Below are positions 1-64,000 of a stretch of 64,000 bases of DNA, piece by piece (position 1 is the stretch's first letter; the number at the start of each line of letters is the position of its first letter). The notes beneath the pieces are model-generated. The model had not been told where the DNA came from. It saw nothing but the letters and a program-made list of their open reading frames with translations, and did no database searches. Where the stretch lies: NCBI RefSeq assembly GCF_030066995.1, contig NZ_JASJAP010000002.1:1-64000 (forward strand), given 5' to 3'. A program made the translations under genes and the position numbers. Source of the DNA: Erythrobacter sp. (GTDB taxonomy: Bacteria > Pseudomonadota > Alphaproteobacteria > Sphingomonadales > Sphingomonadaceae).

Positions 1-206
1 ATCGCGACGGTACATTCGAAGGTTTCTCCAAGAAGTACGATGTGCATCGTCTTGTTTGGTTCGAACAACATGCGACAGTGGAGCAAGCCATCTTGCGCGA
101 GAAGCAGATCAAGAAATGGCGGCGTGCTTGGAAGGTGGATTTGATCGAAGAAGACAACGCAAGATGGCGAGATTTGGCTGAGGACTTTGGATTTGAGCCA
201 TTGTGA
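1..206 (+). CDS. GIY-YIG nuclease superfamily protein, C-terminal part (5' truncated by the window)
   Basis: An open frame enters from the left edge in frame 3 and ends with TGA at 204-206, leaving about 67 residues. They include KYDVHRLVWFE, an acidic-basic helix with LREKQIKKWRR, then W-K-V-D-L-I and a terminal WRDLAEDF stretch. This is the usual C-terminal half of small (about 95-100 aa) UPF0213/YhbQ-like GIY-YIG proteins, whose N-terminal GIY and YIG strands would lie outside the window. Such proteins are predicted single-domain endonucleases; their cellular role is poorly known. A REP-like palindrome starts 8 bp after the stop. Family assignment is fairly secure, function is not. Confidence 0.8.
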   Translation, partial: RDGTFEGFSKKYDVHRLVWFEQHATVEQAILREKQIKKWRRAWKVDLIEEDNARWRDLAEDFGFEPL

Positions 207-214
207 CAGAGTGG

Positions 215-234
215 ATTCCCGCATGCGCGGGAAT
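215..234. repeat. REP-like palindrome ATTCCCGC-ATGC-GCGGGAAT
   Basis: An 8-bp perfect inverted repeat with a 4-bp loop, flanked by TGG on the left and GACG on the right. This is the typical core of dispersed palindromes seen in many proteobacterial genomes as TGGATTCCCGC...GCGGGAATGACG. Its position directly after the GIY-YIG stop is also compatible with a role in 3' end formation, but no T-run follows. Only one copy is visible in this window. Confidence 0.6.
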
Positions 235-557
235 GACGACAATGTTAGTGCCCGCTCCCCACCCCTCTATGGACGAATTTCCTACATCTCTCACACCGCG
301 TACACGTCTCGCATCGATGATGACGAGCTTCCCCTCTCCCCTCCTTGCAGAACCGCAACGCACTTGCGCCGGTTTCGCCTTGGCCGCGCGCCGCTCATCG
401 CCGGGGCCGTTTTCTCCTCCAGGACAGTGTTCCATGTGTTCCAAGTGTTCTCCACGTGCGACGAACCGAGCGCCCGTTGGCCTTCTCGATTGGGCTTTGA
501 CACGCCCCCGCGCAGCGCGCATGGCGCGATCGAAGGAACACCACACAGGAGAGACCC
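235..557. other. Intergenic stretch with short GTGTTCCA tandem repeat
   Basis: No convincing gene lies in these 323 bp. At 427-454 three tandem units follow each other (GTGTTCCAT, GTGTTCCAA, GTGTTCTCCA), after a region with several pyrimidine-rich tracts. Long open frames cross the region on both strands, but they are compositional shadows of GC-rich DNA without ribosome-binding sites. The next gene has its own site, AGGAGA, at about 548-553. Confidence 0.4.
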
Positions 558-1751
558 ATGGCTGACACGGAATTCGACATCATCGTCTTGGGCGCAACCG
601 GATACACCGGGCGTCTGGTCGCGGAGTATCTCAGCAACCACTACGGCTCTGCCGGCAGCCCAAAGCAGGATGGGGCCCCGAAGTGGGCGATGGCCGGGCG
701 CTCCCAGGAAAAGCTCGAGGAGGTGCGCGACCTGATCGGCGCGCCCGCTGACACGCCGCTGGTCGTGGCCGACGCCGACGATGTGGTCGATCTTGAGAAG
801 ATGTGCGCGCGCACCAAGGTGGTGCTGACCACAGTCGGCCCGTATCAGCTCTATGGCGACAAGCTGGTCGCAGCGTGCGTGAAGACCGGCACCGATTACG
901 CCGATCTGTGCGGAGAGCCCGCCTGGATGGCCGACAAGATCGCGCAGCACGACGCCAAGGCCAGGGAAACCGGCGCGCGGATCTGCTTTTCCAGCGGGTT
1001 CGATTCGATCCCCTTCGATCTCGGCGTGCTGATGACGCAGAAGGAAGCGATGAAACGCTTTGGCAAGCCGGCTAAGCGCGTGCGTGGCCGCGTGCGCGGC
1101 ATGCAGGGCACGTTCTCGGGCGGGACGGCGGCGAGCCTGACCGCGACCATGAAAGCCGCGGCGAAGAACCCGGCGATCTTCAAGACGCTCGCAAGTCCCT
1201 TCGCGCTTACCCCGGGCTTTACCGGCGCAAGCCAGCCGACCGGCATGGTCCCGCAATACGAAAGCGATTTGGGCAAATGGGCCGCGCCCTTCGTGATGGC
1301 GCCGATCAACACCAAGAACGTGCACCGCACCAACTTCCTGCTGGGCCATCCGTATGGTGAGGACTTCCAGTACGATGAGATGATGCTCACCAGCCCCGGC
1401 GAAGCGGGCAAGGCGGCGGCCAACGCCGCGGCGGAGATGATGAAGAACCCGTTCGGCGCGAAGCCTCCCAAGCCCGGCGAAGGGCCAAGCAAGGAGGAGC
1501 GCGAAAACGGCTTTTACGATGTCCTGTTCGTGGCCGAAAACCCCGAAGGCGGGGACGCGCTGCGCTATGGTGTGAAGGGCAAGTACGATCCTGGCTACGG
1601 CTCTACCAGCCGGATGTTGGCCGAGACGGGCATGGCGCTTCTCTCAAGCGAGGCCGAGGGCGGTGTGGGCACGCCGGGGGCGTTTCTGGGCGAGGCTCTG
1701 GTCGATCGGATGCAGGAGCACGCCGAACTGACCTTCGCGCTTGAGGAATAA
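558..1751 (+). CDS. Saccharopine dehydrogenase-like NAD(P)-binding oxidoreductase
   Basis: 397 aa. The N-terminus has a Rossmann fold with the glycine motif V-L-G-A-T-G-Y-T-G-R (residues about 10-19), followed by WAMAGRS and TTVGPYQLYG, which mark the saccharopine dehydrogenase-like/SCCPDH group (also called trans-acting enoyl reductase-like). CGEPAWM and FSSGFDSIPFDLG are further family signatures. Length matches the family (about 390-420 aa). True saccharopine dehydrogenase activity is unlikely; members of this subgroup are mostly uncharacterised and some are tied to lipid metabolism. Start ATG at 558 follows AGGAGA with 6-bp spacing. It appears monocistronic. Confidence 0.85.
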   Translation: MADTEFDIIVLGATGYTGRLVAEYLSNHYGSAGSPKQDGAPKWAMAGRSQEKLEEVRDLIGAPADTPLVVADADDVVDLEKMCARTKVVLTTVGPYQLYGDKLVAACVKTGTDYADLCGEPAWMADKIAQHDAKARETGARICFSSGFDSIPFDLGVLMTQKEAMKRFGKPAKRVRGRVRGMQGTFSGGTAASLTATMKAAAKNPAIFKTLASPFALTPGFTGASQPTGMVPQYESDLGKWAAPFVMAPINTKNVHRTNFLLGHPYGEDFQYDEMMLTSPGEAGKAAANAAAEMMKNPFGAKPPKPGEGPSKEERENGFYDVLFVAENPEGGDALRYGVKGKYDPGYGSTSRMLAETGMALLSSEAEGGVGTPGAFLGEALVDRMQEHAELTFALEE

Positions 1752-1800
1752 CGCGCATAGGTTGGCATGACCGGGAACGCGAAGGATGGTGCGGGATTGC

Positions 1801-2082
1801 ATGAGTATGGGATTGTCAGTTTGGAGACGTCCCATCACCCTCGCCGATCTTCAGTTTCTGGTCTTCGTCCTTGTCAGCCTCTCGATGTTCAGCGTCGCCT
1901 GGCTGGTCTCGCACGCGCGCGATGTGGTGCTGGTGCTGCGGCATATCCTACCGCTCGACCCGGGCGAGGGAAAGCGGCTCACCAGCCCGCGATCGGTTTG
2001 CATCGCGCTGACCGTATTCGGGTTCACCGTGGCGGCGGAAATCTGGGTGGCGCTGCGCGCACAGACCTATCTGACCGCCTGA
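1801..2082 (+). CDS. Small two-helix membrane protein of unknown function
   Basis: About 93 aa (98 aa if the ATG at 1786 is used). Two hydrophobic segments are clear: residues about 13-33 (LQFLVFVLVSLSMFSVAWL) and about 66-83 (ALTVFGFTVAAEIWVAL), joined by a polar loop. Neither candidate ATG has a strong ribosome-binding site; 1801 is preceded by GCGGGA at short spacing. No family is recognised. The gene starts shortly after the oxidoreductase stop and ends convergently to the TonB receptor. It could be a minor inner-membrane protein or a non-functional reading frame; the coherent membrane profile favours a real gene. Confidence 0.5.
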   Translation: MSMGLSVWRRPITLADLQFLVFVLVSLSMFSVAWLVSHARDVVLVLRHILPLDPGEGKRLTSPRSVCIALTVFGFTVAAEIWVALRAQTYLTA

Positions 2083-2112
2083 GGTCTAGCCGCCTTGGGT
2101 CGGATGAAGAAC

Positions 2113-2142
2113 GAGGGGCGACCGGTCGCTCGGCCGTCCCTC
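2113..2142. terminator. GC-rich hairpin between convergent genes
   Basis: GAGGGGCGACCG (2113-2124) pairs with CGGCCGTCCCTC (2131-2142) with about two mismatches and a 6-bp loop. It lies between the small membrane protein and the convergent TonB receptor. No T-run follows on either strand, so it is a weak terminator candidate. Confidence 0.3.
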
Positions 2143-2164
2143 GATTGCAGGTAGGAGCCGGCGC

Positions 2165-4345
2165 TTAGAAGCTTGTGCGCACGCTCAGGCGCAGATTGCG
2201 ACCGGGCAGCGGCACGAAGTCCTTGGTGAAGCTCGAATGGCGACGCCCGGTGACGTTGAACAGGTTCTCGCCCGCGACCTGGAAGATGATGTTGCGCTCG
2301 TTATCGAACGGGCGGAAGCTGAGATAGGCGTTGACCAGCGCAAAGTCGTCGGTTGGCGTTTCGAATTCGGCGACGTCGGTCTGCTCGCCGAAATACTGGA
2401 CCTCGGCCCGCAGGTCGAACTTCTCAACCTGCGCTTCGAGTGCACCGTAGAGCTCAAGCGGCGGGATCCGAGGCACGGCGGTGCCATCGCCGAATTCGGC
2501 CTCGACATAGGAGCCGCGCAGATCGGCCACGAGCGCAAATTCATCGGTGTCGATCATCGGCACGGCGACCTGGCCCTCAAGCCCGAAGAAGTCGGCATCC
2601 TGCTGCAGGAACAGGAAGACGGGCAGGTCATCTTCCTCTTCGCCGTTCGCCTGGAGATAGATGAAGTTGTCGAACCATTGCTGATAGATCGAAAAGCTGA
2701 ACTGCGCCGAACCAAGCTGGCCGCGGGCGAACGCTTCGAGACCCCAGGCGCTTTCAACGTCAAGGTCGGGATCGCCGATCTCGAAGGTCTGCGTTGCGAT
2801 GTGCGGGCCGTTGGCAAACAGTTCCTCGCCTGCCGGGGCACGCTCAGACCGCGAACCGGTAATGCCAAGCCGGACACCTTCCGCTCCGCCTGGGGTCACA
2901 ACCAGCGAGGCGGCTCCGGAGAACAGGTCAAAGTCACGCTCCAGCGCGAGCGGCTGCGATTCCACATCGACCCGCTCGTAACGCGCAGCGCCTTCGAGCT
3001 GAACTCCGCCAAGATCGAATTCCTGTGCGGTGAAGATAGCAAATTGCGATGTTTCATTGGGCGGGACGAACGCCTCCTCACCTTCAGCGGAAAAATCGCG
3101 ATAGGTGTACTGCGCACCGATCACACCGCCTCTCTGCTGCGCCAGCTCGGCGCGCAGTTCCATCGTTTCGCTATCGAACACGGTGCCGACTTCATCACCT
3201 TCAAATTCGGTGTGAGTGTAATCCGAATAACCCGCGCGCAACTTGAGCCGGGAGAAGAACCCTTCCCCAAGCGCGATGTCGGCACGCAAGTCAGCCCGGA
3301 TCTGCTCCAGACCGATCGAGACGATTTCCTCTTCCTCTTCGCCCTCTTCTTCCTCTTCCTCCTCACCATGGTGGTGGCCACCCTCAGGATTGCCGACGAG
3401 GCCGTAGGAGGTGTCGTAGTAACCGACCGAGGCGCCAAACGTGCTCTCTCCCAGGATCACGCCAAAGCCGCCATTGATCGTGTAAGTCTCAGTCGAGCTG
3501 TTGGGGATGACATCCTCCTGCGCAGCCGCCTCGCGCAGTTCTTCAGCTTCCTCCAGCTCGCCTTCGGCTTCTTCTTCGTCGGCATCAGCGAGCAGGTCAG
3601 CGCGCAAGTCGGGCGAGAGTTGAAAGCCGGGGATCTCGACATCGTCGGTGGTGCGATACGAGCCATCGACATGCAACACGAAGGACTCGCTGACCGCTGC
3701 GTCGAGCGACGCCCCGCCGCTGCGCAGGCCGGTCGCGGTATCCATGCCGCTCAGTGTGTTGAGATCAAACCCGCCTTCAGGGGCCTCGGTCGGAATGCGC
3801 CGATCAATAACATTGACGACCCCGCCGATCGCCTGACTCCCGTAGAGCAACGCAGCCGGGCCACGCAGCACCTCGATACGCTCGACCGTCAAAGGATCCA
3901 CCGTCGTCGCATGGTCGGCGGACGTGTTACCGACATCCGCCGTGCCGACGCCATCGATCAGCACGCGCACGCGCTCGGCATCCAAGCCGCGCAGGATCGG
4001 ACGCGAAGCGCCCGGAGCAAAGCTGGTGGCGGAAACGCCCGGCAACTTGGCGAGGACTTCGCCGATCTGCCCGTTCAAGTTGCGCTGGATTTCCTCTTCG
4101 CCCAGCGCGTCCTGACCGACGATGAAGTCGAGTTCGTTGAGGGCGTCGGCGCTGACGATAATCTGATCGCCCGTGTCTTCAGCGCCCGCGCGCTTCGACT
4201 TCACTTTGGTGGGCTGAGTGGCGGCACCCTCAGCCGCGTTGTCGGCTGCATCGCCCGCTTCAGCGGTGCTGGCAAGTGCAGGGGCTCCACCCGCCGTGAT
4301 GACGAGCGTAGTGGCCAGCGCGAGGCGCGAGGTGAGGAGTTTCAT
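2165..4345 (-). CDS. TonB-dependent outer-membrane receptor, ZnuD-like, probable zinc uptake
   Basis: 726 aa. A signal peptide (MKLLTSRLALATTLVITAGG...ALA) is followed by a TonB-box-like region (D-Q-I-I-V-S-A, about residue 65), a plug domain with ILRGLDAERVRVLIDG and IEVLRGPAALLYGS, and a C-terminal barrel ending in the aromatic residues R-T-S-F. An external loop at about residues 325-345 carries a GGHHHG motif followed by a run of glutamates, and another acidic Glu/Ala-rich stretch lies near residues 250-275. His/Asp/Glu-rich loops are typical of the zinc receptor ZnuD. A Zur-like box lies 33 bp upstream of the start codon, supporting zinc rather than siderophore transport. Copper or nickel are alternatives. 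The gene is monocistronic. Confidence 0.85.
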   Translation of the reverse strand: MKLLTSRLALATTLVITAGGAPALASTAEAGDAADNAAEGAATQPTKVKSKRAGAEDTGDQIIVSADALNELDFIVGQDALGEEEIQRNLNGQIGEVLAKLPGVSATSFAPGASRPILRGLDAERVRVLIDGVGTADVGNTSADHATTVDPLTVERIEVLRGPAALLYGSQAIGGVVNVIDRRIPTEAPEGGFDLNTLSGMDTATGLRSGGASLDAAVSESFVLHVDGSYRTTDDVEIPGFQLSPDLRADLLADADEEEAEGELEEAEELREAAAQEDVIPNSSTETYTINGGFGVILGESTFGASVGYYDTSYGLVGNPEGGHHHGEEEEEEEGEEEEEIVSIGLEQIRADLRADIALGEGFFSRLKLRAGYSDYTHTEFEGDEVGTVFDSETMELRAELAQQRGGVIGAQYTYRDFSAEGEEAFVPPNETSQFAIFTAQEFDLGGVQLEGAARYERVDVESQPLALERDFDLFSGAASLVVTPGGAEGVRLGITGSRSERAPAGEELFANGPHIATQTFEIGDPDLDVESAWGLEAFARGQLGSAQFSFSIYQQWFDNFIYLQANGEEEDDLPVFLFLQQDADFFGLEGQVAVPMIDTDEFALVADLRGSYVEAEFGDGTAVPRIPPLELYGALEAQVEKFDLRAEVQYFGEQTDVAEFETPTDDFALVNAYLSFRPFDNERNIIFQVAGENLFNVTGRRHSSFTKDFVPLPGRNLRLSVRTSF

Positions 4346-4377
4346 GTTTTTCCCGTCCGATCCTGATTGGCAAACAA

Positions 4378-4398
4378 ATTATGTTATGTTGTATCATT
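4378..4398 (-). promoter_or_regulatory. Probable Zur box upstream of the ZnuD-like receptor
   Basis: Read on the minus strand the 21-bp sequence is AATGATACAACATAACATAAT. Aligned with the enterobacterial Zur consensus core (AATGTTATA-N-TATAACATT) it matches at about 15 positions, including both AATG and TAACAT halves. It is AT-rich within a GC-rich region and lies 33 bp before the ATG, where a repressor would block the promoter. The Zur gene itself is not in the window. Confidence 0.6.
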
Positions 4399-4912
4399 GC
4401 CATAACGCCATGTTCGCGAGGCGCAAGTCGCGGAATGTCAAATCCGACGAATGCCCGAAATTCGTCGATCTTGGGTGCAATTGTGTGACGGACTTGACAC
4501 TCATCGCCGTCAATCCAATCACGACAGCCCAAGCTCCGGGTTGCTTGGAATGCGTCTCTGTGGCGTTGCCAGATCGCGCTCTATCCGCGTGGTGCTTCGC
4601 CACACCCGGTCAACAATCATTCGGATCGCGCGCAAGCGCGCTGTCAGAGCTTTGGATAGCGCTGCGCAAGATTGAGTTTTGCGAACCAAATCGGGAGGTG
4701 TCTTAAGCCGCCACAACTGAGCGACCGAGAGAGCGAGCGGCGCAGCCCAGGCCGCGATACCATCCGGCCTATCAACCCTCGCCGCCCACAGCGATACAAA
4801 CCCGGAAGAGGGAATAGACCCCCTTTCAAATCGCATAGTCGCACAATGCATCTTAAGGTTCACCGCCCGCATCCGGATGGGGACGCTCGGCGAGAGCTAA
4901 GCTCGTGCGGAT
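4399..4912. other. Intergenic region without a recognisable gene
   Basis: Between the Zur-box region and the leucine dehydrogenase stop there are 514 bp. Overlapping open frames of 66-162 codons occur on both strands, but none has a good ribosome-binding site, a recognisable domain or consistent codon use. No RNA gene, terminator or long repeat was seen. Confidence 0.4.
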
Positions 4913-5974
4913 TCACGCCACACAGATCTTGGGATTGGCTGCGGCAACCGCTTCCATGGCGGCATCGTGCGCCGCTTCGTTCATCTCCATGCCCGATTGC
5001 TTTGCCATGGCCACAAGCTGGAGCAGCCGCTGAGGGATCTGCCCAACACGCCGAAGCACAGCCTCCTCCCCCTCGCCGAGATACTCCGCAACGACATTGA
5101 TGATCCCGCCAGCGTTCACGACATAGTCCGGGCAATAGAGCACGCCGCGCTCGGCAAGCAGCGCGCCCACCTCGGGATCGGCAAGCTGATTGTTGGCCGC
5201 GCCGCATACAAGGCGCGCGGAAAGTCGGGCTACGCTGAGGGTCGTTAAAACGCCACCCAGCGCGCAGGGCGCGAAGATATCCATCGGTTCACCGAGCAAA
5301 TGGTCAGGCTCGACCACTTTGGCACCGAAGCGGTCGACCGCGTCAGACAGCCGATCCGGATCGACGTCGCTGACGACAAGCCTAGCGCCGGCGAGGTGCA
5401 AGCGTTCGGCGAGATCGGCGCCGACATGTCCAAGGCCCTGCACACCTACAACCACGCCTGCCAGTGATTTGCCGGTCGCGTGGCTCCAGGCCGCCTGCAT
5501 GGCCATGAAAACGCCAGCCGCAGTCCAGGGCGACGGATCGCCACCGGTCGCACCGCCCTTTGAAGGAAGCCCGGCAACGTACTGCGTCTTGCCGGAAACG
5601 ACTTTCATGTCAGCAATAGAAGAGCCAACATCCTCTGCAGTGACATAGGCCCCGTCGAGCCGCTCCACCGCCCGCCCGAAGGCTTTGAACAGGCGTTCCC
5701 TGTCCCAGTCCTCACCTTCCGGCAGCGCCAGCACGGCCTTGCCGCCACCGAATGGGAGACCGGCGAGCGCATTCTTGAATGACATGCCCGCGGAAAGCCG
5801 CAGCGCATCATCGAGCATTTCCCGATCACTTCGATAGCGCCAGATCCGGCATCCTCCCGCAGCGGGTCCCAGAGCGGTCGAATGGATTGCAATGAACCCG
5901 CGCAAGCCCGATTCCGGATCGCTGAGCACATGCACAGCTTCATGGGGCGGAAAACTCGGCGAAACAGCACTCAT
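4913..5974 (-). CDS. Leucine/branched-chain amino acid dehydrogenase (Glu/Leu/Phe/Val dehydrogenase family)
   Basis: 353 aa. Catalyses reversible NAD-dependent oxidative deamination of a hydrophobic L-amino acid to its 2-oxo acid. Visible motifs: G-P-A-A-G-G (37-41), the two active-site lysines in MSFKNA (K67) and PFGGGKAV (K79), TAEDVGSSIADM, then a C-terminal Rossmann domain with GVQGLGHVGADLA and a following D in VSDVDPDRL. Length fits leucine dehydrogenase (about 350-370 aa) rather than glutamate dehydrogenase. Start ATG is preceded by GGAGTG. It is divergent from an Lrp/AsnC regulator, which suggests amino-acid-responsive control. Phe or Val preference cannot be excluded. Confidence 0.88.
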   Translation of the reverse strand: MSAVSPSFPPHEAVHVLSDPESGLRGFIAIHSTALGPAAGGCRIWRYRSDREMLDDALRLSAGMSFKNALAGLPFGGGKAVLALPEGEDWDRERLFKAFGRAVERLDGAYVTAEDVGSSIADMKVVSGKTQYVAGLPSKGGATGGDPSPWTAAGVFMAMQAAWSHATGKSLAGVVVGVQGLGHVGADLAERLHLAGARLVVSDVDPDRLSDAVDRFGAKVVEPDHLLGEPMDIFAPCALGGVLTTLSVARLSARLVCGAANNQLADPEVGALLAERGVLYCPDYVVNAGGIINVVAEYLGEGEEAVLRRVGQIPQRLLQLVAMAKQSGMEMNEAAHDAAMEAVAAANPKICVA

Positions 5975-6102
5975 CGGAACACACTCCTCATATATCGGCT
6001 CTGCCAGCCGGGTGAGGCGTGAACATTTATGCGATGTCGCGAGGAATTGTGTTTCGGATTTTCTCCACTGCTGATAAATGTAGGATTATAATTCGCCTTT
6101 TC

Positions 6103-6122
6103 GGAATTTTTGAGGAATTTTT
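6103..6122. promoter_or_regulatory. Direct repeat GGAATTTTT-GA-GGAATTTTT in the Lrp/LeuDH divergent promoter
   Basis: Two identical 9-bp AT-rich units separated by GA end immediately before the Lrp start codon at 6123, inside the 148-bp divergent region. AT-rich repeats are common in Lrp-family binding regions, so autoregulation is plausible. The second GAGGAA also serves as the likely ribosome-binding site. Confidence 0.4.
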
Positions 6123-6590
6123 ATGCCCCTCGACGTGTATGAGCGGAAGATTCTCAACGCCTTGCAGAAAGACTGCCGTATTTCGACCGCCGAGCTTGCC
6201 GACCAGGTCGGGCTTTCCCAGTCGCCTTGCTGGCGGCGCGTCGCCGGGCTTGAGCAAGCGGGCGTCATACGCAAACGCGTAGCGCTGATCGATAGACACA
6301 AGGTGGGGCTCAAGGCGCAAGTCTTCGCCCAGGTTAAACTCTCAGCGCACGGACGCGCCCATCTGAGCGAGTTCGAAGAGGCGATCGCGGAAATTCCCGA
6401 GGTGATCGAATGCTACGTGCTCATGGGCAATGTGGACTTCATGCTGCGCATAGTGACCCGTGACATCGAAGCGTATGAGCAATTGTTTTTCGAGCGCCTG
6501 TCTCGTCTGCCGGGCGTGCAGGAGGTCAATTCCGCGATCGCCTTGTCGGAGATCAAGTCGACCACCGAACTCCCGATCGACAGCGTGTGA
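6123..6590 (+). CDS. Lrp/AsnC family transcriptional regulator
   Basis: 155 aa, the normal length for the family. The N-terminus holds an Lrp-type helix-turn-helix (I-L-N-A-L-Q-K-D-C-R, then AELADQVGLSQSPCWRRV, about residues 18-40), and the C-terminal RAM domain includes ECYVLMGNVDFMLRIVTRD and the closing SAIALSEIKSTTELPI. It would bind an amino acid and regulate amino-acid catabolism. Divergent orientation from leucine dehydrogenase, and the E1-type 2-oxoacid enzyme downstream, point to branched-chain or similar amino acids as effector. The start at 6123 follows GAGGAA. Confidence 0.9.
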   Translation: MPLDVYERKILNALQKDCRISTAELADQVGLSQSPCWRRVAGLEQAGVIRKRVALIDRHKVGLKAQVFAQVKLSAHGRAHLSEFEEAIAEIPEVIECYVLMGNVDFMLRIVTRDIEAYEQLFFERLSRLPGVQEVNSAIALSEIKSTTELPIDSV

Positions 6591-6731
6591 GCTTCTTCCG
6601 TGTGGTCGATGCTTTCCCTGCATGGATTGTCCACTTAAGATGACACTGTAGTAACGCGGCTCGAGGTTCGAACCAGCCCGCAACCCATCCGTCCGATCGG
6701 ACTGGAGGCAACCCTCGAATAGGTATTTTGC

Positions 6732-9068
6732 ATGGCAGACACGCTTACCCATGACCGGCAGGACCTGGTCGCTTCGCTGGAGCAGATCGACACCCGGCTG
6801 CGCTGGCTCAGCTCGTGGATGATTCATAACGCCAACAATATCCGCGAGAAGCGTGACGGGCTCAAAGTCGGCGGCCACCAGGCCAGTTGCGCTTCGATGA
6901 CCGCGATCATGGCGGCGCTGTATTTCCACGCCCTGCGCCCGCAGGACAAGGTGGCGGTAAAGCCGCACGCCGGGCCCGTGCTGCACGCAATCCACTACCT
7001 GCTCGACGAACAGACCCGCGAAAAGATGGAGCGCTTTCGCGGGCTTGGCGGCGTGCAAAGCTATCCCAGCCGCACCAAGGACACGATCCCCGTCGATTTC
7101 TCCACCGGATCGGTGGGCCTGGGTGTCGCGATCACCGCATTCACCTCGCTGGTGCAGGATTACCTGATCGCGCATGGCCAGCAGCGTGAGGAAGATGCAG
7201 GCCGCATGATCGCGCTGATGGGGGATGCCGAGCTTGATGAAGGCAATATCTACGAATGCCTGATCGAAGGTTACAAGCACGATCTCAGGAATTGCTGGTG
7301 GATCGTGGACTACAATCGGCAATCGCTTGATGCGACCACGGCGGATCGGATGTTCCGCCGCTTCGATGATATCTTCGAGACGTGTGGCTGGCGGGTGATC
7401 ACGCTGAAGCATGGCAAACTCCAGCGCGAGGCGTTCATGAAGCCCGGCGGGAAAGCTTTGCAGGATTGGTTCGAGAATTGTCCTAACGCCGATTTCGCCG
7501 CGCTCACCTATCTCGGCGGCGAAGCCTGGCGTGAACGACTGATCAAGGACATCGGCACCAAGCGCGGCGTCAAGGCGCTGCTTGACGGGTATGACGACGC
7601 TGAATTGGCCCGCGTGATGACCAATCTTGGCGGGCATTGCATCGATACGCTGGTGAACGCGTTCGAGACGATGGATGACGATCGCCCGACCCTGCTGATC
7701 GCCTACACGGTCAAAGGCTATGGCCTGCCCCTCGCCGGGCACAAGGATAACCATTCGGGGATGATGAACACCAAGCAGATCGAGGGTCTGCGTGCTGAGC
7801 TAGGCCTAGCGGAAGGCGAGGAATGGGACAAATGGGGAGGGCTGGGCGATAACGCCGCGACGGAGCTGGAGGCTTTTGTCAGAAGCAGCCGGATCGCCCG
7901 AAAGGCAGGCGAACATCGCGCGCCGAACATAGCTGTGCCTGCGGCGCTGCCCGTGCCGCAAGGAAAGGACCAATCAACCCAGGCCGCCTTTGGCAAGATC
8001 CTGTTCGATCTGGCGAAGTCCGAAGAAGCCCTGGGCGATCGGATCGTCACCACTGCGCCGGACGTCACCCAGACCACAAATCTAGGGGCGTTCGTCAATC
8101 AGCGCGGGCTGTTCCGGCGCCAGGAGCTGGGCGACGTGTTTCAACAAGCGCACATTCCGTCGGTCCAGAAATGGGCTGCGCATAAGGCCGGACAGCACAT
8201 CGAACTCGGGATAGCCGAGAACAACTTCTTCCTCGCGCTCGCTGCCCTCGGTCTTGCCGGGCCGCATTTTGGCGCCCGTCTGATGCCGGTCGGAACCGTC
8301 TACGATCCGTTCATCGCCCGCGGCCTCGATGCGCTGAATTACGGCTGCTACATGGATTCCCGGTTCCTGCTGGTCGGCACGCCCTCAGGCGTCACGCTGG
8401 GCGGAGAGGGCGGCGCGCACCAGTCGATCAACACGCCGCTGATCGGTATGGGGCAGCCCAACCTGGAAAGCTTTGAGCCGGCCTATGCTGACGAAGTGGC
8501 GCTGATCATGCGCTGGGCATTCGAGCATATGCAGGCGGACGACGGCAGCTCGGTTTACATGCGGCTGACCACGCGCTCGATCCCTCAGGTCGAGCGCGCC
8601 GACGACGCATGGCAGTCCGACGCGCTGGAAGGAGCCTATTGGCTGCGCGAACCCGCGGCGGGGGCAGAGGCCGCGATCGTCTATTCCGGCGCGATCGCGC
8701 CAGAAGCGTTGGCGGCATGGCAAGCCGCGCTTGAAGATATTCCCGGTCTGGGTCTGCTCGCGGTCACGTCACCCGATCGGCTGCATCGCCAATGGTCGGC
8801 TGCCCGCGCCGCGCGATGGACCGGCGAGGGTGCAAGCGAAAGCCATATCGAACGCTTGCTTAGCGCCCTTTCGCGTTCCGCCGGTCTGGTCACCGTGCTC
8901 GATGGCTCGCCCGCCGCGCTTTCGTGGCTCGGCGGCGTGCGCGGCCACCGGGTCAGTCCCCTGGGCACGGATCGCTTCGGCCAGACCGGGGACCTGCCCG
9001 ATATCTATCGAACCTATCGGCTCGACCCCGAGGCGATAATCGATGCCGTGGCGGAGCTTTTTCTCTAG
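6732..9068 (+). CDS. Transketolase / homodimeric pyruvate dehydrogenase E1-like thiamine diphosphate enzyme
   Basis: 778 aa. The fold is transketolase-like: residues 30-330 carry the ThDP-binding region (KVGGHQAS, then GDAELDEGNIYECL and the metal/ThDP motif with IVDYNRQSL), followed by a pyrimidine-binding domain (H-I-E-L-G-I-A-E-N-N) and a C-terminal transketolase domain. It resembles AceE-type E1 and the MdeB-like 2-oxobutyrate dehydrogenase more than true transketolase, and is shorter than AceE (about 890 aa). An Lrp gene 140 bp upstream and leucine dehydrogenase next door suggest decarboxylation of an amino-acid-derived 2-oxo acid. No E2 or E3 subunit gene is nearby. Start ATG at 6732; the ribosome-binding site is weak. 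Confidence 0.75.
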   Translation: MADTLTHDRQDLVASLEQIDTRLRWLSSWMIHNANNIREKRDGLKVGGHQASCASMTAIMAALYFHALRPQDKVAVKPHAGPVLHAIHYLLDEQTREKMERFRGLGGVQSYPSRTKDTIPVDFSTGSVGLGVAITAFTSLVQDYLIAHGQQREEDAGRMIALMGDAELDEGNIYECLIEGYKHDLRNCWWIVDYNRQSLDATTADRMFRRFDDIFETCGWRVITLKHGKLQREAFMKPGGKALQDWFENCPNADFAALTYLGGEAWRERLIKDIGTKRGVKALLDGYDDAELARVMTNLGGHCIDTLVNAFETMDDDRPTLLIAYTVKGYGLPLAGHKDNHSGMMNTKQIEGLRAELGLAEGEEWDKWGGLGDNAATELEAFVRSSRIARKAGEHRAPNIAVPAALPVPQGKDQSTQAAFGKILFDLAKSEEALGDRIVTTAPDVTQTTNLGAFVNQRGLFRRQELGDVFQQAHIPSVQKWAAHKAGQHIELGIAENNFFLALAALGLAGPHFGARLMPVGTVYDPFIARGLDALNYGCYMDSRFLLVGTPSGVTLGGEGGAHQSINTPLIGMGQPNLESFEPAYADEVALIMRWAFEHMQADDGSSVYMRLTTRSIPQVERADDAWQSDALEGAYWLREPAAGAEAAIVYSGAIAPEALAAWQAALEDIPGLGLLAVTSPDRLHRQWSAARAARWTGEGASESHIERLLSALSRSAGLVTVLDGSPAALSWLGGVRGHRVSPLGTDRFGQTGDLPDIYRTYRLDPEAIIDAVAELFL

Positions 9069-9081
9069 CGAGCGATCTTCA

Positions 9082-11052
9082 TCAATACTTCAGGCTCAGC
9101 GCGAGGAAGTTCCATTGCAGCGCGAGAAGCAAGGCTGACACGCCGCCCAGGAGCACGACCGGCAAGAGAATCTTGCTGACCATGCCGAAGCCTTCGGTTT
9201 TCCAGCGCTTCGCCGATTGCCAGATTGCCAAGGCGCCTGCGACAAATCCGAACACAAGCAAGCCCTGACCCAGGCGCAGCATGCCATCACGCGATGGATT
9301 GAGCGTGAAGATATCCTCACCCATGCCAATGAGTTGCGACGCAATCGTTCCGACACCGGCCAAAACGAACAGCCCCATAGCGCCGGCCCCCAGCCAGGGC
9401 TTGGCCGAGCCGACGCCAGGTTTGCGAACACGGAAAAGCGCAACAACGCCCCCCAAAACCCCAATCAGCATAAGCAGCGCTGTCGCCCCAGCGATCGGGT
9501 AGAATACACTGGGCCTTTCGAAGAACGGGTAGGGCTGCTGTCCGCCAGTGGTGCGCAGGATTTTGCCGTTCTCGTCGGTGAGGAAGGTGAACATGCGATC
9601 AGGGTTTTCGGGGTCCTGATAGGTCAATGGACCAACACGTTTGAATTTCGCGCGCCCATTGACGATGATCCCACCCTCCGGATCGGCTTCAATCGTCTGG
9701 CCGGCGCGCAGGAGTTTCGACAATTTGAGAATCCCGTGCCCCGAAAAGCGCGCGCCAAAGTAGGCCCCGGCGACGCGTTGATCTTCCGCAGCATCGGCCT
9801 GTTCGGGCAGAACCTGAGCCTTGGGCAAGTCAATCAGAGCTTCAAATTGGCTCGCGACCTCAGGGCCAAGCGAGGAGTGTTCCGTGTTTTGCGAGACGAT
9901 CAGCCCATAATCGCCCGCCTCGAAGTACTTGGCGAAGCTATGGAACAGCACCGTATCGCCGCCATGCGTCATATGCCGAACGCCGGGCAGATCTTCGGAG
10001 ACGAACCAGGTCAGGCCAAATCCATTTCCACCGTTTCGGCCGGACGGATCGAGCGGTGAGAGCGTGATCATCTCATTGACGCTCGCCTCGCTCAAAACGC
10101 GCGCGCCATCAAGCTCTCCGCGATTGCTGATCATGGCCAGGAAACGCGCATAATCCAGGACCGTGGCAGAAATCGAACCCGCCGGCCCTGCTCCGATAAA
10201 TTCGAAAGGCCCGACACTGCCGTTCGTACGATAGCCGATCACATCGCCATTCTCCGCAGCATCGGTCAGCGGCTGGCGCATCGATGTGCGCTCCATCCCG
10301 AGCGGCAGGAAAATGTTCTGCTCGACATAGTCCTCGAATGGCATTCCCGACTGCTTTTCGACGAGATACCCAGCAAGAGCGATACCGTAATTCGAATAGG
10401 CGGTGATCGTACCCGGCTCGAAAATCACGTCCGGCACGTGCTCGCGAACATAGTCTTCTAGCGGCAGGTAGTGCGCGTCATCAGCGAGGAAGAGCAGCTT
10501 GTAGACATCAGAATAGCCTGCCGTGTGGGTCAGCAAATGATGCGTCGTCACGGTCTCGTCGCTGCCCGGCGTTGCATCGAAATCGAGATAGGTGTTGATG
10601 TCGGCATCAAGGTCCAGCTTGCCCTGCTCGACCAGTTGCATGATCGCGGCTGCGACAATTGTCTTCGAGATCGAGCCAAGCCGGAACCGGGTTGTGGCCG
10701 GATCGACCGCTACGCCGTTTGCCTTGTCGGCCAGTCCCGCCCCGTATGAGGCAATGACTTCATCACCCTTGAGGATCGCTGCTGCCGCGCCCACAAGCTC
10801 GCGCTCTTCGACCTCTTCGGGTAGCACGCGCTCCAGAAAGGCCTGCGCTTCTTCAGGGGTCAGGTCGGTGCGGACGCCGCCGCCTGCGGTCTCTTCCACG
10901 ACATCAGCCGTTTGGTCGAGGACGTCTGCGGATTCTTGCGCAGATGCGACAAAGGCGCTCTGCGTCAGCACCGCTCCAGCGAGCACAAGGGCGACCGCAC
11001 ACAGCCAACGAAGCACGCGTGTCTCTGGCCAGAGCCTGTTCAAGGCGCTCAT
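9082..11052 (-). CDS. Exported serine hydrolase of the beta-lactamase/PBP4* family with C-terminal membrane helices
   Basis: 656 aa from ATG 11052, chosen because GGAGGGGAG lies just upstream; an ATG 30 bp earlier has no such site. An N-terminal signal segment (LRWLCAVALVLAGAVL) precedes the beta-lactamase-like domain with S-I-S-K (SxxK nucleophile and base), A-Y-S-N-Y (YxN motif) and H-G-G (KTG-equivalent). A linker domain follows, then four hydrophobic segments in roughly the last 170 residues. The layout resembles class C-fold D-aminopeptidases and esterases anchored in the inner membrane and facing the periplasm. A paralogue with the same plan lies at 31746-33629. Substrate is unknown; D-amino-acid peptides or esters are possible. 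Confidence 0.85.
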   Translation of the reverse strand: MSALNRLWPETRVLRWLCAVALVLAGAVLTQSAFVASAQESADVLDQTADVVEETAGGGVRTDLTPEEAQAFLERVLPEEVEERELVGAAAAILKGDEVIASYGAGLADKANGVAVDPATTRFRLGSISKTIVAAAIMQLVEQGKLDLDADINTYLDFDATPGSDETVTTHHLLTHTAGYSDVYKLLFLADDAHYLPLEDYVREHVPDVIFEPGTITAYSNYGIALAGYLVEKQSGMPFEDYVEQNIFLPLGMERTSMRQPLTDAAENGDVIGYRTNGSVGPFEFIGAGPAGSISATVLDYARFLAMISNRGELDGARVLSEASVNEMITLSPLDPSGRNGGNGFGLTWFVSEDLPGVRHMTHGGDTVLFHSFAKYFEAGDYGLIVSQNTEHSSLGPEVASQFEALIDLPKAQVLPEQADAAEDQRVAGAYFGARFSGHGILKLSKLLRAGQTIEADPEGGIIVNGRAKFKRVGPLTYQDPENPDRMFTFLTDENGKILRTTGGQQPYPFFERPSVFYPIAGATALLMLIGVLGGVVALFRVRKPGVGSAKPWLGAGAMGLFVLAGVGTIASQLIGMGEDIFTLNPSRDGMLRLGQGLLVFGFVAGALAIWQSAKRWKTEGFGMVSKILLPVVLLGGVSALLLALQWNFLALSLKY

Positions 11053-11136
11053 GGTGTTCTCCCCTCCGAAACTATCAGACATATGATCAAATCCATGCGT
11101 TGCTGCCCGATGCAGCGTGGCGGTGTCAATTTCCGG

Positions 11137-12363
11137 TCAAGCATTCATCTGGACCGGCTTACCGGTGATCTGCGTGTAAAGTTCGGGATCGGTCGCCCCT
11201 TCTGTTCCGAACAGCAGGACGCGCGACTCCTCTGTCAGCCCCAACCTTTCACGCAGCGGCGCCTTTTGAGCGGCACAAAGCAAAGCGCAAAGGCCCGCAA
11301 CCGCCGATTCCCCCGCTTCGATGTCAGCCTGCGCCAGATACCGCATGGCGAGCGGGACAGTCGCATCGGGCAAGGTGACGAAATCGGCCGCGCCGTCATG
11401 AATGATCGGCCAGGCCAGCTCCGAAACTTCACCACATGCAAGGCCGGCCATCATTGTTCCAAGGTCGCCCTTCACATCGAACGGCGAGCCCTGGATCGCG
11501 CTCTGGTAAAGGCAGTCGGCAAGCTCGGGCTCAACAATGACAAAGCGCGGTCGCTCCGTTTCGTAAACCGTCCATAGATGCGCCAGCACTGCAGCCGCCA
11601 GCCCGCCGACGCCGCCTTGAACAAAGACATGCGTCGGCACCGGCCCACTCCCTAGTTGATCGACCACTTCGCCGGTCATGACCGTGTAGCCGCGCATGAC
11701 GTCGGTTGGCGGCTGAGTGTAGCCCGGGTAGGATGTATCCGAGACCACGAACCACCCGCTTGCCGCAGCATCGGCTTTGGCGCGGTGGACCGAGTCATCG
11801 TAATTGCCTTCCACAACGATCACCTTGGCCCCGAACGAACGCAGCGCCTCGCGCCGGCCTTCGCTGACACCCTCATGGACGTAGATCTGGCACGGGCATC
11901 CGCGGCGCTTTGCGCCCCAGGCGACAGAGCGCCCGTGATTGCCGTCGGTCGCGGTCGCGATGGTGATGCCGGAGCACTCGTCTGCGAAATCGCCGCTATT
12001 GAGCTGTTCTTGCGTAACCGCATCGCCAACACGTTTGGGCAGTTCGCGCAGCAGAAGCTGGTCGACCGCATACGCACCGCCAAGCGCCTTGAAGCTGCGA
12101 AGCGTGAAACGCGGTGCTTCGTCCTTGTAGAGAATGGCCTCGATCCCGATGGCTTGGGCAAGCTCCTCCAGATTGTGGAGCGGGGTCGACCGGTATCCCT
12201 CCCAGCTGGAAATATCGCGCCGGACCTGTGCGGCTATTTCCGGTGTCAGAAAACCGCGGTGGGCATCGGGATAGGGCGCGCGATCCTGGACCTGATCGTT
12301 GCGGAAATGATTGATCCGCGAGGCGCTCATCTGCGCCAGCATGTCTGCCACGGTCAGGCTCAT
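11137..12363 (-). CDS. Diaminopropionate ammonia-lyase-like PLP enzyme
   Basis: 408 aa from ATG 12363, which overlaps the upstream stop as ATGA and follows AAGGAGG. Fold type II PLP enzyme: the PLP lysine lies in L-R-S-F-K-A-L-G-G-A-Y, with ATDGNHGRSVAWGAKRRG and the phosphate-binding region FVQGGVGGLAAAV. This combination, with the YRSTPLHNL start, is that of diaminopropionate ammonia-lyase (DpaL/YgeX), which converts 2,3-diaminopropionate to pyruvate and ammonia and also acts on D-serine or L-serine analogues in some members. It is the last gene of the fucose-type operon, an unexpected place. A threonine/serine dehydratase-like role is the main alternative. Confidence 0.8.
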   Translation of the reverse strand: MSLTVADMLAQMSASRINHFRNDQVQDRAPYPDAHRGFLTPEIAAQVRRDISSWEGYRSTPLHNLEELAQAIGIEAILYKDEAPRFTLRSFKALGGAYAVDQLLLRELPKRVGDAVTQEQLNSGDFADECSGITIATATDGNHGRSVAWGAKRRGCPCQIYVHEGVSEGRREALRSFGAKVIVVEGNYDDSVHRAKADAAASGWFVVSDTSYPGYTQPPTDVMRGYTVMTGEVVDQLGSGPVPTHVFVQGGVGGLAAAVLAHLWTVYETERPRFVIVEPELADCLYQSAIQGSPFDVKGDLGTMMAGLACGEVSELAWPIIHDGAADFVTLPDATVPLAMRYLAQADIEAGESAVAGLCALLCAAQKAPLRERLGLTEESRVLLFGTEGATDPELYTQITGKPVQMNA

Positions 12364-13532
12364 GCTCGGTCCTCCTTGGGTCTGCGAAGCAGGTCCTGCA
12401 CCAGCGCCCCGACACCATAGGTCCACGGCGAGGCTTCATCGCTGGTCGTCACTTCATTGGTGAGCGTACCCAGGCGGGGTGATGAGATCTCCACTGTGTC
12501 ACCGATCTTGTGAGTAAACCCCTGTCCCGGCTCGTCGCGGTCCTGTGTTGGCGCAAACAGCGTGCCGAGAAACAGCATGAATCCATCGGGATATTGATGG
12601 TTCGCCCCGCAGGCTTGCCCGACAAGGTCAAGCGGATCGCGGCTGATCCGGCTCATGTCAGAGCGGCCGTGCATGACGAAGCCATCCTCCGCCCCGCGCA
12701 CTTCGAGCGCCACCTGGGCGGCGCGAACGTCATCGATCCCGAAGGCATCGTCGAAAAGCCGAATAAATGGCCCGATCGCGCAGGAGGCGTTGTTGTCCTT
12801 CGCCTTGCCGAGCAACAGCGCGCTGCGCCCCTCGAAATCGCGCAGATTGACATCGTTGCCGAGCGTGGCTCCGACCGCCTGTCCGCGCGAATTGCACGCG
12901 AGCACCACTTCGGGTTCGGGATTGTTCCAGACCGACTTGGGGTGAATGCCGATCTGGGCACCGTGGCCAACCACTGACATCGGCTGCGCCTTGGTGAATA
13001 CCTCGGCATCCGGGCCGATCCCGACTTCGAGATACTGGCTCCATAATCCGCGCTCGATCAGCGCCGCCTTGAGCGCCGCCGCCTCTTCCGAGCCGGGGCG
13101 AATGCGCGACAGGTCTGCGCCGATGCTATCGGACAGTTCGGCACGGATCGCTTGCGCGGCCGCTGGATCACCTTGCGCGCGTTCCTCAATCACCCGTTCT
13201 ACCAGACTCTCGGCGAAGGTAACGCCCGCGGCCTTAATCGCCTGAAGATCACAGGGGGCCAATAGATGCGGCTTCGCGCGATCCTGGCTTGCTCCTGCGG
13301 CCAATGCCTCTTCCAGAGAGCTAACGACAGTACCCTGCGACGCAACGATGGCTTCAGCCGGATTAGCAAGATCGAGCAAAGCGCTCATGGTGATCGCTTC
13401 GCCACTCAGGTTAATCAAATCGTCGTCACGCACCGCAACAGGCACTGGACCGTGGCCGGGCACCCATACCCGCCCGACGAGATTGGCCTGTTCGACGTCT
13501 TGCGGAAGGATGGCCGCGATCTGCGTGCTCAT
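12360..13532 (-). CDS. FAH-superfamily sugar-acid dehydratase/hydrolase, XylX-like
   Basis: 390 aa. Strong resemblance to the long FAH-fold protein XylX of the Caulobacter xylose operon (2-keto-3-deoxy-D-xylonate dehydratase): LKAAGVTFAES-type motif, VERVIEERA, GLWSQYLEVGIGPDAE, WNNPEPEVVL, LGNDVNLRDFEGRSALLL, KAKDNNASCAIGPF and a PGQGFTHKIGD segment, all in the same order. The metal-binding Glu residues lie in NPEPEVV. In a fucose/D-arabinose context it would dehydrate 2-keto-3-deoxy-D-arabonate (the same compound as the xylonate product) to ketoglutarate semialdehyde, or cleave a diketo-deoxyfuconate. It overlaps both neighbours by ATGA. Confidence 0.85.
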   Translation of the reverse strand: MSTQIAAILPQDVEQANLVGRVWVPGHGPVPVAVRDDDLINLSGEAITMSALLDLANPAEAIVASQGTVVSSLEEALAAGASQDRAKPHLLAPCDLQAIKAAGVTFAESLVERVIEERAQGDPAAAQAIRAELSDSIGADLSRIRPGSEEAAALKAALIERGLWSQYLEVGIGPDAEVFTKAQPMSVVGHGAQIGIHPKSVWNNPEPEVVLACNSRGQAVGATLGNDVNLRDFEGRSALLLGKAKDNNASCAIGPFIRLFDDAFGIDDVRAAQVALEVRGAEDGFVMHGRSDMSRISRDPLDLVGQACGANHQYPDGFMLFLGTLFAPTQDRDEPGQGFTHKIGDTVEISSPRLGTLTNEVTTSDEASPWTYGVGALVQDLLRRPKEDRA

Positions 13533-14362
13533 GGTTCGATCCCGTAAAAGCGGGCGGCGGTGCCTCCCATAATCTGTTTGCGCTCTTCCTCTGACCGATC
13601 AGCCAGCAGCTCCCCCGTCGCCGCCATCCATCGATCGTAACCGCCGGCCAGATTGACCACCGGCCAGTCGCTGCCCCACATCACGCGGTCCGCGCCGAAG
13701 CAGGCGAGCACGTGGCGCGCGTACCGGGCGAGATCGTTTACCTTCCAGCTGGCGGAGGCTTCCGTCACCAACCCCGAAAGTTTGCAATACACGTTCGGCA
13801 GCTCGCCAAGCGCGGCGATGTCACGCGCCCAATCTTCCATCGCACCATTCGCAATCTCCGGCTTGGCGCAGTGATCGATTACGATCGGAAGATCGGGGTT
13901 GGCTTTGGCGACCGCCCCCAACTGAGGCAGGTGCCGGGGCAGAACCAAGGCATCGAAGGTCAGCCTATGCCCGACCAAGGCGTGCAAGGCCCCGCGAACG
14001 CTGTCGCGCAGCAACCAATCATCATCCGGGATATCCTGGACCATGGGGCGCAGGCCCAGCATCCGCCCCCGCTCTTTCAAATAAGCGATGTCATCCGATA
14101 CCGTGCTTGCCTCGAAGTCGACCCACCCAACGACGCCGCTTACGAATTCGGTGTCTTGCGCAATCTGGAGCAGGCGCAGGGTCTCACCGATGGCGGGAGC
14201 TGCCTGGACGAGGATCGTGCGATCGATGGCATGCTTCGCGAGCGCCGGCGCGAGGTCGCGCGGTGCAAAATCGCGGTAGATCGGTTCAAGTGCGGGCGTA
14301 AGCCAACCGTAATCGTCGTGGTCGAGCGACCAGAAGTGCTGGTGGGAATCGATCCTCGTCAT
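13529..14362 (-). CDS. Amidohydrolase-fold sugar lactonase (L-fuconolactonase / L-rhamnonolactonase type)
   Basis: 277 aa, the usual length of COG3618 lactonases. It opens with R-I-D-S-H-Q-H-F-W (HxH metal site), has VIDHCAKPEI in the middle (His on strand 4-5) and ends its catalytic part with WGSDWPVVNL (Asp on strand 8). These are the signatures of the L-fuconolactonase group. It would hydrolyse the sugar lactone made by the aldose dehydrogenase encoded two genes upstream. Both ends overlap neighbours by 4 bp (ATGA), so it is translationally coupled within the operon. Rhamnonolactone or galactonolactone are possible alternative substrates. Confidence 0.85.
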   Translation of the reverse strand: MTRIDSHQHFWSLDHDDYGWLTPALEPIYRDFAPRDLAPALAKHAIDRTILVQAAPAIGETLRLLQIAQDTEFVSGVVGWVDFEASTVSDDIAYLKERGRMLGLRPMVQDIPDDDWLLRDSVRGALHALVGHRLTFDALVLPRHLPQLGAVAKANPDLPIVIDHCAKPEIANGAMEDWARDIAALGELPNVYCKLSGLVTEASASWKVNDLARYARHVLACFGADRVMWGSDWPVVNLAGGYDRWMAATGELLADRSEEERKQIMGGTAARFYGIEP

Positions 14363-14793
14363 GATTGAGGCCGCACTATGCCCTTCTTGAGGATCAGGTT
14401 CGCGTAGAGCGCCGTCTCACCCGTCGCGACGATCGCGAACGCTGCGCGCGCGCGCTTGTAGAAGTTGCTTCTTTCGAGAGCGACAATCTCGCCCCGATAC
14501 CTTTCGGCCGAGAGTAAGCAGCCATAACGCTCCACGATGGGCGGAACCTTTTCGGGGGCATCGACCACCTGCATCGAGAAAGCTGCGGCTGGCACAAAGT
14601 CGTCGAGCGGCATGATTGCGGCTACGGCGCGAACAATCCTCTCCGCTCCGATGCCATCGGCCCGCACAAGCCGCTGCGCATGGCTGGCGACCGGGAAGTT
14701 GGCGTCGGCGATCACGATTTCATCGCCGTGTCCCATCGATCTGAGTGCGTGCAACAGGTCTGGCCCCAGGACAGGGTCGATGCCTTTCAGCAT
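14359..14793 (-). CDS. fucU: L-fucose mutarotase FucU (RbsD/FucU family)
   Basis: 144 aa from ATG 14793, giving the standard start MLKGIDPVL; a further ATG 45 bp upstream is inside the preceding gene. Family motifs: LHALRSMGHGDEIVIADANFP (His near residue 22 and the conserved DANFP), PLDDFVPAA, VERYGC, ERSNFYKRARAAFAIVATGE and the terminal Y-A-N-L-I-L-K-K-G. FucU interconverts the alpha and beta anomers of fucose and related sugars, feeding the dehydrogenase. It overlaps the aldose dehydrogenase gene by 7 bp. This is the clearest pointer to fucose or a stereochemically similar sugar as substrate. Confidence 0.92.
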   Translation of the reverse strand: MLKGIDPVLGPDLLHALRSMGHGDEIVIADANFPVASHAQRLVRADGIGAERIVRAVAAIMPLDDFVPAAAFSMQVVDAPEKVPPIVERYGCLLSAERYRGEIVALERSNFYKRARAAFAIVATGETALYANLILKKGIVRPQS

Positions 14794-15794
14794 GGCGCAT
14801 CTTCCCGCAAGAGGCCTGACTGCTTCAATTCGGCCCACAGCACCGGCGGTATCGCGATCTCCGCAAGCTCGGCGTTGCGGGCAATCTCAGCCGGGGTGCG
14901 CGCCCCGATCAGCACGTTGCGAACGACGGGGTGATGAAGCGGGAATTGCAGCGCAGCGGCCGCCAGGGGAACGCCGTGGCTTTCGCAGACAGCGCTCATC
15001 GCGGCGACCCGCTGCAAGATGGGCTCGGGCGCGGGCGCATAGTTATAATACGCGCCTTTCACCGCTCCGGTCGCAAGAATGCCGCTGTTGAACACACCGC
15101 CTATGACAAGACCCACTCCGCGCTCCTGGCACCTTGGCATCAGGCGATCGAGTGGCTCCTGCTCAAGCAGGGTATAGCGGCCCGCGAGCAGAAACAGATC
15201 AGGGTCAGCCAGATCGAGCAGACGGTCGCAGGGTTCCCACTCGTTTACGCCCGCGCCGATCGCGCGCACTTCGCCTGCGCTGCGTAATTCATCGAGCGCA
15301 CGCCAGCCACCGGCATCAACAAGTTCGCGAATGCGCGCTTCGCTGCCTTCGCGTGACCCATGCGTCGCCGCATCGACATCGTGCACGTAAAGGATGTCTA
15401 TCCGCTGGCCGATCCGCTCGCGACTGGCTTCAAACGAGCGCATCACGCCGTCATAGGAATAGTCGAACACGACCGAAACCGGCGGCGTATCCTTGTAGAT
15501 GCCGCTCTCCTCTTCGCCCCTGGCGCACGGTTCGAGCAGGCGGCCAACCTTGGTCGACACCAGCGCATTTGTGATTGCCGTGCGCGCCAAGGCCTCGCCC
15601 AAACGCCGTTCGGCAAGGCCGTGACCGTAGAGCGGAGCAACATCGCAATAGGTCTGCCCCGCTTCGAGGGCTGCCAGAACGGTTGCTACCGCCTCCTCAT
15701 CGGACATAGGCGCGTGCATATTGCCGATCGGCGCTGCGCCGAAGCCAAAACGTGGCAGATTTAGCCCGCGATCGGGGCCCGAGCGGCTTTCCAT
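14787..15794 (-). CDS. Aldo/keto reductase, L-fucose / D-threo-aldose 1-dehydrogenase type
   Basis: 335 aa. A TIM-barrel aldo/keto reductase with F-G-F-G-A-A-P-I-G-N, the catalytic Asp and Tyr in YCDVAPLYGHGLAERRLGEAL, Lys in ALVSTKVGRLL and His in DILYVHDVD. The sequence plan is that of D-threo-aldose 1-dehydrogenases, which oxidise L-fucose, D-arabinose or L-galactose to lactones with NAD(P). Adjacent FucU, lactonase and XylX-like genes fit that pathway. It is the first sugar enzyme of a minus-strand operon and starts 6 bp after the GntR stop codon. Confidence 0.88.
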   Translation of the reverse strand: MESRSGPDRGLNLPRFGFGAAPIGNMHAPMSDEEAVATVLAALEAGQTYCDVAPLYGHGLAERRLGEALARTAITNALVSTKVGRLLEPCARGEEESGIYKDTPPVSVVFDYSYDGVMRSFEASRERIGQRIDILYVHDVDAATHGSREGSEARIRELVDAGGWRALDELRSAGEVRAIGAGVNEWEPCDRLLDLADPDLFLLAGRYTLLEQEPLDRLMPRCQERGVGLVIGGVFNSGILATGAVKGAYYNYAPAPEPILQRVAAMSAVCESHGVPLAAAALQFPLHHPVVRNVLIGARTPAEIARNAELAEIAIPPVLWAELKQSGLLREDAPC

Positions 15795-15799
15795 CGTGG

Positions 15800-16468
15800 C
15801 TAACTCGCCTCACCATTGGCGGCGGCAAGCTGAAGAACCGCAGGATCGAGCGCGCGCTTGACCTGCCGGATATGCGAACGCATCGCCGCAGCGGCGAGAT
15901 CGGCGTCGCCGGCATGGATCGCCTCTATAATCCGCCGATGCTCTGACAATGTTTCGACTGCCCGATCATTCTCGGGCAAGGCCAGCCGACGCAGCCGGTC
16001 AAGCGGGGCGCGAATGGCGTCCACGAAGCGCAGCATGCGCTTGGCGCTTGCGGCCTCGAAAAGCATTGCGTGCAGTCGCTCGTCGAGGTCGTAAAAGCCG
16101 CTCAGATTGCCTTTCGCCAAGGCCGCTTCTTGCAGCTCAAGATTTTCAGCGAGCCTTTGCCGCAATCGGTCGTCCACCCGCTCGGCGCATTCAGCCGCGA
16201 TACGCGGCTCGATAACTTCGCGCGCCATCCAAGCCTCCCGGATGGCGTCAGGCCTGATGGGCGCAACGAAAGTGCCATGCTGCGGACGGATCTCGACCAG
16301 CCCTTCCTCGCGCAGGCGGGCAAGCGCTTCTCCAACGGGCGCACGCGAAACGCCCAGCTCCTCGGCGACGCGTTCCCGATCGATTGGAGTGGCTGGCGGC
16401 AGTTCGAGCTCGCGGATACTGCGCCGCAGGCTCTCATAGACAGCTCGATTCTTCGACGATCCCGGCAC
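15800..16468 (-). CDS. GntR family transcriptional regulator (FadR/FCD subfamily)
   Basis: 222 aa. N-terminal winged helix-turn-helix (VYESLRRSIREL, then ERVAEELGVSRAPVGEALARLREEGLVE, about residues 32-59) and a C-terminal FCD effector domain with R-E-V-I-E-P-R, the metal-binding histidines in LDERLHAML and S-E-H-R-R-I-I-E-A-I, and H-I-R-Q-V. Such regulators usually repress sugar-acid pathways and respond to a pathway intermediate. It heads the fucose-type operon and is divergent from the UxaA-type dehydratase; two palindromes lie in the shared 154-bp promoter region. Probable local repressor. Confidence 0.9.
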   Translation of the reverse strand: MPGSSKNRAVYESLRRSIRELELPPATPIDRERVAEELGVSRAPVGEALARLREEGLVEIRPQHGTFVAPIRPDAIREAWMAREVIEPRIAAECAERVDDRLRQRLAENLELQEAALAKGNLSGFYDLDERLHAMLFEAASAKRMLRFVDAIRAPLDRLRRLALPENDRAVETLSEHRRIIEAIHAGDADLAAAAMRSHIRQVKRALDPAVLQLAAANGEAS

Positions 16469-16514
16469 GACACTCCCCGTGGGCCAAGTCCTTAACGCGG
16501 ATTGGCGCTAGCAT

Positions 16515-16527
16515 GAAGGGTACCTTC
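16515..16527. promoter_or_regulatory. Candidate GntR operator GAAGG-GTA-CCTTC
   Basis: A perfect 5-bp inverted repeat with a 3-bp spacer, 46 bp upstream of the GntR start, in the promoter region shared by the GntR operon and the divergent UxaA-type gene. Size fits a GntR dimer site. It is a candidate only. Confidence 0.4.
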
Positions 16528-16603
16528 GCAAAACCGTGACTAAAATGTCAATACCCCCTCAAGAGTCGCTTTGAAAGCCTTCGCGGCGCTTGAAATCGAT
16601 CTG

Positions 16604-16613
16604 TAACATGTTA
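16604..16613. promoter_or_regulatory. Perfect palindrome TAACATGTTA before the UxaA-type gene
   Basis: A 10-bp perfect palindrome 9 bp before the preferred start codon at 16623. It may be an operator overlapping the leader. It contains an in-frame ATG (16608) that could itself be the start codon, which would place the palindrome in coding sequence. Confidence 0.3.
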
Positions 16614-16622
16614 ATCAGAGCC

Positions 16623-18161
16623 ATGGGCGTCGTCGAAAATCCCACGTTAAACGCGCCGGTTGGCCTTCTTTTGCACCCGGATGACAACGTCGTTGTGCTG
16701 ACGAAGGCGGTCTCAGCCGGTCAGGAGGTGATGTCAGGCGTGCGCGCGATCGAGCGCGTGGCCTTCGGTCACAAGCTTGCGCTTTGCCGCTTCGAGCCAG
16801 GCGATGCCGTGATCAAATATGGTCAAGTCATCGGCGAAGCGCTGGAGGCGATTGAGCCCGGCGCTCATGTCCACGATCACAATATCGCCGTGACCAGCAA
16901 ACGCGTGGGCTATGCGACGCTTGAGCCGGTGTCTGCTGAGAGCGCCGCCATCGAACCCCGTTTCTTCGATGGCTATCGCCGCGCATCGGGGAAGGCCGGA
17001 ACGCGAAACTATATCGGTGTGCTGACCACCGTGAATTGTGCGGCAACAGTCGCGCACATGATTGCAGACAGGATAGCGCAATCCGACGAGTTTCGCGCGA
17101 TCGACGGCGTTGATGGAGTGGTCCCGATCACGCATGGCGGGGGATGCGGCATGGCGGCGAGCGGTGAAGGCTTTGACGTGCTTTCCCGTACTCTGTGGGG
17201 CACCGCGCTCAATCCCAACTTTGCTGGCGTCATGGTTGTCGGTTTGGGCTGCGAGATTATGCAGATCGCGCGGCTTTCCAAACTGTCCGGTCAGACGCCC
17301 GAGCATTTCCACGCCTACACGATCCAGCAGGAGGGGGGCACGCGCAAGGCGGTCGAGCGCGGAATTGCTCAACTGCTCGAGATCGCCCGGGAAGCCGGCA
17401 AGGCGAAGCGCGAGACCATACCGGCATCCGAGCTTGTTCTGGGTCTGCAGTGCGGTGGCTCGGATGCTTGGTCGGGGCTTACCGCCAACCCGTCGCTTGG
17501 TGCCGCCGCCGACCGGATCGCGGCACATGGTGGGACGGTCCTGCTGTCTGAGACACCCGAGATCTACGGCGCCGAGCACCTGCTGATGTCGCGCGCGCGC
17601 AGCGCCGATGTTGCTGAGAAGCTTCAAGCGCGATTGGCCTGGTGGGAAGACTACACCCGCCGAAACGGTGCGGAGATGAACAACAACCCATCGCCAGGCA
17701 ACAAGCTGGGCGGACTTTCGACAATTCTCGAAAAATCGCTCGGTGCGGTTGCCAAGGGCGGAACGAGTTCGCTTAACGATGTGATCGAATACGGGGAGCC
17801 GGTGGGGGAGCGCGGGCTCGTGTTCATGGATAGCCCGGGCTACGATCCATGCTCGGTGACCGGGCAGGTCGCGTCGGGTGCGAACATGGTCGCATTCACG
17901 ACGGGCCGAGGATCGGCCTTCGGATCGCGCCCCACTCCCTGCCTGAAACTCGCGTCGAACAGCAATCTCTACGAACGCATGCAAGAGGACATGGATGTTG
18001 ACTGCGGTCCGGTACTCACCGGGGAACGCACGGTCGACGAAATGGGGCAGGCCATCTTCGACGAGATTCTGGCGAGCGCGTCAGGGCGGGCCACCAAGAG
18101 CGAGGCGCTCGGCTACGGGGGGCAAGAGTTTGTCCCCTGGCAGATTGGTGCTGTGATGTAG
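16623..18161 (+). CDS. UxaA-family sugar-acid dehydratase (SAF plus C-terminal GD_AH domain)
   Basis: 512 aa from ATG 16623; in-frame ATG 16608 and TTG 16590 are alternatives and none has a strong ribosome-binding site. The N-terminal SAF domain (about 1-95: LLLHPDDNVVVL, GHKLALC) is followed by the catalytic domain with GTRNYIGVLTTVNC, ITHGGGCGM, GLGCE, LQCGGSDAWSGLTANP and the C-terminal TTGRGSAFGSRPTPCLKLASN. Conserved Cys residues fit the iron-dependent altronate/galactarate dehydratase fold. Full-length UxaA is about 500 aa. Divergence from FucU/fucose dehydrogenase suggests it acts as fuconate or arabonate dehydratase, as UxaA-like proteins do in the Campylobacter fucose locus. Altronate remains possible. 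Confidence 0.85.
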   Translation: MGVVENPTLNAPVGLLLHPDDNVVVLTKAVSAGQEVMSGVRAIERVAFGHKLALCRFEPGDAVIKYGQVIGEALEAIEPGAHVHDHNIAVTSKRVGYATLEPVSAESAAIEPRFFDGYRRASGKAGTRNYIGVLTTVNCAATVAHMIADRIAQSDEFRAIDGVDGVVPITHGGGCGMAASGEGFDVLSRTLWGTALNPNFAGVMVVGLGCEIMQIARLSKLSGQTPEHFHAYTIQQEGGTRKAVERGIAQLLEIAREAGKAKRETIPASELVLGLQCGGSDAWSGLTANPSLGAAADRIAAHGGTVLLSETPEIYGAEHLLMSRARSADVAEKLQARLAWWEDYTRRNGAEMNNNPSPGNKLGGLSTILEKSLGAVAKGGTSSLNDVIEYGEPVGERGLVFMDSPGYDPCSVTGQVASGANMVAFTTGRGSAFGSRPTPCLKLASNSNLYERMQEDMDVDCGPVLTGERTVDEMGQAIFDEILASASGRATKSEALGYGGQEFVPWQIGAVM

Positions 18162-18188
18162 GATGAGCAAGGGGAGGGGGAAAAGTCG

Positions 18189-19565
18189 ATGGCTGATGCG
18201 GTCCATACAGCGCCAACTGGCGTGATGGCGACAGCCACGAGCGCTTCGGACCGCCCCATAAGCAGGGCGCGGGCGTGGGGTATTGTCGGCGTGCTTATCG
18301 TTGCTGCCGTGCTTTCCTTCATGGATCGCCAGATCCTGAGCCTGCTGGTTACGCCCATCAAACGCGATCTTGACATCAATGATGTTCAGATCGGCCTGCT
18401 GCAGGGCTTTGCGTTCAGCGTCTTCTACAGCCTGGCCGCGGTCCCGCTGGGCTGGCTGGCCGATCGTCGCAGCCGAAAGTGGATTGTGACCGTTGGCGTA
18501 GCTGGCTGGTCCTTGATGACGGCTGCGTGCGGCCTCGCCCAGAACTTCCTCCATATTTTCCTGGCTCGGATGGGTGTCGGCGTCGGCGAAGCGACGCTCT
18601 CGGCATCGGGTCACTCGATGATCGCCGACCTGTTCGAGAAGAGAGAACTCTCGCTCGCGATGAGCATCTATGGTGCTGGCGTCGCGATCGGCGCAGGGAT
18701 TGCGTACATCGCCGGCGGATTGCTGGTTGAAGCTCTTGCCGCTGCTCCGCCGATGAATTTCGCCGGGCAGGAATTCGCCTCGTGGCAAGCCGTGTTCGTG
18801 ATCGTCGGTTTACCGGGTGTTGTCGTCGCGATGCTGATCGCGATTGTGGTCAAGGAGCCCAGCCGCACCAATCTCCAAACCGCGGCTGATAGTGGCAGTT
18901 CCGTGAGCCTCGGATCGTTCAGCCGCCAGCACGCCGGCCTCATCACGCGTTTTATCCTTGGCATATCCATGCTGACCGCGGGCGGATATGCGAACCTTGC
19001 ATGGCTGCCGAGCTTCTTCGAACGCACCTTCGACTGGACCACGGCCCAAGCCGGCGTGACGATTGGCCTGTTGCTGCTTCTCGCAGCTCTGCCCGGGGGA
19101 ATAGTGTGCGGTGCGATAGCGTCACGCTGGGCAGACCAGGGCATTAGCGATGCCCCGATGCGGTTCATGGCGCTGTCATCGGCCATCGTCGCTCCAGTAC
19201 TTTTCGTCTGTTTCTTGCTGCCCAGCCCCTTTCTGGTGATCCTTGCGCTCGTCTTGCCGATGGGGATCGGCACGGCTTACGTCGGCTTGGCACCGGCTGC
19301 CGCACAATCGGTCGCGCCAGGGGAGTTGCGGGGACGGCTAGCCGCGTTCCAGCTTCTGCTGACCAGTCTGATTGGCATGGTGACCGGCCCGCTCATCGTT
19401 GGACTGCTGACCGAATACGTTTTCCAGGATCCGCTGAGGCTCAACGTCGCTCTGGCTATCACCATTCCTGCGCTGAACGTGATTGGCGCAGCGTTTCTCT
19501 TTTCTGCGCTGCGACCGTTTCGCGCCGCTCTGGAGCCGTTGGCGACCGAAGAGGTCTCACCTTGA
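18189..19565 (+). CDS. MFS transporter, probable sugar or sugar-acid permease
   Basis: 458 aa with about twelve hydrophobic helices. The first helix holds FMDRQILSLLVTPIK, and the A-loop motif is P-L-G-W-L-A-D-R-R-S-R-K-W, as in the Spinster-like MFS subgroup common in sphingomonads. A purine-rich GGGGAGGGGG lies 8 bp before the ATG. It begins 27 bp after the dehydratase stop, so it is probably co-transcribed and imports the sugar or acid that the cluster uses. Exact substrate cannot be read from the sequence. Confidence 0.85.
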   Translation: MADAVHTAPTGVMATATSASDRPISRARAWGIVGVLIVAAVLSFMDRQILSLLVTPIKRDLDINDVQIGLLQGFAFSVFYSLAAVPLGWLADRRSRKWIVTVGVAGWSLMTAACGLAQNFLHIFLARMGVGVGEATLSASGHSMIADLFEKRELSLAMSIYGAGVAIGAGIAYIAGGLLVEALAAAPPMNFAGQEFASWQAVFVIVGLPGVVVAMLIAIVVKEPSRTNLQTAADSGSSVSLGSFSRQHAGLITRFILGISMLTAGGYANLAWLPSFFERTFDWTTAQAGVTIGLLLLLAALPGGIVCGAIASRWADQGISDAPMRFMALSSAIVAPVLFVCFLLPSPFLVILALVLPMGIGTAYVGLAPAAAQSVAPGELRGRLAAFQLLLTSLIGMVTGPLIVGLLTEYVFQDPLRLNVALAITIPALNVIGAAFLFSALRPFRAALEPLATEEVSP

Positions 19566-19649
19566 AGTTTATATGACTCTGGGCGCTTTCCGCGCCACCT
19601 GGCCAGTTAGGGACTGGACCGGACAGAAACCGACCAAAGGAGGGTAAAA

Positions 19650-22142
19650 ATGGTCAAATCATTCAACCGCAAGTCGAAGCTCCTTGGAGCATCGGCTCTT
19701 GTGCTCGCCTTCGGGGGAGTTCTTGCAACGCCAGCAACCGCGCAGGAAGTGGGAGCGGAAGAGGCGTCCGAAGAGGACAACGTGATTATCGTCACCGCTC
19801 GTCGCCAAGCCGAACCGCTCGCGGAGGTTCCGGCGTCGATCGATGTCTTCAGCGCCGAAGAAATCGAACAGCAAGGCATCTTCGACTTCGGTGACCTGGC
19901 GCTGCGTTCTCCCAACGTGACGATCTTCGAGGGGTTCAATAACCCCGCCGATACAGTGGTGACGATCCGCGGCGTACCCGGCCGGGCCGGGATTTACGTG
20001 GACGATGTCTTTGTCGGCAATGCGGGTGGCATCAACACCCTGCTCGTGGACATCGAGCGGGTCGAGATCGTTCGCGGTCCTCAAACCACGCTGTTCGGAC
20101 GCGATGCGCTTTCCGGCGCCATCAACACAGTCACGCGCAAACCGGGTGATGAGTTCGAAGGTTCATTCCTTGCGCGCTATGGCGCTTACGATCTTACACA
20201 ATTGGGCGGATCGCTGAGCGGCCCCATTACGGAAGGTGTCTCGGCCAAGGTTGCGGGCGGCTATCGCACACAGGACAGCTTCGATGAAGTGCGAGGACGC
20301 GGTGACGACTTCAATGTGATCGACGAGTTCATGGTGGTCGGCCAACTCAAGTTTGACGTAACCGATAACTTCACCGCGCTGTTCAATGTCGATTACCTCG
20401 AGAACGAGCAGGTCACGGGTCTCTCCGATGTCTCACGCGACATTCCCAACGATCCCAACGCCGCGATTTTCCGCATCGGCGCCAACGATGGCGATCCGTT
20501 CGACCGGGTTTTGCCGGGGCGCGATGTTCTGCCCATCCTCAATCGCGAAGTGGTGAGCGGTTACGCTCGCCTTGAATGGGAACTGGGTGATTTCGAACTG
20601 CGCTCGATAAGCGCCGTGCGCGATACGAAGACCGAATTGACCCGCGACGGCGACAATTCTCAATTCGATATCATTTCAGGCTTTCGCCCAAGCGACGATA
20701 ATCAGTTCACACAGGAACTGACGCTGTTTTACGATAATGGCTCGAACTTCAGCGCACAGTTGGGCACGTACTTTTTCGACAGTGAAAACTCGTTCGCGGA
20801 TTCGAATGATATCGGGGCGGATTTTCCGTTCCCGCCGCCAATCCCCAATCCGATCCTGACCGAACAGCAGGCGGCAGGGATCGATGCGAGTATCCCGGGA
20901 GCAAATGTAACGCAGACGCTGGCGCCGTTCGCGCCTGGCGGCTTGTTCGGCATTCTGACGCCCGGTCGGTACTCATCCGATCCGGTGTTGCAGCAGGTGC
21001 TCATGCTTCCGATCCCTCCCCTTCCGGATGGCGGGAACCAGACGACTTTCTCGGACACCGAATTGCAGAGTCTTGCCTTCTATGGCCAAGGCACCTGGAA
21101 CCCGATCGAGCGTCTCGAGCTCAGCGCCGGGCTGCGATACACCCGGGAAACCAATCAAGCCTCGCTTACCACAACCGCCGATGGGCTTACTGCGCTCCTG
21201 CTCTTCGGTGACCCGACGGGTAACTTCTCGGTCGGGCCGGTTGAGAGCGAAGAGGCGGTCGACAATATCTGGACGCCAAGTTTCAGCGCCAAATTCGACG
21301 TTACCGATACGGTCAGGGTCTATGCATCCTATGCTGAAGGCTTCCGCAGCGGCGGCTTCAACACGGCGCCTGTCGGTCCCACGGAAACCACATTCGATGA
21401 ATCGCGACGGTTCGAGCCTGAAGAGATTCAAGCCTACGAAATCGGCCTCAAATGGCGTGCACCTGGCGGAAGAGCGGCGATCAACGCGGCTGCCTTCATG
21501 CAGGACTACAACAACTTCCAGCGTGGCTTTACCATCATCGACAATGTCGGAAACCGGGTCAGCCTGACGGAAAACACTTCCGCGTCGGTCGAAGGCTTTG
21601 AGATCGATGGCTTTATCGAGCCTATCGATGGCTTCACGCTTTCGGCTGCCTATGGGTATCAGGAATCGACCTATGACGACTATCCGGGGGCGGCCATCAA
21701 CATTGCCGGGTTCGGTACCGTGCTGGCGGACCTGACCGGCGAGCAGCTTCCCAACGTTCCGAAGCACACCCTGAATATCGTGGGAGCTTATGAACTCGAC
21801 TTGTCCAGTGACTGGTCGTTGCGGTTTGGAGGGGACGCGCAATATCGCAGCAGCTACCGCAACCGCGATGCGTTTACCGGTACGCAGACGGTAATCGATT
21901 CGCAGAACAACGAAGTCGAGGCGGAAGTCGATCCGGAATCGTTTGTCGACGCGACAACCATCTTCAACGCCAACGTCGCTTTCACAAACGAGCAACTCGG
22001 CCTTACCGTGACAGGGCGCGTCTTCAACATCACCGACGAGGTGTTCAGCACCGGTGTCGACGTGAACGTGTTCTCCGGGGTGGTTTCGCAATCGCTTAGC
22101 GCACCTCGGACCTGGACGATCGAAGTTCTCAAGCGGTTTTAA
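19650..22142 (+). CDS. TonB-dependent outer-membrane receptor, probable oligosaccharide/glycoside uptake
   Basis: 830 aa. Signal peptide with ATPATAQ cleavage region, then a TonB box (VIIVTARR, about residues 47-54), plug domain (VVTIRGVPGRAGIYVDDVFVG, VEIVRGPQTTLFGRDALSGAIN) and a C-terminal beta barrel with YASYAEGFRSGGFN and a terminal Phe (LKRF). Start ATG follows GGAGGG. This is the sphingomonad catch-all receptor type used for carbohydrates and aromatics. It stands between the MFS permease and the GH151-like glycosidase, so a fucosylated or arabinosylated glycan is the likely ligand. A strong intrinsic terminator follows. Confidence 0.9.
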   Translation: MVKSFNRKSKLLGASALVLAFGGVLATPATAQEVGAEEASEEDNVIIVTARRQAEPLAEVPASIDVFSAEEIEQQGIFDFGDLALRSPNVTIFEGFNNPADTVVTIRGVPGRAGIYVDDVFVGNAGGINTLLVDIERVEIVRGPQTTLFGRDALSGAINTVTRKPGDEFEGSFLARYGAYDLTQLGGSLSGPITEGVSAKVAGGYRTQDSFDEVRGRGDDFNVIDEFMVVGQLKFDVTDNFTALFNVDYLENEQVTGLSDVSRDIPNDPNAAIFRIGANDGDPFDRVLPGRDVLPILNREVVSGYARLEWELGDFELRSISAVRDTKTELTRDGDNSQFDIISGFRPSDDNQFTQELTLFYDNGSNFSAQLGTYFFDSENSFADSNDIGADFPFPPPIPNPILTEQQAAGIDASIPGANVTQTLAPFAPGGLFGILTPGRYSSDPVLQQVLMLPIPPLPDGGNQTTFSDTELQSLAFYGQGTWNPIERLELSAGLRYTRETNQASLTTTADGLTALLLFGDPTGNFSVGPVESEEAVDNIWTPSFSAKFDVTDTVRVYASYAEGFRSGGFNTAPVGPTETTFDESRRFEPEEIQAYEIGLKWRAPGGRAAINAAAFMQDYNNFQRGFTIIDNVGNRVSLTENTSASVEGFEIDGFIEPIDGFTLSAAYGYQESTYDDYPGAAINIAGFGTVLADLTGEQLPNVPKHTLNIVGAYELDLSSDWSLRFGGDAQYRSSYRNRDAFTGTQTVIDSQNNEVEAEVDPESFVDATTIFNANVAFTNEQLGLTVTGRVFNITDEVFSTGVDVNVFSGVVSQSLSAPRTWTIEVLKRF

Positions 22143-22165
22143 TCGTTTTTGAGCGGCAATTATGA

Positions 22166-22208
22166 GCCGACCGCGTATGGCATTCGCCGACGCGGTCGGC
22201 TTCTTTTT
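22166..22208 (+). terminator. Rho-independent terminator after the TonB receptor
   Basis: GCCGACCGCGT (22166-22176) pairs perfectly with ACGCGGTCGGC (22190-22200), followed by TTCTTTTT. It lies 24 bp after the receptor stop. This means the downstream glycosidase gene is partly or fully transcribed from its own promoter or by read-through. Confidence 0.88.
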
Positions 22209-22252
22209 AGATGGTGGCCGCTGCCATTTGTACAGTTAGGAGGATCGCTGCG

Positions 22253-24244
22253 ATGAGCCTGCCATATCGGCAAATCCATCTCGATTTCCACACCTCGGAG
22301 AAGATCCCGGAGATTGGCGCCGACTTCAACGGGGCCGACTTCGCCAGGACACTCAAGGATGCGCATGTCGATTCAGTGGTTCTGTTCGCGAAGTGTCATC
22401 ACGGATGGTCCTACTACGACAGCGAAGTGGGCCAGCGGCATCCCCAGCTCGACTTCGATCTCCTGCAAGCACAGAGCGAAGCATGCAGCGCAGAAGGGAT
22501 CCGAACGCCCATCTATTTGTCCGTAGGTTGGGACGAACAGGCCGCCTTCGCAAATCCCGGATGGCGACGAATTCTACCCGATGGCACATTTCACATGGCG
22601 ATGGGCAAGAACCTCGACCCGATGTGGTCCTACCTTTGCCTCAACACGCCCTATCTGGATTATGTGCTCGCGCAGATTGAGGAGATCGCCACCCGCTTTC
22701 CCAATGCGGACGGGCTATGGCTCGACATCGTGTTTCAGCATGAATGTTGCTGCAATTATTGCCGCAAGGGGATGGACGAGGCCGGGCTCGACTGGACCAG
22801 CGAGACCGACCGGCAGAGCTTCGCCCACGACGTGCTCCAGAACTATCTGAAGAAATCGGCAGAGACGATCCGGCGGATCAATCCGGACATGTCGATCTTC
22901 CACAACAGCTCGATGGTGCCGCGCGGCGACCGGCGCGTGTTCGACGACTTCTCGCATGTCGAAATCGAGGCTGTCCCGACCGGCGGATGGGGCTACGACC
23001 ATTTTCCGATCTCGGCGCGCTATGTCGACCCTTTCGGCGAGCCCTATATGGGCGTCACCGTCCGGTTCGACATCATTTGGGGCGAACTTGGCGGGTACAA
23101 GCATCCCAAAGCGCTCGCGGGAGAGATAGCGACCATGCAGGCGCATGGCGCGCGCGCGTGTATCGGCGACCAGCTCGACCCGCGCGGCGTTCTCGATCCC
23201 AGCGCCTATGCGATGATCGGCCAGGTCTTTGCCGAGGCAAAAGCACGCGAGGCGCTGATCGAGGGAACGACCAATGTCGCGGAGGTCGGCCTGCTATCGA
23301 GCATCGCCGTGCGCGATCCCGGCTCGCTCTCTCGCGATGCTCGCCACATCGATGAAGATTACGGAGCGCTGCGGATATTGCAGCAATCGGGGTTCCTGTT
23401 CGACGTGATCGATTGCGACACGCGATTTGAAGATTACCCGCTCCTTGTCCTGCCCGATAAAGTCCGCATCGATGATGCGCTGGCAAACCGGCTGCAAGTC
23501 TATCTCGATCAGGGAGGGGCTGTGCTGCTGACCGGCGAGAGCGGATTGAAACCCGACTCAAGTGGGTTCGCACTCGACATCGGCGCACAGTTTGCCGGGC
23601 CGAGCCCGTTCGAGAACTGTCACATCATCCCCGAGCCCGATCTGCGGCCCGATTTCATCGACGATCCGTTCCTGATCATGTGCCCGACCTTGCGGATCGT
23701 GCCAACCGACGGGGAAACGCTCGGCAAGGTTTACGATCCGCAATTCAACCGCAGCCCACGCCAGTTCAGTGGCCATATCAACACCCCGCGCGAGCGCGAG
23801 CCCAGTTCCTTTTCCTGCGGCGTGCGCAAGGGCAAGCTCGCCTATCTGCCGATCCCGGTGTTCAGCCTGTACAAGCAATTGGGGCAGGCGATGGTGCGCG
23901 ATTTCACGGCCAGGGTGATCGAAAGCCTGCTTCCCGACGGTCGACGCCTGACCACCAATCTGCCGTCATCGGCAACAACAACGGTGCGAGAAGGCGATGG
24001 CAGGCTTGTCCTCCAGCACGTCTATGCGCCGCGCGAATTGCGGGGTCAGACCCAGCTCGGCAATATCGAGGCGATCGACGCGCTGCCCTCGTTGGCGGAC
24101 GTCATGTTCCAATTCCGCGAGGATCGCCCGGTCAAAGACGTGCGGTTGGGCGAGACGAGCCTCGATTTCCAGCAGCGCGATGGTGTTGTCAGCTTTACCG
24201 CCGAGCGCCTGCCCGGCACCGCTCAGATCGTGATCGCGTTGTAG
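22253..24244 (+). CDS. GH151-like / HypGH6 glycoside hydrolase, putative alpha-L-fucosidase
   Basis: 663 aa from ATG 22253, preceded by TAGGAGGA; an upstream in-frame ATG at 22211 sits in the terminator tail and is rejected. The protein opens with PYRQIHLDFHTSEKIPEIG and has AKCHHGWSYYDS, a catalytic-barrel stretch GLWLDIVFQHECCCNYC, then a glutamine-amidotransferase-like trimerisation domain (LLVLPDKVRIDDAL, GGAVLLTGESGL). This plan matches the family called hypothetical glycosyl hydrolase 6 and GH151 alpha-L-fucosidases. No signal peptide is seen, so it would act in the cytoplasm on imported glycosides. Its place next to fucose genes supports fucosidase activity; alpha-L-galactosidase or beta-galactosidase-like activity are alternatives. 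Confidence 0.72.
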   Translation: MSLPYRQIHLDFHTSEKIPEIGADFNGADFARTLKDAHVDSVVLFAKCHHGWSYYDSEVGQRHPQLDFDLLQAQSEACSAEGIRTPIYLSVGWDEQAAFANPGWRRILPDGTFHMAMGKNLDPMWSYLCLNTPYLDYVLAQIEEIATRFPNADGLWLDIVFQHECCCNYCRKGMDEAGLDWTSETDRQSFAHDVLQNYLKKSAETIRRINPDMSIFHNSSMVPRGDRRVFDDFSHVEIEAVPTGGWGYDHFPISARYVDPFGEPYMGVTVRFDIIWGELGGYKHPKALAGEIATMQAHGARACIGDQLDPRGVLDPSAYAMIGQVFAEAKAREALIEGTTNVAEVGLLSSIAVRDPGSLSRDARHIDEDYGALRILQQSGFLFDVIDCDTRFEDYPLLVLPDKVRIDDALANRLQVYLDQGGAVLLTGESGLKPDSSGFALDIGAQFAGPSPFENCHIIPEPDLRPDFIDDPFLIMCPTLRIVPTDGETLGKVYDPQFNRSPRQFSGHINTPREREPSSFSCGVRKGKLAYLPIPVFSLYKQLGQAMVRDFTARVIESLLPDGRRLTTNLPSSATTTVREGDGRLVLQHVYAPRELRGQTQLGNIEAIDALPSLADVMFQFREDRPVKDVRLGETSLDFQQRDGVVSFTAERLPGTAQIVIAL

Positions 24245-24283
24245 CGGGCTTTTCTCGACTTCGTCGCCGGTCGGGGCCGCCAA

Positions 24284-25345
24284 TCAGCCGCCCGCCTTTG
24301 CACTGCGCAGCTCCTCTATCGTCTCGAAAATGACCTCGAGCACCGGCTCGGGTCGGTCGATGTGGATGGAGTGGCTGGTGTTCGGAATCACGCGATACTC
24401 GCTGTTGGTCGAGAATTTGGTGATCTCGTAAGTGTAGCGAATATAGGTCTCGTTGCTGAAGTCGCCGGTCTCTTCGTTGAATTCGAAGTGTTCGCTCGCG
24501 ACGAGAACCTTGAGCGGGATATCGCCCATCGGGCCCCGCAGTTCCGACATCAACACGTTGTAATCGTCGATGCTCCTCAAGCCGAAAATCAACTGCTCGT
24601 ACTTTTCCGGGCTGCGGAGAGTGTCTTCGAAGGCTGCGCGATACTCGGGCACGAAATCGAGCGGGTTCACGATCTTGCGGCAGCGCTCATAGAGCGCCGG
24701 ATCGGAAGCAAACCGATCCTTCTTGGCCGCCGCCTTGCACCCTTTGAAAATCGAAATGGCGTTTTCACGCCATTCCGGCTTCCAGTTGGGATATTCGAGG
24801 TCGAAGGTTGACCCATCGACAGCGATGATCCCCGCCACCTTTTCCGGGTGCGTCCACGCGAACTGACGCGAGATCATCCCGCCCGCAGACCAGCCGACCA
24901 TCAAGTAGGGAGCGTCCTCCCCAGCGACTTCGAGCCACGTGTTGAGATCGCGCATGTCTTGGCCGGCAGGGCGATCGACCGGGCCAAGGTCGCTGAAATT
25001 CGATCCCGCGCGATCGTAGCTGCACACCCGTGTAACCTGGGCGATCCGGGACTGAATCCCCGCCCACGCGACCGCGCCCCAGCCACCGCCAGCCTCCAGA
25101 ACCACGGTCGGATAGCCTTCACCCATGCAATAGGTGTTCAGTTTCTGACCATCGCCGATGTCCACCCATTCACCAGGCGCCTTGTAAAGGGCGGGTATCG
25201 CATCAGCGATTGCCTCTTGCTCCGGGGTGACAGGCGCGTCCTCATGCGGCTCGGCCGCGATCGTCTTGTCGCCAGGCACTGTCGCGCAGGCCACAATCGC
25301 CAACACCGAAGCCGCCGCTATCGCCAAATTCCTGCCCAGCATCAT
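24284..25345 (-). CDS. Exported lipoprotein alpha/beta hydrolase
   Basis: 353 aa from ATG 25345 (tandem ATGATG after GGAGGCGGG; the open frame extends further upstream without support). The N-terminus NLAIAAASVLAIVACATVPG is a lipoprotein signal with the acceptor Cys at about residue 20. An alpha/beta hydrolase domain follows: oxyanion region LEAGGGWGAVAW, YDRAGS, nucleophile elbow GWSAGG, and the catalytic His in NTSHSIHID. It should be anchored in the periplasm or outer membrane and act as an esterase or amidase on an unknown substrate. It is divergent from the aldehyde dehydrogenase gene, sharing a 183-bp promoter region with an ACGTCTGA site. Confidence 0.82.
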   Translation of the reverse strand: MMLGRNLAIAAASVLAIVACATVPGDKTIAAEPHEDAPVTPEQEAIADAIPALYKAPGEWVDIGDGQKLNTYCMGEGYPTVVLEAGGGWGAVAWAGIQSRIAQVTRVCSYDRAGSNFSDLGPVDRPAGQDMRDLNTWLEVAGEDAPYLMVGWSAGGMISRQFAWTHPEKVAGIIAVDGSTFDLEYPNWKPEWRENAISIFKGCKAAAKKDRFASDPALYERCRKIVNPLDFVPEYRAAFEDTLRSPEKYEQLIFGLRSIDDYNVLMSELRGPMGDIPLKVLVASEHFEFNEETGDFSNETYIRYTYEITKFSTNSEYRVIPNTSHSIHIDRPEPVLEVIFETIEELRSAKAGG

Positions 25346-25416
25346 CCCCGCCTCCGTCACACCAATTGATTTTCCGATCAGAAACTGTAACCGAGTTCTG
25401 CCTCTTTTGGCGAGTG

Positions 25417-25450
25417 CAAAATTCAACAGACGTCTGACGAGTTGCAATTG
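25417..25450. promoter_or_regulatory. ACGTCTGA operator, site A, upstream of the semialdehyde dehydrogenase
   Basis: The core ACGTCTGA (25430-25437) lies inside CAGACGTCTG, a perfect 10-bp palindrome. CAAAATT begins 13 bp before the core and CGAGTTG follows it. The site near 44924 has the same CAAAATT-N6-ACGTCTGACGA-R-TTG arrangement with identical spacing, which argues for a shared regulator. Confidence 0.55.
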
Positions 25451-25528
25451 AGCGGCGTTATGGCAAGGAAGCTCCGACCGGGCTGTCTTCGCCGACGAAC
25501 CGGACCTCTAGAACGCAGGATCACCCCC

Positions 25529-26971
25529 ATGGACACCTTTGCCAATTTCATCGCCGGAGAATGGCGCACATCGGATCAGACCTCCCGCAACATCAACCCG
25601 TCCGACCTCGACGATGTTATCGGCGAGTATGCGGTTGCCTCCCCCGCCGATGCGAACGACGCCATCAGCGCTGCCAGCGCTGCGGCGGACGCATGGCGTC
25701 ACGCGACACCGCAACAGCGCTTTGACGCGCTCGACTTCATCGCGAGCGAGATCCTCGCGCGGAAGGAAGAATTGGGCGACCTGCTGGCTCGCGAGGAGGG
25801 CAAGACACGGCCCGAGGGGATCGGGGAGGCCGGGCGCGCCGGGCAGATATTCAAGTTCTTCGCGGGCGAAGCCTTGCGCGGCGGCGGCGATGTGCTGCCG
25901 TCCGTGCGACCCGGCGTAAAGGTCGAGATCACGCGCGAGCCTGTCGGCGTGGTCGGCGCAATCACGCCGTGGAACTTCCCGATCGCGATACCGGCGTGGA
26001 AAATCGCACCCGCGCTCGCCTATGGCAATTGCGTCGTTTTCAAGCCGGCCGGGCTCGTGCCAGGCTCAGCCTGGGCGCTCAGTGAGATCATCTCGCGCTC
26101 GGGCCTGCCCAATGGCGTGTTCAATCTGGTGATGGGATCGGGTGGCGTCGTGGGCGAAGCGCTTCTCAAATCCGACAAGGTCAACGCGGTGACCTTCACC
26201 GGCTCGGTCGAGACCGGCGCGCATGTGCTCGCAGCAACCTCTGCGCGCGGGGCGAAGGCGCAGCTCGAAATGGGCGGCAAGAACCCGCTGATCGTGCTCG
26301 ACGATGCCGATCTGGACATTGCCGTCGATTGCGCGGTGCAGGGCGCGTTCTACTCGACCGGTCAGCGTTGCACGGCGTCGAGCCGCATCATCGTCACCGA
26401 AGGCATCGCGGATCGCTTTGTCGAAGCGCTGGCCAAGGCGACGCAGGCGCTGACGGTTGGTGACGCTCGCGACGGCTCGACGCAGATCGGCCCGCTGGCG
26501 GACGCTTCGCAACTGGCGAAGACCGAGGAATATGTCGCTTTGGGACAGGAAGAGGGCGCCAAGCTGATTGCTGGCGGTGCGCCGGTCGCAATTGAGGGCC
26601 GGAAGGGCTTCTTCTACGCGCCGGCCCTGCTCGACCACGCAACATCCGCTATGCGCGTCGCGCGCGAAGAGATTTTCGGTCCGGTCGCGACGGTTCAGCG
26701 TGTCGCGGACTACGAAGCGGCCCTTGCCGCGGCGAACGACACCGAATTCGGCCTGTCGGCGGGCATTTGTACGCAATCGCTCGCCAAGGCCGAGCATTTC
26801 AAGGCGAACGCGCAAGCCGGAATGGTGATGGTCAACCTGCCGACCGCGGGCGTTGACTACCATGTGCCCTTTGGCGGACGAAAGGCTTCGAGCTTCGGCC
26901 CGCGTGAACAGGGCAGCTACGCGCGGGAATTCTACACCACAGTGAAGACGGCGTACCAGCGCTCGGCATGA
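25529..26971 (+). CDS. Aldehyde dehydrogenase, probable 2-oxoglutarate semialdehyde (2,5-dioxopentanoate) dehydrogenase
   Basis: 480 aa from ATG 25529; the longer open frame upstream runs through the operator region and is rejected. ALDH motifs: ITPWNFPIAIPAWKIAPALAYGN, VTFTGSVETG, catalytic Glu in LEMGGKNPL and catalytic Cys in STGQRCTASSR. The C-terminal signature VNLPTAGVDYHVPFGGRK with GPREQG is characteristic of the ketoglutarate semialdehyde dehydrogenase group found in Weimberg-type pentose pathways. It would be the last step for both the arabonate route (41300-44888) and the XylX-like route (12360). The zeta-GST gene follows 7 bp later. Lactaldehyde or benzaldehyde dehydrogenase is less likely. 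Confidence 0.85.
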   Translation: MDTFANFIAGEWRTSDQTSRNINPSDLDDVIGEYAVASPADANDAISAASAAADAWRHATPQQRFDALDFIASEILARKEELGDLLAREEGKTRPEGIGEAGRAGQIFKFFAGEALRGGGDVLPSVRPGVKVEITREPVGVVGAITPWNFPIAIPAWKIAPALAYGNCVVFKPAGLVPGSAWALSEIISRSGLPNGVFNLVMGSGGVVGEALLKSDKVNAVTFTGSVETGAHVLAATSARGAKAQLEMGGKNPLIVLDDADLDIAVDCAVQGAFYSTGQRCTASSRIIVTEGIADRFVEALAKATQALTVGDARDGSTQIGPLADASQLAKTEEYVALGQEEGAKLIAGGAPVAIEGRKGFFYAPALLDHATSAMRVAREEIFGPVATVQRVADYEAALAAANDTEFGLSAGICTQSLAKAEHFKANAQAGMVMVNLPTAGVDYHVPFGGRKASSFGPREQGSYAREFYTTVKTAYQRSA

Positions 26972-26978
26972 GACGCAT

Positions 26979-27599
26979 ATGAAGCTCTACGATTTCCCGC
27001 GCTCGTCTGCATCCTACCGCGTCAGGATCGCCTGCAATCTGAAGGGCCTCGAACCCGAACGTATCTTCATTAATTTTCGCGAGAATGCGCAGCGGTCCGG
27101 GGCCTATCTAGCGGTCAATCCCGCCGGGCTGCTTCCCGCTCTCGTGACGGAGACGGGGGAAAGTCTCGGCCAGTCGCTGGCCATATTGCGGTACCTCGAC
27201 CACCTCGCGCCCGAGCCCGCCCTGTTTCCCAGCGATCCCATGGCCGAGGCGCGAGTGCTCGAATCCTGCCTGACCATCGCCTGTGACATCCATCCGCTGA
27301 ACAATCTGCGTGTGCTCCAACATCTCAAGGGTGAGTACGGGCTCGATCAGGCAGCGGTCGACGACTGGTATCGGCACTGGGTCCGGACGGGTTTCATCAC
27401 GCTTGAAGCGCTCGCGGGGCGTTACGCAGAGGGATACTGTGCCGGCGACGAACTGAGCGCCGCCGACATCTGCCTGGTGCCGCAAATGTTCAACGCGCGG
27501 CGCTTTGACGTGCCGCTCGACGATTTCCCGACGCTGGTAGCGATCGATGCTCGGATGCAGGAGATAGAGGCTGTGCGGGCCGCCGCGCCCGAGGCCTGA
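26979..27599 (+). CDS. maiA: Zeta-class glutathione transferase, maleylpyruvate/maleylacetoacetate isomerase
   Basis: 206 aa. N-terminal thioredoxin-like domain with RSSASYRVRIACNLKGL (the SSxSxRVR glutathione/active-site motif of the zeta class), NPAGLLPAL and the SLAILRYL segment. The C-terminal helical domain has CDIHPLNNLRVL and SAADICLVPQMFNARRF. It isomerises the cis double bond of maleylpyruvate or maleylacetoacetate with glutathione. A gentisate dioxygenase/fumarylpyruvate hydrolase operon at 46-48 kb lacks its own isomerase, so this gene probably supplies it. It is co-transcribed with the aldehyde dehydrogenase. Confidence 0.9.
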   Translation: MKLYDFPRSSASYRVRIACNLKGLEPERIFINFRENAQRSGAYLAVNPAGLLPALVTETGESLGQSLAILRYLDHLAPEPALFPSDPMAEARVLESCLTIACDIHPLNNLRVLQHLKGEYGLDQAAVDDWYRHWVRTGFITLEALAGRYAEGYCAGDELSAADICLVPQMFNARRFDVPLDDFPTLVAIDARMQEIEAVRAAAPEA

Positions 27600-27610
27600 T
27601 CACCGCACCG

Positions 27611-29515
27611 CTAGCGCTCCGCAAAAAACTCGCTCAGAACCTCAGCCGCCAGCTTCGGCTCACCGTTCTCATCGAAAATGCCCTTGCGGTTGTAGTAATC
27701 CTGGATGCCCGAGAGCGGGCGGCGCGGCGAGCGCATGTCCTTGAGCATCCACGGTGAAATCCCCGCAACGCCCGGAGAATTGGCGACCAGCTGCAATTGC
27801 GCAGTATAGACCGCCGCCTGATAATCTTCGGTCCACAGATCGAACGTCTCGCCGCGTCGCCCGCGCAAAGCTCCCGCGCCGAACTCACTGAGGACGAGCG
27901 GCTGCCCCGAGGACGCTTTGAGCGACATGTTGGGGATGATCCCCATGATCACCTTGCGCAAAGTCGGCTCGTCGACGCCGAGCAGCGGCGCAAGCAGGGC
28001 GGCGTCGTACCAGCCCAGATACTGATTGTAGGAGAGGATATCGAACGCATCCTCGACCGGATCGGAAATTTCGGCCGCGAAGATCTCGGGCGGCAACTGA
28101 TCCCCCTTGTTCTGCAGAACGGCACCGACGATCCGGGCATAGGTCTCCAGCGATTCCCTTGTGGAGATGGCCGCCGCCGATACCAGCCGCGTCGGGTCTT
28201 CGCTGCGCACATGCGCCGCCAGATTGCGCAGGAAGGCGTTGCGCGCGTCTCCGATCGGCGTTTCGTTCGCGACCGACCAGACAATGACGGAGGCGCGATT
28301 GCCGTCCCGCGCGATCAGCTCGCTCAGCTGCTGCTTGGCATTGGAAAGAGCCTTTTCGCTGGCGAAATCGACCGCCCAGTAGACCGGAATTTCCTCCCAC
28401 AGCAGGATGCCGAGTTCATCGGCCACCCGCGCCATGTGGCGATTGTGCGGATAATGCGCGAGCCGCATGTAATTGCCGTTGATCTGCTTGATCCGTTCGA
28501 GCGTCGCGCGCGCGTCAGCCTCGCTGCTCGCCCTGCCTTCGCTGCTTATCAGCATCTCATGCGCGCTGATCCCTTTAAGGAAAATGGGTTCGCCGTTGAG
28601 CAGGATCCGGTTGCCCTCGACGGCGACGGTGCGGAAGCCGATGCTCTCGCTCACCGACTCGTACTCCGACGTGATCGACACGCGGTGCAAGGTCGGCTGT
28701 TCGGGAGACCAGAGCTTGCGCGGTGCACGCAGCCTTAACTCGGCATAGCCGTCAGCATCGGTTGTGACGCTCTTCTTGCGCCCCCCTTCGATCGCGACAC
28801 TGACTTGCGCGTCAGCGGCGCCGGGGCCATCCACCTGGACCCATCCCGTCGCGTAGCGCGGATCGGCGGGATCGAGCTGGAGGCGGAAATTCTCCACATA
28901 GGTCGCCGGCGTTTCGACCAGACGCACTTCGCGCGTAATGCCGCCGTAATTCCACCAGTCGTAGCGAAGGCCGGGCAACGAAGTGGTTGTGGACCGGCTA
29001 TCCACCTTCACGACCAGGGAATTGCGCCCCTCGGCGAGTTGCTCGGTCACCTCGACGGAAAAAGGCGTAAAGCCCCCTTCGTGGCTGCCCGCTTCCTTTC
29101 CATTGAGGTAGACCGTCGCGCGCAGGTTGACGCCGCCGAAGTGCACGAAATAGCGGCTTTCAGGGTCGATTGTGTCCTGCTCGAACACCCGTCTGTGCCA
29201 GATTATTCCCTCGTAGAAGAGCAGTTCCGGCACTTGCGTGTTCCATGGGCCCGGAACCTGCAATTTCGGCGCGGCAGTGAAATCGTACTCCAGCAACCGG
29301 TCCGTGTGATCGACCTGCTCGTCGAGCCAATAGCCGCGCGGGGTGGGGACGCCGTTGATGTTGCTGCCGCCAACATCCTGCGGGTCGACGATGTAATCCC
29401 ACGGCCCATCGAGCGATGTGGTTTTGCGACCCTCCAAAAGGACAGGGCCTGCGAGCGCAGGCGTCGCGATCAGCGCCATCATTGTCGCACAGGCAGCAAG
29501 CAGAAACCTTAGCAT
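27611..29515 (-). CDS. Exported glycoside hydrolase family 2 enzyme (beta-glucuronidase/beta-galactosidase type)
   Basis: 634 aa from ATG 29515 (GGGAGAG upstream; an in-frame TTG 15 bp earlier is rejected). Signal peptide (MLRFLLAACATMMALIATPALA), jelly-roll sugar-binding domain (YFVHFGGVNLRATVYLNG), immunoglobulin-like domain, then a TIM barrel with the acid/base Glu in VIVWSVANETP and the nucleophile Glu in PLVLSEFGAGA. Its size and the R-L-A-H-Y-P-H-N-R-H motif point to the beta-glucuronidase branch. Periplasmic, acting on plant or algal glycans. Convergent with maiA and possibly co-transcribed with the downstream-oriented dehalogenase-like gene upstream of it (23-bp gap). Confidence 0.87.
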   Translation of the reverse strand: MLRFLLAACATMMALIATPALAGPVLLEGRKTTSLDGPWDYIVDPQDVGGSNINGVPTPRGYWLDEQVDHTDRLLEYDFTAAPKLQVPGPWNTQVPELLFYEGIIWHRRVFEQDTIDPESRYFVHFGGVNLRATVYLNGKEAGSHEGGFTPFSVEVTEQLAEGRNSLVVKVDSRSTTTSLPGLRYDWWNYGGITREVRLVETPATYVENFRLQLDPADPRYATGWVQVDGPGAADAQVSVAIEGGRKKSVTTDADGYAELRLRAPRKLWSPEQPTLHRVSITSEYESVSESIGFRTVAVEGNRILLNGEPIFLKGISAHEMLISSEGRASSEADARATLERIKQINGNYMRLAHYPHNRHMARVADELGILLWEEIPVYWAVDFASEKALSNAKQQLSELIARDGNRASVIVWSVANETPIGDARNAFLRNLAAHVRSEDPTRLVSAAAISTRESLETYARIVGAVLQNKGDQLPPEIFAAEISDPVEDAFDILSYNQYLGWYDAALLAPLLGVDEPTLRKVIMGIIPNMSLKASSGQPLVLSEFGAGALRGRRGETFDLWTEDYQAAVYTAQLQLVANSPGVAGISPWMLKDMRSPRRPLSGIQDYYNRKGIFDENGEPKLAAEVLSEFFAER

Positions 29516-29538
29516 CACGTACTCTCCCAATCGGTCAC

Positions 29539-30453
29539 TCAGTCGGCGAAGAAGGCAACAAGACGCCGCGCCAGATCCTCGCCCACATCCTCTTGCAGGA
29601 AGTGCCCCCCGCCCTTCAGTATCTCATGCGGCAGGCCAGCGGCACCGGGAATCCGCTCGATCATCATTCGCTCCTTGCCATAGGTCACCGGATCGCCATC
29701 GCTGAACAGGGTGAGGAACGGTTTCTCAAAGGTTTCGAGCGAGCGCCACGCGGCCCGGTTGTCGATCGCGCCGGGAATGGTCGGATTGTGCGGGACAAGC
29801 TTGGGAAAAAGGTTCGAGGCGACCTTGTATTCCTCGCTCGGGAACGGCGCGTCATAGGCGGCAATTTCGGCGTCCGTCAGAGTGCGTGCGCTGCCCATAT
29901 TGGCGACCTGACCCACCGGGATATCCGTCATGCTCTGCGAAAAATTGAGCCAGGCGAAAAAGCCCTCGGGCATGCCGGTGCCATCGGGAAGCGCGGTGTT
30001 GCCCGCGCACACCTTGACGAAGCGATCGGGCTCCGCTGCGACGATGCGCAGACCGAGCAAGCCGCCCCAGTCCTGACAGAACAGGCGGCACTCGGTAACG
30101 CCCGCCGCCTCGAACCAGCTGTTGAGCCAGGTCACATTGCGTGAATAGGAATAGATCGCCGGATCGGTCGGCTTGTCCGACTTGCCAAAGCCGATGAGGT
30201 CGGGCGCGAGCACGCGGTAGCCACCTGCAACCAGGATCGGGATCATTTTGCGGTAAAGGAACGACCAGGTCGGCTCGCCATGCAGCAATACAACGGTAAG
30301 CCCCTCGCCCTCATCGACGTAATGCTGCCGAAGCGCGCCCAGATCGGGATCGGTGATCTCAAGATAGTTCGGCGCGAACGGGTAATCGGGCAGGCCCTCG
30401 AACCGTTCGTCCGGCGTGCGAAGGACGTCATCGCTGGGCATATCTTTCCTCAT
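29539..30453 (-). CDS. Haloalkane dehalogenase-like alpha/beta hydrolase (HLD-I type)
   Basis: 304 aa. Motifs match DhlA/DhmA-type dehalogenases: oxyanion segment HGEPTWSFLYRKM with the halide-supporting Glu-Trp, the nucleophile Asp followed by Trp in CQDWGG, and the catalytic His in GGGHFLQEDVG. An Asp in LFSDGDPVT is the probable acid. The family cleaves carbon-halogen bonds hydrolytically, but relatives also include epoxide hydrolases. No other halogen-related gene is nearby. It lies between a GH2 gene and D-amino-acid genes. Start may be ATG 30453 or ATG 30441. Confidence 0.83.
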   Translation of the reverse strand: MRKDMPSDDVLRTPDERFEGLPDYPFAPNYLEITDPDLGALRQHYVDEGEGLTVVLLHGEPTWSFLYRKMIPILVAGGYRVLAPDLIGFGKSDKPTDPAIYSYSRNVTWLNSWFEAAGVTECRLFCQDWGGLLGLRIVAAEPDRFVKVCAGNTALPDGTGMPEGFFAWLNFSQSMTDIPVGQVANMGSARTLTDAEIAAYDAPFPSEEYKVASNLFPKLVPHNPTIPGAIDNRAAWRSLETFEKPFLTLFSDGDPVTYGKERMMIERIPGAAGLPHEILKGGGHFLQEDVGEDLARRLVAFFAD

Positions 30454-30504
30454 TTCTTGTCGCGGCGCTGCGGTCGCAGGCCGTGTTGGATTGGTGGACT
30501 TTCG

Positions 30505-31749
30505 TCACGCCCGGATCGCCTCGGCAAGCTCGCCGACCGCAAGGTCGATCTCGGCGCGCGTGTTGTAGGCGTGGGGCGAGAAGCGCAGGCTACCGGCTCC
30601 CGGAGTGAGCGCTATTCGTTTCGCATCCCACATCCTTTGCGCGGCCATGACGGGGCGCGGCGTGTCGAAATAGGCGCGCACGATGGGGCCGAAGAGGCCT
30701 GGAGAGCCGGGCTCGCCGACGCGGACCTCAGGCAATTCGCCGAGCCGCATTCTCAGATAATCGGTCAGCGCACGGACTTCTTGCTCGATCACCTGCAAAC
30801 CGATTTCCTCGATCCGTGCGATGGTGGCGGCGATCCCGGCGAGCCGAGCGTCGTCTCTTTGACCTAGAGCCTCGAAGCGCCGCGCGCCCTGCGGTGTGGC
30901 GCCGTGCGAAAGCCAGTAGTTCACGCTCTGGATCGGCGACGCGACGCGTTCGAGCGCATTCGGCTGGACATAGAGAAAACCAGCCTCGATCGGCCCGAGC
31001 ATCCATTTGTGCGCGCTCGCTGAATAGGATGTGCAGCCGAGCGCCTGGAGGTCGAGCGGGCGCCATCCGAAACCTTGCGCCCCATCGATATGAAGCCAGA
31101 TATCGTGCGCTTCGGCGAATTCGGCGAGCTTGCGCACCGGCGCTTCCAGCCCGGACCGGTTGCTGATTTCGCTGACGGCGATGACCCTGGTTCGCGGCGT
31201 GATCGCTGCCGCGATGGGTGCGATGATATCGGCTTCGCTCTGCGCGTCGATCGGTGTCGGCAAGTCCCGGACCACGATGCCTTCGCGCGTGGCGCGGGCT
31301 TGCCAGGACAGCCGGTTGGACTGATGGTTCTGATCGAAGACGATGACTTCATCGCCCGCCGACAGCGCCAGGCCATGCGCGATCAGATTGTTGGCTTCGC
31401 TGCAATTGCGCAGCAGCGCGATGCCGTCGGCAGGAGCGCCGACAAAGGCGGCGAGCTGTGCCCGGACGGCCTCGGACATCTCCTGGAACCGATCCCGATT
31501 CTGAAAGCTGGGATCTTCCCGAACCGACCTTGCAAGCTTTTCCATGGCCTCCTGCGCAACCCGGAAAGCAGGCGTGAGGTTCGCCGCGTTGAGCAGCACC
31601 AGACCAGGTTCCAGGGTGGTGTCGGACAAGAGCGCCGTTGACCCGCGATCGGCGTAGGCAGGGCGGTACGCGACGCTGGCTGCGCTCCCGGCCAGACCGA
31701 CAGCCATGAGGGCGCGGCGGGATAAGGGCAAGGGCAGGCGAGCGCTCAC
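30505..31749 (-). CDS. Tat-exported class V aminotransferase-fold PLP enzyme (isopenicillin-N epimerase-like)
   Basis: 414 aa from GTG 31749, which overlaps the upstream stop as GTGA; the much longer open frame upstream is the shadow of the serine hydrolase. The N-terminus LPLSRRALMAVGLAGSAASVAYRPAYA is a Tat-type signal. The mature part is a fold type I PLP enzyme of the CefD/cysteine desulfurase group: EANNLIAHGL, HIDGAQGFGW (Asp to pyridine N) and the PLP lysine in SASAHKWMLGP. The family includes epimerases, desulfurases and lyases. PLP enzymes folded in the cytoplasm and exported by Tat are uncommon; the coupled serine hydrolase is also periplasmic, so both probably process an exported amino acid derivative or peptide. 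Confidence 0.82.
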   Translation of the reverse strand: MSARLPLPLSRRALMAVGLAGSAASVAYRPAYADRGSTALLSDTTLEPGLVLLNAANLTPAFRVAQEAMEKLARSVREDPSFQNRDRFQEMSEAVRAQLAAFVGAPADGIALLRNCSEANNLIAHGLALSAGDEVIVFDQNHQSNRLSWQARATREGIVVRDLPTPIDAQSEADIIAPIAAAITPRTRVIAVSEISNRSGLEAPVRKLAEFAEAHDIWLHIDGAQGFGWRPLDLQALGCTSYSASAHKWMLGPIEAGFLYVQPNALERVASPIQSVNYWLSHGATPQGARRFEALGQRDDARLAGIAATIARIEEIGLQVIEQEVRALTDYLRMRLGELPEVRVGEPGSPGLFGPIVRAYFDTPRPVMAAQRMWDAKRIALTPGAGSLRFSPHAYNTRAEIDLAVGELAEAIRA

Positions 31750-33629
31750 AGCATCAGATTCCAACTGGTCAGAAACAAAACGGCGGCAATCCAGTATCCG
31801 CCGAACAGCCCTGTCAGGGCTTTGACTGCGAGCCCGTTCGATTGGCGGAAAGACGCCCCGCCAAGCAGGGCGAGAGCCACCAGCGCCAGCACAGTCGCCA
31901 CATAGGGCTGCGCCATCAGCCATTGCGTCGAGGGATCGGGACCAAAACCCAGCGCATCGATATTGAAGCTTCCGGTTCCCGCCCCGTAGGACACCAGGAA
32001 CCATCCCAGCATCCCCAGGCTCGCAACCCCCGTCACCATACCCGCCGCAAGGCCCATGCGCCCGGCGCTCACCGCCCATATCGCCGACGCCGCCAAACCA
32101 ACAGCGAGCGCTCCACCAAGCCACCAGCCCCAATCGAGCATGGCCCGCGCGGTGCGAATATCCTTCATACCCGACATGCGGACATTGTCGCGGGTGGGCT
32201 GGCTCAAGCGAGCGAAGGAAGTCGGGTCTTCGCCCTCGCCCTCAAAGAGGAAGAAAACATCGCCGAACTCGCTCGCATCGCTGCCGGTGATCTGGCGGAA
32301 GCGGTCCTCGCCCGCCCATTGCCAGCGCGTCGTGCTGCCCCAACGGTCGATCTCGATCAGGCCCGGACCCACGACGCGCACAATCGCCTGATCGGCCGCG
32401 GAGGCAAGCGCCCCGAAGGACCCGAAGAAACTGCCTGTGGTCTGGTACGCGCCTTCATATTTCAGCAGGCTCTCCTCAGCGGGCGGTGGCGGCAAAGCAT
32501 CGCGCGGGGGCGCGGGATAATAGCGATCCAGCAGCAAATAGAGCGGATTGGTGATCGCGCCGCCCGTCTGGTTGGAATTGTAAGCGAGAAACACGCCAAA
32601 CTGCTCTTCTGGAAGGATCGTCAGCCTGCTGAACGCATAGCGCAGTCCGCCCGTGTGATACCAGCCGGGCCGCCCGTGAAGGGTTTGCCGCACAAAGCCG
32701 AAGCCCATGCCGTTGACGCGCGGATCGCTGCTAGCAAGCTCTGCCTGAGCCCGCTCGATCCATTCAGAGGACAGAACATCCGGGCGCGGCTCCGCCTCCA
32801 TCATGAACGCCATGAATTTGGCCATCGCGCCTGCCGAAGCGCTGATCGCACCGCCTGGGCTTGCGGACACCGTCTCGAACGGCTTGGGCTGCGGCACACC
32901 GCCCGCATCCCCGTAGGAGGTGACCACGAGCGGCTGCAAGGGATCGGGCACGGGCTGCCGGGCGCTCGCGTATTCCATGCCGATCGGCCGCAGCACGCGA
33001 TCTTCGACATATTGGTGGTAGGGCATGCCCGTCACCTGCTCGATGATCCGTCCCAGCAAGACATAGCCGTGGTTCGAATAGGCGGGATAGGCGCCGGGTC
33101 TGCGAATCTGCTGCGGGAGCGTGTTCTCGATGACATCGGCGAGAGGCGGTGCCGGAGTGCCGTCGGGATGGAAGACTCCGTAGCGGGCGTCCTCAAGCCC
33201 CGATCGGTGGGTCAGCAAGTGCCGGATCGTGAGCGTGTCATCAAAACGACGCCCGGGAATGGGGCCTAGATAGGATTCGATATCCGCGTCCAGATCGATC
33301 TCGCCAGCCTGAGCCAGCTGGGCGATAGACAGGCCGACAAACAGCTTCGAAATCGAAGCGAGGCGGAACATCGTCAACGCGCCATCGACCGGTCTTTGCT
33401 TCTCAAGATCGGCAAAGCCATAGCCCTTGATCAGCAACGGCTCGCCTCGGTGGACAATCGCAACAACGCCGCCCGGTGCACCGGTCGCGCGAAGCTGCGC
33501 CTGCATCAGCCCGTCGACAAAGGGCTCAAGATCGGAAAAATCGGGATCGGAAGGTGATTGCGCCATGACAGTGCCCGACATTCCCAGCAAAAGGCATGTC
33601 GCAAACAGCATCGCCAGCCATTGGCGCAT
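31746..33629 (-). CDS. Exported serine hydrolase (beta-lactamase/D-aminopeptidase fold) with C-terminal membrane helices
   Basis: 627 aa from ATG 33629, preceded by GGGGAG; an upstream extension is rejected because it runs into the promoter. Signal peptide (MRQWLAMLFATCLLLGMSGTVMAQ), catalytic motifs S-I-S-K, A-Y-S-N-H and H-T-G-G, a linker domain and about four C-terminal membrane helices. Same architecture as the protein at 9082-11052, so the two are paralogues. It is translationally coupled to the Tat-exported PLP enzyme and divergent from RidA, with a TTTTCC-N4-GGAAAA palindrome between. A D-amino-acid amidase/peptidase role is plausible but unproven. Confidence 0.86.
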   Translation of the reverse strand: MRQWLAMLFATCLLLGMSGTVMAQSPSDPDFSDLEPFVDGLMQAQLRATGAPGGVVAIVHRGEPLLIKGYGFADLEKQRPVDGALTMFRLASISKLFVGLSIAQLAQAGEIDLDADIESYLGPIPGRRFDDTLTIRHLLTHRSGLEDARYGVFHPDGTPAPPLADVIENTLPQQIRRPGAYPAYSNHGYVLLGRIIEQVTGMPYHQYVEDRVLRPIGMEYASARQPVPDPLQPLVVTSYGDAGGVPQPKPFETVSASPGGAISASAGAMAKFMAFMMEAEPRPDVLSSEWIERAQAELASSDPRVNGMGFGFVRQTLHGRPGWYHTGGLRYAFSRLTILPEEQFGVFLAYNSNQTGGAITNPLYLLLDRYYPAPPRDALPPPPAEESLLKYEGAYQTTGSFFGSFGALASAADQAIVRVVGPGLIEIDRWGSTTRWQWAGEDRFRQITGSDASEFGDVFFLFEGEGEDPTSFARLSQPTRDNVRMSGMKDIRTARAMLDWGWWLGGALAVGLAASAIWAVSAGRMGLAAGMVTGVASLGMLGWFLVSYGAGTGSFNIDALGFGPDPSTQWLMAQPYVATVLALVALALLGGASFRQSNGLAVKALTGLFGGYWIAAVLFLTSWNLML

Positions 33630-33718
33630 TGGCGCACTCCCCGGTCGGTCGGACCGCCAACAATCCAGCAAAAATCGGATTGCATTTCCCAAGTCGCCCT
33701 TGTTAGGCGCCGCGGGAT

Positions 33719-33736
33719 ATTTTCCAAGTGGAAAAT
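33719..33736. promoter_or_regulatory. Palindrome ATTTTCC-AAGT-GGAAAAT between serine hydrolase and RidA
   Basis: Perfect 7-bp arms with a 4-bp spacer, 18 bp before the RidA start and 90 bp before the divergent serine hydrolase. A similar left half, ATTTCCCAAGT, occurs about 35 bp to the left, near 33684. It belongs to a set with sites at 35513, 35799, 59730 and 62235. Confidence 0.6.
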
Positions 33737-33754
33737 AAGTTTCGGAGACACACG

Positions 33755-34099
33755 ATGATCAAGCGTATCGATGAAAACCCGCGGATGAGCCAGGCTGTGA
33801 TCCACGGCGGCCTCGTCTATCTGTCCGGCCAGATCGATCCATCAATGGCGCCGAGCGTGACCGGTCAAACGCGCGCGATCCTCACCCGCATCGACGATCT
33901 GCTCAAACAGGCCGGGTCGGGGAAAGACCGCCTGATCGGCGCGCAGATCTGGCTCACAGACATGCGGTGCTTCGATGAGATGAATGCCGTGTGGGACGAT
34001 TGGATCGGTGGCCAGAATGCCCCGGCCAGAGCAACGGTCGAAGCGCGTCTGGCGCATCCGGACTTGCTGGTCGAAATCGCAGTGACCGCAGCGCAGTGA
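33755..34099 (+). CDS. RidA family reactive intermediate/imine deaminase
   Basis: 114 aa from ATG 33755 (CGGAGA upstream). YjgF/YER057c/UK114 fold: an early S-Q-A-V-I-H-G-G-L-V-Y-L-S-G-Q stretch, A-R-A-T-V-E-A-R-L with the substrate-binding Arg, and a final V-E-I-A-V-T-A. RidA proteins hydrolyse enamine/imine intermediates released by PLP dehydratases and flavin amino-acid oxidases. The neighbouring D-serine-dehydratase-like enzyme and the DadA at 50 kb would produce such imines, which explains its position. It is the only plus-strand gene in this block. Confidence 0.9.
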   Translation: MIKRIDENPRMSQAVIHGGLVYLSGQIDPSMAPSVTGQTRAILTRIDDLLKQAGSGKDRLIGAQIWLTDMRCFDEMNAVWDDWIGGQNAPARATVEARLAHPDLLVEIAVTAAQ

Positions 34100-34118
34100 G
34101 GCCGATCGACAATTGGCG

Positions 34119-34162
34119 TGAGGGCCACCTGGCTCAGGAATGAGGGCCACTTGGCTCAGAAA
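34119..34162. repeat. Two tandem 22-bp direct repeats overlapping a stop codon
   Basis: Units 34119-34140 and 34141-34162 both read TGAGGGCCAC-Y-TGGCTCAG-R-AA, differing at two positions. The second unit contains the stop codon of the D-serine-dehydratase-like gene (34156-34158). The sequence resembles the multiple terminal repeats of IS21-type elements, but no transposase is present, so it may be a remnant or a slippage duplication. Confidence 0.5.
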
Positions 34163-35475
34163 TACGTGCGGATACCGCCGACGACGTTATAGTGCCGGTC
34201 CACCTCGAACAGCAGCGGCCAGCGATCGAAGGCGCCGCACGGATGGGAAACGCCAAATCCGACGAGATCGCCTAGCCGCAGGTCGGCCCCCTCGTCGATT
34301 TTCATGTAGCAGTGCTGATCGTCCAGCCGGTCCACAGCCCAGGCCTTCGGTGTCGCCTGCGGCCGTGTCATACCGGCGCGAAACTGCGCCACGGGCTGCG
34401 GAAGCCGGACATCAAAGGGCGCGTCCCGCTTGCCCAGTGTCAGGATCGCCAGGCCCGGTTCTGGCAGCGATTGCACCGCGGCCCACACTTCGAGTGCGGG
34501 CTGCAGCGTTCCATGCGGCAGAATGGGCCCAGACCGGCCAGCCATTTCGGCGAGCAGGTCGGTGTAGAACCCGCTGTCGTGGCTGATGTAGCACCCGGCC
34601 CGCAGCACCACTTCGAACCCCTTCGGGGCCGTGTCGCCCGCCAGTATCTTGGCGACGATATCGAAGAAGGCTGATCCCCCGGCGGTCAGCAAGGGCTTTC
34701 CGGGCGCGAACCATCCTTCGTCCTTCGCCACCGCGCCAACCTCGAGCATAAGTTCCATCAGCGATTCGACCTTGTCGACCGGAGCATCGGTGCGGCTGCC
34801 GCGAATGGCGCCCTCAAAACCCTCCACACCGCGCAGCGCCAGCCCGTCGGACGCCGCGACCGCTCGCGCGACGGCGAACGCCTCCTTTGCTGAACGCGCG
34901 CCCGTGCGCCCGCCAGCCAGCCCGCATTCGACAAGCAGCTGTAGCGGTCGGCCTATCGGATGCCGCCCCACCATCGATGCGAGCATCTCGACCCCTTCGA
35001 CCGAATCCACCAGCGCGTAGAAATCCAGCTCCGGTAGTGCGCGCAGGAGCGCGAACACTTCCGCAATATTGCGCTTGCCGACCAACTGGTTGGCGAGGAG
35101 AATGCGTTCGACCCCGAAGTGGGAATAGATGCGGACATGCGCCGGCGTCGCGGCGGTCATGCCCCAGGCGCCGTCGGCAAGCTGGCGTTCGAACAATTGA
35201 GGCGCCATGGTCGTTTTGCCATGAGGCGAAATCTTTGTGCCGGTCGCCTTGAGGAAGGCGCGCATCCAGCGCCGGTTGTGCTCGATCATGTCACGCTTGA
35301 GCACAGCGCATGGCAGCATCAGGTCGCCATCCAGCAGGCTCCAACCCTGCGCCCCCAGATCGGCAACGCGCACGCTCCCCGAGGTCGGCGCCCCAAGGAA
35401 GCGCCAATCGACTTCCTCGTTCAGCAAGCCGCTCAAGCCGGGATCTGAGTCAAGGTCCGGATCAATATCTGCCAT
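34156..35475 (-). CDS. D-serine dehydratase / D-threonine aldolase-like PLP enzyme (amino acid deaminase)
   Basis: 439 aa. Fold type III (alanine racemase N-domain) with the PLP lysine in ISPHGKTTMAPQL (about residue 95), followed by the DSD1 C-terminal domain in which S-H-P-C-G-A supplies the His and Cys zinc ligands. The family eliminates water from D-serine or D-threonine-type substrates, or cleaves beta-hydroxy D-amino acids. Length of about 430 is normal for the amino acid deaminase subgroup. No signal peptide; cytoplasmic. ATG follows GGGAGCG. RidA, encoded convergently next to it, would clear the imine product. A TTTTCC-type site lies 38 bp upstream. Confidence 0.87.
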   Translation of the reverse strand: MADIDPDLDSDPGLSGLLNEEVDWRFLGAPTSGSVRVADLGAQGWSLLDGDLMLPCAVLKRDMIEHNRRWMRAFLKATGTKISPHGKTTMAPQLFERQLADGAWGMTAATPAHVRIYSHFGVERILLANQLVGKRNIAEVFALLRALPELDFYALVDSVEGVEMLASMVGRHPIGRPLQLLVECGLAGGRTGARSAKEAFAVARAVAASDGLALRGVEGFEGAIRGSRTDAPVDKVESLMELMLEVGAVAKDEGWFAPGKPLLTAGGSAFFDIVAKILAGDTAPKGFEVVLRAGCYISHDSGFYTDLLAEMAGRSGPILPHGTLQPALEVWAAVQSLPEPGLAILTLGKRDAPFDVRLPQPVAQFRAGMTRPQATPKAWAVDRLDDQHCYMKIDEGADLRLGDLVGFGVSHPCGAFDRWPLLFEVDRHYNVVGGIRTYF

Positions 35476-35512
35476 AGCCGCTCCCTTTTCTCCAGTTTAA
35501 GCGACCTACGGA

Positions 35513-35528
35513 TTTTCCGAAACGAAAA
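35513..35528. promoter_or_regulatory. TTTTCC-GAAA-CGAAAA operator-like site
   Basis: One mismatch from the TTTTCC-N4-GGAAAA palindrome, 38 bp upstream of the D-serine-dehydratase-like start. A further CGAAAT/CCGAAAAT pair follows at 35534-35549, which may be a second weak site. Confidence 0.5.
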
Positions 35529-35570
35529 AATCGCCGAAATCCGAAAATCTTGATCGTTCGAAGCTTTGGA

Positions 35571-35771
35571 TCAGCCAGAGAGGCTCTCTGGCATTTTCGG
35601 CGCTAACGCAAATCCGCGAAATTGGGGGTAGAGCTTGGCGCGCGCCGCAAGCGCCTCTTCGAAACGGTCAGCGATAACGACCCCGCCAAGTCGTCCCGAA
35701 GCCCCATGCGGCGTGCTGCGGGCGTGGAGCGTGTCCGGCGCGATCACGTTGATCGCGTAGCTAACCCTCAA
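35571..35771 (-). pseudogene. Unrecognised short reading frame, possible C-terminal gene remnant
   Basis: A frame ending at 35571-35573 encodes about 66 residues from a TTG at 35771, or 90 from further upstream where it would cross the palindrome at 35799. The deduced sequence (VIAPDTLHARS, GRLGGVVIADRFEEAL, LYPQFRGFAL) looks protein-like but matches no family I recognise and has no ribosome-binding site. A perfect 7-bp hairpin (CCAGAGA-GGC-TCTCTGG, 35575-35591) overlaps its end. It could be the tail of a decayed gene or a small unknown protein. Confidence 0.25.
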
Positions 35772-35798
35772 TGGTAGGCTGTGCCATCGCAGCCCCTT

Positions 35799-35814
35799 TT
35801 TTCCGAACGGAAAA
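35799..35814. promoter_or_regulatory. Perfect TTTTCC-GAAC-GGAAAA palindrome
   Basis: The best example of the palindrome set in this window, in the 474-bp region between the D-serine-dehydratase-like gene and the LigJ-like operon. The nearest gene starts are 136 bp (LigJ-like) and 324 bp away, so its target is unclear; it may serve the short remnant frame or mark a lost gene. Confidence 0.55.
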
Positions 35815-35887
35815 CACCCTATCGGAACCTTGCGATCGCCCAAGCGCCGCTATTGACGCCGCCAGCGCTTCGCCGATAAATAGTGCG

Positions 35888-35895
35888 ACGTCTGA
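35888..35895. promoter_or_regulatory. ACGTCTGA operator, site D, upstream of the LigJ-like operon
   Basis: The 8-bp core sits 55 bp before the LigJ-like start codon at 35950, a typical promoter position, in an AT-richer stretch. The flanks resemble sites A to C less than those resemble each other. Confidence 0.45.
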
Positions 35896-35949
35896 TCATT
35901 ATCGCAGCTTTTGCATAAGGATCGATAGCGCAGCAAAGGAAGTGCCACG

Positions 35950-36969
35950 ATGATCGTCGATTGCCACGCCCATGTCAGCGCCCCGGCCAAGTTATGGGCT
36001 TACAAGGCAACGCTGCTTTCCCACCGCGGCGCGCACGGGCGCGGCCATCTCAAGATCAGCGACGATGAAATCCGCGCCGCGGCCAACACGCCTGAGACCT
36101 GGGAGCACGGCCATCTCGACTATCTCGATATCGTCGACACGACCATCCAGCTCTTGAGCCCGCGCCCGTTCCAGCTGATGCATTCCGAAAAGCCGGGCAA
36201 GCTGGTCCACTGGTTCGTCGAGGAATGCAACAATGTGATCCACCGGCAAATGGGTCTGTTCCCAGGCCGGTTTTTCGGCATTGCCGGTCTGCCGCAGGAA
36301 GCGGGCGAGCCGATCGAGGGCGTCCTGCCCGAGCTTGAGCGCTGCGTGAATGAGCTGGGCTTTCGCGGCTGTCTGCTCAATCCCGATCCGTTCGAGAACG
36401 GTCCGGGCGAAGCGCCGCCGTTGGGCGATCGTTACTGGTATCCGCTTTATGAGAAGCTGTGCGAGCTCGACGTGCCCGCGCATATCCATGCCACCTCGTC
36501 ACGCTCTCCGCGGGTCGACTATTCGACCCACCTTATCAATGAGGAAACGGTCGCAGTGCTCGGCCTGCTGCGCAGCCAGGTGTTCGACGATTTCCCGCAG
36601 CTCAAGATCGTGATGTCGCATGGCGGCGGCGCGATCCCTTACCAGCTCGGGCGGTGGGATGCACCGAGCGTCAAGCGCGGCGGCCCGCGCCTGAAGGACA
36701 AGCTAAAGCTGCTGTGGTTCGACACCGTGCTCTACACGCAGGACGCGCTTGAATTGCTGCTTCGGACGGTCGGCCCGGAACGCTGCCTGTTCGGCGCCGA
36801 GTGTCCAGGCGTGGGCTCGACCAAGAACCCCGATACGGGCCGGTATTTCGACGACCTGAAACCCGACATCGAAGCCATCGACTGGCTCAGCGACGCCGAG
36901 CGCGAGGCGATCTTCTGGGGCAATGCCAATAAGGTCTTCAATCTCGGACTGGAGAAAGCCGATGGCTGA
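35950..36969 (+). CDS. LigJ-like 4-oxalomesaconate hydratase (amidohydrolase superfamily)
   Basis: 339 aa, the LigJ length. The start MIVDCHAHV gives the HxH metal site; ELERCVNELGFRGCLLNPDP, YWYPLYEKLCELDVPAHIHA and VMSHGGGAIPYQLGR are close to LigJ of Sphingobium-type protocatechuate/gallate 4,5-cleavage pathways, and LFGAECPG and a YFDDLKP segment complete the match. The enzyme hydrates 4-oxalomesaconate to 4-carboxy-4-hydroxy-2-oxoadipate, the substrate of the RraA-fold aldolases encoded downstream. AAAGGAAG precedes the ATG. First gene of a five-gene operon with overlapping ends. An ACMSD-like decarboxylase is the alternative. Confidence 0.85.
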   Translation: MIVDCHAHVSAPAKLWAYKATLLSHRGAHGRGHLKISDDEIRAAANTPETWEHGHLDYLDIVDTTIQLLSPRPFQLMHSEKPGKLVHWFVEECNNVIHRQMGLFPGRFFGIAGLPQEAGEPIEGVLPELERCVNELGFRGCLLNPDPFENGPGEAPPLGDRYWYPLYEKLCELDVPAHIHATSSRSPRVDYSTHLINEETVAVLGLLRSQVFDDFPQLKIVMSHGGGAIPYQLGRWDAPSVKRGGPRLKDKLKLLWFDTVLYTQDALELLLRTVGPERCLFGAECPGVGSTKNPDTGRYFDDLKPDIEAIDWLSDAEREAIFWGNANKVFNLGLEKADG

Positions 36970-37975
36970 TATCGTTCTGGGCCTGTGGACCTCGCACGGC
37001 CCCACGCTTTCGACGACGCCGGAGCAATGGCTCGCCCGCCTGCCCGCCGATCACAAGAACAAGCGCCTGTTCTGGCGCGGCACGCCTTACGACTTCGAAG
37101 GCCTGACCGCCGAGCGCGCCGGAGATGGCCTCGACGCCGTCGTCACCATCGAAGAGCGCACGCGCCGCCACGCCGCGTGTCAGGTGATGATCGACAAGCT
37201 GGCTGAGGCCTGGGCCGATGCCGCGCCCGACGCCGTGGTGATCTTCGGCAACGATCAGAAAGAACTGTTCCTCGACAGCGTGATCCCGGCGCTCACCATC
37301 TACAACGGCGAGAGCTTTTATGGCGAGCCGCCCACGCCCGAGCAGGAAGCCAGGATGCCGCCGGGCATTGCGGAGGCGGAATGGGGCTGCAAGCCGCGCA
37401 CCCGCACCGAATACGCGGCCATGCCCGAGCTTGCCAACGCGGTGATCGCCGAACTGATGCAATCGGGCTTCGACCCGGCGGTCTCCTCGCGCCTGCCCGA
37501 CAATCCGGGCCACTGGTCAAGCGGCATTCCGCACGCCTTCGGTTTTATCATCGAACGGGTGATGCGCGATCATGTCCCGCCGATCCTGCCGATCATCTCC
37601 AACACCTTCTTCCCGCCCAATCAGCCCAGCGCCGCGCGCGCCTTTGCGATGGGGCAAGCGGTCGGCCGCGTGCTCAAGAGCTGGGGCGAAGGCAAACGGA
37701 TCGCCATCGTCGGCTCGGGCGGGATGAGCCATTTTGTCATCGACGAGGATTTCGATCGGCAATTCATGGACGCGTTCCAGCGGCGCGACGCGGAATTCCT
37801 CACCGGCATCGATGAGAGCATGTTCCAGTCGGGCACATCGGAGCTCAAGAACTGGATCGCCGCCGCAGGGGTGCTGTTCGAGACCGATCTTTCGGGCGAT
37901 ATCGTCGAATATCAGGGCTGTTATCGCTCGAATGCGGGGACGGGCACGGCCAACGGGGCGATCCTGTGGAGCTGA
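36962..37975 (+). CDS. LigB-type extradiol ring-cleavage dioxygenase
   Basis: 337 aa from ATG 36962, overlapping the LigJ-like gene by 8 bp. Type II (LigB superfamily) features: LWTSHGPTL near the N-terminus with the iron-ligand His, VVIFGNDQKE, PLLP-type central segment P-P-I-L-P-I-I-S-N-T-F, and AIVGSGGMSHFVIDED, where a conserved His and acid lie. It is longer than LigB (about 300 aa) and lacks the fused LigA-like domain of gallate dioxygenase DesB. Context with LigJ and CHA aldolase candidates suggests 4,5-cleavage of protocatechuate, gallate or a related catechol. No separate LigA subunit gene is present. Confidence 0.78.
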   Translation: MADIVLGLWTSHGPTLSTTPEQWLARLPADHKNKRLFWRGTPYDFEGLTAERAGDGLDAVVTIEERTRRHAACQVMIDKLAEAWADAAPDAVVIFGNDQKELFLDSVIPALTIYNGESFYGEPPTPEQEARMPPGIAEAEWGCKPRTRTEYAAMPELANAVIAELMQSGFDPAVSSRLPDNPGHWSSGIPHAFGFIIERVMRDHVPPILPIISNTFFPPNQPSAARAFAMGQAVGRVLKSWGEGKRIAIVGSGGMSHFVIDEDFDRQFMDAFQRRDAEFLTGIDESMFQSGTSELKNWIAAAGVLFETDLSGDIVEYQGCYRSNAGTGTANGAILWS

Positions 37976-38637
37976 GCGACATCCTCCGGCGGCTGAGCGG
38001 GCTCGATGCCTGCGCCGTGTCCGACGCGTGCGACAAGCTTGGCCTGTCGCCCGCGCAGAGCGGGTTAGCGCCACGCACCGGGACCGCGCGCCTGTCGGGC
38101 CGGGTGATGACCTTGCGACTGGCCGAAGGACCGCCGCCCGCCGATGCGCCGCCGGTGCATCTCGGTTCCAACGCGATCAACCGCGCGCAGCCGGGCGATA
38201 TCATCGTCGTCGAACAACGCAGCGGAGTCGATGCGGGCTGCTGGGGCGGGATCCTTTCGAACGGGGCGAAAACGCGCGGCATCGCCGGTGTCATCGCCGA
38301 TGGAGCGGTGCGCGATGTCGATGAGGCGGCCGCGCTCGACTTTCCGATCTTTGCGCGCGCCACCACCGCCCGCACCGCCCGAGGCCGCGTCCACGAAGCC
38401 GAAACCGGTGGGCCGGTGACGATCGGCGAGGCCACCGTCAACGCAGGCGATTTCGTGGTCGTCGACGGATCGGGCGCGGCGTTTATCCCGGCGGACCGGA
38501 TCGCAGACGTGCTGGTGGCCGCCAGCGAGATCGCCGCCCGCGAGGCCGAACTCACGCGTGCCGTGCGCAGCGGCGTTCCGATCGATCAGGTCATGGGCGG
38601 CAATTACGAACATATGCTGGAGGACACGCCATCATGA
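37966..38637 (+). CDS. RraA-fold protein 1 (HMG/CHA aldolase family, G-x20-R-D-x2-E type)
   Basis: 223 aa from GTG 37966, overlapping the dioxygenase by 10 bp. First of three tandem RraA-like proteins. The motif before GVIADGAVRDVDE has Gly at the position 21 residues before the Arg of R-D, where HMG/CHA aldolases have Asp, but E follows two residues after R-D. That pattern is the one associated with RraA-like proteins that can still bind a divalent metal and act as aldolases or oxaloacetate decarboxylases. Cytoplasmic. A role in splitting 4-carboxy-4-hydroxy-2-oxoadipate, or in decarboxylating the oxaloacetate formed, is plausible. Confidence 0.8.
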   Translation: MELSDILRRLSGLDACAVSDACDKLGLSPAQSGLAPRTGTARLSGRVMTLRLAEGPPPADAPPVHLGSNAINRAQPGDIIVVEQRSGVDAGCWGGILSNGAKTRGIAGVIADGAVRDVDEAAALDFPIFARATTARTARGRVHEAETGGPVTIGEATVNAGDFVVVDGSGAAFIPADRIADVLVAASEIAAREAELTRAVRSGVPIDQVMGGNYEHMLEDTPS

Positions 38638-39287
38638 GCGACACGCTGGTCGAACGGGCCGCCGCGATTGATACCGCGACCCTCTCCGATGCGCTCGACA
38701 AGCTGGGCATTGCCGGGCAATGCCTTGGCATCAAGCCGCTCGATCCGAAATTCCGCTTGGCCGGGCGCGCGTTCACGCTGCGCTATGTCCCGGTTGGTGG
38801 AGAGCCGGGCACGGTCGGTGACTATATCGATGACGTCGCGCCCGGTTCGGTCTGCGTGCTCGACAATGCGGGGCGCGAGGATGCGACCGTCTGGGGCGAT
38901 ATCCTGACTTTCGTCGCCAATAAGCGCGGGATTGCCGGAACGGTGATCGATGGCGCCTGCCGCGACACCGCGCTTGCCCGCGAGATCGGCTACCCGCTCT
39001 ATTCGCGCAGCTATTCGATGCGCACCGGCAAGGACCGGGTGCAGCTCGACGCGGCGCAAGTGCCGGTGATGATCGGGGGCGCCGAGATTGCTCCGGGCGA
39101 CATCCTGATTGGCGACACCGATGGCGTGATCGCGATCCCGCAAGCGCGCGAGGAAGAGGTTGTGACGCTTGCTGAAACCATCTTTGCCGCCGAAGAACGC
39201 ATCCGCGAGGCGGTCGCGGGCGGCAAGCGGCTCGATCAGGCGCGCAAGGACGAAGCGTATCACCTGCTGCAAAGGCGCGACGCGTGA
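38634..39287 (+). CDS. RraA-fold protein 2 (HMG/CHA aldolase, D-x20-R-D type)
   Basis: 217 aa, overlapping the previous gene by ATGA. It has the canonical metal/catalytic motif D-x20-R-D (W-G-D-I-L at the start, then GTVIDGACRD), so it is the best candidate for the class II pyruvate aldolase that splits 4-carboxy-4-hydroxy-2-oxoadipate to pyruvate and oxaloacetate (LigK/ProA activity). A long acidic helix (AREEEVVTLAETIFAAEERI) closes the protein, as in typical HMG/CHA aldolases. Length about 220 is normal. Confidence 0.85.
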   Translation: MSDTLVERAAAIDTATLSDALDKLGIAGQCLGIKPLDPKFRLAGRAFTLRYVPVGGEPGTVGDYIDDVAPGSVCVLDNAGREDATVWGDILTFVANKRGIAGTVIDGACRDTALAREIGYPLYSRSYSMRTGKDRVQLDAAQVPVMIGGAEIAPGDILIGDTDGVIAIPQAREEEVVTLAETIFAAEERIREAVAGGKRLDQARKDEAYHLLQRRDA

Positions 39288-39916
39288 GTTTGACCGATCA
39301 ACAGATTGCACGCGCGGCTGCGATATCGGCGGCGACGCTGCACGAGGCTGCGGGGCGCAAAGGCGCTTTGCCCTCCACGCTCAAGCCGGTAGCCCCGGAG
39401 ATGAAGCTGTGCGGGCGCGCCTTTCCCGCGCATGGGCCGGCGAAGGACAATCTCTGGCTCCACCGCGCGATCTACGCTGCGCAGCCCGGCGATGTGATCC
39501 TGTTCGATCCGCAAGGCGCACATGAAGCGGGCTATTGGGGCGAAGTCATGACCGAAGCGGCCAAGGCGCGCGGGCTTGCCGGCCTCGTCATCAATGGCGG
39601 GATCCGCGATGCCGCGCGGCTCGCCGAGATTGGCTGGCCGGTGTTCAGCGCCAATGTCTGTCTGGCGGGGACGGGCAAGGACCAACAGGGGCGCGGCAGT
39701 CTGGGCGATCCGCTGTTCTTCGGAGACGTGCTGGTGAAACGCGGCGATCTTGTGCTGGGCGATAGCGACGGGATCGTGGCGCTGCCTTCCGAGGGGATCG
39801 ATGCCGCGCTCAGCTCGAGCGAAGCGCGCGACGCGGCGGAAGTCGATCAGATCGCACGGCTGCGCGCAGGGGAGCGCACGCTCGACCTGTTCGGGCTCGG
39901 CGAACTGCCCTCCTGA
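39284..39916 (+). CDS. RraA-fold protein 3 (E-x20-R-D variant)
   Basis: 210 aa from GTG 39284, overlapping the previous gene as GTGA. Third tandem homologue. The position of the metal-binding Asp is Glu (G-E-V-M), and the usual VIDG is VINGGIRD, so a conserved Asp before the R-D motif is Asn. The N-terminus (A-I-S-A-A-T-L-H-E-A-A-G-R) matches the family. It may be an aldolase with another substrate or a non-catalytic partner. Last gene of the operon, convergent with the Rieske gene 16 bp later. Confidence 0.8.
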   Translation: MSLTDQQIARAAAISAATLHEAAGRKGALPSTLKPVAPEMKLCGRAFPAHGPAKDNLWLHRAIYAAQPGDVILFDPQGAHEAGYWGEVMTEAAKARGLAGLVINGGIRDAARLAEIGWPVFSANVCLAGTGKDQQGRGSLGDPLFFGDVLVKRGDLVLGDSDGIVALPSEGIDAALSSSEARDAAEVDQIARLRAGERTLDLFGLGELPS

Positions 39917-39932
39917 CCCGCTGCTTTGCCGT

Positions 39933-41258
39933 TCATTCCACGCCTGCGATAACCGGCTTGCCCGCCCGCTCGATCGGGCCAATGCCGGGCGACCATTCTT
40001 CGCGATAGGCGTTGTAGGCTTCGAGCCAGTCGGCGCCTTCGGGGCGCAGCATGTTGCCGGAGCGTATGGCGCTGAAGCGCTCGGGCGACAGGGCCGAGGC
40101 CCCTTTCGCACCATCATCCGCCAAAGCGCGCGCTTCGCGCAAAAGACGGCGGCGGCAGATCGCGATCATCCGGTCGCTCGATCCCAGATGCTCGCGCGTG
40201 CGATCCTGGATCGGCCCCATGCTCTCGGTGATCGCCTGATCCTGAAGCGGAATGCCATCGATGCCGGTGTAATTGGCTCGCGATCGGTCCATGCCGTAAT
40301 CGTTGGCGGCGTTCTGCTTGACCCGCCACCGGCCCAGCCAATCGCTGGTGTTGGGGAGGTAATCCCAGCCGATCGTCCCGCCCGGCATCGGCTTGCCATC
40401 GGCGTCGCGGGTCAGCGGTACGTCGCCATGCCTAAGCTCGATCAGCCAGACATGATGATCGTCCGCCGGAACCCAGGCGCGCAAATGCGCCGCGCCACTG
40501 TCAAGCTGGAACGGCGGCGTCATGGCATAGAATGGCAGGATGAACTGCCCGATCCGGTGGTAGGTCTCGGTCGGGCTGCCCTGACGATAGGCGTCGTAGA
40601 GCGCGCCGTAGTCGGTCTCGACGACCTCATAGCGCGGCGCGAGATCGAGCTGGCGGTAATAGTTGATCGAGCCCTTCGGAAAGGTGTCGGCCGGGATACC
40701 GCCCAGATGCAGAAAGCCGACATGGCAGGTGTCGATATCGCCTTCGAGCGCCTGTAGCCAATTGCACTCGCGCAAGGTGATGCTGGCGACGCATTCCTCC
40801 GCCGGGCGCTGATTGACGTCGAATTGCGGAAAGGGCGGCGGTGTTTCCTCGTCACCCAGATAGAGCCAGACGAGCCCACCGACTTCGTGGACGCGCGCTG
40901 CGGCGAGCTTCAGCCGCTTGGCAAAGGCGCGGCCATCGGGCTCGGATGGAATGTCGACGCATTGCCCGGTCACGTCATATTTCCAGCCGTGATAGACGCA
41001 GCGGATGCCCTCCTCTTCATTGCGCCCAAAAAAGAGCGAGGCGCAGCGATGCGCGCACAGATGATCGACGACGCCGACCGCGCCCGACTCGGTTCGGAAC
41101 GCCACCCAGCGCTCTCCGAGCACCTGCAGGCGGACCGGCGCGCCGCCCGCTTCGAGCTCGGACGACAGCATCGCCGGGAACCAGAACTGCCGCATATATG
41201 TGCCCATCGGTGTGCCGGGTCCGGTGCGGGTGAGCAGCTCATTGTCGATTGCATGCAT
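39933..41258 (-). CDS. Rieske non-heme iron aromatic oxygenase, large subunit
   Basis: 441 aa. N-terminal Rieske centre: C-A-H-R-C (CxH) and CVYHGW (CxxH), residues about 67-90. The catalytic domain has D-I-D-T-C-H-V-G-F-L-H-L, with the Asp bridge and iron-ligand histidines. Similar proteins are phthalate 4,5-dioxygenase-type oxygenases and aromatic O-demethylases such as those acting on lignin dimers. No ferredoxin or reductase gene is adjacent, so electron donors must come from elsewhere. It lies 41 bp after the AraD1 gene on the same strand and may be co-transcribed. It could supply the catechol for the LigB-like enzyme. Confidence 0.87.
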   Translation of the reverse strand: MHAIDNELLTRTGPGTPMGTYMRQFWFPAMLSSELEAGGAPVRLQVLGERWVAFRTESGAVGVVDHLCAHRCASLFFGRNEEEGIRCVYHGWKYDVTGQCVDIPSEPDGRAFAKRLKLAAARVHEVGGLVWLYLGDEETPPPFPQFDVNQRPAEECVASITLRECNWLQALEGDIDTCHVGFLHLGGIPADTFPKGSINYYRQLDLAPRYEVVETDYGALYDAYRQGSPTETYHRIGQFILPFYAMTPPFQLDSGAAHLRAWVPADDHHVWLIELRHGDVPLTRDADGKPMPGGTIGWDYLPNTSDWLGRWRVKQNAANDYGMDRSRANYTGIDGIPLQDQAITESMGPIQDRTREHLGSSDRMIAICRRRLLREARALADDGAKGASALSPERFSAIRSGNMLRPEGADWLEAYNAYREEWSPGIGPIERAGKPVIAGVE

Positions 41259-41299
41259 GGTTAAGTACCTCTCCCGTGTCTTTCAGTCGCTTTGGGCCC

Positions 41300-42286
41300 T
41301 TATAGGGATCGCACCGCGCCGGGCCGATATCCGCTGGCGCTCGCGGTCAGCGTGTTGCGCAGCGCGGGGCCGTATTCATCGGCGCTGATCTCGAAACGAT
41401 CACCGGGCTGCGTCCTGAATCCATCCGCAAAGCTTAGCGTCGCCGTGCCCAGGAAATGGACGTGGACGTCCCCCGGACGTCGGAATGCGGGGTATTTGAA
41501 ATGGTGATACTCAATGTTTTCAAGGCTGTGGCACATACGCGCCTCGCCGCTTTCGAACGGCTTTTCCCACGCCACAGCCCCGTCGCGATGGATCGCGCAG
41601 CGGCCATCGACCTCTTGCGGCAGATCGCCAAGGCGAATCGCGGGGCCGATCGAGAACTGGCGGAGTTTGGAGTGCGCCAGCCAGAGGTAGTTACCCTTCT
41701 CGATCACATGGTCGGAATATTCGTTCGCCAGCGCCGATCCGATCCGGCGCGGTGTCCCTTGATCATCGATCAGATAAATCACCGCAATTTCAGGCTCTTC
41801 ACCGCCGTCCGCGGCGTAATCGGGCAGATTGAGCGCGCCGCCCGGTGCGACCAAGGACTGCCCGTCACCCTTATAGAACCATTCGGGCGCCGCGCCGACT
41901 TCGCCTGCCGCTGGCCACCCGTCTTCCAGCCCAAGCCGGAACATGCGCGCCGAATCGGTTTCGCCTTGCGCGGCCTGCTTGTGCATGGCGTCGCGTCCCG
42001 AGGCGCTGCCCATATGGGTGAGACCGGTGCCCGAAGCGATCAATCGGGCGGGGTCCGGATGCAGGATGGGCGGCAGCAAACCGCGATCCGCTTCAAGCTG
42101 CGAATAGGAAAGGCTCGTCTTGCCCGCACCACCGCGCACAAGATCGGCGAGCGGTTTGCCATCGGCAACCGCCCTTTGCGCCAGCGCATAGAGGCCGCCT
42201 TCGACGTCGAGCGGTCGCACCTCGTCACCATCGAGCAGGCCTAGCGCCAGCCCTTCGCCGCGATCGAACTGGATCAGCAAGGTCAC
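41300..42286 (-). CDS. AraD1/GguC-family 2-keto-3-deoxy-L-arabonate dehydratase (FAH fold)
   Basis: 328 aa from GTG 42286, which overlaps the SMP-30 stop as GTGA; the open frame continues upstream for about 268 codons, but that is the antisense-frame shadow of SMP-30. The stretches SGTGLTHMGSASGRDAMHK, PEWFYKGDG, DGGEEPEIAVIYLI and NYLWLAHSKLR are hallmarks of the AraD1/GguC group, with Glu metal ligands in EEPE. It converts 2-keto-3-deoxy-L-arabonate to ketoglutarate semialdehyde. The lactonase and dehydratase upstream complete the oxidative L-arabinose pathway, and the semialdehyde dehydrogenase is at 25529. Confidence 0.88.
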   Translation of the reverse strand: MTLLIQFDRGEGLALGLLDGDEVRPLDVEGGLYALAQRAVADGKPLADLVRGGAGKTSLSYSQLEADRGLLPPILHPDPARLIASGTGLTHMGSASGRDAMHKQAAQGETDSARMFRLGLEDGWPAAGEVGAAPEWFYKGDGQSLVAPGGALNLPDYAADGGEEPEIAVIYLIDDQGTPRRIGSALANEYSDHVIEKGNYLWLAHSKLRQFSIGPAIRLGDLPQEVDGRCAIHRDGAVAWEKPFESGEARMCHSLENIEYHHFKYPAFRRPGDVHVHFLGTATLSFADGFRTQPGDRFEISADEYGPALRNTLTASASGYRPGAVRSL

Positions 42287-43176
42287 GCGATCATCCCTTC
42301 CCCGAACCGCGCGGGAGGCAGACCCGTACAATCGGTTTCGAACACGAACAGCGATCCCGCCTGCGGCTCGCGTGCAAGCGCGTCTTCGGTCATGCCTTCC
42401 CTGGCGGACGTAACGATAAGCAGGTTCATCCGAGGGCCGCCAAACACCGGGCAGGTGCATTGCTTCGTCGGTACGGCGATCCGCGCCAGAAGCGCGCCAT
42501 TGGGGTCGCGAACATGGATCTCGCCCGCACCCCAAACGGCGTTCCAAACGCGCCCTTCGGCGTCTGTTACGGCGCCGTCGGGTGCTCCCTCGGGCAGCGA
42601 ACAGAACAGTGCCGCCTCGCCAAACGTCCCGGCTGCGATGTCGAAGGGATAACGATGGATGGCCGCTTGAACCGAATCCGCGAAATAGACGGTCGCACCA
42701 TCCCGGCTCCAACACAGCGCGTTGGGAACGCCGATGCCGGTGCGGTGCTCGCGAAGGCCCTCGTCCGCATCGATGCTGTACAACACACCCAAGCCCTGCT
42801 TTCCTTGCGGATCGGCCATCGTCCCTGCCCAGAAACGCCCATCGGGGCCGACGCGCCCGTCGTTGAAGCGCATATCGGCGCGTCCCAGAAGCGGACGCTC
42901 GATCCACTCGACCCGGCCTGCTTCCGGATCGAGCCACGCAAAGCCTGTCTGGAAGGCGCCGATCAAGCGCCCGTCGCCCGGCGCTGAAAACCCGAAGCTG
43001 CCGAGCTTCTCGGGCAGCGCAATGGTGCGGTGCTCGCGCGTCTGCCAATCGATGCGGTGCAACCGTGATCCCTGAATATCGGTCCACCACAGCGACCGAT
43101 CCTCGGGCCGCCAGGCGACGCCCTCGCCCAGTTCGTCACCGGCATCGATCGTCTCGATCAGACGCGCCTCGACCAT
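42283..43176 (-). CDS. SMP-30/gluconolactonase family sugar lactonase
   Basis: 297 aa. Six-bladed propeller lactonase: early metal ligand Glu in GEGVAW, R-P-E-D-R-S-L-W-W-T-D-I, then NDGRVGPDGRFWAGTM (Asn/Asp ligands), G-V-P-N-A-L-C-W-S-R-D-G and FADS. It would open the aldonolactone (L-arabinolactone or a related pentonolactone) made by an NAD-dependent sugar dehydrogenase. It overlaps the dehydratase by TGATG and AraD1 by GTGA, so the three products are made together. No pentose dehydrogenase gene is in this operon; the aldose dehydrogenase at 14787 or a gene outside the window may supply it. Confidence 0.88.
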   Translation of the reverse strand: MVEARLIETIDAGDELGEGVAWRPEDRSLWWTDIQGSRLHRIDWQTREHRTIALPEKLGSFGFSAPGDGRLIGAFQTGFAWLDPEAGRVEWIERPLLGRADMRFNDGRVGPDGRFWAGTMADPQGKQGLGVLYSIDADEGLREHRTGIGVPNALCWSRDGATVYFADSVQAAIHRYPFDIAAGTFGEAALFCSLPEGAPDGAVTDAEGRVWNAVWGAGEIHVRDPNGALLARIAVPTKQCTCPVFGGPRMNLLIVTSAREGMTEDALAREPQAGSLFVFETDCTGLPPARFGEGMIA

Positions 43177-44888
43177 CAGTGGTTTTCCCGGGGCACGGCT
43201 GCTCCGCGACAGCCGACGAGGAAATCGAGATCGACACCGCGATCGGCCTGCTGGACATGGTCGATGTAGAGCTGCTGGTATCCACCCTCAAATGGGGGTG
43301 AAGGCGGCGACCACGAGGCGCGGCGACGTTTCAACTCGTTTGCGTCGACTTCCAACTCGAGGGTGCGCGCCTCGACATCGAGCGCGATCATGTCGCCGCT
43401 GCGGACCAGGGCAAGCGGTCCTCCGGCAGCCGCTTCCGGTGCGACGTGCAGCACGACCGTGCCATACGCGGTCCCGCTCATCCGCGCGTCGGAAATGCGC
43501 ACCATGTCGCGCACGCCCGCTTCGAGCAGCTTGCGCGGCAGCGCCATGTTGCCGACCTCGGCCATGCCGGGATAGCCGCGCGGCCCGCAATTCTTGAGCA
43601 CGAGCACCGATTGCGGCGTCACGTTGAGATCGGGGTGGTCGATCCGGGCTTTGTAGTCCTCGATATCCTCGAACACGACCGCAGGGCCGCGATGCCGCAT
43701 CAGTTCCGGGGACGCCGCCGAGGGTTTGAGCACGGCCCCTTGGGGCGCAAGGTTCCCCCGTAGAACCGCGATGCCGCCATGGTCGCGCACCGGATTGTCG
43801 AACCTCCGGATAACGTCCCTGTTCCAGCACGGCGCGTCCCTGTAATTCTCGCCCAGCGACCGCCCGGTGACCGTCAGCGCGTCGCGGTCCAGCCGATCGC
43901 CCAGCTCGGCGATCACCGCCGGGACCCCGCCTGCATAGTGGAAGTCCTCCATCAAAAAGCGGCCCGATGGCATCAGGTCGACCAGACAGGGAATGTCGCG
44001 GCCACAACGATCCCAATCGTCCAGAGCGATGTCGACGCCCACGCGTCCAGCGATAGCGAGGAGATGCAGCACCGCGTTGGTCGAGCCGCCCACCGCGCCA
44101 TTCACCCGGATCGCGTTCTCGAACGCTTCGCGCGTCAGAATTGCGCTGGGACGCAAATCCTCATGCGCCATCTTCACGATGCGCCGCCCGGTCATCTGCG
44201 CAAGGGTGTTGCGATGCGAATCCGCCGCCGGAATGGCCGCGTTCGAGGGCAGCGCCATACCCAGCGCCTCCATCATCGTCGCCATTGTCGAGGCGGTGCC
44301 CATCGTCATGCAATGCCCCGCCGAACGGTGCATGCCCGCCTCTGCGGCGAAGAATTCCTCTTCGCTCATCGCGCCGCCGCGCACATCCTCGGACATCTTC
44401 CAGACATCGGTGCCAGAGCCCAAAGTCCGCCCGCGAAACCGGCCCGACAGCATCGGCCCGCCCGACAGCACGATGGTGGGCAAATCGCAGCTCGCCGCGC
44501 CCATCAACAGCGCGGGCGTGGTCTTGTCGCATCCGGTCATCAACACCACCGCATCGATCGGATTGGCGCGAATCGATTCCTCAACATCCATGCTGGCGAG
44601 ATTGCGGAACAGCATGGCGGTGGGCCTGAGATTGGTCTCCCCCAGCGACATGACCGGGAATTCGAGCGGCAATCCGCCCGCCTGCCACACACCGATCTTC
44701 ACCTTCTCAGCCAGTTCACGGAAATGGCTGTTGCAGGGAGTTAACTCACTGAAGGTGTTGCATATCCCGATAACGGGCCGCCCATCGAAGCTGTCATGCG
44801 GCAGCCCCCTGTTCTTCATCCAGCTGCGATGCATGAAGCCATCGCGGTCCTTGCCGCCGAACCATTCCTGAGATCTGAACTTGCGCAC
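43176..44888 (-). CDS. IlvD/Edd family sugar-acid dehydratase, probable L-arabonate dehydratase
   Basis: 570 aa. Iron-sulfur ligand cysteines in GICNTFSELTPCN, TGCDKTTPA and GHCMTMGTAST; C-terminal ARMSGTAYGTVVLHVAPE and GGPLALVRSGD are standard. The opening RSQEWFGGKDRDGFMHRSWMK is typical of the pentonate dehydratase branch rather than dihydroxyacid dehydratase or Edd. It dehydrates L-arabonate (or D-xylonate) to the 2-keto-3-deoxy acid. First gene of the operon with the SMP-30 and AraD1 genes; divergent from the MFS gene with an ACGTCTGA palindrome between them. Confidence 0.9.
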   Translation of the reverse strand: MRKFRSQEWFGGKDRDGFMHRSWMKNRGLPHDSFDGRPVIGICNTFSELTPCNSHFRELAEKVKIGVWQAGGLPLEFPVMSLGETNLRPTAMLFRNLASMDVEESIRANPIDAVVLMTGCDKTTPALLMGAASCDLPTIVLSGGPMLSGRFRGRTLGSGTDVWKMSEDVRGGAMSEEEFFAAEAGMHRSAGHCMTMGTASTMATMMEALGMALPSNAAIPAADSHRNTLAQMTGRRIVKMAHEDLRPSAILTREAFENAIRVNGAVGGSTNAVLHLLAIAGRVGVDIALDDWDRCGRDIPCLVDLMPSGRFLMEDFHYAGGVPAVIAELGDRLDRDALTVTGRSLGENYRDAPCWNRDVIRRFDNPVRDHGGIAVLRGNLAPQGAVLKPSAASPELMRHRGPAVVFEDIEDYKARIDHPDLNVTPQSVLVLKNCGPRGYPGMAEVGNMALPRKLLEAGVRDMVRISDARMSGTAYGTVVLHVAPEAAAGGPLALVRSGDMIALDVEARTLELEVDANELKRRRASWSPPSPPFEGGYQQLYIDHVQQADRGVDLDFLVGCRGAAVPRENH

Positions 44889-44920
44889 GCGCCCTCACCC
44901 TACCATCGCCCAAAATTAGG

Positions 44921-44937
44921 AATACGTCTGACGAATT
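44921..44937. promoter_or_regulatory. ACGTCTGA operator, site B, near-perfect palindrome AATACGTCTGACGAATT
   Basis: 17 bp in which seven of eight base pairs around the central T are symmetric. It lies 33 bp upstream of the arabonate dehydratase start and 81 bp upstream of the MFS start. Together with CAAAATT at 44911-44917 it has the same spacing as site A. Fits a GntR- or MarR-type dimer site. Confidence 0.6.
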
Positions 44938-45017
44938 GTGTTTGGCAAGGGTCTGCGATATTGCAGCCAAAAGACGCGCGGCCTCACCGGTCGCGCCGGG
45001 GGGAACGGGAGAGACCC

Positions 45018-46352
45018 TTGGCAGACACATCGAACAGCGCGGACGCGGGGCGGGCCAAGGGCGCGCGCGCGCTGAAAACCGAATGGGTAATGGTCGGCGT
45101 CGGCTTTCTCTCCCTGCTTTTCACCTTCTCGGCATCCGCCTCGGTCCTGCCGCTGCTCTACAGTCCGATGATCGACGAGTTCGGCTGGACCCGCACCGAA
45201 GCCACAGTCGCGTTCACCTATGGCAACTTCGTCAGCATGGCGCTTTCGCTGCTGGTGATCGGGCCGCTTATCGACCGGATCGGCGCGCGCACCGTGGTGA
45301 TCGGAGCGGTTGCGCTCACGGGTGTAGCAATGGTCAGCTTCCTCGCGATCAGCGGCTGGTGGAGCTATGCGCTGCTGGCGACCTTGAACCATGGCACGGC
45401 CACGGTGGTGCTGATCGGGCTGAAGGTGCTGGTGTCGCGCTGGTTCACGGGCAATCAAGGATTTGCGCTCGGGATCATGATCGCAGGCACAGGCGTAGGC
45501 GGCGTCATCCTGCCGCTCACGGTGCAACCGCTGATCGCGGAACTGGGCTGGCGGGCGGCCTATGCCTCGCTCACACTGGGGATCTGGCTCATCGTCCTGC
45601 CCCTTCTGCTGTTCGTCGCGCGCGAGGAGCCGAGCGAGGGGGAACTGGCCGAACAGATCGGCAATGCGAAGGCAGCGCCCGATGTGCTGGCCTTTCTCAA
45701 CAAGCCGTTCTCTGCGCGCGAGGCCGTGCGCACGCGAACATTCTGGTTCGTTGCCATCAGCCTCTATCTGGCCGCCGCGGTCGATATGGGCGTGCTCCAG
45801 CACACCGCCCTGTTTCTCGAACGCGACAAGGGATTGGGGGCGGAAGCGGCGGCTCTGGGCGTCGCCGGGACGTTTGCGCTGTCAATTTTCTCCAAAATCG
45901 CCGCCGGATGGTTTTACGACAAGACATCGCTGAAAGGGATTTCGCTCAACTACCTGCTGGTCGGGATCGCCGCTGTGATGGCATTGGGCGTTACGGGTGC
46001 CGCGACCGTCACCGCCTTCATCATGGTGCGCGGTATCGCCCATGGCGGGATCATCGCCGACAGCCCGGTCTTGGCCAAGCATGTCTATGGCCACCGCGCG
46101 ATGAACCGTGTGCTGCCCATCCTGACCGGCATGACCACGGCCGGTTTCGCGACCGGCCCGCTTGCGCTGGCCGCGATTCACGATGAAACCGGAAGCTATG
46201 CTTTGGGCTTCATGATGTTCGGCGCAGCCGGTGCAATCGCGGCTGCCATGCTCTGGCCCGTGCGGCCAACCTATCGCGAGTTGCTACGCAAACACGCAGC
46301 GGACATTGACGGGTTGAAACAGGCAGTGCAAACAAGAACGACGTCTGATTAA
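45018..46352 (+). CDS. MFS transporter, monocarboxylate/aromatic acid type
   Basis: 444 aa from TTG 45018, preceded by GGGAGAGA; the open frame runs further upstream through the operator, which is rejected. Twelve hydrophobic segments. S-P-M-I-D-E-F-G-W-T-R-T-E near the first helix and VIGPLIDRIGARTVV (A-loop) resemble the OFA/monocarboxylate branch of MFS that carries organic and aromatic acids. Directly upstream of gentisate dioxygenase, so a hydroxybenzoate is a reasonable substrate; divergence from the arabonate dehydratase also allows a sugar acid. Confidence 0.85.
   Translation: MADTSNSADAGRAKGARALKTEWVMVGVGFLSLLFTFSASASVLPLLYSPMIDEFGWTRTEATVAFTYGNFVSMALSLLVIGPLIDRIGARTVVIGAVALTGVAMVSFLAISGWWSYALLATLNHGTATVVLIGLKVLVSRWFTGNQGFALGIMIAGTGVGGVILPLTVQPLIAELGWRAAYASLTLGIWLIVLPLLLFVAREEPSEGELAEQIGNAKAAPDVLAFLNKPFSAREAVRTRTFWFVAISLYLAAAVDMGVLQHTALFLERDKGLGAEAAALGVAGTFALSIFSKIAAGWFYDKTSLKGISLNYLLVGIAAVMALGVTGAATVTAFIMVRGIAHGGIIADSPVLAKHVYGHRAMNRVLPILTGMTTAGFATGPLALAAIHDETGSYALGFMMFGAAGAIAAAMLWPVRPTYRELLRKHAADIDGLKQAVQTRTTSD
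46341..46348 (+). promoter_or_regulatory. ACGTCTGA motif, site C, before gentisate dioxygenase
   Basis: The core lies in the last codons of the MFS gene, 22 bp before the gentisate dioxygenase start. The context GTGCAAA-N8-ACGTCTGATTAATT resembles site A (GTGCAAA-N9). It may be an internal operator or partly a chance match, as it is constrained by coding sequence. Confidence 0.35.
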
Positions 46353-46370
46353 TTTGACGGATCGGTAGAG

Positions 46371-47417
46371 ATGGACAAGGCAGCGCTCGGCGCGTTCTAC
46401 GATCGCATTGCAAAGCAGGATATGGCCCCGCTGTGGGAAAGCCTGCATGTGCTTGTATCGCAGGAACCAGCCACCCCGGTCGCTCCGGTCCACTGGTCGT
46501 ATAGCGAGGCGATCCGTCCCGCGCTGATGGAGTCGGGAAACCTGATCACCGCCGAGGAGGCGGAGCGGCGCGTCCTCATCCTCGAAAATCCCGGCCTCAA
46601 GGGGCAGGGCGCGGCCACGAACAGCCTTTATGCAGGGATGCAGCTGCTCCTGCCCGGCGAAGTCGCGCCGTGCCATCGCCACACGCAGACGGCGCTGCGG
46701 TTCGTGATCGAGGGCGAAGGGGCTTACACCTCGGTGGATGGAGAGCGCACGCCCATGTCTCCGGGCGACATGGTGATCACGCCGCAATGGACTTGGCACG
46801 ATCACGGCAATGAAACCGATCGGCCGATGGTCTGGCTCGACGGTCTCGATATCCCCATGGTTCGCTTCTTCGGCTCCAGCTTTGCGCAAGGCGGAAATAC
46901 CGCGCAGCAGCCGATATCCCGGCCCGTGGGCGACAGTCGGGCGCGGTTTGCCAGCAATTTGTTGCCCCATGGGTGGGAGCGCTCGCGTGCCGGCTCGCCG
47001 ATCTTCAATTACCGCTACGCCGACACGCGGCCAGCGCTGGCCACACTCGCACGAAACGATACGCCCGATCCGCATTTCGGGCACCGGATGCGCTATATCG
47101 ATCCGACCACGGGCGGTGACGCCATGCCGACCATGGCGGCGGCGATCCAATTGCTGCCGCAAGGGTTCGAGACGCGGCCAACCCGCTCGACCGATGCGAC
47201 GATCTTCGTCGTGGTCGAAGGTGAAGGCGAAAGCCGGATCGGCGATGAAACATTCGCCTGGCAACCCCACGACGTGTTCGTCGCGCCGAGCTGGGCATGG
47301 CGCTCCCATTCGGCGAAATCCGAAGCCGTGCTGTTCAGTTTTTCGGACGCTGGCGTGCAGCGTCATTGCGGGCTGTGGCGACAGGAACTCGCGAACCCGG
47401 ACAAGGAGAACGTATGA
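46371..47417 (+). CDS. Gentisate 1,2-dioxygenase (bicupin)
   Basis: 348 aa. Two cupin domains: the first with LLPGEVAPCHRHTQTALRFVIEGEG (His-x-His iron ligands) and MVITPQWTWHDHGN (third His), the second around VVVEGEGESRIGD and VAPSWAWRSH, where the metal site is degenerate as usual. W-E-S-L-H near the N-terminus is a family signature. The enzyme opens gentisate to maleylpyruvate. The next gene, overlapping by ATGA, encodes the fumarylpyruvate hydrolase, and the isomerase is at 26979. Confidence 0.92.
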   Translation: MDKAALGAFYDRIAKQDMAPLWESLHVLVSQEPATPVAPVHWSYSEAIRPALMESGNLITAEEAERRVLILENPGLKGQGAATNSLYAGMQLLLPGEVAPCHRHTQTALRFVIEGEGAYTSVDGERTPMSPGDMVITPQWTWHDHGNETDRPMVWLDGLDIPMVRFFGSSFAQGGNTAQQPISRPVGDSRARFASNLLPHGWERSRAGSPIFNYRYADTRPALATLARNDTPDPHFGHRMRYIDPTTGGDAMPTMAAAIQLLPQGFETRPTRSTDATIFVVVEGEGESRIGDETFAWQPHDVFVAPSWAWRSHSAKSEAVLFSFSDAGVQRHCGLWRQELANPDKENV

Positions 47418-48088
47418 AGCCGATTTTCGATCTGGAACCCAATATCCTGCCGATCACCGATGGCACGGGTTTTCCCGTTCGCCGCGTCTGGTGTGTGGGG
47501 CGCAATTATCGCGCCCACGCAATCGAGATGGGAACCGACCCGGATCGCGAGCTGCCGTTCTACTTCGCCAAACCATCCGACTCGGTCCTGCCAGCAGGCA
47601 GCACAATCGCCTACCCCCCAGAAACCGAGGATTTTCAGCATGAAATCGAGCTGGTGATTGCGATCGGCGTTGGCGGTGCGGACATTCCGGTGGAAGACGC
47701 GGCGAAGCATGTTTTTGGGCATGCGGTCGGGCTCGATTTCACCCGCCGCGATCTGCAACTTGCCGCGCGCAAAGCCGGGCGACCGTGGGAGACGGGCAAA
47801 GCGTTCGATCAGTGCGCGGCATGCGGCCCGATCGTGCCGGGCAGCGAGCCGCTCACCGACGGCGCAATATCGCTCACCGTCAATGGCGAGGCGCGCCAGT
47901 CGAGCGACATCTCGCTCTTGATCTGGAGCGTTGCGGAAGTCGTCTCGGACCTGTCGCGCTATGTCCGACTGGAACCGGGCGATCTGATCTTCACCGGGAC
48001 GCCCGAAGGCGTTGGCCCCATCGGACGCGGCGACACGCTTCACGGCGAGATCGCCGGTCTACCCGATCTCGATGTGACGATCGGTTGA
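47414..48088 (+). CDS. Fumarylpyruvate hydrolase (FAH family)
   Basis: 224 aa from ATG 47414, overlapping the dioxygenase stop; AAGGAGAA lies upstream. FAH-fold motifs: VWCVGRNYRAHAIEMG, PFYFAKPSDS, DFQHEIELVIAIG (metal ligands E-x-E), GLDFTRRDLQ, GKAFDQCA and LIFTGTPEGVG. This compact 220-residue form is the fumarylpyruvate/acylpyruvate hydrolase that ends the gentisate route with fumarate and pyruvate. It works after the zeta-class isomerase encoded 20 kb away. Confidence 0.9.
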   Translation: MKPIFDLEPNILPITDGTGFPVRRVWCVGRNYRAHAIEMGTDPDRELPFYFAKPSDSVLPAGSTIAYPPETEDFQHEIELVIAIGVGGADIPVEDAAKHVFGHAVGLDFTRRDLQLAARKAGRPWETGKAFDQCAACGPIVPGSEPLTDGAISLTVNGEARQSSDISLLIWSVAEVVSDLSRYVRLEPGDLIFTGTPEGVGPIGRGDTLHGEIAGLPDLDVTIG

Positions 48089-48099
48089 GGCGCAACGTT

Positions 48100-49320
48100 A
48101 TGGAGATCGCAATCATCGGGGGCGGGATCGCAGGGTTGGCGCTGGCGCTTAATCTGCACCGCCATGGGATCGGCGCGACGGTGTACGAAGCGGCACCGGA
48201 AATCCGGGAGATCGGCGTTGGCATCACGCTGCTGCCGCATGCGATGCGCGAGCTAGAGCGACTGGGGATCGCGCAAAAGATCGAACAGCTTGGCGTTGAA
48301 AACTATTCGAGCGCCTTCTTCAATCGCTTCGGACAGCGCATTTACGCCGAGGAGCGAGGGCGCAATGCCGGATACGATCTGCCCGAATGCGGCATTCACC
48401 GCGCCGATCTGCATGGGTCTTTGCTCGCCGCGGTGCAGGAGCAGTGTGGGGAGGACACGCTGACCCTGGATCATCAATTCGTCTCACTCGAGCAGGATGA
48501 GACCGGCGTCTCCCTTCGGTTCGAACGCAGCGATGGCTCGAGCGTAGCAGCATCGACAGACATGGTCCTTGCCTGCGACGGCGTGAATTCCCGGGTGCGC
48601 CAGATGTTTTATCCGGGTGAAGGTGTCGCCTTTGGTGGGATCAACACGTGGCGCGGCGTCACACGCATGCCGCCGATCCTCGATGGCCATACCTATATGC
48701 GAATTGGCACGATCCACTCGGGCAAGCTCGTCATCTACCCGATCCGCGATGCGATCGACGATGCTGGCAATCAATTGATCAACTGGGTCGCGGAGATCCA
48801 TTCGGACACGGCGGGCCCGAACGAATGGAACAAGCCGGGCAGGCTGGAGGACCTCATGCCGATCTTTGGCGATTGGCGGTTCGATTGGCTCGACGTGCCC
48901 GAGATGCTGCGCCGGGCGGATATGATCTTCGAATATCCGATGGTGGATCGCGATCCCGTGGACGAGTGGACCTTTGGCCGGGTCACGCTTGTGGGCGATG
49001 CCGCGCATCCGATGTATCCGCGTGGATCGAACGGCTCGGCGCAAGCGATGATCGATGCGAGGGTTCTTGCCGATGGATTGGCAGACGCCGGCGATCCGCG
49101 GGAGGCGTTGAACGCCTATGCTGCAGAACGCGTGCCGGTCACCTCCAGGATTGTTGAGACAAACCGCACCGCGCCTCCCGATGCGATCATAATGCGCGTC
49201 GAGGAACTTCACGGGGACCGACCGTTCGACGATATCCACGCGATTGTCGACGAGGCGGAGCTGCGCGCGATCTCCAGGCGCTATCAGCAGATCGCGGGCT
49301 TTGCGCGCCCTTCCTGCTGA
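48100..49320 (+). CDS. FAD-dependent aromatic monooxygenase (3-hydroxybenzoate 6-hydroxylase/salicylate hydroxylase-like)
   Basis: 406 aa from ATG 48100. Group A flavoprotein hydroxylase: AIIGGGIAGLALALNLHRHG (dinucleotide fold, residues 4-23), VLACDGVNSRVR (DG motif) and VTLVGDAAHPMYPRGSNGS (GD motif). Located 11 bp after fumarylpyruvate hydrolase in the gentisate operon, it would hydroxylate a hydroxybenzoate, most likely 3-hydroxybenzoate, to gentisate. Similar flavoproteins act on salicylate or anthranilate analogues, so the exact substrate is uncertain. Confidence 0.87.
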   Translation: MEIAIIGGGIAGLALALNLHRHGIGATVYEAAPEIREIGVGITLLPHAMRELERLGIAQKIEQLGVENYSSAFFNRFGQRIYAEERGRNAGYDLPECGIHRADLHGSLLAAVQEQCGEDTLTLDHQFVSLEQDETGVSLRFERSDGSSVAASTDMVLACDGVNSRVRQMFYPGEGVAFGGINTWRGVTRMPPILDGHTYMRIGTIHSGKLVIYPIRDAIDDAGNQLINWVAEIHSDTAGPNEWNKPGRLEDLMPIFGDWRFDWLDVPEMLRRADMIFEYPMVDRDPVDEWTFGRVTLVGDAAHPMYPRGSNGSAQAMIDARVLADGLADAGDPREALNAYAAERVPVTSRIVETNRTAPPDAIIMRVEELHGDRPFDDIHAIVDEAELRAISRRYQQIAGFARPSC

Positions 49321-49434
49321 GCGCGGTCCTCCCGGTTCTGCGAACACGCCAGCGCATGAGCTTGCAACTTCGCGCAAGGTCGGCGAAGGAGCGAGTGCAG
49401 CGGCCCGACTGGGGGCGACCGGGACTAGGAGTGC

Positions 49435-49935
49435 ATGAGCGACCCGCTAGAACAGCTATACCAGCGTCCGGGATTCTTGATCCGCCGCGCTCATCAGATT
49501 TCCGTCGCGCTGTTCCAGCAGGAAGCCGCCGAACTGGGCGGCACCACGACCCAGTTTGGCGCCCTCTACATCATTCATCATCATCCCGGGATCGACCAGA
49601 TTGGCCTGGCATCGCTTGGCGGATTCGACCGCTCTACTACCGCAATGGTTGTGCGCAAACTTGAAGAAGATGGCGCACTCATAAGAACAGCGGACCCCGA
49701 AGATCGACGGCGCAAGACGCTGCGATTGACCAAGAAGGGCGAAGACCTGCTGGACTCCATGTATGAGCCTGCGGCCCAGGCCCAGCAACGCTCGCTCGAG
49801 ATATTCACGCAGCGAGAAGCCGAACGCTTCCTGCAATTGCTCGACAAGTTCGTGAGCGCCCATAACGATGCCGTGCGTACAAAAGTTTCATCGCTCCGGG
49901 ACAAGGACAAGAGTGTCAACAAGGTCGACGGCTAA
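49435..49935 (+). CDS. MarR family transcriptional regulator
   Basis: 166 aa. Winged helix with TTTQFGALYIIHHHPGIDQIGLASLGGFDRSTTAMVVRKLEEDGALI (recognition helix about residues 67-82) and the wing ADPEDRRRKTLRLTKKG, a standard MarR signature, then a dimerisation helix. It sits 114 bp after the monooxygenase in the same direction and is the natural regulator of the gentisate operon, usually by sensing an aromatic acid. It may also be the protein that binds the ACGTCTGA sites. Its stop codon is 2 bp from that of the convergent DadA gene. Confidence 0.9.
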   Translation: MSDPLEQLYQRPGFLIRRAHQISVALFQQEAAELGGTTTQFGALYIIHHHPGIDQIGLASLGGFDRSTTAMVVRKLEEDGALIRTADPEDRRRKTLRLTKKGEDLLDSMYEPAAQAQQRSLEIFTQREAERFLQLLDKFVSAHNDAVRTKVSSLRDKDKSVNKVDG

Positions 49936-49937
49936 GC

Positions 49938-51206
49938 TCATATGCGCGAGGCGGCGTACGGCTCCGGATCCACCGATGGCGTATCTTTGGAGATCAACTC
50001 ACCCAAGAGCTTTGCCGAACCAGCAGCCAGCGTCCATCCGAGCGAGCCATGGCCGGTGTTCAGCCACAAGCCTGGGATACGCGTGGCACCGATGAACGGC
50101 CTCCCGTCGGCGCTCATCGGCCTTAGGCCGCACCATTCGTTACCGTCTTGGCCCTCTAAGGCTGCGGCCACACTAGGGAGGTTGGCGCGCATCATAGCCT
50201 TGAGATTGTCGATCCGTTCCGGACGCATGCGGCGATCCTCTCCTGTGAACTCCGCCGTCCCAACCGCGCGCAGACAAGTTCCCAAAGGCACCAGCGCGGC
50301 ATGGCGCGCATCGTCGATCAAGGCGTGGCCGGGAACGCCATCGATGCCCTCCACATCGAACGTCACCGAATAACCTTTCGCCGGACGCACTGGCAGACGC
50401 AGGCCCAAGGGCCCGATCAGCCCGCGCGATGCATTGGCCGCGGCGACTATGACCTGATCTGCGGGCGCCCTTCCGCCGCGCAGCTGCACCCCGGCCACGC
50501 GACCTCGCTCGACCAGCAAGCTCTCGACCTGCGTATCGTAGCGAAACTCCACGCCCGCCTGGCGCGCAGCGGCGGCCAGTCCCTTCGTAAACAGATGCGC
50601 ATCCCCGCGCGCGTCGCCCGGATAGTGGATGGCGCCCCCAAGCCGACCTTCAATCGATGCCAGAGCCGGCTCGCGGGCAATCGTCGCAGTTGCGTCCAAC
50701 GCCTCGAAGCCGAGGCCAACGTCGCGCAGCCATGCGATCTTGCTCACTGCCTGTTCGAATTCGTCACGGTCGAGGAAGAATTTGAGCGAACCCTTGTCGC
50801 TTCTATCGAATTCAAGCCCAAGCCGGTCCGCCCATTCCAGAGTCCTGGGAACGCTGAGCAACGCCAATCGCAGATTCGCTTCGGTGGCATACTGGTGATG
50901 ACGCGGCGAAGAATGGCGCAGAAAGCTGATCCCCCAACTCATCAGGGATGGCACAGCCCGCAGTCGCAGCTTCATCGCCGAAGTCGGATCGAATAGCGAA
51001 GAGGCGAGATGCTTCCACACACCGGGAGAATTCCACGGATCGGGCATGGACGGGGTGAGCATGCCGCCATTCGCAAAGGACGTATCCTCTCCCGCGCCCG
51101 GTCGCGCTTCCAACACCGTCACCGCGTAGCCGCGCTCGGCCAGCTCCCACGCGCTGCACACGCCCAAAAGCCCTGCACCGACGATGATGATCCTGTCTTG
51201 TGGCAC
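49938..51206 (-). CDS. D-amino acid dehydrogenase DadA-like FAD oxidoreductase
   Basis: 422 aa. FAD fold R-I-I-I-V-G-A-G-L-L-G-V-C-S-A-W-E-L-A (residues 5-23), then S-F-A-N-G-G-M-L-T-P (DadA signature near residue 45), HYPGDARGDAHLFTKGLA and the C-terminal GLRPMSADGRPFIGATRIPGLWLNTGHGSLGWTLAAGS. DadA oxidises D-amino acids to 2-oxo acids via an imine, feeding electrons to the respiratory chain. It is the last gene of an eight-gene minus-strand operon dominated by glycoside-oxidation genes, and links that operon to D-amino-acid catabolism. Confidence 0.9.
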   Translation of the reverse strand: MPQDRIIIVGAGLLGVCSAWELAERGYAVTVLEARPGAGEDTSFANGGMLTPSMPDPWNSPGVWKHLASSLFDPTSAMKLRLRAVPSLMSWGISFLRHSSPRHHQYATEANLRLALLSVPRTLEWADRLGLEFDRSDKGSLKFFLDRDEFEQAVSKIAWLRDVGLGFEALDATATIAREPALASIEGRLGGAIHYPGDARGDAHLFTKGLAAAARQAGVEFRYDTQVESLLVERGRVAGVQLRGGRAPADQVIVAAANASRGLIGPLGLRLPVRPAKGYSVTFDVEGIDGVPGHALIDDARHAALVPLGTCLRAVGTAEFTGEDRRMRPERIDNLKAMMRANLPSVAAALEGQDGNEWCGLRPMSADGRPFIGATRIPGLWLNTGHGSLGWTLAAGSAKLLGELISKDTPSVDPEPYAASRI

Positions 51207-51215
51207 GCAACCGTC

Positions 51216-52916
51216 CTAAAAGTCGCCGCTGCCCAGACGATCGGCGAGATGTTCCGCTGAACGCATGGCCAGAGCCATGATCGTTAACGTGGGATTCTTG
51301 TCCGGGGACGACGCAAACGCCGCCCCGTCGGTGACATAGAGATTTGGCATCTCCCACGCTGCCCCCCAACGATCGAGAACAGAGGCCGCGGGGTCATCAC
51401 CCATCCGGGCCGTCCCGACTTCGTGAATCACCGAACCACCAACACGTATGCGGTCTTCGATCGGGCGGCCATCGTCAGGCGGCACTTCAGCGCCGAGCCC
51501 CTCGAAGAAGTCGCGCAGCGAGGCATAGATGTGCCGTCCAGTGGCCTTTTCCTGCTCGCCATGCGCAAAATGGAACCGAGGCACGGGCATACCGAAGCGG
51601 TCGCGCACATCGGGATCGAGATCCATGTAGGATCGATCGTTGGGCAGCATCTCTCCTCGCCCGGAAATGAAAACCGTGCTCGAATAGCGTTCGCGCATAG
51701 CGGGAAGCAGATCGGCGCCGAAAGCACCCGTGTCGCTTGCCAACCCCATTCCAGTGCCGACATCGGGCGCTAAGCGCCCACCCCAGAATTCGAGGTGATA
51801 GCCGCGCGCGAAGTCCAGCTTGCCCGCGCGCATGTCGTCATAGCCCCACCAGGGGGCGTAGGCATGGTAGAGCGACACGCCCTCATCGTTCCAGGGCTCG
51901 AGACCTTCCAGCGCGGGGATACGCGCCGCCATCCCGACATTGACTGTGTCCATAAGATTGCGACCGACCTGACCGCTGCCATTGGCGATCCCCTGCCCCT
52001 TGTCCGAATTGAGCAGAATCTGGGTCGTCGACAAGGTGCTCGCGGCCAAAACGACAGCGCGCGTACGCACCTCGTGCACCTCATCCGTTTTGGTGTCGAT
52101 GAACCGCACACCCTTGGCCTGCCCATCGTCGCCCTTGATCACCTCGATCACATGGGCATCGGTGCGCACGGCGAGTTTCCCCGAGGCAACGGCAGGAGAG
52201 ATGAGGACGGTGGGCGATTGGAAATTGGCCTTGATCGAGCAGCCGCGCTGGCAATCGGTCGCGTAGAAGCAGGCTTGTCGATCATCGAGCGGCTGCGTGA
52301 GGATCGCCATATGCGCGGGCACAACCGGAACGCCGAACTTCCGGCCGAGCACAAGCTTCAAGAGCCGCTCATATCCGCGCATCGGAGGCGGAGGCTGTAA
52401 AACGCCGTCGGGGCTGTCGGGTGAGTTTTCGATCCCTTCGGCGGCTCCGAACAGGCCGACGAGCGCCTCCGTCCTATCGTACCACGGAGCCATCTCTTCG
52501 TAGTCAATCGGCCAATCGACACCCAATCCATCACGGCTGTAGCCTTTGAAATCATACGGCCCGAAACGCAGCGACAGTCTTCCCCAGTGATTGGTCTTGC
52601 CGCCGAGCATACGCGCGCGCCACCATCGGAACTTGCTGCCTTCCGCGACGGTGTAGGGTTCGCCAGGGACGTTGTTTCCACCATTCACCGTGGCGTCAAA
52701 GAAGCCCTGCTCCTTGTCGGGCGTCTGCGCTCCATTGAGCGGCGCGTCCTCGAAGTGGTCCCACATGGGGGTCTCGGTTTCGGGATTGTAATCACGACCG
52801 GATTCGAGCAGCAGCACCCGAACACCGCGTTGGGCGAGTGTGTGGGCCGCCATACCCCCGGCGGCGCCCGAACCGACGACCACCACATCGTGACCCTGAA
52901 GTGCAGCATCGCTCAT
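51216..52916 (-). CDS. GMC oxidoreductase, probable catalytic subunit of a glucoside 3-dehydrogenase-type complex
   Basis: 566 aa. FAD-binding motif VVVVGSGAAGGMAAHTLAQRG, substrate-region MLGGKTNHWG, the CYATDCQRGCSIKANF cysteine-containing segment and the C-terminal active-site region VTDGAAFASSPDKNPTLTIMALA, with the GMC catalytic His in IHEVGTARMG. Sequences of this type pair with a gluconate 2-dehydrogenase subunit 3-like protein, here encoded two genes upstream, to oxidise the C3 hydroxyl of glycosides. No own signal peptide; such subunits are co-exported with the Tat-bearing small subunit. ATGA overlap with the DUF1080 gene. Confidence 0.87.
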   Translation of the reverse strand: MSDAALQGHDVVVVGSGAAGGMAAHTLAQRGVRVLLLESGRDYNPETETPMWDHFEDAPLNGAQTPDKEQGFFDATVNGGNNVPGEPYTVAEGSKFRWWRARMLGGKTNHWGRLSLRFGPYDFKGYSRDGLGVDWPIDYEEMAPWYDRTEALVGLFGAAEGIENSPDSPDGVLQPPPPMRGYERLLKLVLGRKFGVPVVPAHMAILTQPLDDRQACFYATDCQRGCSIKANFQSPTVLISPAVASGKLAVRTDAHVIEVIKGDDGQAKGVRFIDTKTDEVHEVRTRAVVLAASTLSTTQILLNSDKGQGIANGSGQVGRNLMDTVNVGMAARIPALEGLEPWNDEGVSLYHAYAPWWGYDDMRAGKLDFARGYHLEFWGGRLAPDVGTGMGLASDTGAFGADLLPAMRERYSSTVFISGRGEMLPNDRSYMDLDPDVRDRFGMPVPRFHFAHGEQEKATGRHIYASLRDFFEGLGAEVPPDDGRPIEDRIRVGGSVIHEVGTARMGDDPAASVLDRWGAAWEMPNLYVTDGAAFASSPDKNPTLTIMALAMRSAEHLADRLGSGDF

Positions 52917-53848
52917 CGCTCGATTACCCAGATATTGCGAAACGCCACTCTTCCACCGGGATCGCCATGATCCTGCAGACCGATCGGCCCTCTCGGCGCG
53001 CGCGGGCGATCATATGCGGTGCGACGCGCAAATGCGGTCGGGCCGGTAAAGGCGACGTCGTTCTGAACAAGCACCCCGTTGAGCCTCACCGTCGCGCGCG
53101 CTGGCCCGGTAACGGTACCACTTTCATCCACCTCTGGGGCCGTGGACGCGATGTCGAGACACTGCCATACTCCAGGCGGCAGCGCTGCATTGGCTGATGG
53201 TGGCGACTGGCCGTAAAGCGCACCGATCATGCCGTCAGGATAGGTAGGGTTCGCCCACCCATCGAGAATTTGAATTTCGTGATCGCCGTGCAGGAAGACA
53301 CCGCTATTGCCCCGCCGCTGGCCATATCCGTGGGTGGGCACCGGCAAGCGAAACTCAAGATACAAACGAAAACTGTCGAACGACCGTTTGCTCATGATGC
53401 GATTGGAAGTCTCGCCGGCGGCAAGGATCAGTCCGTCGCGTTCGGCCCACATATCGTGCCGGTCGCCCGTGAAATCGCGCAAGGTAAGACGCACTGCCTC
53501 GTCCGGTGCGACTTGCGGCTCGCAGCGACCCTGCGCAAGCGGTGGTTGCGGACGACGCAGATCGTGCACACGCCATCGGGAATTGCCGGAAAGCGGCGCG
53601 CGCAGCAGCGCGTCCGGCCAAAAGTCCTCACCCCAGCCAAGCACCATGTCCGGATGGGCCTCCAGCAACTGGGCGACCTGAGGATCGTCCTTGAGCGCCG
53701 AGTAAATCTCGCGCGCCGCTTGCCGCTCGGCGTCCGAATTCAGCGTTTCGATCAACACTGAAGGCTCGCTGATCTCGCCATCGCCCGACGACATGCTAGG
53801 CGACGCGACCATTGCGCCTGACAGCGCGACAAGCACGGCATGCTTCAC
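52913..53848 (-). CDS. Exported DUF1080 (3-keto-disaccharide hydrolase) domain protein
   Basis: 311 aa. A short N-terminal signal (HAVLVALSGAMVA) and an alpha-helical segment precede a concanavalin-like DUF1080 domain: D-G-L-I-L-A-A-G, F-R-L-Y-L-E-F-R, GNSGVFLHGDHEIQILD, IGALYG and the closing G-P-I-G-L-Q-D-H-G with V-A-F-R-N-I-W-V. These proteins are known to hydrolyse 3-keto-glycosides after C3 oxidation. Placed between the GMC gene and the subunit 3 gene, with ATGA overlaps at both ends, it fits oxidation-hydrolysis of glycosides in the periplasm. Confidence 0.87.
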   Translation of the reverse strand: MKHAVLVALSGAMVASPSMSSGDGEISEPSVLIETLNSDAERQAAREIYSALKDDPQVAQLLEAHPDMVLGWGEDFWPDALLRAPLSGNSRWRVHDLRRPQPPLAQGRCEPQVAPDEAVRLTLRDFTGDRHDMWAERDGLILAAGETSNRIMSKRSFDSFRLYLEFRLPVPTHGYGQRRGNSGVFLHGDHEIQILDGWANPTYPDGMIGALYGQSPPSANAALPPGVWQCLDIASTAPEVDESGTVTGPARATVRLNGVLVQNDVAFTGPTAFARRTAYDRPRAPRGPIGLQDHGDPGGRVAFRNIWVIER

Positions 53849-54459
53849 AGCGCGGCTGCCCTTCGCTCGATCTCCGCAACGACTGCAGGCGGCGGTCCTT
53901 CGAATGTGAGGCTCGCCTGATCGCCGATGAAACCGATCGCGCGCTGCCCGGCGCGCGTCGACACATAGCCTCCAGCCACAAGCTCGATCAGCCGCAGCAT
54001 GGCTTCATCACCCGACGCGGCAAGGCGCGGCAACTCGCTGGCCAGCGCAGTCTCGGATCGAGCTGAAAGGCGCTCGAGCAGGGGCAGGATCAAGTCTCGG
54101 TCAGCTTTCTGGTCGGGATAGGGCGCGCTCAGCCATTCTTCGAGAAAGGCAGGAACGCCCACTTCGGAAGGGCGGGGATGCTCTGCATCAGGCACCAGGA
54201 CGATATCAGCGATGGCACTTAGCTGTGAGCGCTGATCCTCGCTCAACGACAGCTGCCATGCTGGACGTACTGGGTTCACAAGCTGCGGATCGCGCCCATA
54301 TCCGGCGGGAAAGACTTCGGCTTCGACGATCTTGCCGCCCGCGCTTCGTAATCCAAGATAGGCCAGCATCGCGGCGGACCCGGCGAGCGCAACGCCCCCG
54401 GTCCCGTACCACATCGCTCGGCGACGGGTGACGCCGCGCTTGGTCTTATCCTCAGCCAT
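53845..54459 (-). CDS. Gluconate 2-dehydrogenase subunit 3-like protein with Tat signal
   Basis: 204 aa from ATG 54459 (GGAG 7 bp upstream); a longer frame upstream is the shadow of the Gfo/Idh gene. The N-terminus holds a twin-arginine signal (GVTRRRAMWYG, then a hydrophobic segment). The body (LSEDQRSQLSAIADIVLVPDAEHPRPSEVGVPAFLEEWL) is the subunit 3 family. This small subunit carries the GMC partner across the membrane via Tat and is needed for activity in glucoside 3-dehydrogenases. Overlaps the Gfo/Idh gene by 8 bp and DUF1080 by ATGA. Confidence 0.88.
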   Translation of the reverse strand: MAEDKTKRGVTRRRAMWYGTGGVALAGSAAMLAYLGLRSAGGKIVEAEVFPAGYGRDPQLVNPVRPAWQLSLSEDQRSQLSAIADIVLVPDAEHPRPSEVGVPAFLEEWLSAPYPDQKADRDLILPLLERLSARSETALASELPRLAASGDEAMLRLIELVAGGYVSTRAGQRAIGFIGDQASLTFEGPPPAVVAEIERRAAAL

Positions 54460-55597
54460 TCGGATGCTCCTCAATCTTCGTCCACGCTGCGTTGTTCGCG
54501 GATGAGCGCAGCACCGCGTCGACGAAAGCGACGCCCTCGACGCCATCATCAATACCCGGCACGCTCGCGCTGTTGCCGGGCCCTCCCGCTTGCCACGCTC
54601 GTATGCCTTCCGCCGCCTCGCAATAGAGCGTTCCAAACGCCTCGACAAAACCCTCAGGATGCCCCGGCGGCAGGCGAGACCCCGCCGCCTCGGCTTCAGG
54701 CCCTCCGCGCCGGACGATCTGCGGAGGCTGCCCACGTGCTGCGAATGTCAGTTCCTCCGGGTTCTGTTGATGCCACTCAAGCCCACCCTCTTCACCGAAG
54801 ATGCGCAGTCGCAATCCATTGGTATTGCCATGCGCAATCTGGCTCGCCCAAAGCATCCCGCGCGCGCCGCCTTCCAGCCTCAGCAATATGCGGGCATCGT
54901 CGTCAACCACGCGTCCCGGCACTAGCGAAGACAGATCCGCCCCCAGTTCTTCAACCCTCAACCCGCTGACAAAGCGCATCAGATGATAGGCGTGCGTCGC
55001 AATGTCCCCGGTCGCACCGGCCCCACCCGTCGCCACTGGATCGGTCCGCCAGCCCGCCTGTTTCTGTCCGCTCTGCTCGATCGGTTCGGCGAGCCAATCC
55101 TGGACATACTCGACGTGCACGCCTCGGATTGTGCCCAGCACACCCTCGGACACCATCTCACGCATCTGTCGTACAAGCGGGTAGCCGGAATAATTGTAGG
55201 TGACAAAGAAGGGGATGCCAGTTCGAGAGACGGCATCGGCCAGTCTCTTCGCTTTCCCAAGGTCGGTCGTCAGCGGCTTGTCGCAAATCACCGGAAGGCC
55301 TTTGTCCAGACAAGCCATCGCGGCATCGAAATGCACCTGGTTCGGGGCCACGATAGCGACAGCCTCGGCCCCATCCTCGCGCGCGGCTTCGCTGGCCGCC
55401 ATCGTGGCAAAGTCCGGATAGCAGCGCTCTGGATCAAGGTTGAGTTCGCCCGCCATGGATGCGCTCTTTTCCGGATCGGAGGAAAACGCACCGGCCACAA
55501 GCGCGAAGTGGCCGTCCAGGCGCGCCGCCATGCGATGCACCCCGCCGATGAAAGCGTCCGGCCCGCCACCGATCATTGCCAGTCGTATCGGTCTCAT
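54452..55597 (-). CDS. Gfo/Idh/MocA family sugar oxidoreductase
   Basis: 381 aa. Rossmann motif R-L-A-M-I-G-G-G-P-D-A-F-I-G (residues 4-17), the EKP-equivalent motif GLPVICDKPLTTD, and the C-terminal domain with GGAGATGDIATHAYHLMRF, where Asp and His form the catalytic pair. No signal peptide, so it is cytoplasmic. In 3-keto-sugar pathways such enzymes reduce the keto sugar released by DUF1080 hydrolases or interconvert it. ATGA overlap with the isomerase gene upstream. Confidence 0.88.
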   Translation of the reverse strand: MRPIRLAMIGGGPDAFIGGVHRMAARLDGHFALVAGAFSSDPEKSASMAGELNLDPERCYPDFATMAASEAAREDGAEAVAIVAPNQVHFDAAMACLDKGLPVICDKPLTTDLGKAKRLADAVSRTGIPFFVTYNYSGYPLVRQMREMVSEGVLGTIRGVHVEYVQDWLAEPIEQSGQKQAGWRTDPVATGGAGATGDIATHAYHLMRFVSGLRVEELGADLSSLVPGRVVDDDARILLRLEGGARGMLWASQIAHGNTNGLRLRIFGEEGGLEWHQQNPEELTFAARGQPPQIVRRGGPEAEAAGSRLPPGHPEGFVEAFGTLYCEAAEGIRAWQAGGPGNSASVPGIDDGVEGVAFVDAVLRSSANNAAWTKIEEHPNG

Positions 55598-56658
55598 ACC
55601 GGGTTTCGCAGACCCAGCATGCGGCGATTGGCAGCGGCGTCGGTATCGCCTGCTGCAAAGTCGTCGAAAGCGTGCGGCGTTACGCGGATGATATGATCGC
55701 GCACGAATTGCGCCCCTTCACGCGCCCCGTCTTCGGGGTGCTTCAACGCGCATTCCCATTCGACGACAGCCCAGCCGTCGAAATCCATAGCGGTGAGCTT
55801 GGCAAAGATCGCCTTGAAATCGACCTGGCCGTCTCCCAGCGAGCGGAACCTTCCGGCGCGCTCCACCCACGGCGCATAGCCCGAATAGACACCTTGCCGG
55901 CCCGTCGGGCGGAACTCGGCATCTTTCACATGGAACATGCCGATCCGCTCGGCATAGACGTCGAGATGGTCGAGATAGTCGAGCTGCTGCAGCACGTAAT
56001 GCGACGGATCGAACAGCATCTTGCACCGCGAATGTCCATCGACCCGGTCGAGGAGCATCTCGAACGTGGTCCCGTCGAACAGGTCTTCGCCGGGGTGAAT
56101 CTCGAAACAGATATCGACCCCGCGCTCCTCGGCGTGATCGAAGAGAGGGCGCCAGCGCCGCGCCAATTCGTCGAACGCCTCCTCGATCAATCCCGCTGGT
56201 CGCTGTGGCCAGGGATAGAAATAGGGCCATGCAAGCGCACCCGAAAAAGCCGCCATCCGGTCGAGTCCGAGATTGGCCGACGCATCGAGCGCGATCTGCA
56301 CCTGTTCCACCGCCCATTGTTGCCGGGCGTCGGGATTGCCGCGCACATGCTCCGGCGCAAACCCGTCAAACATTGCGTCATAGGCCGGATGCACCGCAAC
56401 GAGCTGTCCCTGGATGTGGGCCGAAAGCTCGGTGACTGCGACCCCATTTGCCTTCGCCTGACCGAGCCATTCCTCGCAATAGGACTTCGACGTGGCTGCA
56501 GCCTCCAGATCGATCATCCGCGCATCGTTGCTCGGCACCTGCACGCCCAGATAGCCGCATTCGGCGGCCCACTTGGTGATCGCCTGCCAGCTGTCGAAGG
56601 GTGGCTCATCGCCAGCGAACTGAGCCAGGAACAGCGCAGGCCCCTTGATCGTCTTCAT
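55594..56658 (-). CDS. Sugar phosphate isomerase/epimerase-like TIM barrel protein
   Basis: 354 aa of the AP-endonuclease-2/xylose-isomerase-like TIM barrel. Metal-ligand motifs: ELSAHIQG near residue 77, ICFEIHPGEDLFDG (Glu), LFDPSHYVLQQLDY (Asp-x-x-His), FHVKDAEF (His-Asp) and VVEWECAL (Glu). Relatives sit in 3-keto-glycoside and inositol-like pathways as isomerases or lyases of keto sugars. Between the S9 peptidase and Gfo/Idh genes with ATGA overlaps on both sides. Confidence 0.87.
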   Translation of the reverse strand: MKTIKGPALFLAQFAGDEPPFDSWQAITKWAAECGYLGVQVPSNDARMIDLEAAATSKSYCEEWLGQAKANGVAVTELSAHIQGQLVAVHPAYDAMFDGFAPEHVRGNPDARQQWAVEQVQIALDASANLGLDRMAAFSGALAWPYFYPWPQRPAGLIEEAFDELARRWRPLFDHAEERGVDICFEIHPGEDLFDGTTFEMLLDRVDGHSRCKMLFDPSHYVLQQLDYLDHLDVYAERIGMFHVKDAEFRPTGRQGVYSGYAPWVERAGRFRSLGDGQVDFKAIFAKLTAMDFDGWAVVEWECALKHPEDGAREGAQFVRDHIIRVTPHAFDDFAAGDTDAAANRRMLGLRNPV

Positions 56659-58928
56659 TCCTCATCCCCCAGCCAGTGGCGGAAATATCTCGTTATCTTG
56701 GCAAAACCGTAATCCGCTCGATTGGTACCGCAACAGCTGACGCGATGATTGACCCCGGGCATAGTGAAAACGTCCAGGTCTTTGCCCTCAGCCACCATCC
56801 GGTCGATCAACTTCCACCACGGGCTGAACCCGGCATTGACCTCCAGCGGCCATGACATCGCCAGAACGCGACCCTCGATTTCGCTGACACGATCAAGATT
56901 GGACGCGGCGGCATATCCGTCGGGGTTGTCTTGCGGTAAGCCCATGAACGGCTCGATGTAGAACGGATGGTCGTCGAGATCCTGCGGCGCGGCCATCGCT
57001 ACGGCGACCTTGTAGAGCTCGGGCTCATCGATCAGCGCCCGCACCGCCATGTAACCACCCCAGCTGTTGCCGTAGATGCCCACGCGATCGAGGTCCATCC
57101 AGGGCCGCGTCGAAGCCGCCTCGCGCAGCCATTGAGCATGATCGGCGATGACGCCCTGCGGCCAGGTCCCGTATGTCGCATCCTGAAAGGCGCGGCCCCG
57201 TCCCGGAGTGCCCGGCGCATCTGTGAAGACGACTACGAAGCCTTGCTGTGCCAGAACCCGCGCAGTGTTGCCGTTGATCGCGCGCCCCATTCCGCCCGAG
57301 GCGTAATATTCGGTCGGCGCCGAACTGACCTGCATTCCGGCATAGATGACCTCGACCACCGGATAGCGTTTCGCAGGATCGAAACCGAAGGGCTTGAGGA
57401 TCACGCCCCTGATCTGGTGCGGACCATCGGCCTGGTCGATGACCAGTTCTTCCATCCCCGCATAGCCGAGCGCTGAAAGGCCACTCGCGTCCGTGCGAGA
57501 AACGGTGGCGGTGACCGAGCCGCCGCGGTCACGCGCCTCAATGACCGGAGGGGTGGCCAGGTCGGATCGCCGGGTCATGAAACCCGAACCGTCATCAGCA
57601 ATCCACGCCGAGTAAGTGCCGGTCTCCGGCGTGAGGACTTTCATGCCGCTTCCATCCAGCCGCGCCCGCGCAATCTGACGGTGATAAGGGTGCCCCGGAT
57701 CAGCGGAAACCGACAGCCAGACTTCACCGCGCGCTTCGTCGAGCTTGAGGATGCCTTGCACCAGTGCTGCGCCGTCGCTGATCCGATGGAGCTCAACCCC
57801 ATTATTGCCATCGATCAGGTAGAGTTGACGCGTGCCGCTGCATTCGTTCATCACTAGCAGATCGTCGCTAGCGGACAGTGGGGTTATGTTGGGCGGTCCC
57901 AGCGTCATTGGCGTGTCGAAATAGGTCGCGACCTCTTGCCGGTAGACCAGCCGGCTCTCGCCCGTCGCAGGATCGGCGGCGAATAGTCTAAGCCGCTTCT
58001 GGTCGCGCGAAACCTTCTGCCACCACACGATTGCGCCGTCATCGCCCCAACCGACCAGACTGACATAGTGGTCTTCGGTCTCGCCCGTATCTATCGGAGT
58101 GCGCACGCCGGTTTCGGCGTCGATCAGCCACAGTTCGAACCGTGCAATAGGTTCGCCTGCGCGCGGATAGGGCCATTCCAGGATCGTCGGGCCGCGGGTA
58201 AGCGGGCGATACAGCGGCTCGTGCGGGACATCGCGCTCATCGAGCTTGACCGCAGCAATCGTTTTGCCATCGGGCGACCATTTGACGTTGAAGCCCGGCG
58301 AGAACTCCTCGGCATTGCGCCAGCCATATCGCGGCGCGCCGTCATCCGTGAGACGTCGTACCTCGTCTCCCGTCCGGATCGCGAGGTCATTCTCGACGAG
58401 GGTCACAAAACGCGAGCCGTCGGGAGAAGCCACCTCGCTCAGCCTGCCGAATGTGGTAGGAAACTGATCGGACAGCACCTGCGGCTGCGTCAGTTGGAGC
58501 GCGCGGTCACGCTCCGGTGCGGGTGACAGGGTTCGGGCCGCTATGTCCCAACGGTAACTCTCTCCACCGACCTGAAGCCACACCGCATTGCGAGAAGCGT
58601 CCAAGCTCTGCACGCTTGGAGCGGCATCCAGCCCGGCTTTAGCGAGTGCCGCCGCCAGGTCCTGCCCCACGATCAGCGTTTCGACCCGTCCCGTGGCGGG
58701 CTCGACGAGCCAGACTGTGGGTTCATGCAACGGGTCGTTCATGAGCAAGAATTCGCCGCCATCGATCGCGACCGGCCTCGCCTGTGCGCCCACCAGGCCA
58801 GCTCTCTCCGCCGCGAGGATAGCCCTCGATTCCTCGATGGTCGTTGCAATCGGTTCGTCGAGCTGCGCCGACGCCGGCGCAGCGGCGAACGCCAGCAAAC
58901 CGAACGCCCAGATGATACTATGCCTCAC
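56655..58928 (-). CDS. Exported S9 family (DPP IV-like) peptidase lacking the usual catalytic Asp motif
   Basis: 757 aa from GTG 58928, overlapping the SDR stop as GTGA. Signal peptide (AFGLLAFAAAPASAQ), an N-terminal propeller with repeated D-G blades and a C-terminal alpha/beta hydrolase domain. Nucleophile elbow GIYGNSWGGYMA and His in MPGVNHRV are present. Where DPP IV has H-G-x-x-D-D-N-V, this protein reads M-S-W-P-L-E-V-N, so the catalytic Asp is replaced by Leu, with Glu next to it. It may be inactive, use the Glu, or have another specificity. Periplasmic. Its location inside a sugar operon is unusual. Confidence 0.87.
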   Translation of the reverse strand: MRHSIIWAFGLLAFAAAPASAQLDEPIATTIEESRAILAAERAGLVGAQARPVAIDGGEFLLMNDPLHEPTVWLVEPATGRVETLIVGQDLAAALAKAGLDAAPSVQSLDASRNAVWLQVGGESYRWDIAARTLSPAPERDRALQLTQPQVLSDQFPTTFGRLSEVASPDGSRFVTLVENDLAIRTGDEVRRLTDDGAPRYGWRNAEEFSPGFNVKWSPDGKTIAAVKLDERDVPHEPLYRPLTRGPTILEWPYPRAGEPIARFELWLIDAETGVRTPIDTGETEDHYVSLVGWGDDGAIVWWQKVSRDQKRLRLFAADPATGESRLVYRQEVATYFDTPMTLGPPNITPLSASDDLLVMNECSGTRQLYLIDGNNGVELHRISDGAALVQGILKLDEARGEVWLSVSADPGHPYHRQIARARLDGSGMKVLTPETGTYSAWIADDGSGFMTRRSDLATPPVIEARDRGGSVTATVSRTDASGLSALGYAGMEELVIDQADGPHQIRGVILKPFGFDPAKRYPVVEVIYAGMQVSSAPTEYYASGGMGRAINGNTARVLAQQGFVVVFTDAPGTPGRGRAFQDATYGTWPQGVIADHAQWLREAASTRPWMDLDRVGIYGNSWGGYMAVRALIDEPELYKVAVAMAAPQDLDDHPFYIEPFMGLPQDNPDGYAAASNLDRVSEIEGRVLAMSWPLEVNAGFSPWWKLIDRMVAEGKDLDVFTMPGVNHRVSCCGTNRADYGFAKITRYFRHWLGDEE

Positions 58929-59689
58929 TGATCCCACCCTGCGCGATTGAGCACGCCTGCGGCGAGAAACCCTCCGTCCACCGCAAGCACATGCCCTGTC
59001 ACATAGCTTGCGCCTTTACTCACGAGAAAAAGCGCAGCCTCAGCCACCTCCTCAGGCGTGCCGTAGCGGTCTGCAGGGATCGAGCGGCGATAATTCACTC
59101 GCGTCGCATCCGAATGCATGCGCTGGACCAGTTCGGTCTCAATCGCGCCCGGCGCGAGTGTGTTCACAGTGACCCCGCTCTCGGCCAGCTCAACCGCGAG
59201 CACTCGGGTTAGCATGATCACGCCGCCCTTGGCCGCGCCATAAGCCGCGCGCCCGGTGCCGCCGCGCTCGCCCGCAGTCGATGCCAGCGTGACGATCCGA
59301 CCATAGCCCGCCGTGGCCATGACCTGCCCGACCGCTCTCATCGTGTAGAACGTGCCCGACAGATCGACCTCTATCAGGCGATGCCACTCCTCATCGCTTG
59401 TTTCGAGGAACGAGCGCTCAAGGCCGATACCCGCGCTGTGAACGAGGATGTCGATCTTGCCATGGCCTGCAACCATACGTTCGACCATCGCATCGACGGC
59501 ACTCGAATTGGAGACATCGACCGCGATGCCGTCGCTCGCCCCCACCTCGCGCGCGGCGATTTCGACAGCGTCGCCGTCGAGATCGGCCAAGACAACCGTT
59601 GCGCCACTGGCAGCGAGCTGCGCCGCAATCGCTTTGCCAATGCCGCGCGCCCCTCCCGTTACCAACGCAACCTGTCCGGCAAACGTCAT
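58925..59689 (-). CDS. Short-chain dehydrogenase/reductase
   Basis: 254 aa classical SDR: ALVTGGARGIGKAIA (cofactor motif), LADLDGD, HSAGIG in place of NNAG, catalytic Ser in TLASTAG, Y-x-x-x-K in AAYGAAKGG and the closing VTGHVLAVDGG. The Asp after the second strand (L-A-D-L-D) favours NAD. First gene of the eight-gene operon, so its promoter region with TTTTCC-type sites controls the set. Likely an alcohol/keto sugar dehydrogenase; it could also serve as the 2-keto-3-deoxy-fuconate dehydrogenase missing from the fucose locus, though nothing proves this. Confidence 0.88.
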   Translation of the reverse strand: MTFAGQVALVTGGARGIGKAIAAQLAASGATVVLADLDGDAVEIAAREVGASDGIAVDVSNSSAVDAMVERMVAGHGKIDILVHSAGIGLERSFLETSDEEWHRLIEVDLSGTFYTMRAVGQVMATAGYGRIVTLASTAGERGGTGRAAYGAAKGGVIMLTRVLAVELAESGVTVNTLAPGAIETELVQRMHSDATRVNYRRSIPADRYGTPEEVAEAALFLVSKGASYVTGHVLAVDGGFLAAGVLNRAGWDQ

Positions 59690-59700
59690 CCACTTCCCTT

Positions 59701-59745
59701 CTTTCCGATTGGGGAATAATGGCGCATAGTTTTCCGAAAGGAAAG
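59701..59745. promoter_or_regulatory. Two TTTCC-N4-GGAA-type palindromes between SDR operon and kbl
   Basis: The right site is TTTTCC-GAAA-GGAAA (59730-59744), overlapping the kbl ribosome-binding site. The left site is TTTCC-GATT-GGGGAA (59702-59716), 13 bp upstream of the SDR start on the other strand. The pair, about 28 bp apart, could control both divergent transcripts. Confidence 0.55.
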
Positions 59746-59751
59746 GCGCGT

Positions 59752-60975
59752 ATGACGAAAACCGAAGCCCGCTCGAAGCACAGCTCGCACGCCGAGTTCA
59801 TCGACCGCATCCGGTACGAGCTATCAGGCATCGAAAGCGAGGGTTTGACCAAGCCTGAGCGCGTAATCTCCAGCCATCAGGGACCGGAGGTGATCGTCGA
59901 TGGAGAGGCGGCGCTCAACTTCTGCGCCAACAATTATCTCGGCCTCGCGGGCGATCCGCGCGTGGCTCAGGCCGCAATCGAGGCGATCGAAGAGCGCGGT
60001 AGTGGCTTGGCGTCCGTCAGGTTCATCTGTGGCACGCTTGACCTCCATAAGCGCCTTGAGCGCGCAACGGCGGACTGGCTTGGTTACGATGACGCGATCC
60101 TGTTCGCCGCCGCGTTCGACGCCAATGGCGGGGTGTTCGAACCGCTGCTGGGCGCGCAGGACGCAATCGTGTCCGACAGTCTCAATCACGCCTCGATCAT
60201 CGATGGCGTTAGACTATCGAAGGCAAAGCGCTATCGTTTCGCGAACGCCGATATGGTCGACCTCGAAGCGCAGTTGAAGGCGGCCCGTGAAGACGGCGCG
60301 CGTACCGTCCTGATCGCGACCGACGGCGTGTTTTCCATGGACGGGATAATCGCGCCACTGGATGAAATTGCGGCACTGGGCGAACGCTACGGGGCGCTGG
60401 TCATGGTCGATGATTGCCATGCGACTGGCCTGATCGGTCCGGGCGGGCGAGGCAGTGGCCCGTTCAAGGGCGTGGGGGACAAGATTGACATCCTCACCGG
60501 CACCTATGGCAAGGCTCTGGGCGGCGCGATGGGCGGGTTCATCTGCGCAGCACAGCCCGTGATCGATCTGCTGCGCCAACGAGCGCGGCCGTATCTGTTC
60601 TCCAACGCATTGGCCCCGGCGGTGTGTGGCAGCGCGCTGAAAGCTATCGAGATCGCCGCAAGCGACGAAGGCGACGCGCTGCGATCACAACTTGCCGAAA
60701 ACGCAGCCCATTTCCGCGGCGCGATGGATCGGGAAGGGTTCGAACTGCTCGGCGCCGATCATGCGATCGTGCCGGTCCTGCTCGGCGATGCCGCACAGGC
60801 GCAGCGCATGGCCGCACGCCTCGTTGAAAACGGCATCTTTGTGACGGGGTTTTCGTTTCCCGTTGTGCCTCGCGGTCAGGCCCGGATCAGGGTGCAGCTT
60901 TCGGCAGCCCACACGCCCGGCCAGATCGACCAGGCAGTTGCCGCCTTCGTCGAAGCGCGCGCGGCCCTTGCCTAG
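59752..60975 (+). CDS. kbl: Glycine C-acetyltransferase / 2-amino-3-ketobutyrate CoA ligase
   Basis: 407 aa from ATG 59752 (AGGAAAGG upstream; longer frame rejected). Alpha-oxoamine synthase family: ALNFCANNYLGLAGDPRV, GSGLASVRFICGT, VMVDDCHATG and the PLP lysine in LTGTYGKALGGAMGGF. Close to Kbl, which splits 2-amino-3-ketobutyrate with CoA to glycine and acetyl-CoA in threonine breakdown. No threonine dehydrogenase gene is adjacent; the divergent SDR might supply the ketone. Its stop shares the CTAG tetramer with the convergent Alr-like gene. Serine palmitoyl- or AONS-type activity is unlikely given the motifs. Confidence 0.9.
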   Translation: MTKTEARSKHSSHAEFIDRIRYELSGIESEGLTKPERVISSHQGPEVIVDGEAALNFCANNYLGLAGDPRVAQAAIEAIEERGSGLASVRFICGTLDLHKRLERATADWLGYDDAILFAAAFDANGGVFEPLLGAQDAIVSDSLNHASIIDGVRLSKAKRYRFANADMVDLEAQLKAAREDGARTVLIATDGVFSMDGIIAPLDEIAALGERYGALVMVDDCHATGLIGPGGRGSGPFKGVGDKIDILTGTYGKALGGAMGGFICAAQPVIDLLRQRARPYLFSNALAPAVCGSALKAIEIAASDEGDALRSQLAENAAHFRGAMDREGFELLGADHAIVPVLLGDAAQAQRMAARLVENGIFVTGFSFPVVPRGQARIRVQLSAAHTPGQIDQAVAAFVEARAALA

Positions 60976-62213
60976 GCCACGGCCACCGATGGCAAACGAT
61001 CCGCCAGAACATAGAGATACCAGGGATTGCCGAGAGCCTCGGCGGTTATCGAAGGATCGGCCCGGCCGGTCATGATCACTTCGTCGCCGATCTTGGCGAT
61101 CGGTTCGGGCCCGAGATCGACCAGAGTGTAGAGCCGCGGCCCGGTCATCAACAGCGGCCGCAAGTGCCCGTTAACCCAGACCTGCCGGTCGCTTGGCAAT
61201 CCTCCGGGCGATCCTGAAAGGACCGTCGCGACCCAAGTCCCGTTCGGCTGATCATGGCGCTTCTGGAAACCGACTGTGTCGCCGGGTGGCACCCAACTCA
61301 CTTGGGCAACACGGCATTTCACTTCGAAGGATTGCTCGATATCCACCCTTCCGCTGGCCCGCGCTTCGGCAGTCGGATAGCTGCCGGTGGGCAGAATGCC
61401 GAGCCGAACCGCGTCATAATAAGCCTGCGGATATTGGAACAGGCTGCGCGAACTCACCATGTGCCGTACCCCCGGGTCGATCCCCGCCGTTCGCATCGCC
61501 GCGAGCACGCCTTCGAAACGCTCGATCTGCTCCAATTCCGGCTGCCAGGCCTCGGTCTGAGGGCGATCGCCCGGCGGGGTGACGAAATAGCTCGCCGTGC
61601 CAGTGATCCGAACCGCTCCCGAAGCGGCCAACTCCTTCGCGCGTTCGCCCGCGATCCGCCATGGGATGCCCTGACGATTAATGCCGGTATCGACCTCCAG
61701 ATGCACGGAAATCGGGCGGCCCACCGCGCGCGCAATCTCGCTCACCGTTTCCGGTGTATCCTTGAGCGTCATCGCCAGATGCACACCCGCGCGCGCAAGC
61801 GCTATACTGTCGTTCTGGCTGGCCGGTGCCATCAGTAGGATGGGCTTGCGCAGACCCAGCTCGGCAAGCTCAAAGGCCTCGTGCGGGCGCACCACCATAT
61901 ATCCCTGCACACCGGGCATGGAATCATACATTCGCGCAACAGTTGCAGCGCCCAAGCCGTAACCATTGGCCTTAATCACCGGCATCAGCTTAGCGCCTTT
62001 CGACCGGCTTAAGATCGAGTTTGCGTTGCTCTCGAGCCGCGTGCGACTGACTTCGACCCACGGATCGAAACTCTTGCGCGGATCAGCATTGGCAAGCGCC
62101 CCGTCATTCGCCGCGAGGACGGAATCGGACGGCAAAAGAGGGACCGCCGCCGCACCAGCAATCCCGATCAACGCCTCGCGCCTTTTGATTTCAAGCGTGC
62201 GCCGCGACCCCAT
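60972..62213 (-). CDS. Tat-exported alanine racemase-like protein with Phe at the catalytic Tyr position
   Basis: 413 aa from ATG 62213 (GGAGTCGG upstream). The N-terminus KRREALIGIAGAAAVPL is a Tat-like signal. Fold type III Alr: PLP lysine in MPVIKANGYGLG, then HLEVDTGINRQG. In the C-terminal domain the Alr motif V-G/S-Y-G is V-G-F-Q here, so the second catalytic base Tyr is Phe, and the usual G-Y-x-D-G is degenerate (S-G-S-P-G-G). It may be a one-sided enzyme (for example decarboxylase, aldolase or transaminase-like) or a binding protein instead of a true racemase. Periplasmic location fits the exported PLP enzyme at 30505. Confidence 0.83.
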   Translation of the reverse strand: MGSRRTLEIKRREALIGIAGAAAVPLLPSDSVLAANDGALANADPRKSFDPWVEVSRTRLESNANSILSRSKGAKLMPVIKANGYGLGAATVARMYDSMPGVQGYMVVRPHEAFELAELGLRKPILLMAPASQNDSIALARAGVHLAMTLKDTPETVSEIARAVGRPISVHLEVDTGINRQGIPWRIAGERAKELAASGAVRITGTASYFVTPPGDRPQTEAWQPELEQIERFEGVLAAMRTAGIDPGVRHMVSSRSLFQYPQAYYDAVRLGILPTGSYPTAEARASGRVDIEQSFEVKCRVAQVSWVPPGDTVGFQKRHDQPNGTWVATVLSGSPGGLPSDRQVWVNGHLRPLLMTGPRLYTLVDLGPEPIAKIGDEVIMTGRADPSITAEALGNPWYLYVLADRLPSVAVA

Positions 62214-62234
62214 TTTTCCGACTCCGATCTTTAC

Positions 62235-62249
62235 TTTCCGATCCGAAAA
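62235..62249. promoter_or_regulatory. TTTCC-GATC-CGAAAA operator-like site
   Basis: One mismatch from TTTCC-N4-GGAAA, located 22 bp upstream of the Alr-like start and 39 bp before the divergent S9 peptidase start. A left half site, ATTTTTCC, lies at 62212-62219 next to the Alr start codon. Confidence 0.5.
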
Positions 62250-62287
62250 TAGCACCTATCCTGCCCGCACGCTACGGGAGATAAGCC

Positions 62288-64000
62288 ATGCCTGCCAGCC
62301 GATTGGCTCTTGTCGCTTTTTTGGCTTTTACGCCTCTGCTCGCAGGGTCGGAGAAAGTGATGGCTCAGGCGGCAACGGGGCATAAAACGAGGACTGGAAC
62401 TTCCGAAGTCGCTCGAATGATCGAAGCGGCGACAGGTAGCGTCTTTACCAGTCGCATCGCTGCATCCTCCGCCTCCGCTGCCGTCGCCTGGACCACGCGC
62501 GAAAAAGGGTCGGAGGCGCTATGGGTAGTTAAACAGCCCGGGGACACGCCGCGACGCATTGCGGTGCTGGTGGGAGACACTGGGGACACGATCCGCGACC
62601 CGAGGCTCTCGCCTGATGGGCGCTGGATTTCCTGGCGGACGGGGCCGAGCGACGTGCCCAATGGCAAGACCCCCAATCCCGCCGCCCTTGCAAAGCCCTT
62701 GATCCAGCAGCTCTGGATTGCGCGAGTCGAAGGCGGATCGCCGATCTTGCTGGCACAAGGCGGCAGCGGGGTATCGTTTTCACCGCAATCGACGATGGTC
62801 GCGTACCGCGCAGGCGGACAGCTGCGGCTGCGTAGCTTGGGCGGGGACGGAACACTGGGCGAAGAGCAATCTCCCCTACCCGGTATTCCAGGCTTGGCCG
62901 AGGTCGCTTGGTCGCCCGATGGCAAGGCCCTTGCCTTCACATCGTATCGGCGCGCAACCAGCTTCATCGGCATCTGGCGGATCGGCGATGAGCGCGTGCG
63001 TTGGCTCGCGCCAAGCTTCGGGCGGGACGGAAACCCCTCCTTCTCACCGGACGGCAGCCGCATCGCCTTTCTTCGCAGACCGCAAATGCGACGCGGTGAA
63101 GTGCACGACGTGATGACCGGTTTCCCATATTCGGTGTGGATCGGCGATGTCGAAACGCTCTCGGCGAATGAGGCATACCGCACACCCGCGCGCGACGGCT
63201 CCGAACAGTATGGGAAGGCGCCGCTCTGGCTGAGCGAGACCGAAGTGGCCTTCCTGTCTGATGAAACCGGGTATAGCCATGTCTGGAAAGCCGATGCGCA
63301 AGGCAACAAGCGCCAGCTTACCTTTGGCAAATGCGATGTCGAGAAGATTGATAGGGGCCCGGAGACACTGATTGTCTCGTCGAATTGTAATGACATCTAC
63401 CGCCGTGATGTCGCGCTATTGGATAGCGAGGGCGAGTTTCGACGGATCAGCCCCCCTCAAGCGGCGGCGGTCGATGGCACCGCGATAGGCAATACAGGGC
63501 AAGTGCTGTTCCGGTTCGCCGATGCGGCAATTCCTTACCGGGTTGCATCGTGGAAGGAGGGAGGCGGTGTCGAGATCCTCTCGCTTGCCACGCCCGCCAG
63601 AGGATTCCAGGTCCCCGAAGTCGTCACTTTCACCGCAGCAGATGGGACAGAAGTTTCTGGAACACTGTTCAAGGCTCAGGGAGTGAACGGTCCCGCGCCC
63701 ACTGCAATCTTCTTGCACGGTGGTCCGCCTCGCCAAATGATGCCGACATGGCACCGGACAAGTTATTACAGCTACACCTACGCGATGAATCAGGTGCTCG
63801 CGCAGAGGGGAATGAATGTCCTCGCCGTCAACTTCCGCACCGGCATCGGCTTTGGCCAGGCGTTTCGGAATGCGCCGGGCTATGGTCCGCATGGCGCTGC
63901 GGAACTGCAGGATGTGCTGGCGGCGGAGGAATATTTGCTTAGCCGCGCCGATGTCGATGCCGCGCGCATCGGCGTCTATGGCGGCTCATATGGCGGGCAC
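62288..64000 (+). CDS. Exported S9 family prolyl oligopeptidase-like peptidase (3' end outside the window)
   Basis: 571 codons from ATG 62288 to the right edge with no stop. Signal peptide (LALVAFLAFTPLLAGSEKVMAQ), then a propeller domain with repeated LSPDGRWISW, WSPDGKALAF and FSPDGSRIAF blades (TolB-like), and the start of the alpha/beta hydrolase domain with F-L-H-G-G-P and V-Y-G-G-S-Y-G-G-H, the nucleophile elbow at the very end. Asp and His are beyond the window. Divergent from the Alr-like gene through a TTTTCC-type site, so both are probably co-regulated. Would cut peptides in the periplasm. Confidence 0.88.
   Translation, partial: MPASRLALVAFLAFTPLLAGSEKVMAQAATGHKTRTGTSEVARMIEAATGSVFTSRIAASSASAAVAWTTREKGSEALWVVKQPGDTPRRIAVLVGDTGDTIRDPRLSPDGRWISWRTGPSDVPNGKTPNPAALAKPLIQQLWIARVEGGSPILLAQGGSGVSFSPQSTMVAYRAGGQLRLRSLGGDGTLGEEQSPLPGIPGLAEVAWSPDGKALAFTSYRRATSFIGIWRIGDERVRWLAPSFGRDGNPSFSPDGSRIAFLRRPQMRRGEVHDVMTGFPYSVWIGDVETLSANEAYRTPARDGSEQYGKAPLWLSETEVAFLSDETGYSHVWKADAQGNKRQLTFGKCDVEKIDRGPETLIVSSNCNDIYRRDVALLDSEGEFRRISPPQAAAVDGTAIGNTGQVLFRFADAAIPYRVASWKEGGGVEILSLATPARGFQVPEVVTFTAADGTEVSGTLFKAQGVNGPAPTAIFLHGGPPRQMMPTWHRTSYYSYTYAMNQVLAQRGMNVLAVNFRTGIGFGQAFRNAPGYGPHGAAELQDVLAAEEYLLSRADVDAARIGVYGGSYGGH

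Follow-up and report, generated by a model that had tools for sequence, protein, structure and literature searches.

A palindromic motif confined to a 63-kb catabolic island of Erythrobacter sp. is the likely operator of a neighbouring XRE-cupin repressor

The dyad TATTTTCC-N4-GGAAAATA probably serves as operator for an XRE-cupin repressor whose gene lies inside the very island that it would control, on one contig (C5) of Erythrobacter sp. The first 64,000 nucleotides of this contig are the stretch analysed and are called the window. We propose that the protein would bind the dyads as a dimer and shut its own and the neighbouring promoters, until a breakdown product of peptides or amino acids enters the cupin pocket and the repressor is released. 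By analogy with the Pseudomonas regulators DbuR and PsdR, the likely mechanism is autoregulated, ligand-released local repression. An orphan motif would in this way become a testable regulator-operator pair, and the genes of one catabolic regulon are predicted.

The palindromes are real and beyond chance. All those listed in the initial annotation were recovered; positions 35799, 35513 and 59730 stood as given, and those given as 33719, 62235 and 59702 were found at 33720, 62234 and 59701. The window holds seven matches to TTTTCC-N4-GGAAAA with at most two mismatches against 1.44 expected, and none of 100 shuffles gave seven or more. Two of the seven, at 20773 and 25370, were absent from the earlier list, and 20773 has a low matrix score of 8.2. 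Perfect copies occur three times in the whole 3.3-Mb genome, all on C5 within 55 kb, two inside the window and the third beyond it at C5 88563. With at most one mismatch there are 10 matches genome-wide, six of them at C5:33.7-88.6 kb, and the reversed-pattern control gives 7. With two mismatches allowed the bare motif is near background (91 against 74 in the control), and the short consensus is therefore weak by itself. The 20-bp form TATTTTCC-N4-GGAAAATA has, at three or fewer mismatches, six matches in the genome, every one within the island, against one for the control; as this form was derived from the island sites themselves, its weight lies in the absence of any other match in the 3.3 Mb.

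A 22-column matrix trained on eight sites and scanned over C5:1-101,999 gave 11 positions scoring at least 19.3, the next best being 13.5. In a leave-one-out test 10 of the 11 beat all non-site positions and 59730 was beaten by one. These sites occupy nine intergenic regions at C5:25,370-88,578, an island of about 63 kb, and all are upstream of genes, 6-50 bp from the nearest start codon for ten of them and 135 bp for 35799. The four intergenic regions first reported are the right number for the listed part of the window, since 35513 and 35799 share one region and 59701 and 59730 another; the range stands for that part, and the sites extend farther, back to 25.4 kb and on to C5:88.6 kb. It is hardly credible that these are AT-rich dyads arisen by chance, or members of a repeat family that regulates nothing: the behaviour of the short motif at two mismatches would suit such an origin, but the window shuffles, the genome counts, the matrix with its leave-one-out test, the specificity of the 20-bp form and the placement of all 11 sites upstream of genes argue against it, and the spacers vary from copy to copy, which disfavours recent repeat duplication. 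Predicted operators and flanking genes are as follows, with + and - for the strands.

24284-25345 (-), alpha/beta hydrolase, behind the 25370 site
25370..25385, operator-like dyad TTTTCCGATCAGAAAC, 24 bp before the alpha/beta hydrolase start
31746..33692 (-), S12 serine hydrolase (PF00144), true start probably 33629
33720..33735, predicted operator TTTTCCAAGTGGAAAA, perfect, between the S12 serine hydrolase (-) and RidA (+), 19 bp before RidA
33755..34099 (+), RidA-like protein (PF01042)
34156..35475 (-), D-serine-dehydratase-like protein (PF14031)
35513..35528, predicted operator TTTTCCGAAACGAAAA, one mismatch, 37 bp before the PF14031 gene
35799..35814, predicted operator TTTTCCGAACGGAAAA, perfect, 135 bp before an Amidohydro_2/LigB/RraA-like run
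35950..36969 (+), Amidohydro_2 protein, first gene of that run
49435-49935, MarR-family protein, within the island
49938..59689 (-), run of SDR, DPPIV-like S9, TIM barrel, MocA, Tat-type small protein (by eye), DUF1080-type (also given as 3-keto-disaccharide hydrolase), GMC and DadA-like genes
59701..59716, predicted operator CTTTCCGATTGGGGAA, weaker with three mismatches, 11 bp before the SDR gene
59730..59745, predicted operator TTTTCCGAAAGGAAAG, one mismatch, 6 bp before kbl
59752..60975 (+), Kbl, glycine C-acetyltransferase, above the NCBIfam cut-off
60972..62213 (-), Alr-like protein with a twin-arginine-type N-terminus (by eye)
62234..62249, predicted operator CTTTCCGATCCGAAAA, two mismatches, between the Alr-like gene (-, 20 bp) and the S9 peptidase gene (+, 38 bp)
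62288..64000 (+), S9 prolyl-oligopeptidase family protein, continuing past the window to C5:64408
67633, predicted operator between the MFS and XRE-cupin regulator genes
C5:67,746-68,444, XRE-cupin regulator, 3.7 kb past the window end, with a predicted site in its own upstream region
73872, predicted operator
88563, predicted operator, perfect, in front of a KDG-kinase-like/TRAP/UxaC/UxuB-like uronate operon

The regulator has the N-terminal XRE/Cro-CI HTH (residues 36-97) and the C-terminal cupin domain (Cupin_2, PF07883, residues 158-217) of the XRE-cupin class, both exceeding the Pfam cut-offs, and the palindromic operator near adjacent metabolic genes that also marks this class is found in silico. 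An AlphaFold2 model (mean pLDDT 84) has helices followed by a beta-barrel, and in a structure search the top PDB folds were HTH-cupin HppE enzymes, and the HTH regulator 1y9q of V. cholerae came 15th. The sole full-length match in the genome is the protein itself, and the only other one covers 59 residues over the HTH (E 7.6e-5). Its identity as the PuuR equivalog (NF007408) was rejected at 49.2 bits, below the cut-off of 211. All 110 plasmid records searched contained only relatives of less than 60% identity, and a search of genome contigs for close relatives, made with the single regulator sequence, gave no match. Metagenome contigs carry homologues of 66-70% identity.

The idea of a regulon with a dimer-type operator, put forward in the initial annotation, is thus upheld as a prediction by the sequence tests, and the motif was not found at similar density across unrelated promoters when the whole genome was checked. 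Its view of the regulator has to be changed: no regulator gene had been seen adjacent to the sites, and a protein like Lrp/AsnC or RpiR had been suggested, but as the XRE-cupin gene lies close by at C5:67746-68444, neither family need be invoked, and among the 50 proteins scanned none was matched to either.

The dyads could instead serve another regulator, for instance the MarR-family protein of the island or a distant global regulator. Proteins of the MarR family bind palindromes as well, and a MarR gene is present within the island, but no dyad of the matrix scan adjoins it. Restriction of the 20-bp form to the island is unlike a global regulon, and a dyad with the same core accompanies XRE-cupin homologues of other genera, so we regard this explanation as quite improbable. 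Over C5:1-101,999 no matrix site was seen at the TonB receptor or among the genes at 41-49 kb; as the latter are site-free and come with a MarR gene of their own, the idea that the entire island serves aromatic degradation was dropped.

Repression by the XRE-cupin protein is suggested by better known regulators of this class. DbuR of Pseudomonas putida represses a D-amino-acid oxidase/Rid2 operon (PMC12724383), and has these features in common with the island: an XRE-HTH and cupin regulator beside a D-amino-acid oxidase, a Rid protein and a transporter, with a 20-bp palindrome across the promoter. It differs in having one operon and the palindrome AATTCTCATATATTAGAATT, whereas here there are 11 predicted sites over 63 kb with a TTTTCC-type half-site. 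PsdR of Pseudomonas aeruginosa, an XRE-cupin repressor of a dipeptidase and peptide transport, has a palindrome, TTAAG-N5-CTTAA, of similar length to the island dyad but with another half-site, and was originally described with two neighbouring targets (PMC10965056). XRE-cupin factors of Pseudomonas act locally through palindromes to inhibit the metabolic genes beside them, with 39 interactions over eight regulators (PMC7901475) against 11 predicted sites for one regulator here. That the island protein is an activator, or has both roles, is unlikely: PsdR is reported with a broader regulon that includes induced genes (PMC10965056) and the 35799 site is 135 bp ahead of its gene, but the characterised P. 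aeruginosa factors are called inhibitors (PMC7901475) and ten sites are no more than 50 bp away from the closest start codon, where they would block transcription. A model with a single switch may even so be too simple, because induction by D-amino acids was also seen when DbuR was absent (PMC12724383). A literature search, mostly of titles and opening abstract text and largely of open-access papers, brought up neither an account of the TTTTCC-N4-GGAAAA motif nor a description of an M81/S12-linked XRE-cupin regulator.

Comparison with other genomes links the regulator to the motif in two ways. Its closest homologue among 397 family genomes, at 55% identity, is in a genome of a different genus (G379), and lies in what by homology is a partly syntenic cluster: contig C15 of G379 has matches for 15 of 47 other island queries at E 1e-12 or better, 12 of the 15 being orthologue-like. 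GTTTC-N6-GAAAC, a consensus picked after inspecting the matrix matches in G379, has four exact copies in that genome, three of them on C15 within 19.1 kb, of which one directly precedes the regulator and another DUF819; a further copy, ahead of SoxB, has one mismatch. At one mismatch the whole-genome count is no more than twice the control (61 against 31), and the site before the regulator was outside the top 12 of the matrix scan and was found by palindrome search. The putative operator of G379, a diverged dyad, shares its half-site core and spacing with that of the island and occupies corresponding places.

More distantly, among the best 80 of 580 relatives from an alignment search, TTTC-Nx-GAAA was counted close to the regulator, in non-coding DNA delimited by a crude mask, 11 times with N6 and 9 times with N7, against 8 in total over the 11 other spacings from 0 to 12. 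At most 19 of these 80 loci have the dyad (10 with N6, 9 with N7). In the 450 bp upstream of the regulator in 111 loci, N6 occurs 9 times against 0.63 in shuffles and N7 10 times against 1.23, with six of the ten N7 matches stemming from Bradyrhizobium loci that are almost identical; on small counts, spacings 1 and 4 are likewise raised (5 against 0.87, 4 against 0.63). Enrichment over the rest of the loci is 7.4-fold for N6, 12-fold for N7, 9.7-fold for spacing 1 and 7.3-fold for spacing 4. A stricter A/T-flanked pattern at N6/N7 gave 3 matches near the regulator against 10 far from it, an underpowered comparison. The exact motif sequence is unconserved in these homologues, as the 12-base motif is in only 1 of the best 80 loci. 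In 29 family loci of relatives with 39-50% identity, the motif with at most two mismatches occurs in 8, against none of 29 for the reversed control, a result set aside because at least four matches are more than 1.2 kb from the regulator match. An unbiased search for 5- and 6-mer palindromes upstream of 109 loci gave largely clade-specific words.

M81 or S12 peptidase genes are near many of the best 80 of 580 homologues. We offer as a tentative and rather doubtful extension that an XRE-cupin clade with a TTTC-N6/7-GAAA operator code forms widespread master switches for scavenging peptides with D- and N-methyl-amino acids, together with M81, S12, M19, SoxBDA and D-amino-acid enzymes, and that here one of them commands a 63-kb island, specific to its lineage, for dismantling a glycosylated peptide of non-ribosomal type, from the periplasm to glycine, acetyl-CoA and sugar acids. 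If the wider association is true, the many M81 (microcystinase-type) hydrolases and S12 hydrolases that lie beside such regulators, and whose substrates have not been established, would share one kind of switch, and its inducing ligand would show what they digest. As for what the island itself feeds on, the best candidates are peptides that contain D- or N-methylated amino acids and may be glycosylated.

Many of the island genes are of the amino-acid and peptide kind (S12, S9, M19, M81, PF14031, DadA-like and Alr-like), but to call all of them so, as was done at first, is too strong, because there are sites in front of uronate, sugar and aromatic-type genes as well. Among 397 family genomes the Alr-like protein has a match in its own alone. 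In sphingomonads the mlr genes for microcystin degradation combine an M81 peptidase and S12 hydrolases in one cluster, as the island does, but the island M81 peptidase is far from the microcystinase MlrC, with 301 bits against the curated NCBIfam cut-off of 999. No family match for the SoxG subunit of tetrameric sarcosine oxidase was obtained with the 168-aa ORF after SoxA. SoxB is above its NCBIfam cut-off (643.6 against 529.45); SoxD, which sits between SoxB and SoxA, is above the Pfam cut-off (110.7 against 27) and slightly under the NCBIfam one (109.8 against 116.5). SoxA, listed with an ORF start that reaches too far upstream, is slightly under its NCBIfam cut-off (1112.5 against 1164).

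The six TTTTCC-N4-GGAAAA palindromes that the initial annotation had assigned to four of the window's intergenic regions are all present, at most one base from where it put them, and at up to two mismatches the window holds seven matches against 1.44 expected from shuffles, with none of 100 shuffles reaching seven. The genome (3,304,791 bases in nine contigs, contig C5 beginning with the 64-kb window) has three perfect copies, at C5:33720, 35799 and 88563, the last beyond the window and not known to that annotation. With one mismatch allowed there are ten matches, six of them within C5:33.7-88.6 kb, about 1.7% of the genome, and a reversed control gives seven across the whole genome; at two mismatches the short motif is close to background genome-wide (91 vs 74 in the control). 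The sites have A/T flanks in common, and a genome-wide search confines a 20-bp form, TATTTTCCRWWYGGAAAATA, at up to three mismatches to a gene cluster of about 63 kb, the island (C5:25,370-88,578), with six of six matches there and one in the control; because the flanks were derived from the same sites, what counts is that the rest of the genome lacks matches. Of the eleven predicted sites, five are too weak to match this pattern.

A matrix was built from eight sites; across C5:1-101,999 it scores eleven positions at 19.3 or more and the next best at 13.5. Three of the eleven (25370, 59701 and 70071) had not gone into it. In leave-one-out scoring, ten of the eleven rank above all non-site positions, and a single such position scores higher than 59730. 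The eleven sites are distributed over nine intergenic regions.

Predicted operator sites on C5, region, and bases to the nearest start codon (starts chosen by us among in-frame codons; C5 numbering is L011 position + 61,999 or L012 position + 81,999)
25370, alpha/beta hydrolase, 24
33720, S12-RidA region, 19
35513, PF14031-Amidohydro_2 run region, shared with 35799, 37
35799, the same region, shared with 35513, 135
59701, SDR run-kbl region, shared with 59730, 11
59730, the same region, shared with 59701, 6
62234, Alr-like-S9 region, 20
67633, MFS-XRE-cupin region, 18
70071, S12 with DUF3471 - DUF819-M81 region, 14
73872, M19-SoxBDA region, 50
88563, KdgK-like/DctP/DctM/UxaC/UxuB-like run, 17

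Between the 35513 and 35799 dyads lies a possible short minus-strand frame (35571-35780, about 65-90 codons, non-ATG start) with no Pfam match; if it is real, 35799 would front it too. Outside the island the one-mismatch search leaves four matches. Three score 5.4-7.2 in the matrix; the fourth, C6:86818 (L009:1501-1516), scores 18.6 and is possibly a distant target, or a chance match within an open frame.

A regulator had been supposed, but of another family; the candidate is instead an XRE-cupin protein encoded 3.7 kb past the window (C5:67746-68444). It has 232 residues, with an HTH at residues 36-97 and a C-terminal Cupin_2 at 158-217, and is its own sole full-length match in the genome, the other hit lying in a 236-codon frame (C5:247502) and spanning 59 residues over the HTH (E 7.6e-5). 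AlphaFold2, from a 26-sequence alignment, models helices followed by a beta-barrel at a mean pLDDT of 84.1; at a pTM of 0.52, how the two domains sit relative to each other is unreliable. Its top PDB fold matches are HTH-cupin HppE enzymes; the V. cholerae HTH regulator 1y9q comes at rank 15. Site 67633 lies 97 bp before the start codon of the regulator and 18 bp from that of the divergent MFS gene. On the published model of XRE-cupin factors (PMC7901475), a regulator dimer would probably bind over the island promoters and hold the island off, releasing them once a metabolite of the pathway occupies the cupin. In the kind of target, DbuR, acting on a D-amino-acid oxidase/Rid2 operon (PMC12724383), and PsdR, acting on dipeptide use (PMC10965056), are among the closest characterised counterparts. 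Judged from its sequence, the island would add to the XRE-cupin local regulons a new member of unusual extent.

Among 397 family genomes, five, counting the own one, contain a regulator match at E 1e-50 or better. The sample includes ten further species of the genus, none of which has one. The best homologue outside the own genome (55% identity) is in G379, a family genome of another genus. For this comparison 47 other island proteins served as queries, two of them unusable; 15 have matches on its contig C15 with E values of 1e-12 or below, and 12 are counted as orthologue-like, with S12a, SDR and S9 left out as paralogue-like: Dsd 48%, GH2 39%, S12b 33%, GMC 58%, DUF1080 50%, a small protein 40%, DPPIV-like 43%, DUF819 45%, M19 55%, SoxB 62%, SoxA 48% and M81 40% identity. 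The G379 dyad GTTTC-N6-GAAAC, a form picked once C15 had been through a first matrix scan and a palindrome search, has the same TTTC-N6-GAAA core as the island sites; three of its four exact copies in the genome are on C15, and at one mismatch there are 61 genome-wide vs 31 in the control.

Copies of the dyad on G379 C15
45394, exact, directly before the regulator
47310, exact, before DUF819
64472 (L140:18972-18987), exact, perfect GTTTCCTATAGGAAAC, near no recognised island promoter
50778, one mismatch, before SoxB
22950, one mismatch, between peptide-binding SBP_bac_5 and Amidohydro_3 genes
9971, one mismatch, likely in the S12-MFS gap, if S12 starts later than the longest frame
44707 and 72522, one mismatch, not at recognised promoters

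Copies 45394, 47310 and 50778 are counterparts of island sites 67633, 70071 and 73872. The 16 bases of the 64472 copy, GTTTCCTATAGGAAAC, recur upstream of the homologue in another locus, L115.

A further comparison drew on more distant homologues from named genomes, the best 80 of 580, at 37-48% identity. The exact window motif is not retained across their loci, and the A/T-flanked pattern is too sparse to help. In the crudely masked non-coding DNA close to the regulator at these 80 loci there are 11 TTTC-N6-GAAA and 9 TTTC-N7-GAAA dyads, the remaining eleven spacings from 0 to 12 together giving 8, and seven other four-base half-site words reach at most 7 at any spacing. In the 450 bp upstream at 111 loci, N6 occurs 9 times against a mean of 0.63 in 30 shuffles (largest 2) and N7 10 times against 1.23 (largest 4), six of these ten coming from near-identical Bradyrhizobium loci. 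Spacings 1 (5 vs 0.87, largest 2) and 4 (4 vs 0.63, largest 3) are also raised. Measured against the remaining DNA of these loci, the enrichment is 7.4-fold for N6 and 12-fold for N7, and 9.7-fold for N1 and 7.3-fold for N4 on five and four dyads. It is thus half-site and spacing, not the full sequence, that go with the regulator, and they do so at a minority of the loci.

The neighbours of the homologues recur as well. Of the 80 best loci, 21 contain a relative of the island M81 protein and 44 one of S12, M81 or M19; S12 relatives occur in 28, and in 23 of 29 family loci with flanks of about 1.5 kb, both without an S12 baseline for comparison. M81 is otherwise uncommon: our sum for 142 genomes of the class is 144 matches, spread over 48 of them and averaging about one per genome. 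At 3.5 Mb per genome, roughly 0.6% would thus be expected per 20-kb stretch. Microcystinase-type M81 genes lie no more than about 1 kb from XRE-cupin homologues in Microvirga, Ensifer, Brucella, Mesorhizobium and Roseomonas-type genomes (loci L049, L050, L052, L056-L058, L062, L100 and L103).

The salvage of D-amino acids that had been proposed as the function is plausible from the enzyme families but too narrow. Peptide and D-amino-acid chemistry is plausible for the island, with its S12, S9, M19, M81, PF14031 and RidA genes; Kbl and SoxB are above their cut-offs, and several enzymes fall under curated ones (DadA-like, 374 bits vs 383; Alr-like, 143 vs 168), which makes the exact reactions tentative. 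SoxB, SoxD and SoxA, in this order and with no recognisable SoxG after SoxA (L011:11999-16251), point to N-methyl amino acids. Uronate (UxaC above cut-off), 3-keto-sugar and aromatic-type genes also follow sites, which suggests that the island acts on a conjugated substrate, or on several. For the Alr-like gene (60972-62213), whose protein has by eye a twin-arginine-type signal, a match at E 1e-60 occurs in one of 397 family genomes, the own, and the island is thus at least partly lineage-specific. Behind the 35799 site (36923-39916) a LigB-like dioxygenase gene is followed by three consecutive RraA-like genes, an odd triple of one family. The dyad-free stretch 39933-49320 holds Rieske/LigXa-like, double-cupin (by eye gentisate-dioxygenase-like), FAH-like hydrolase, FAD monooxygenase and MFS genes, and with the adjoining MarR-family gene (49435-49935) is likely a separately controlled aromatic pathway.
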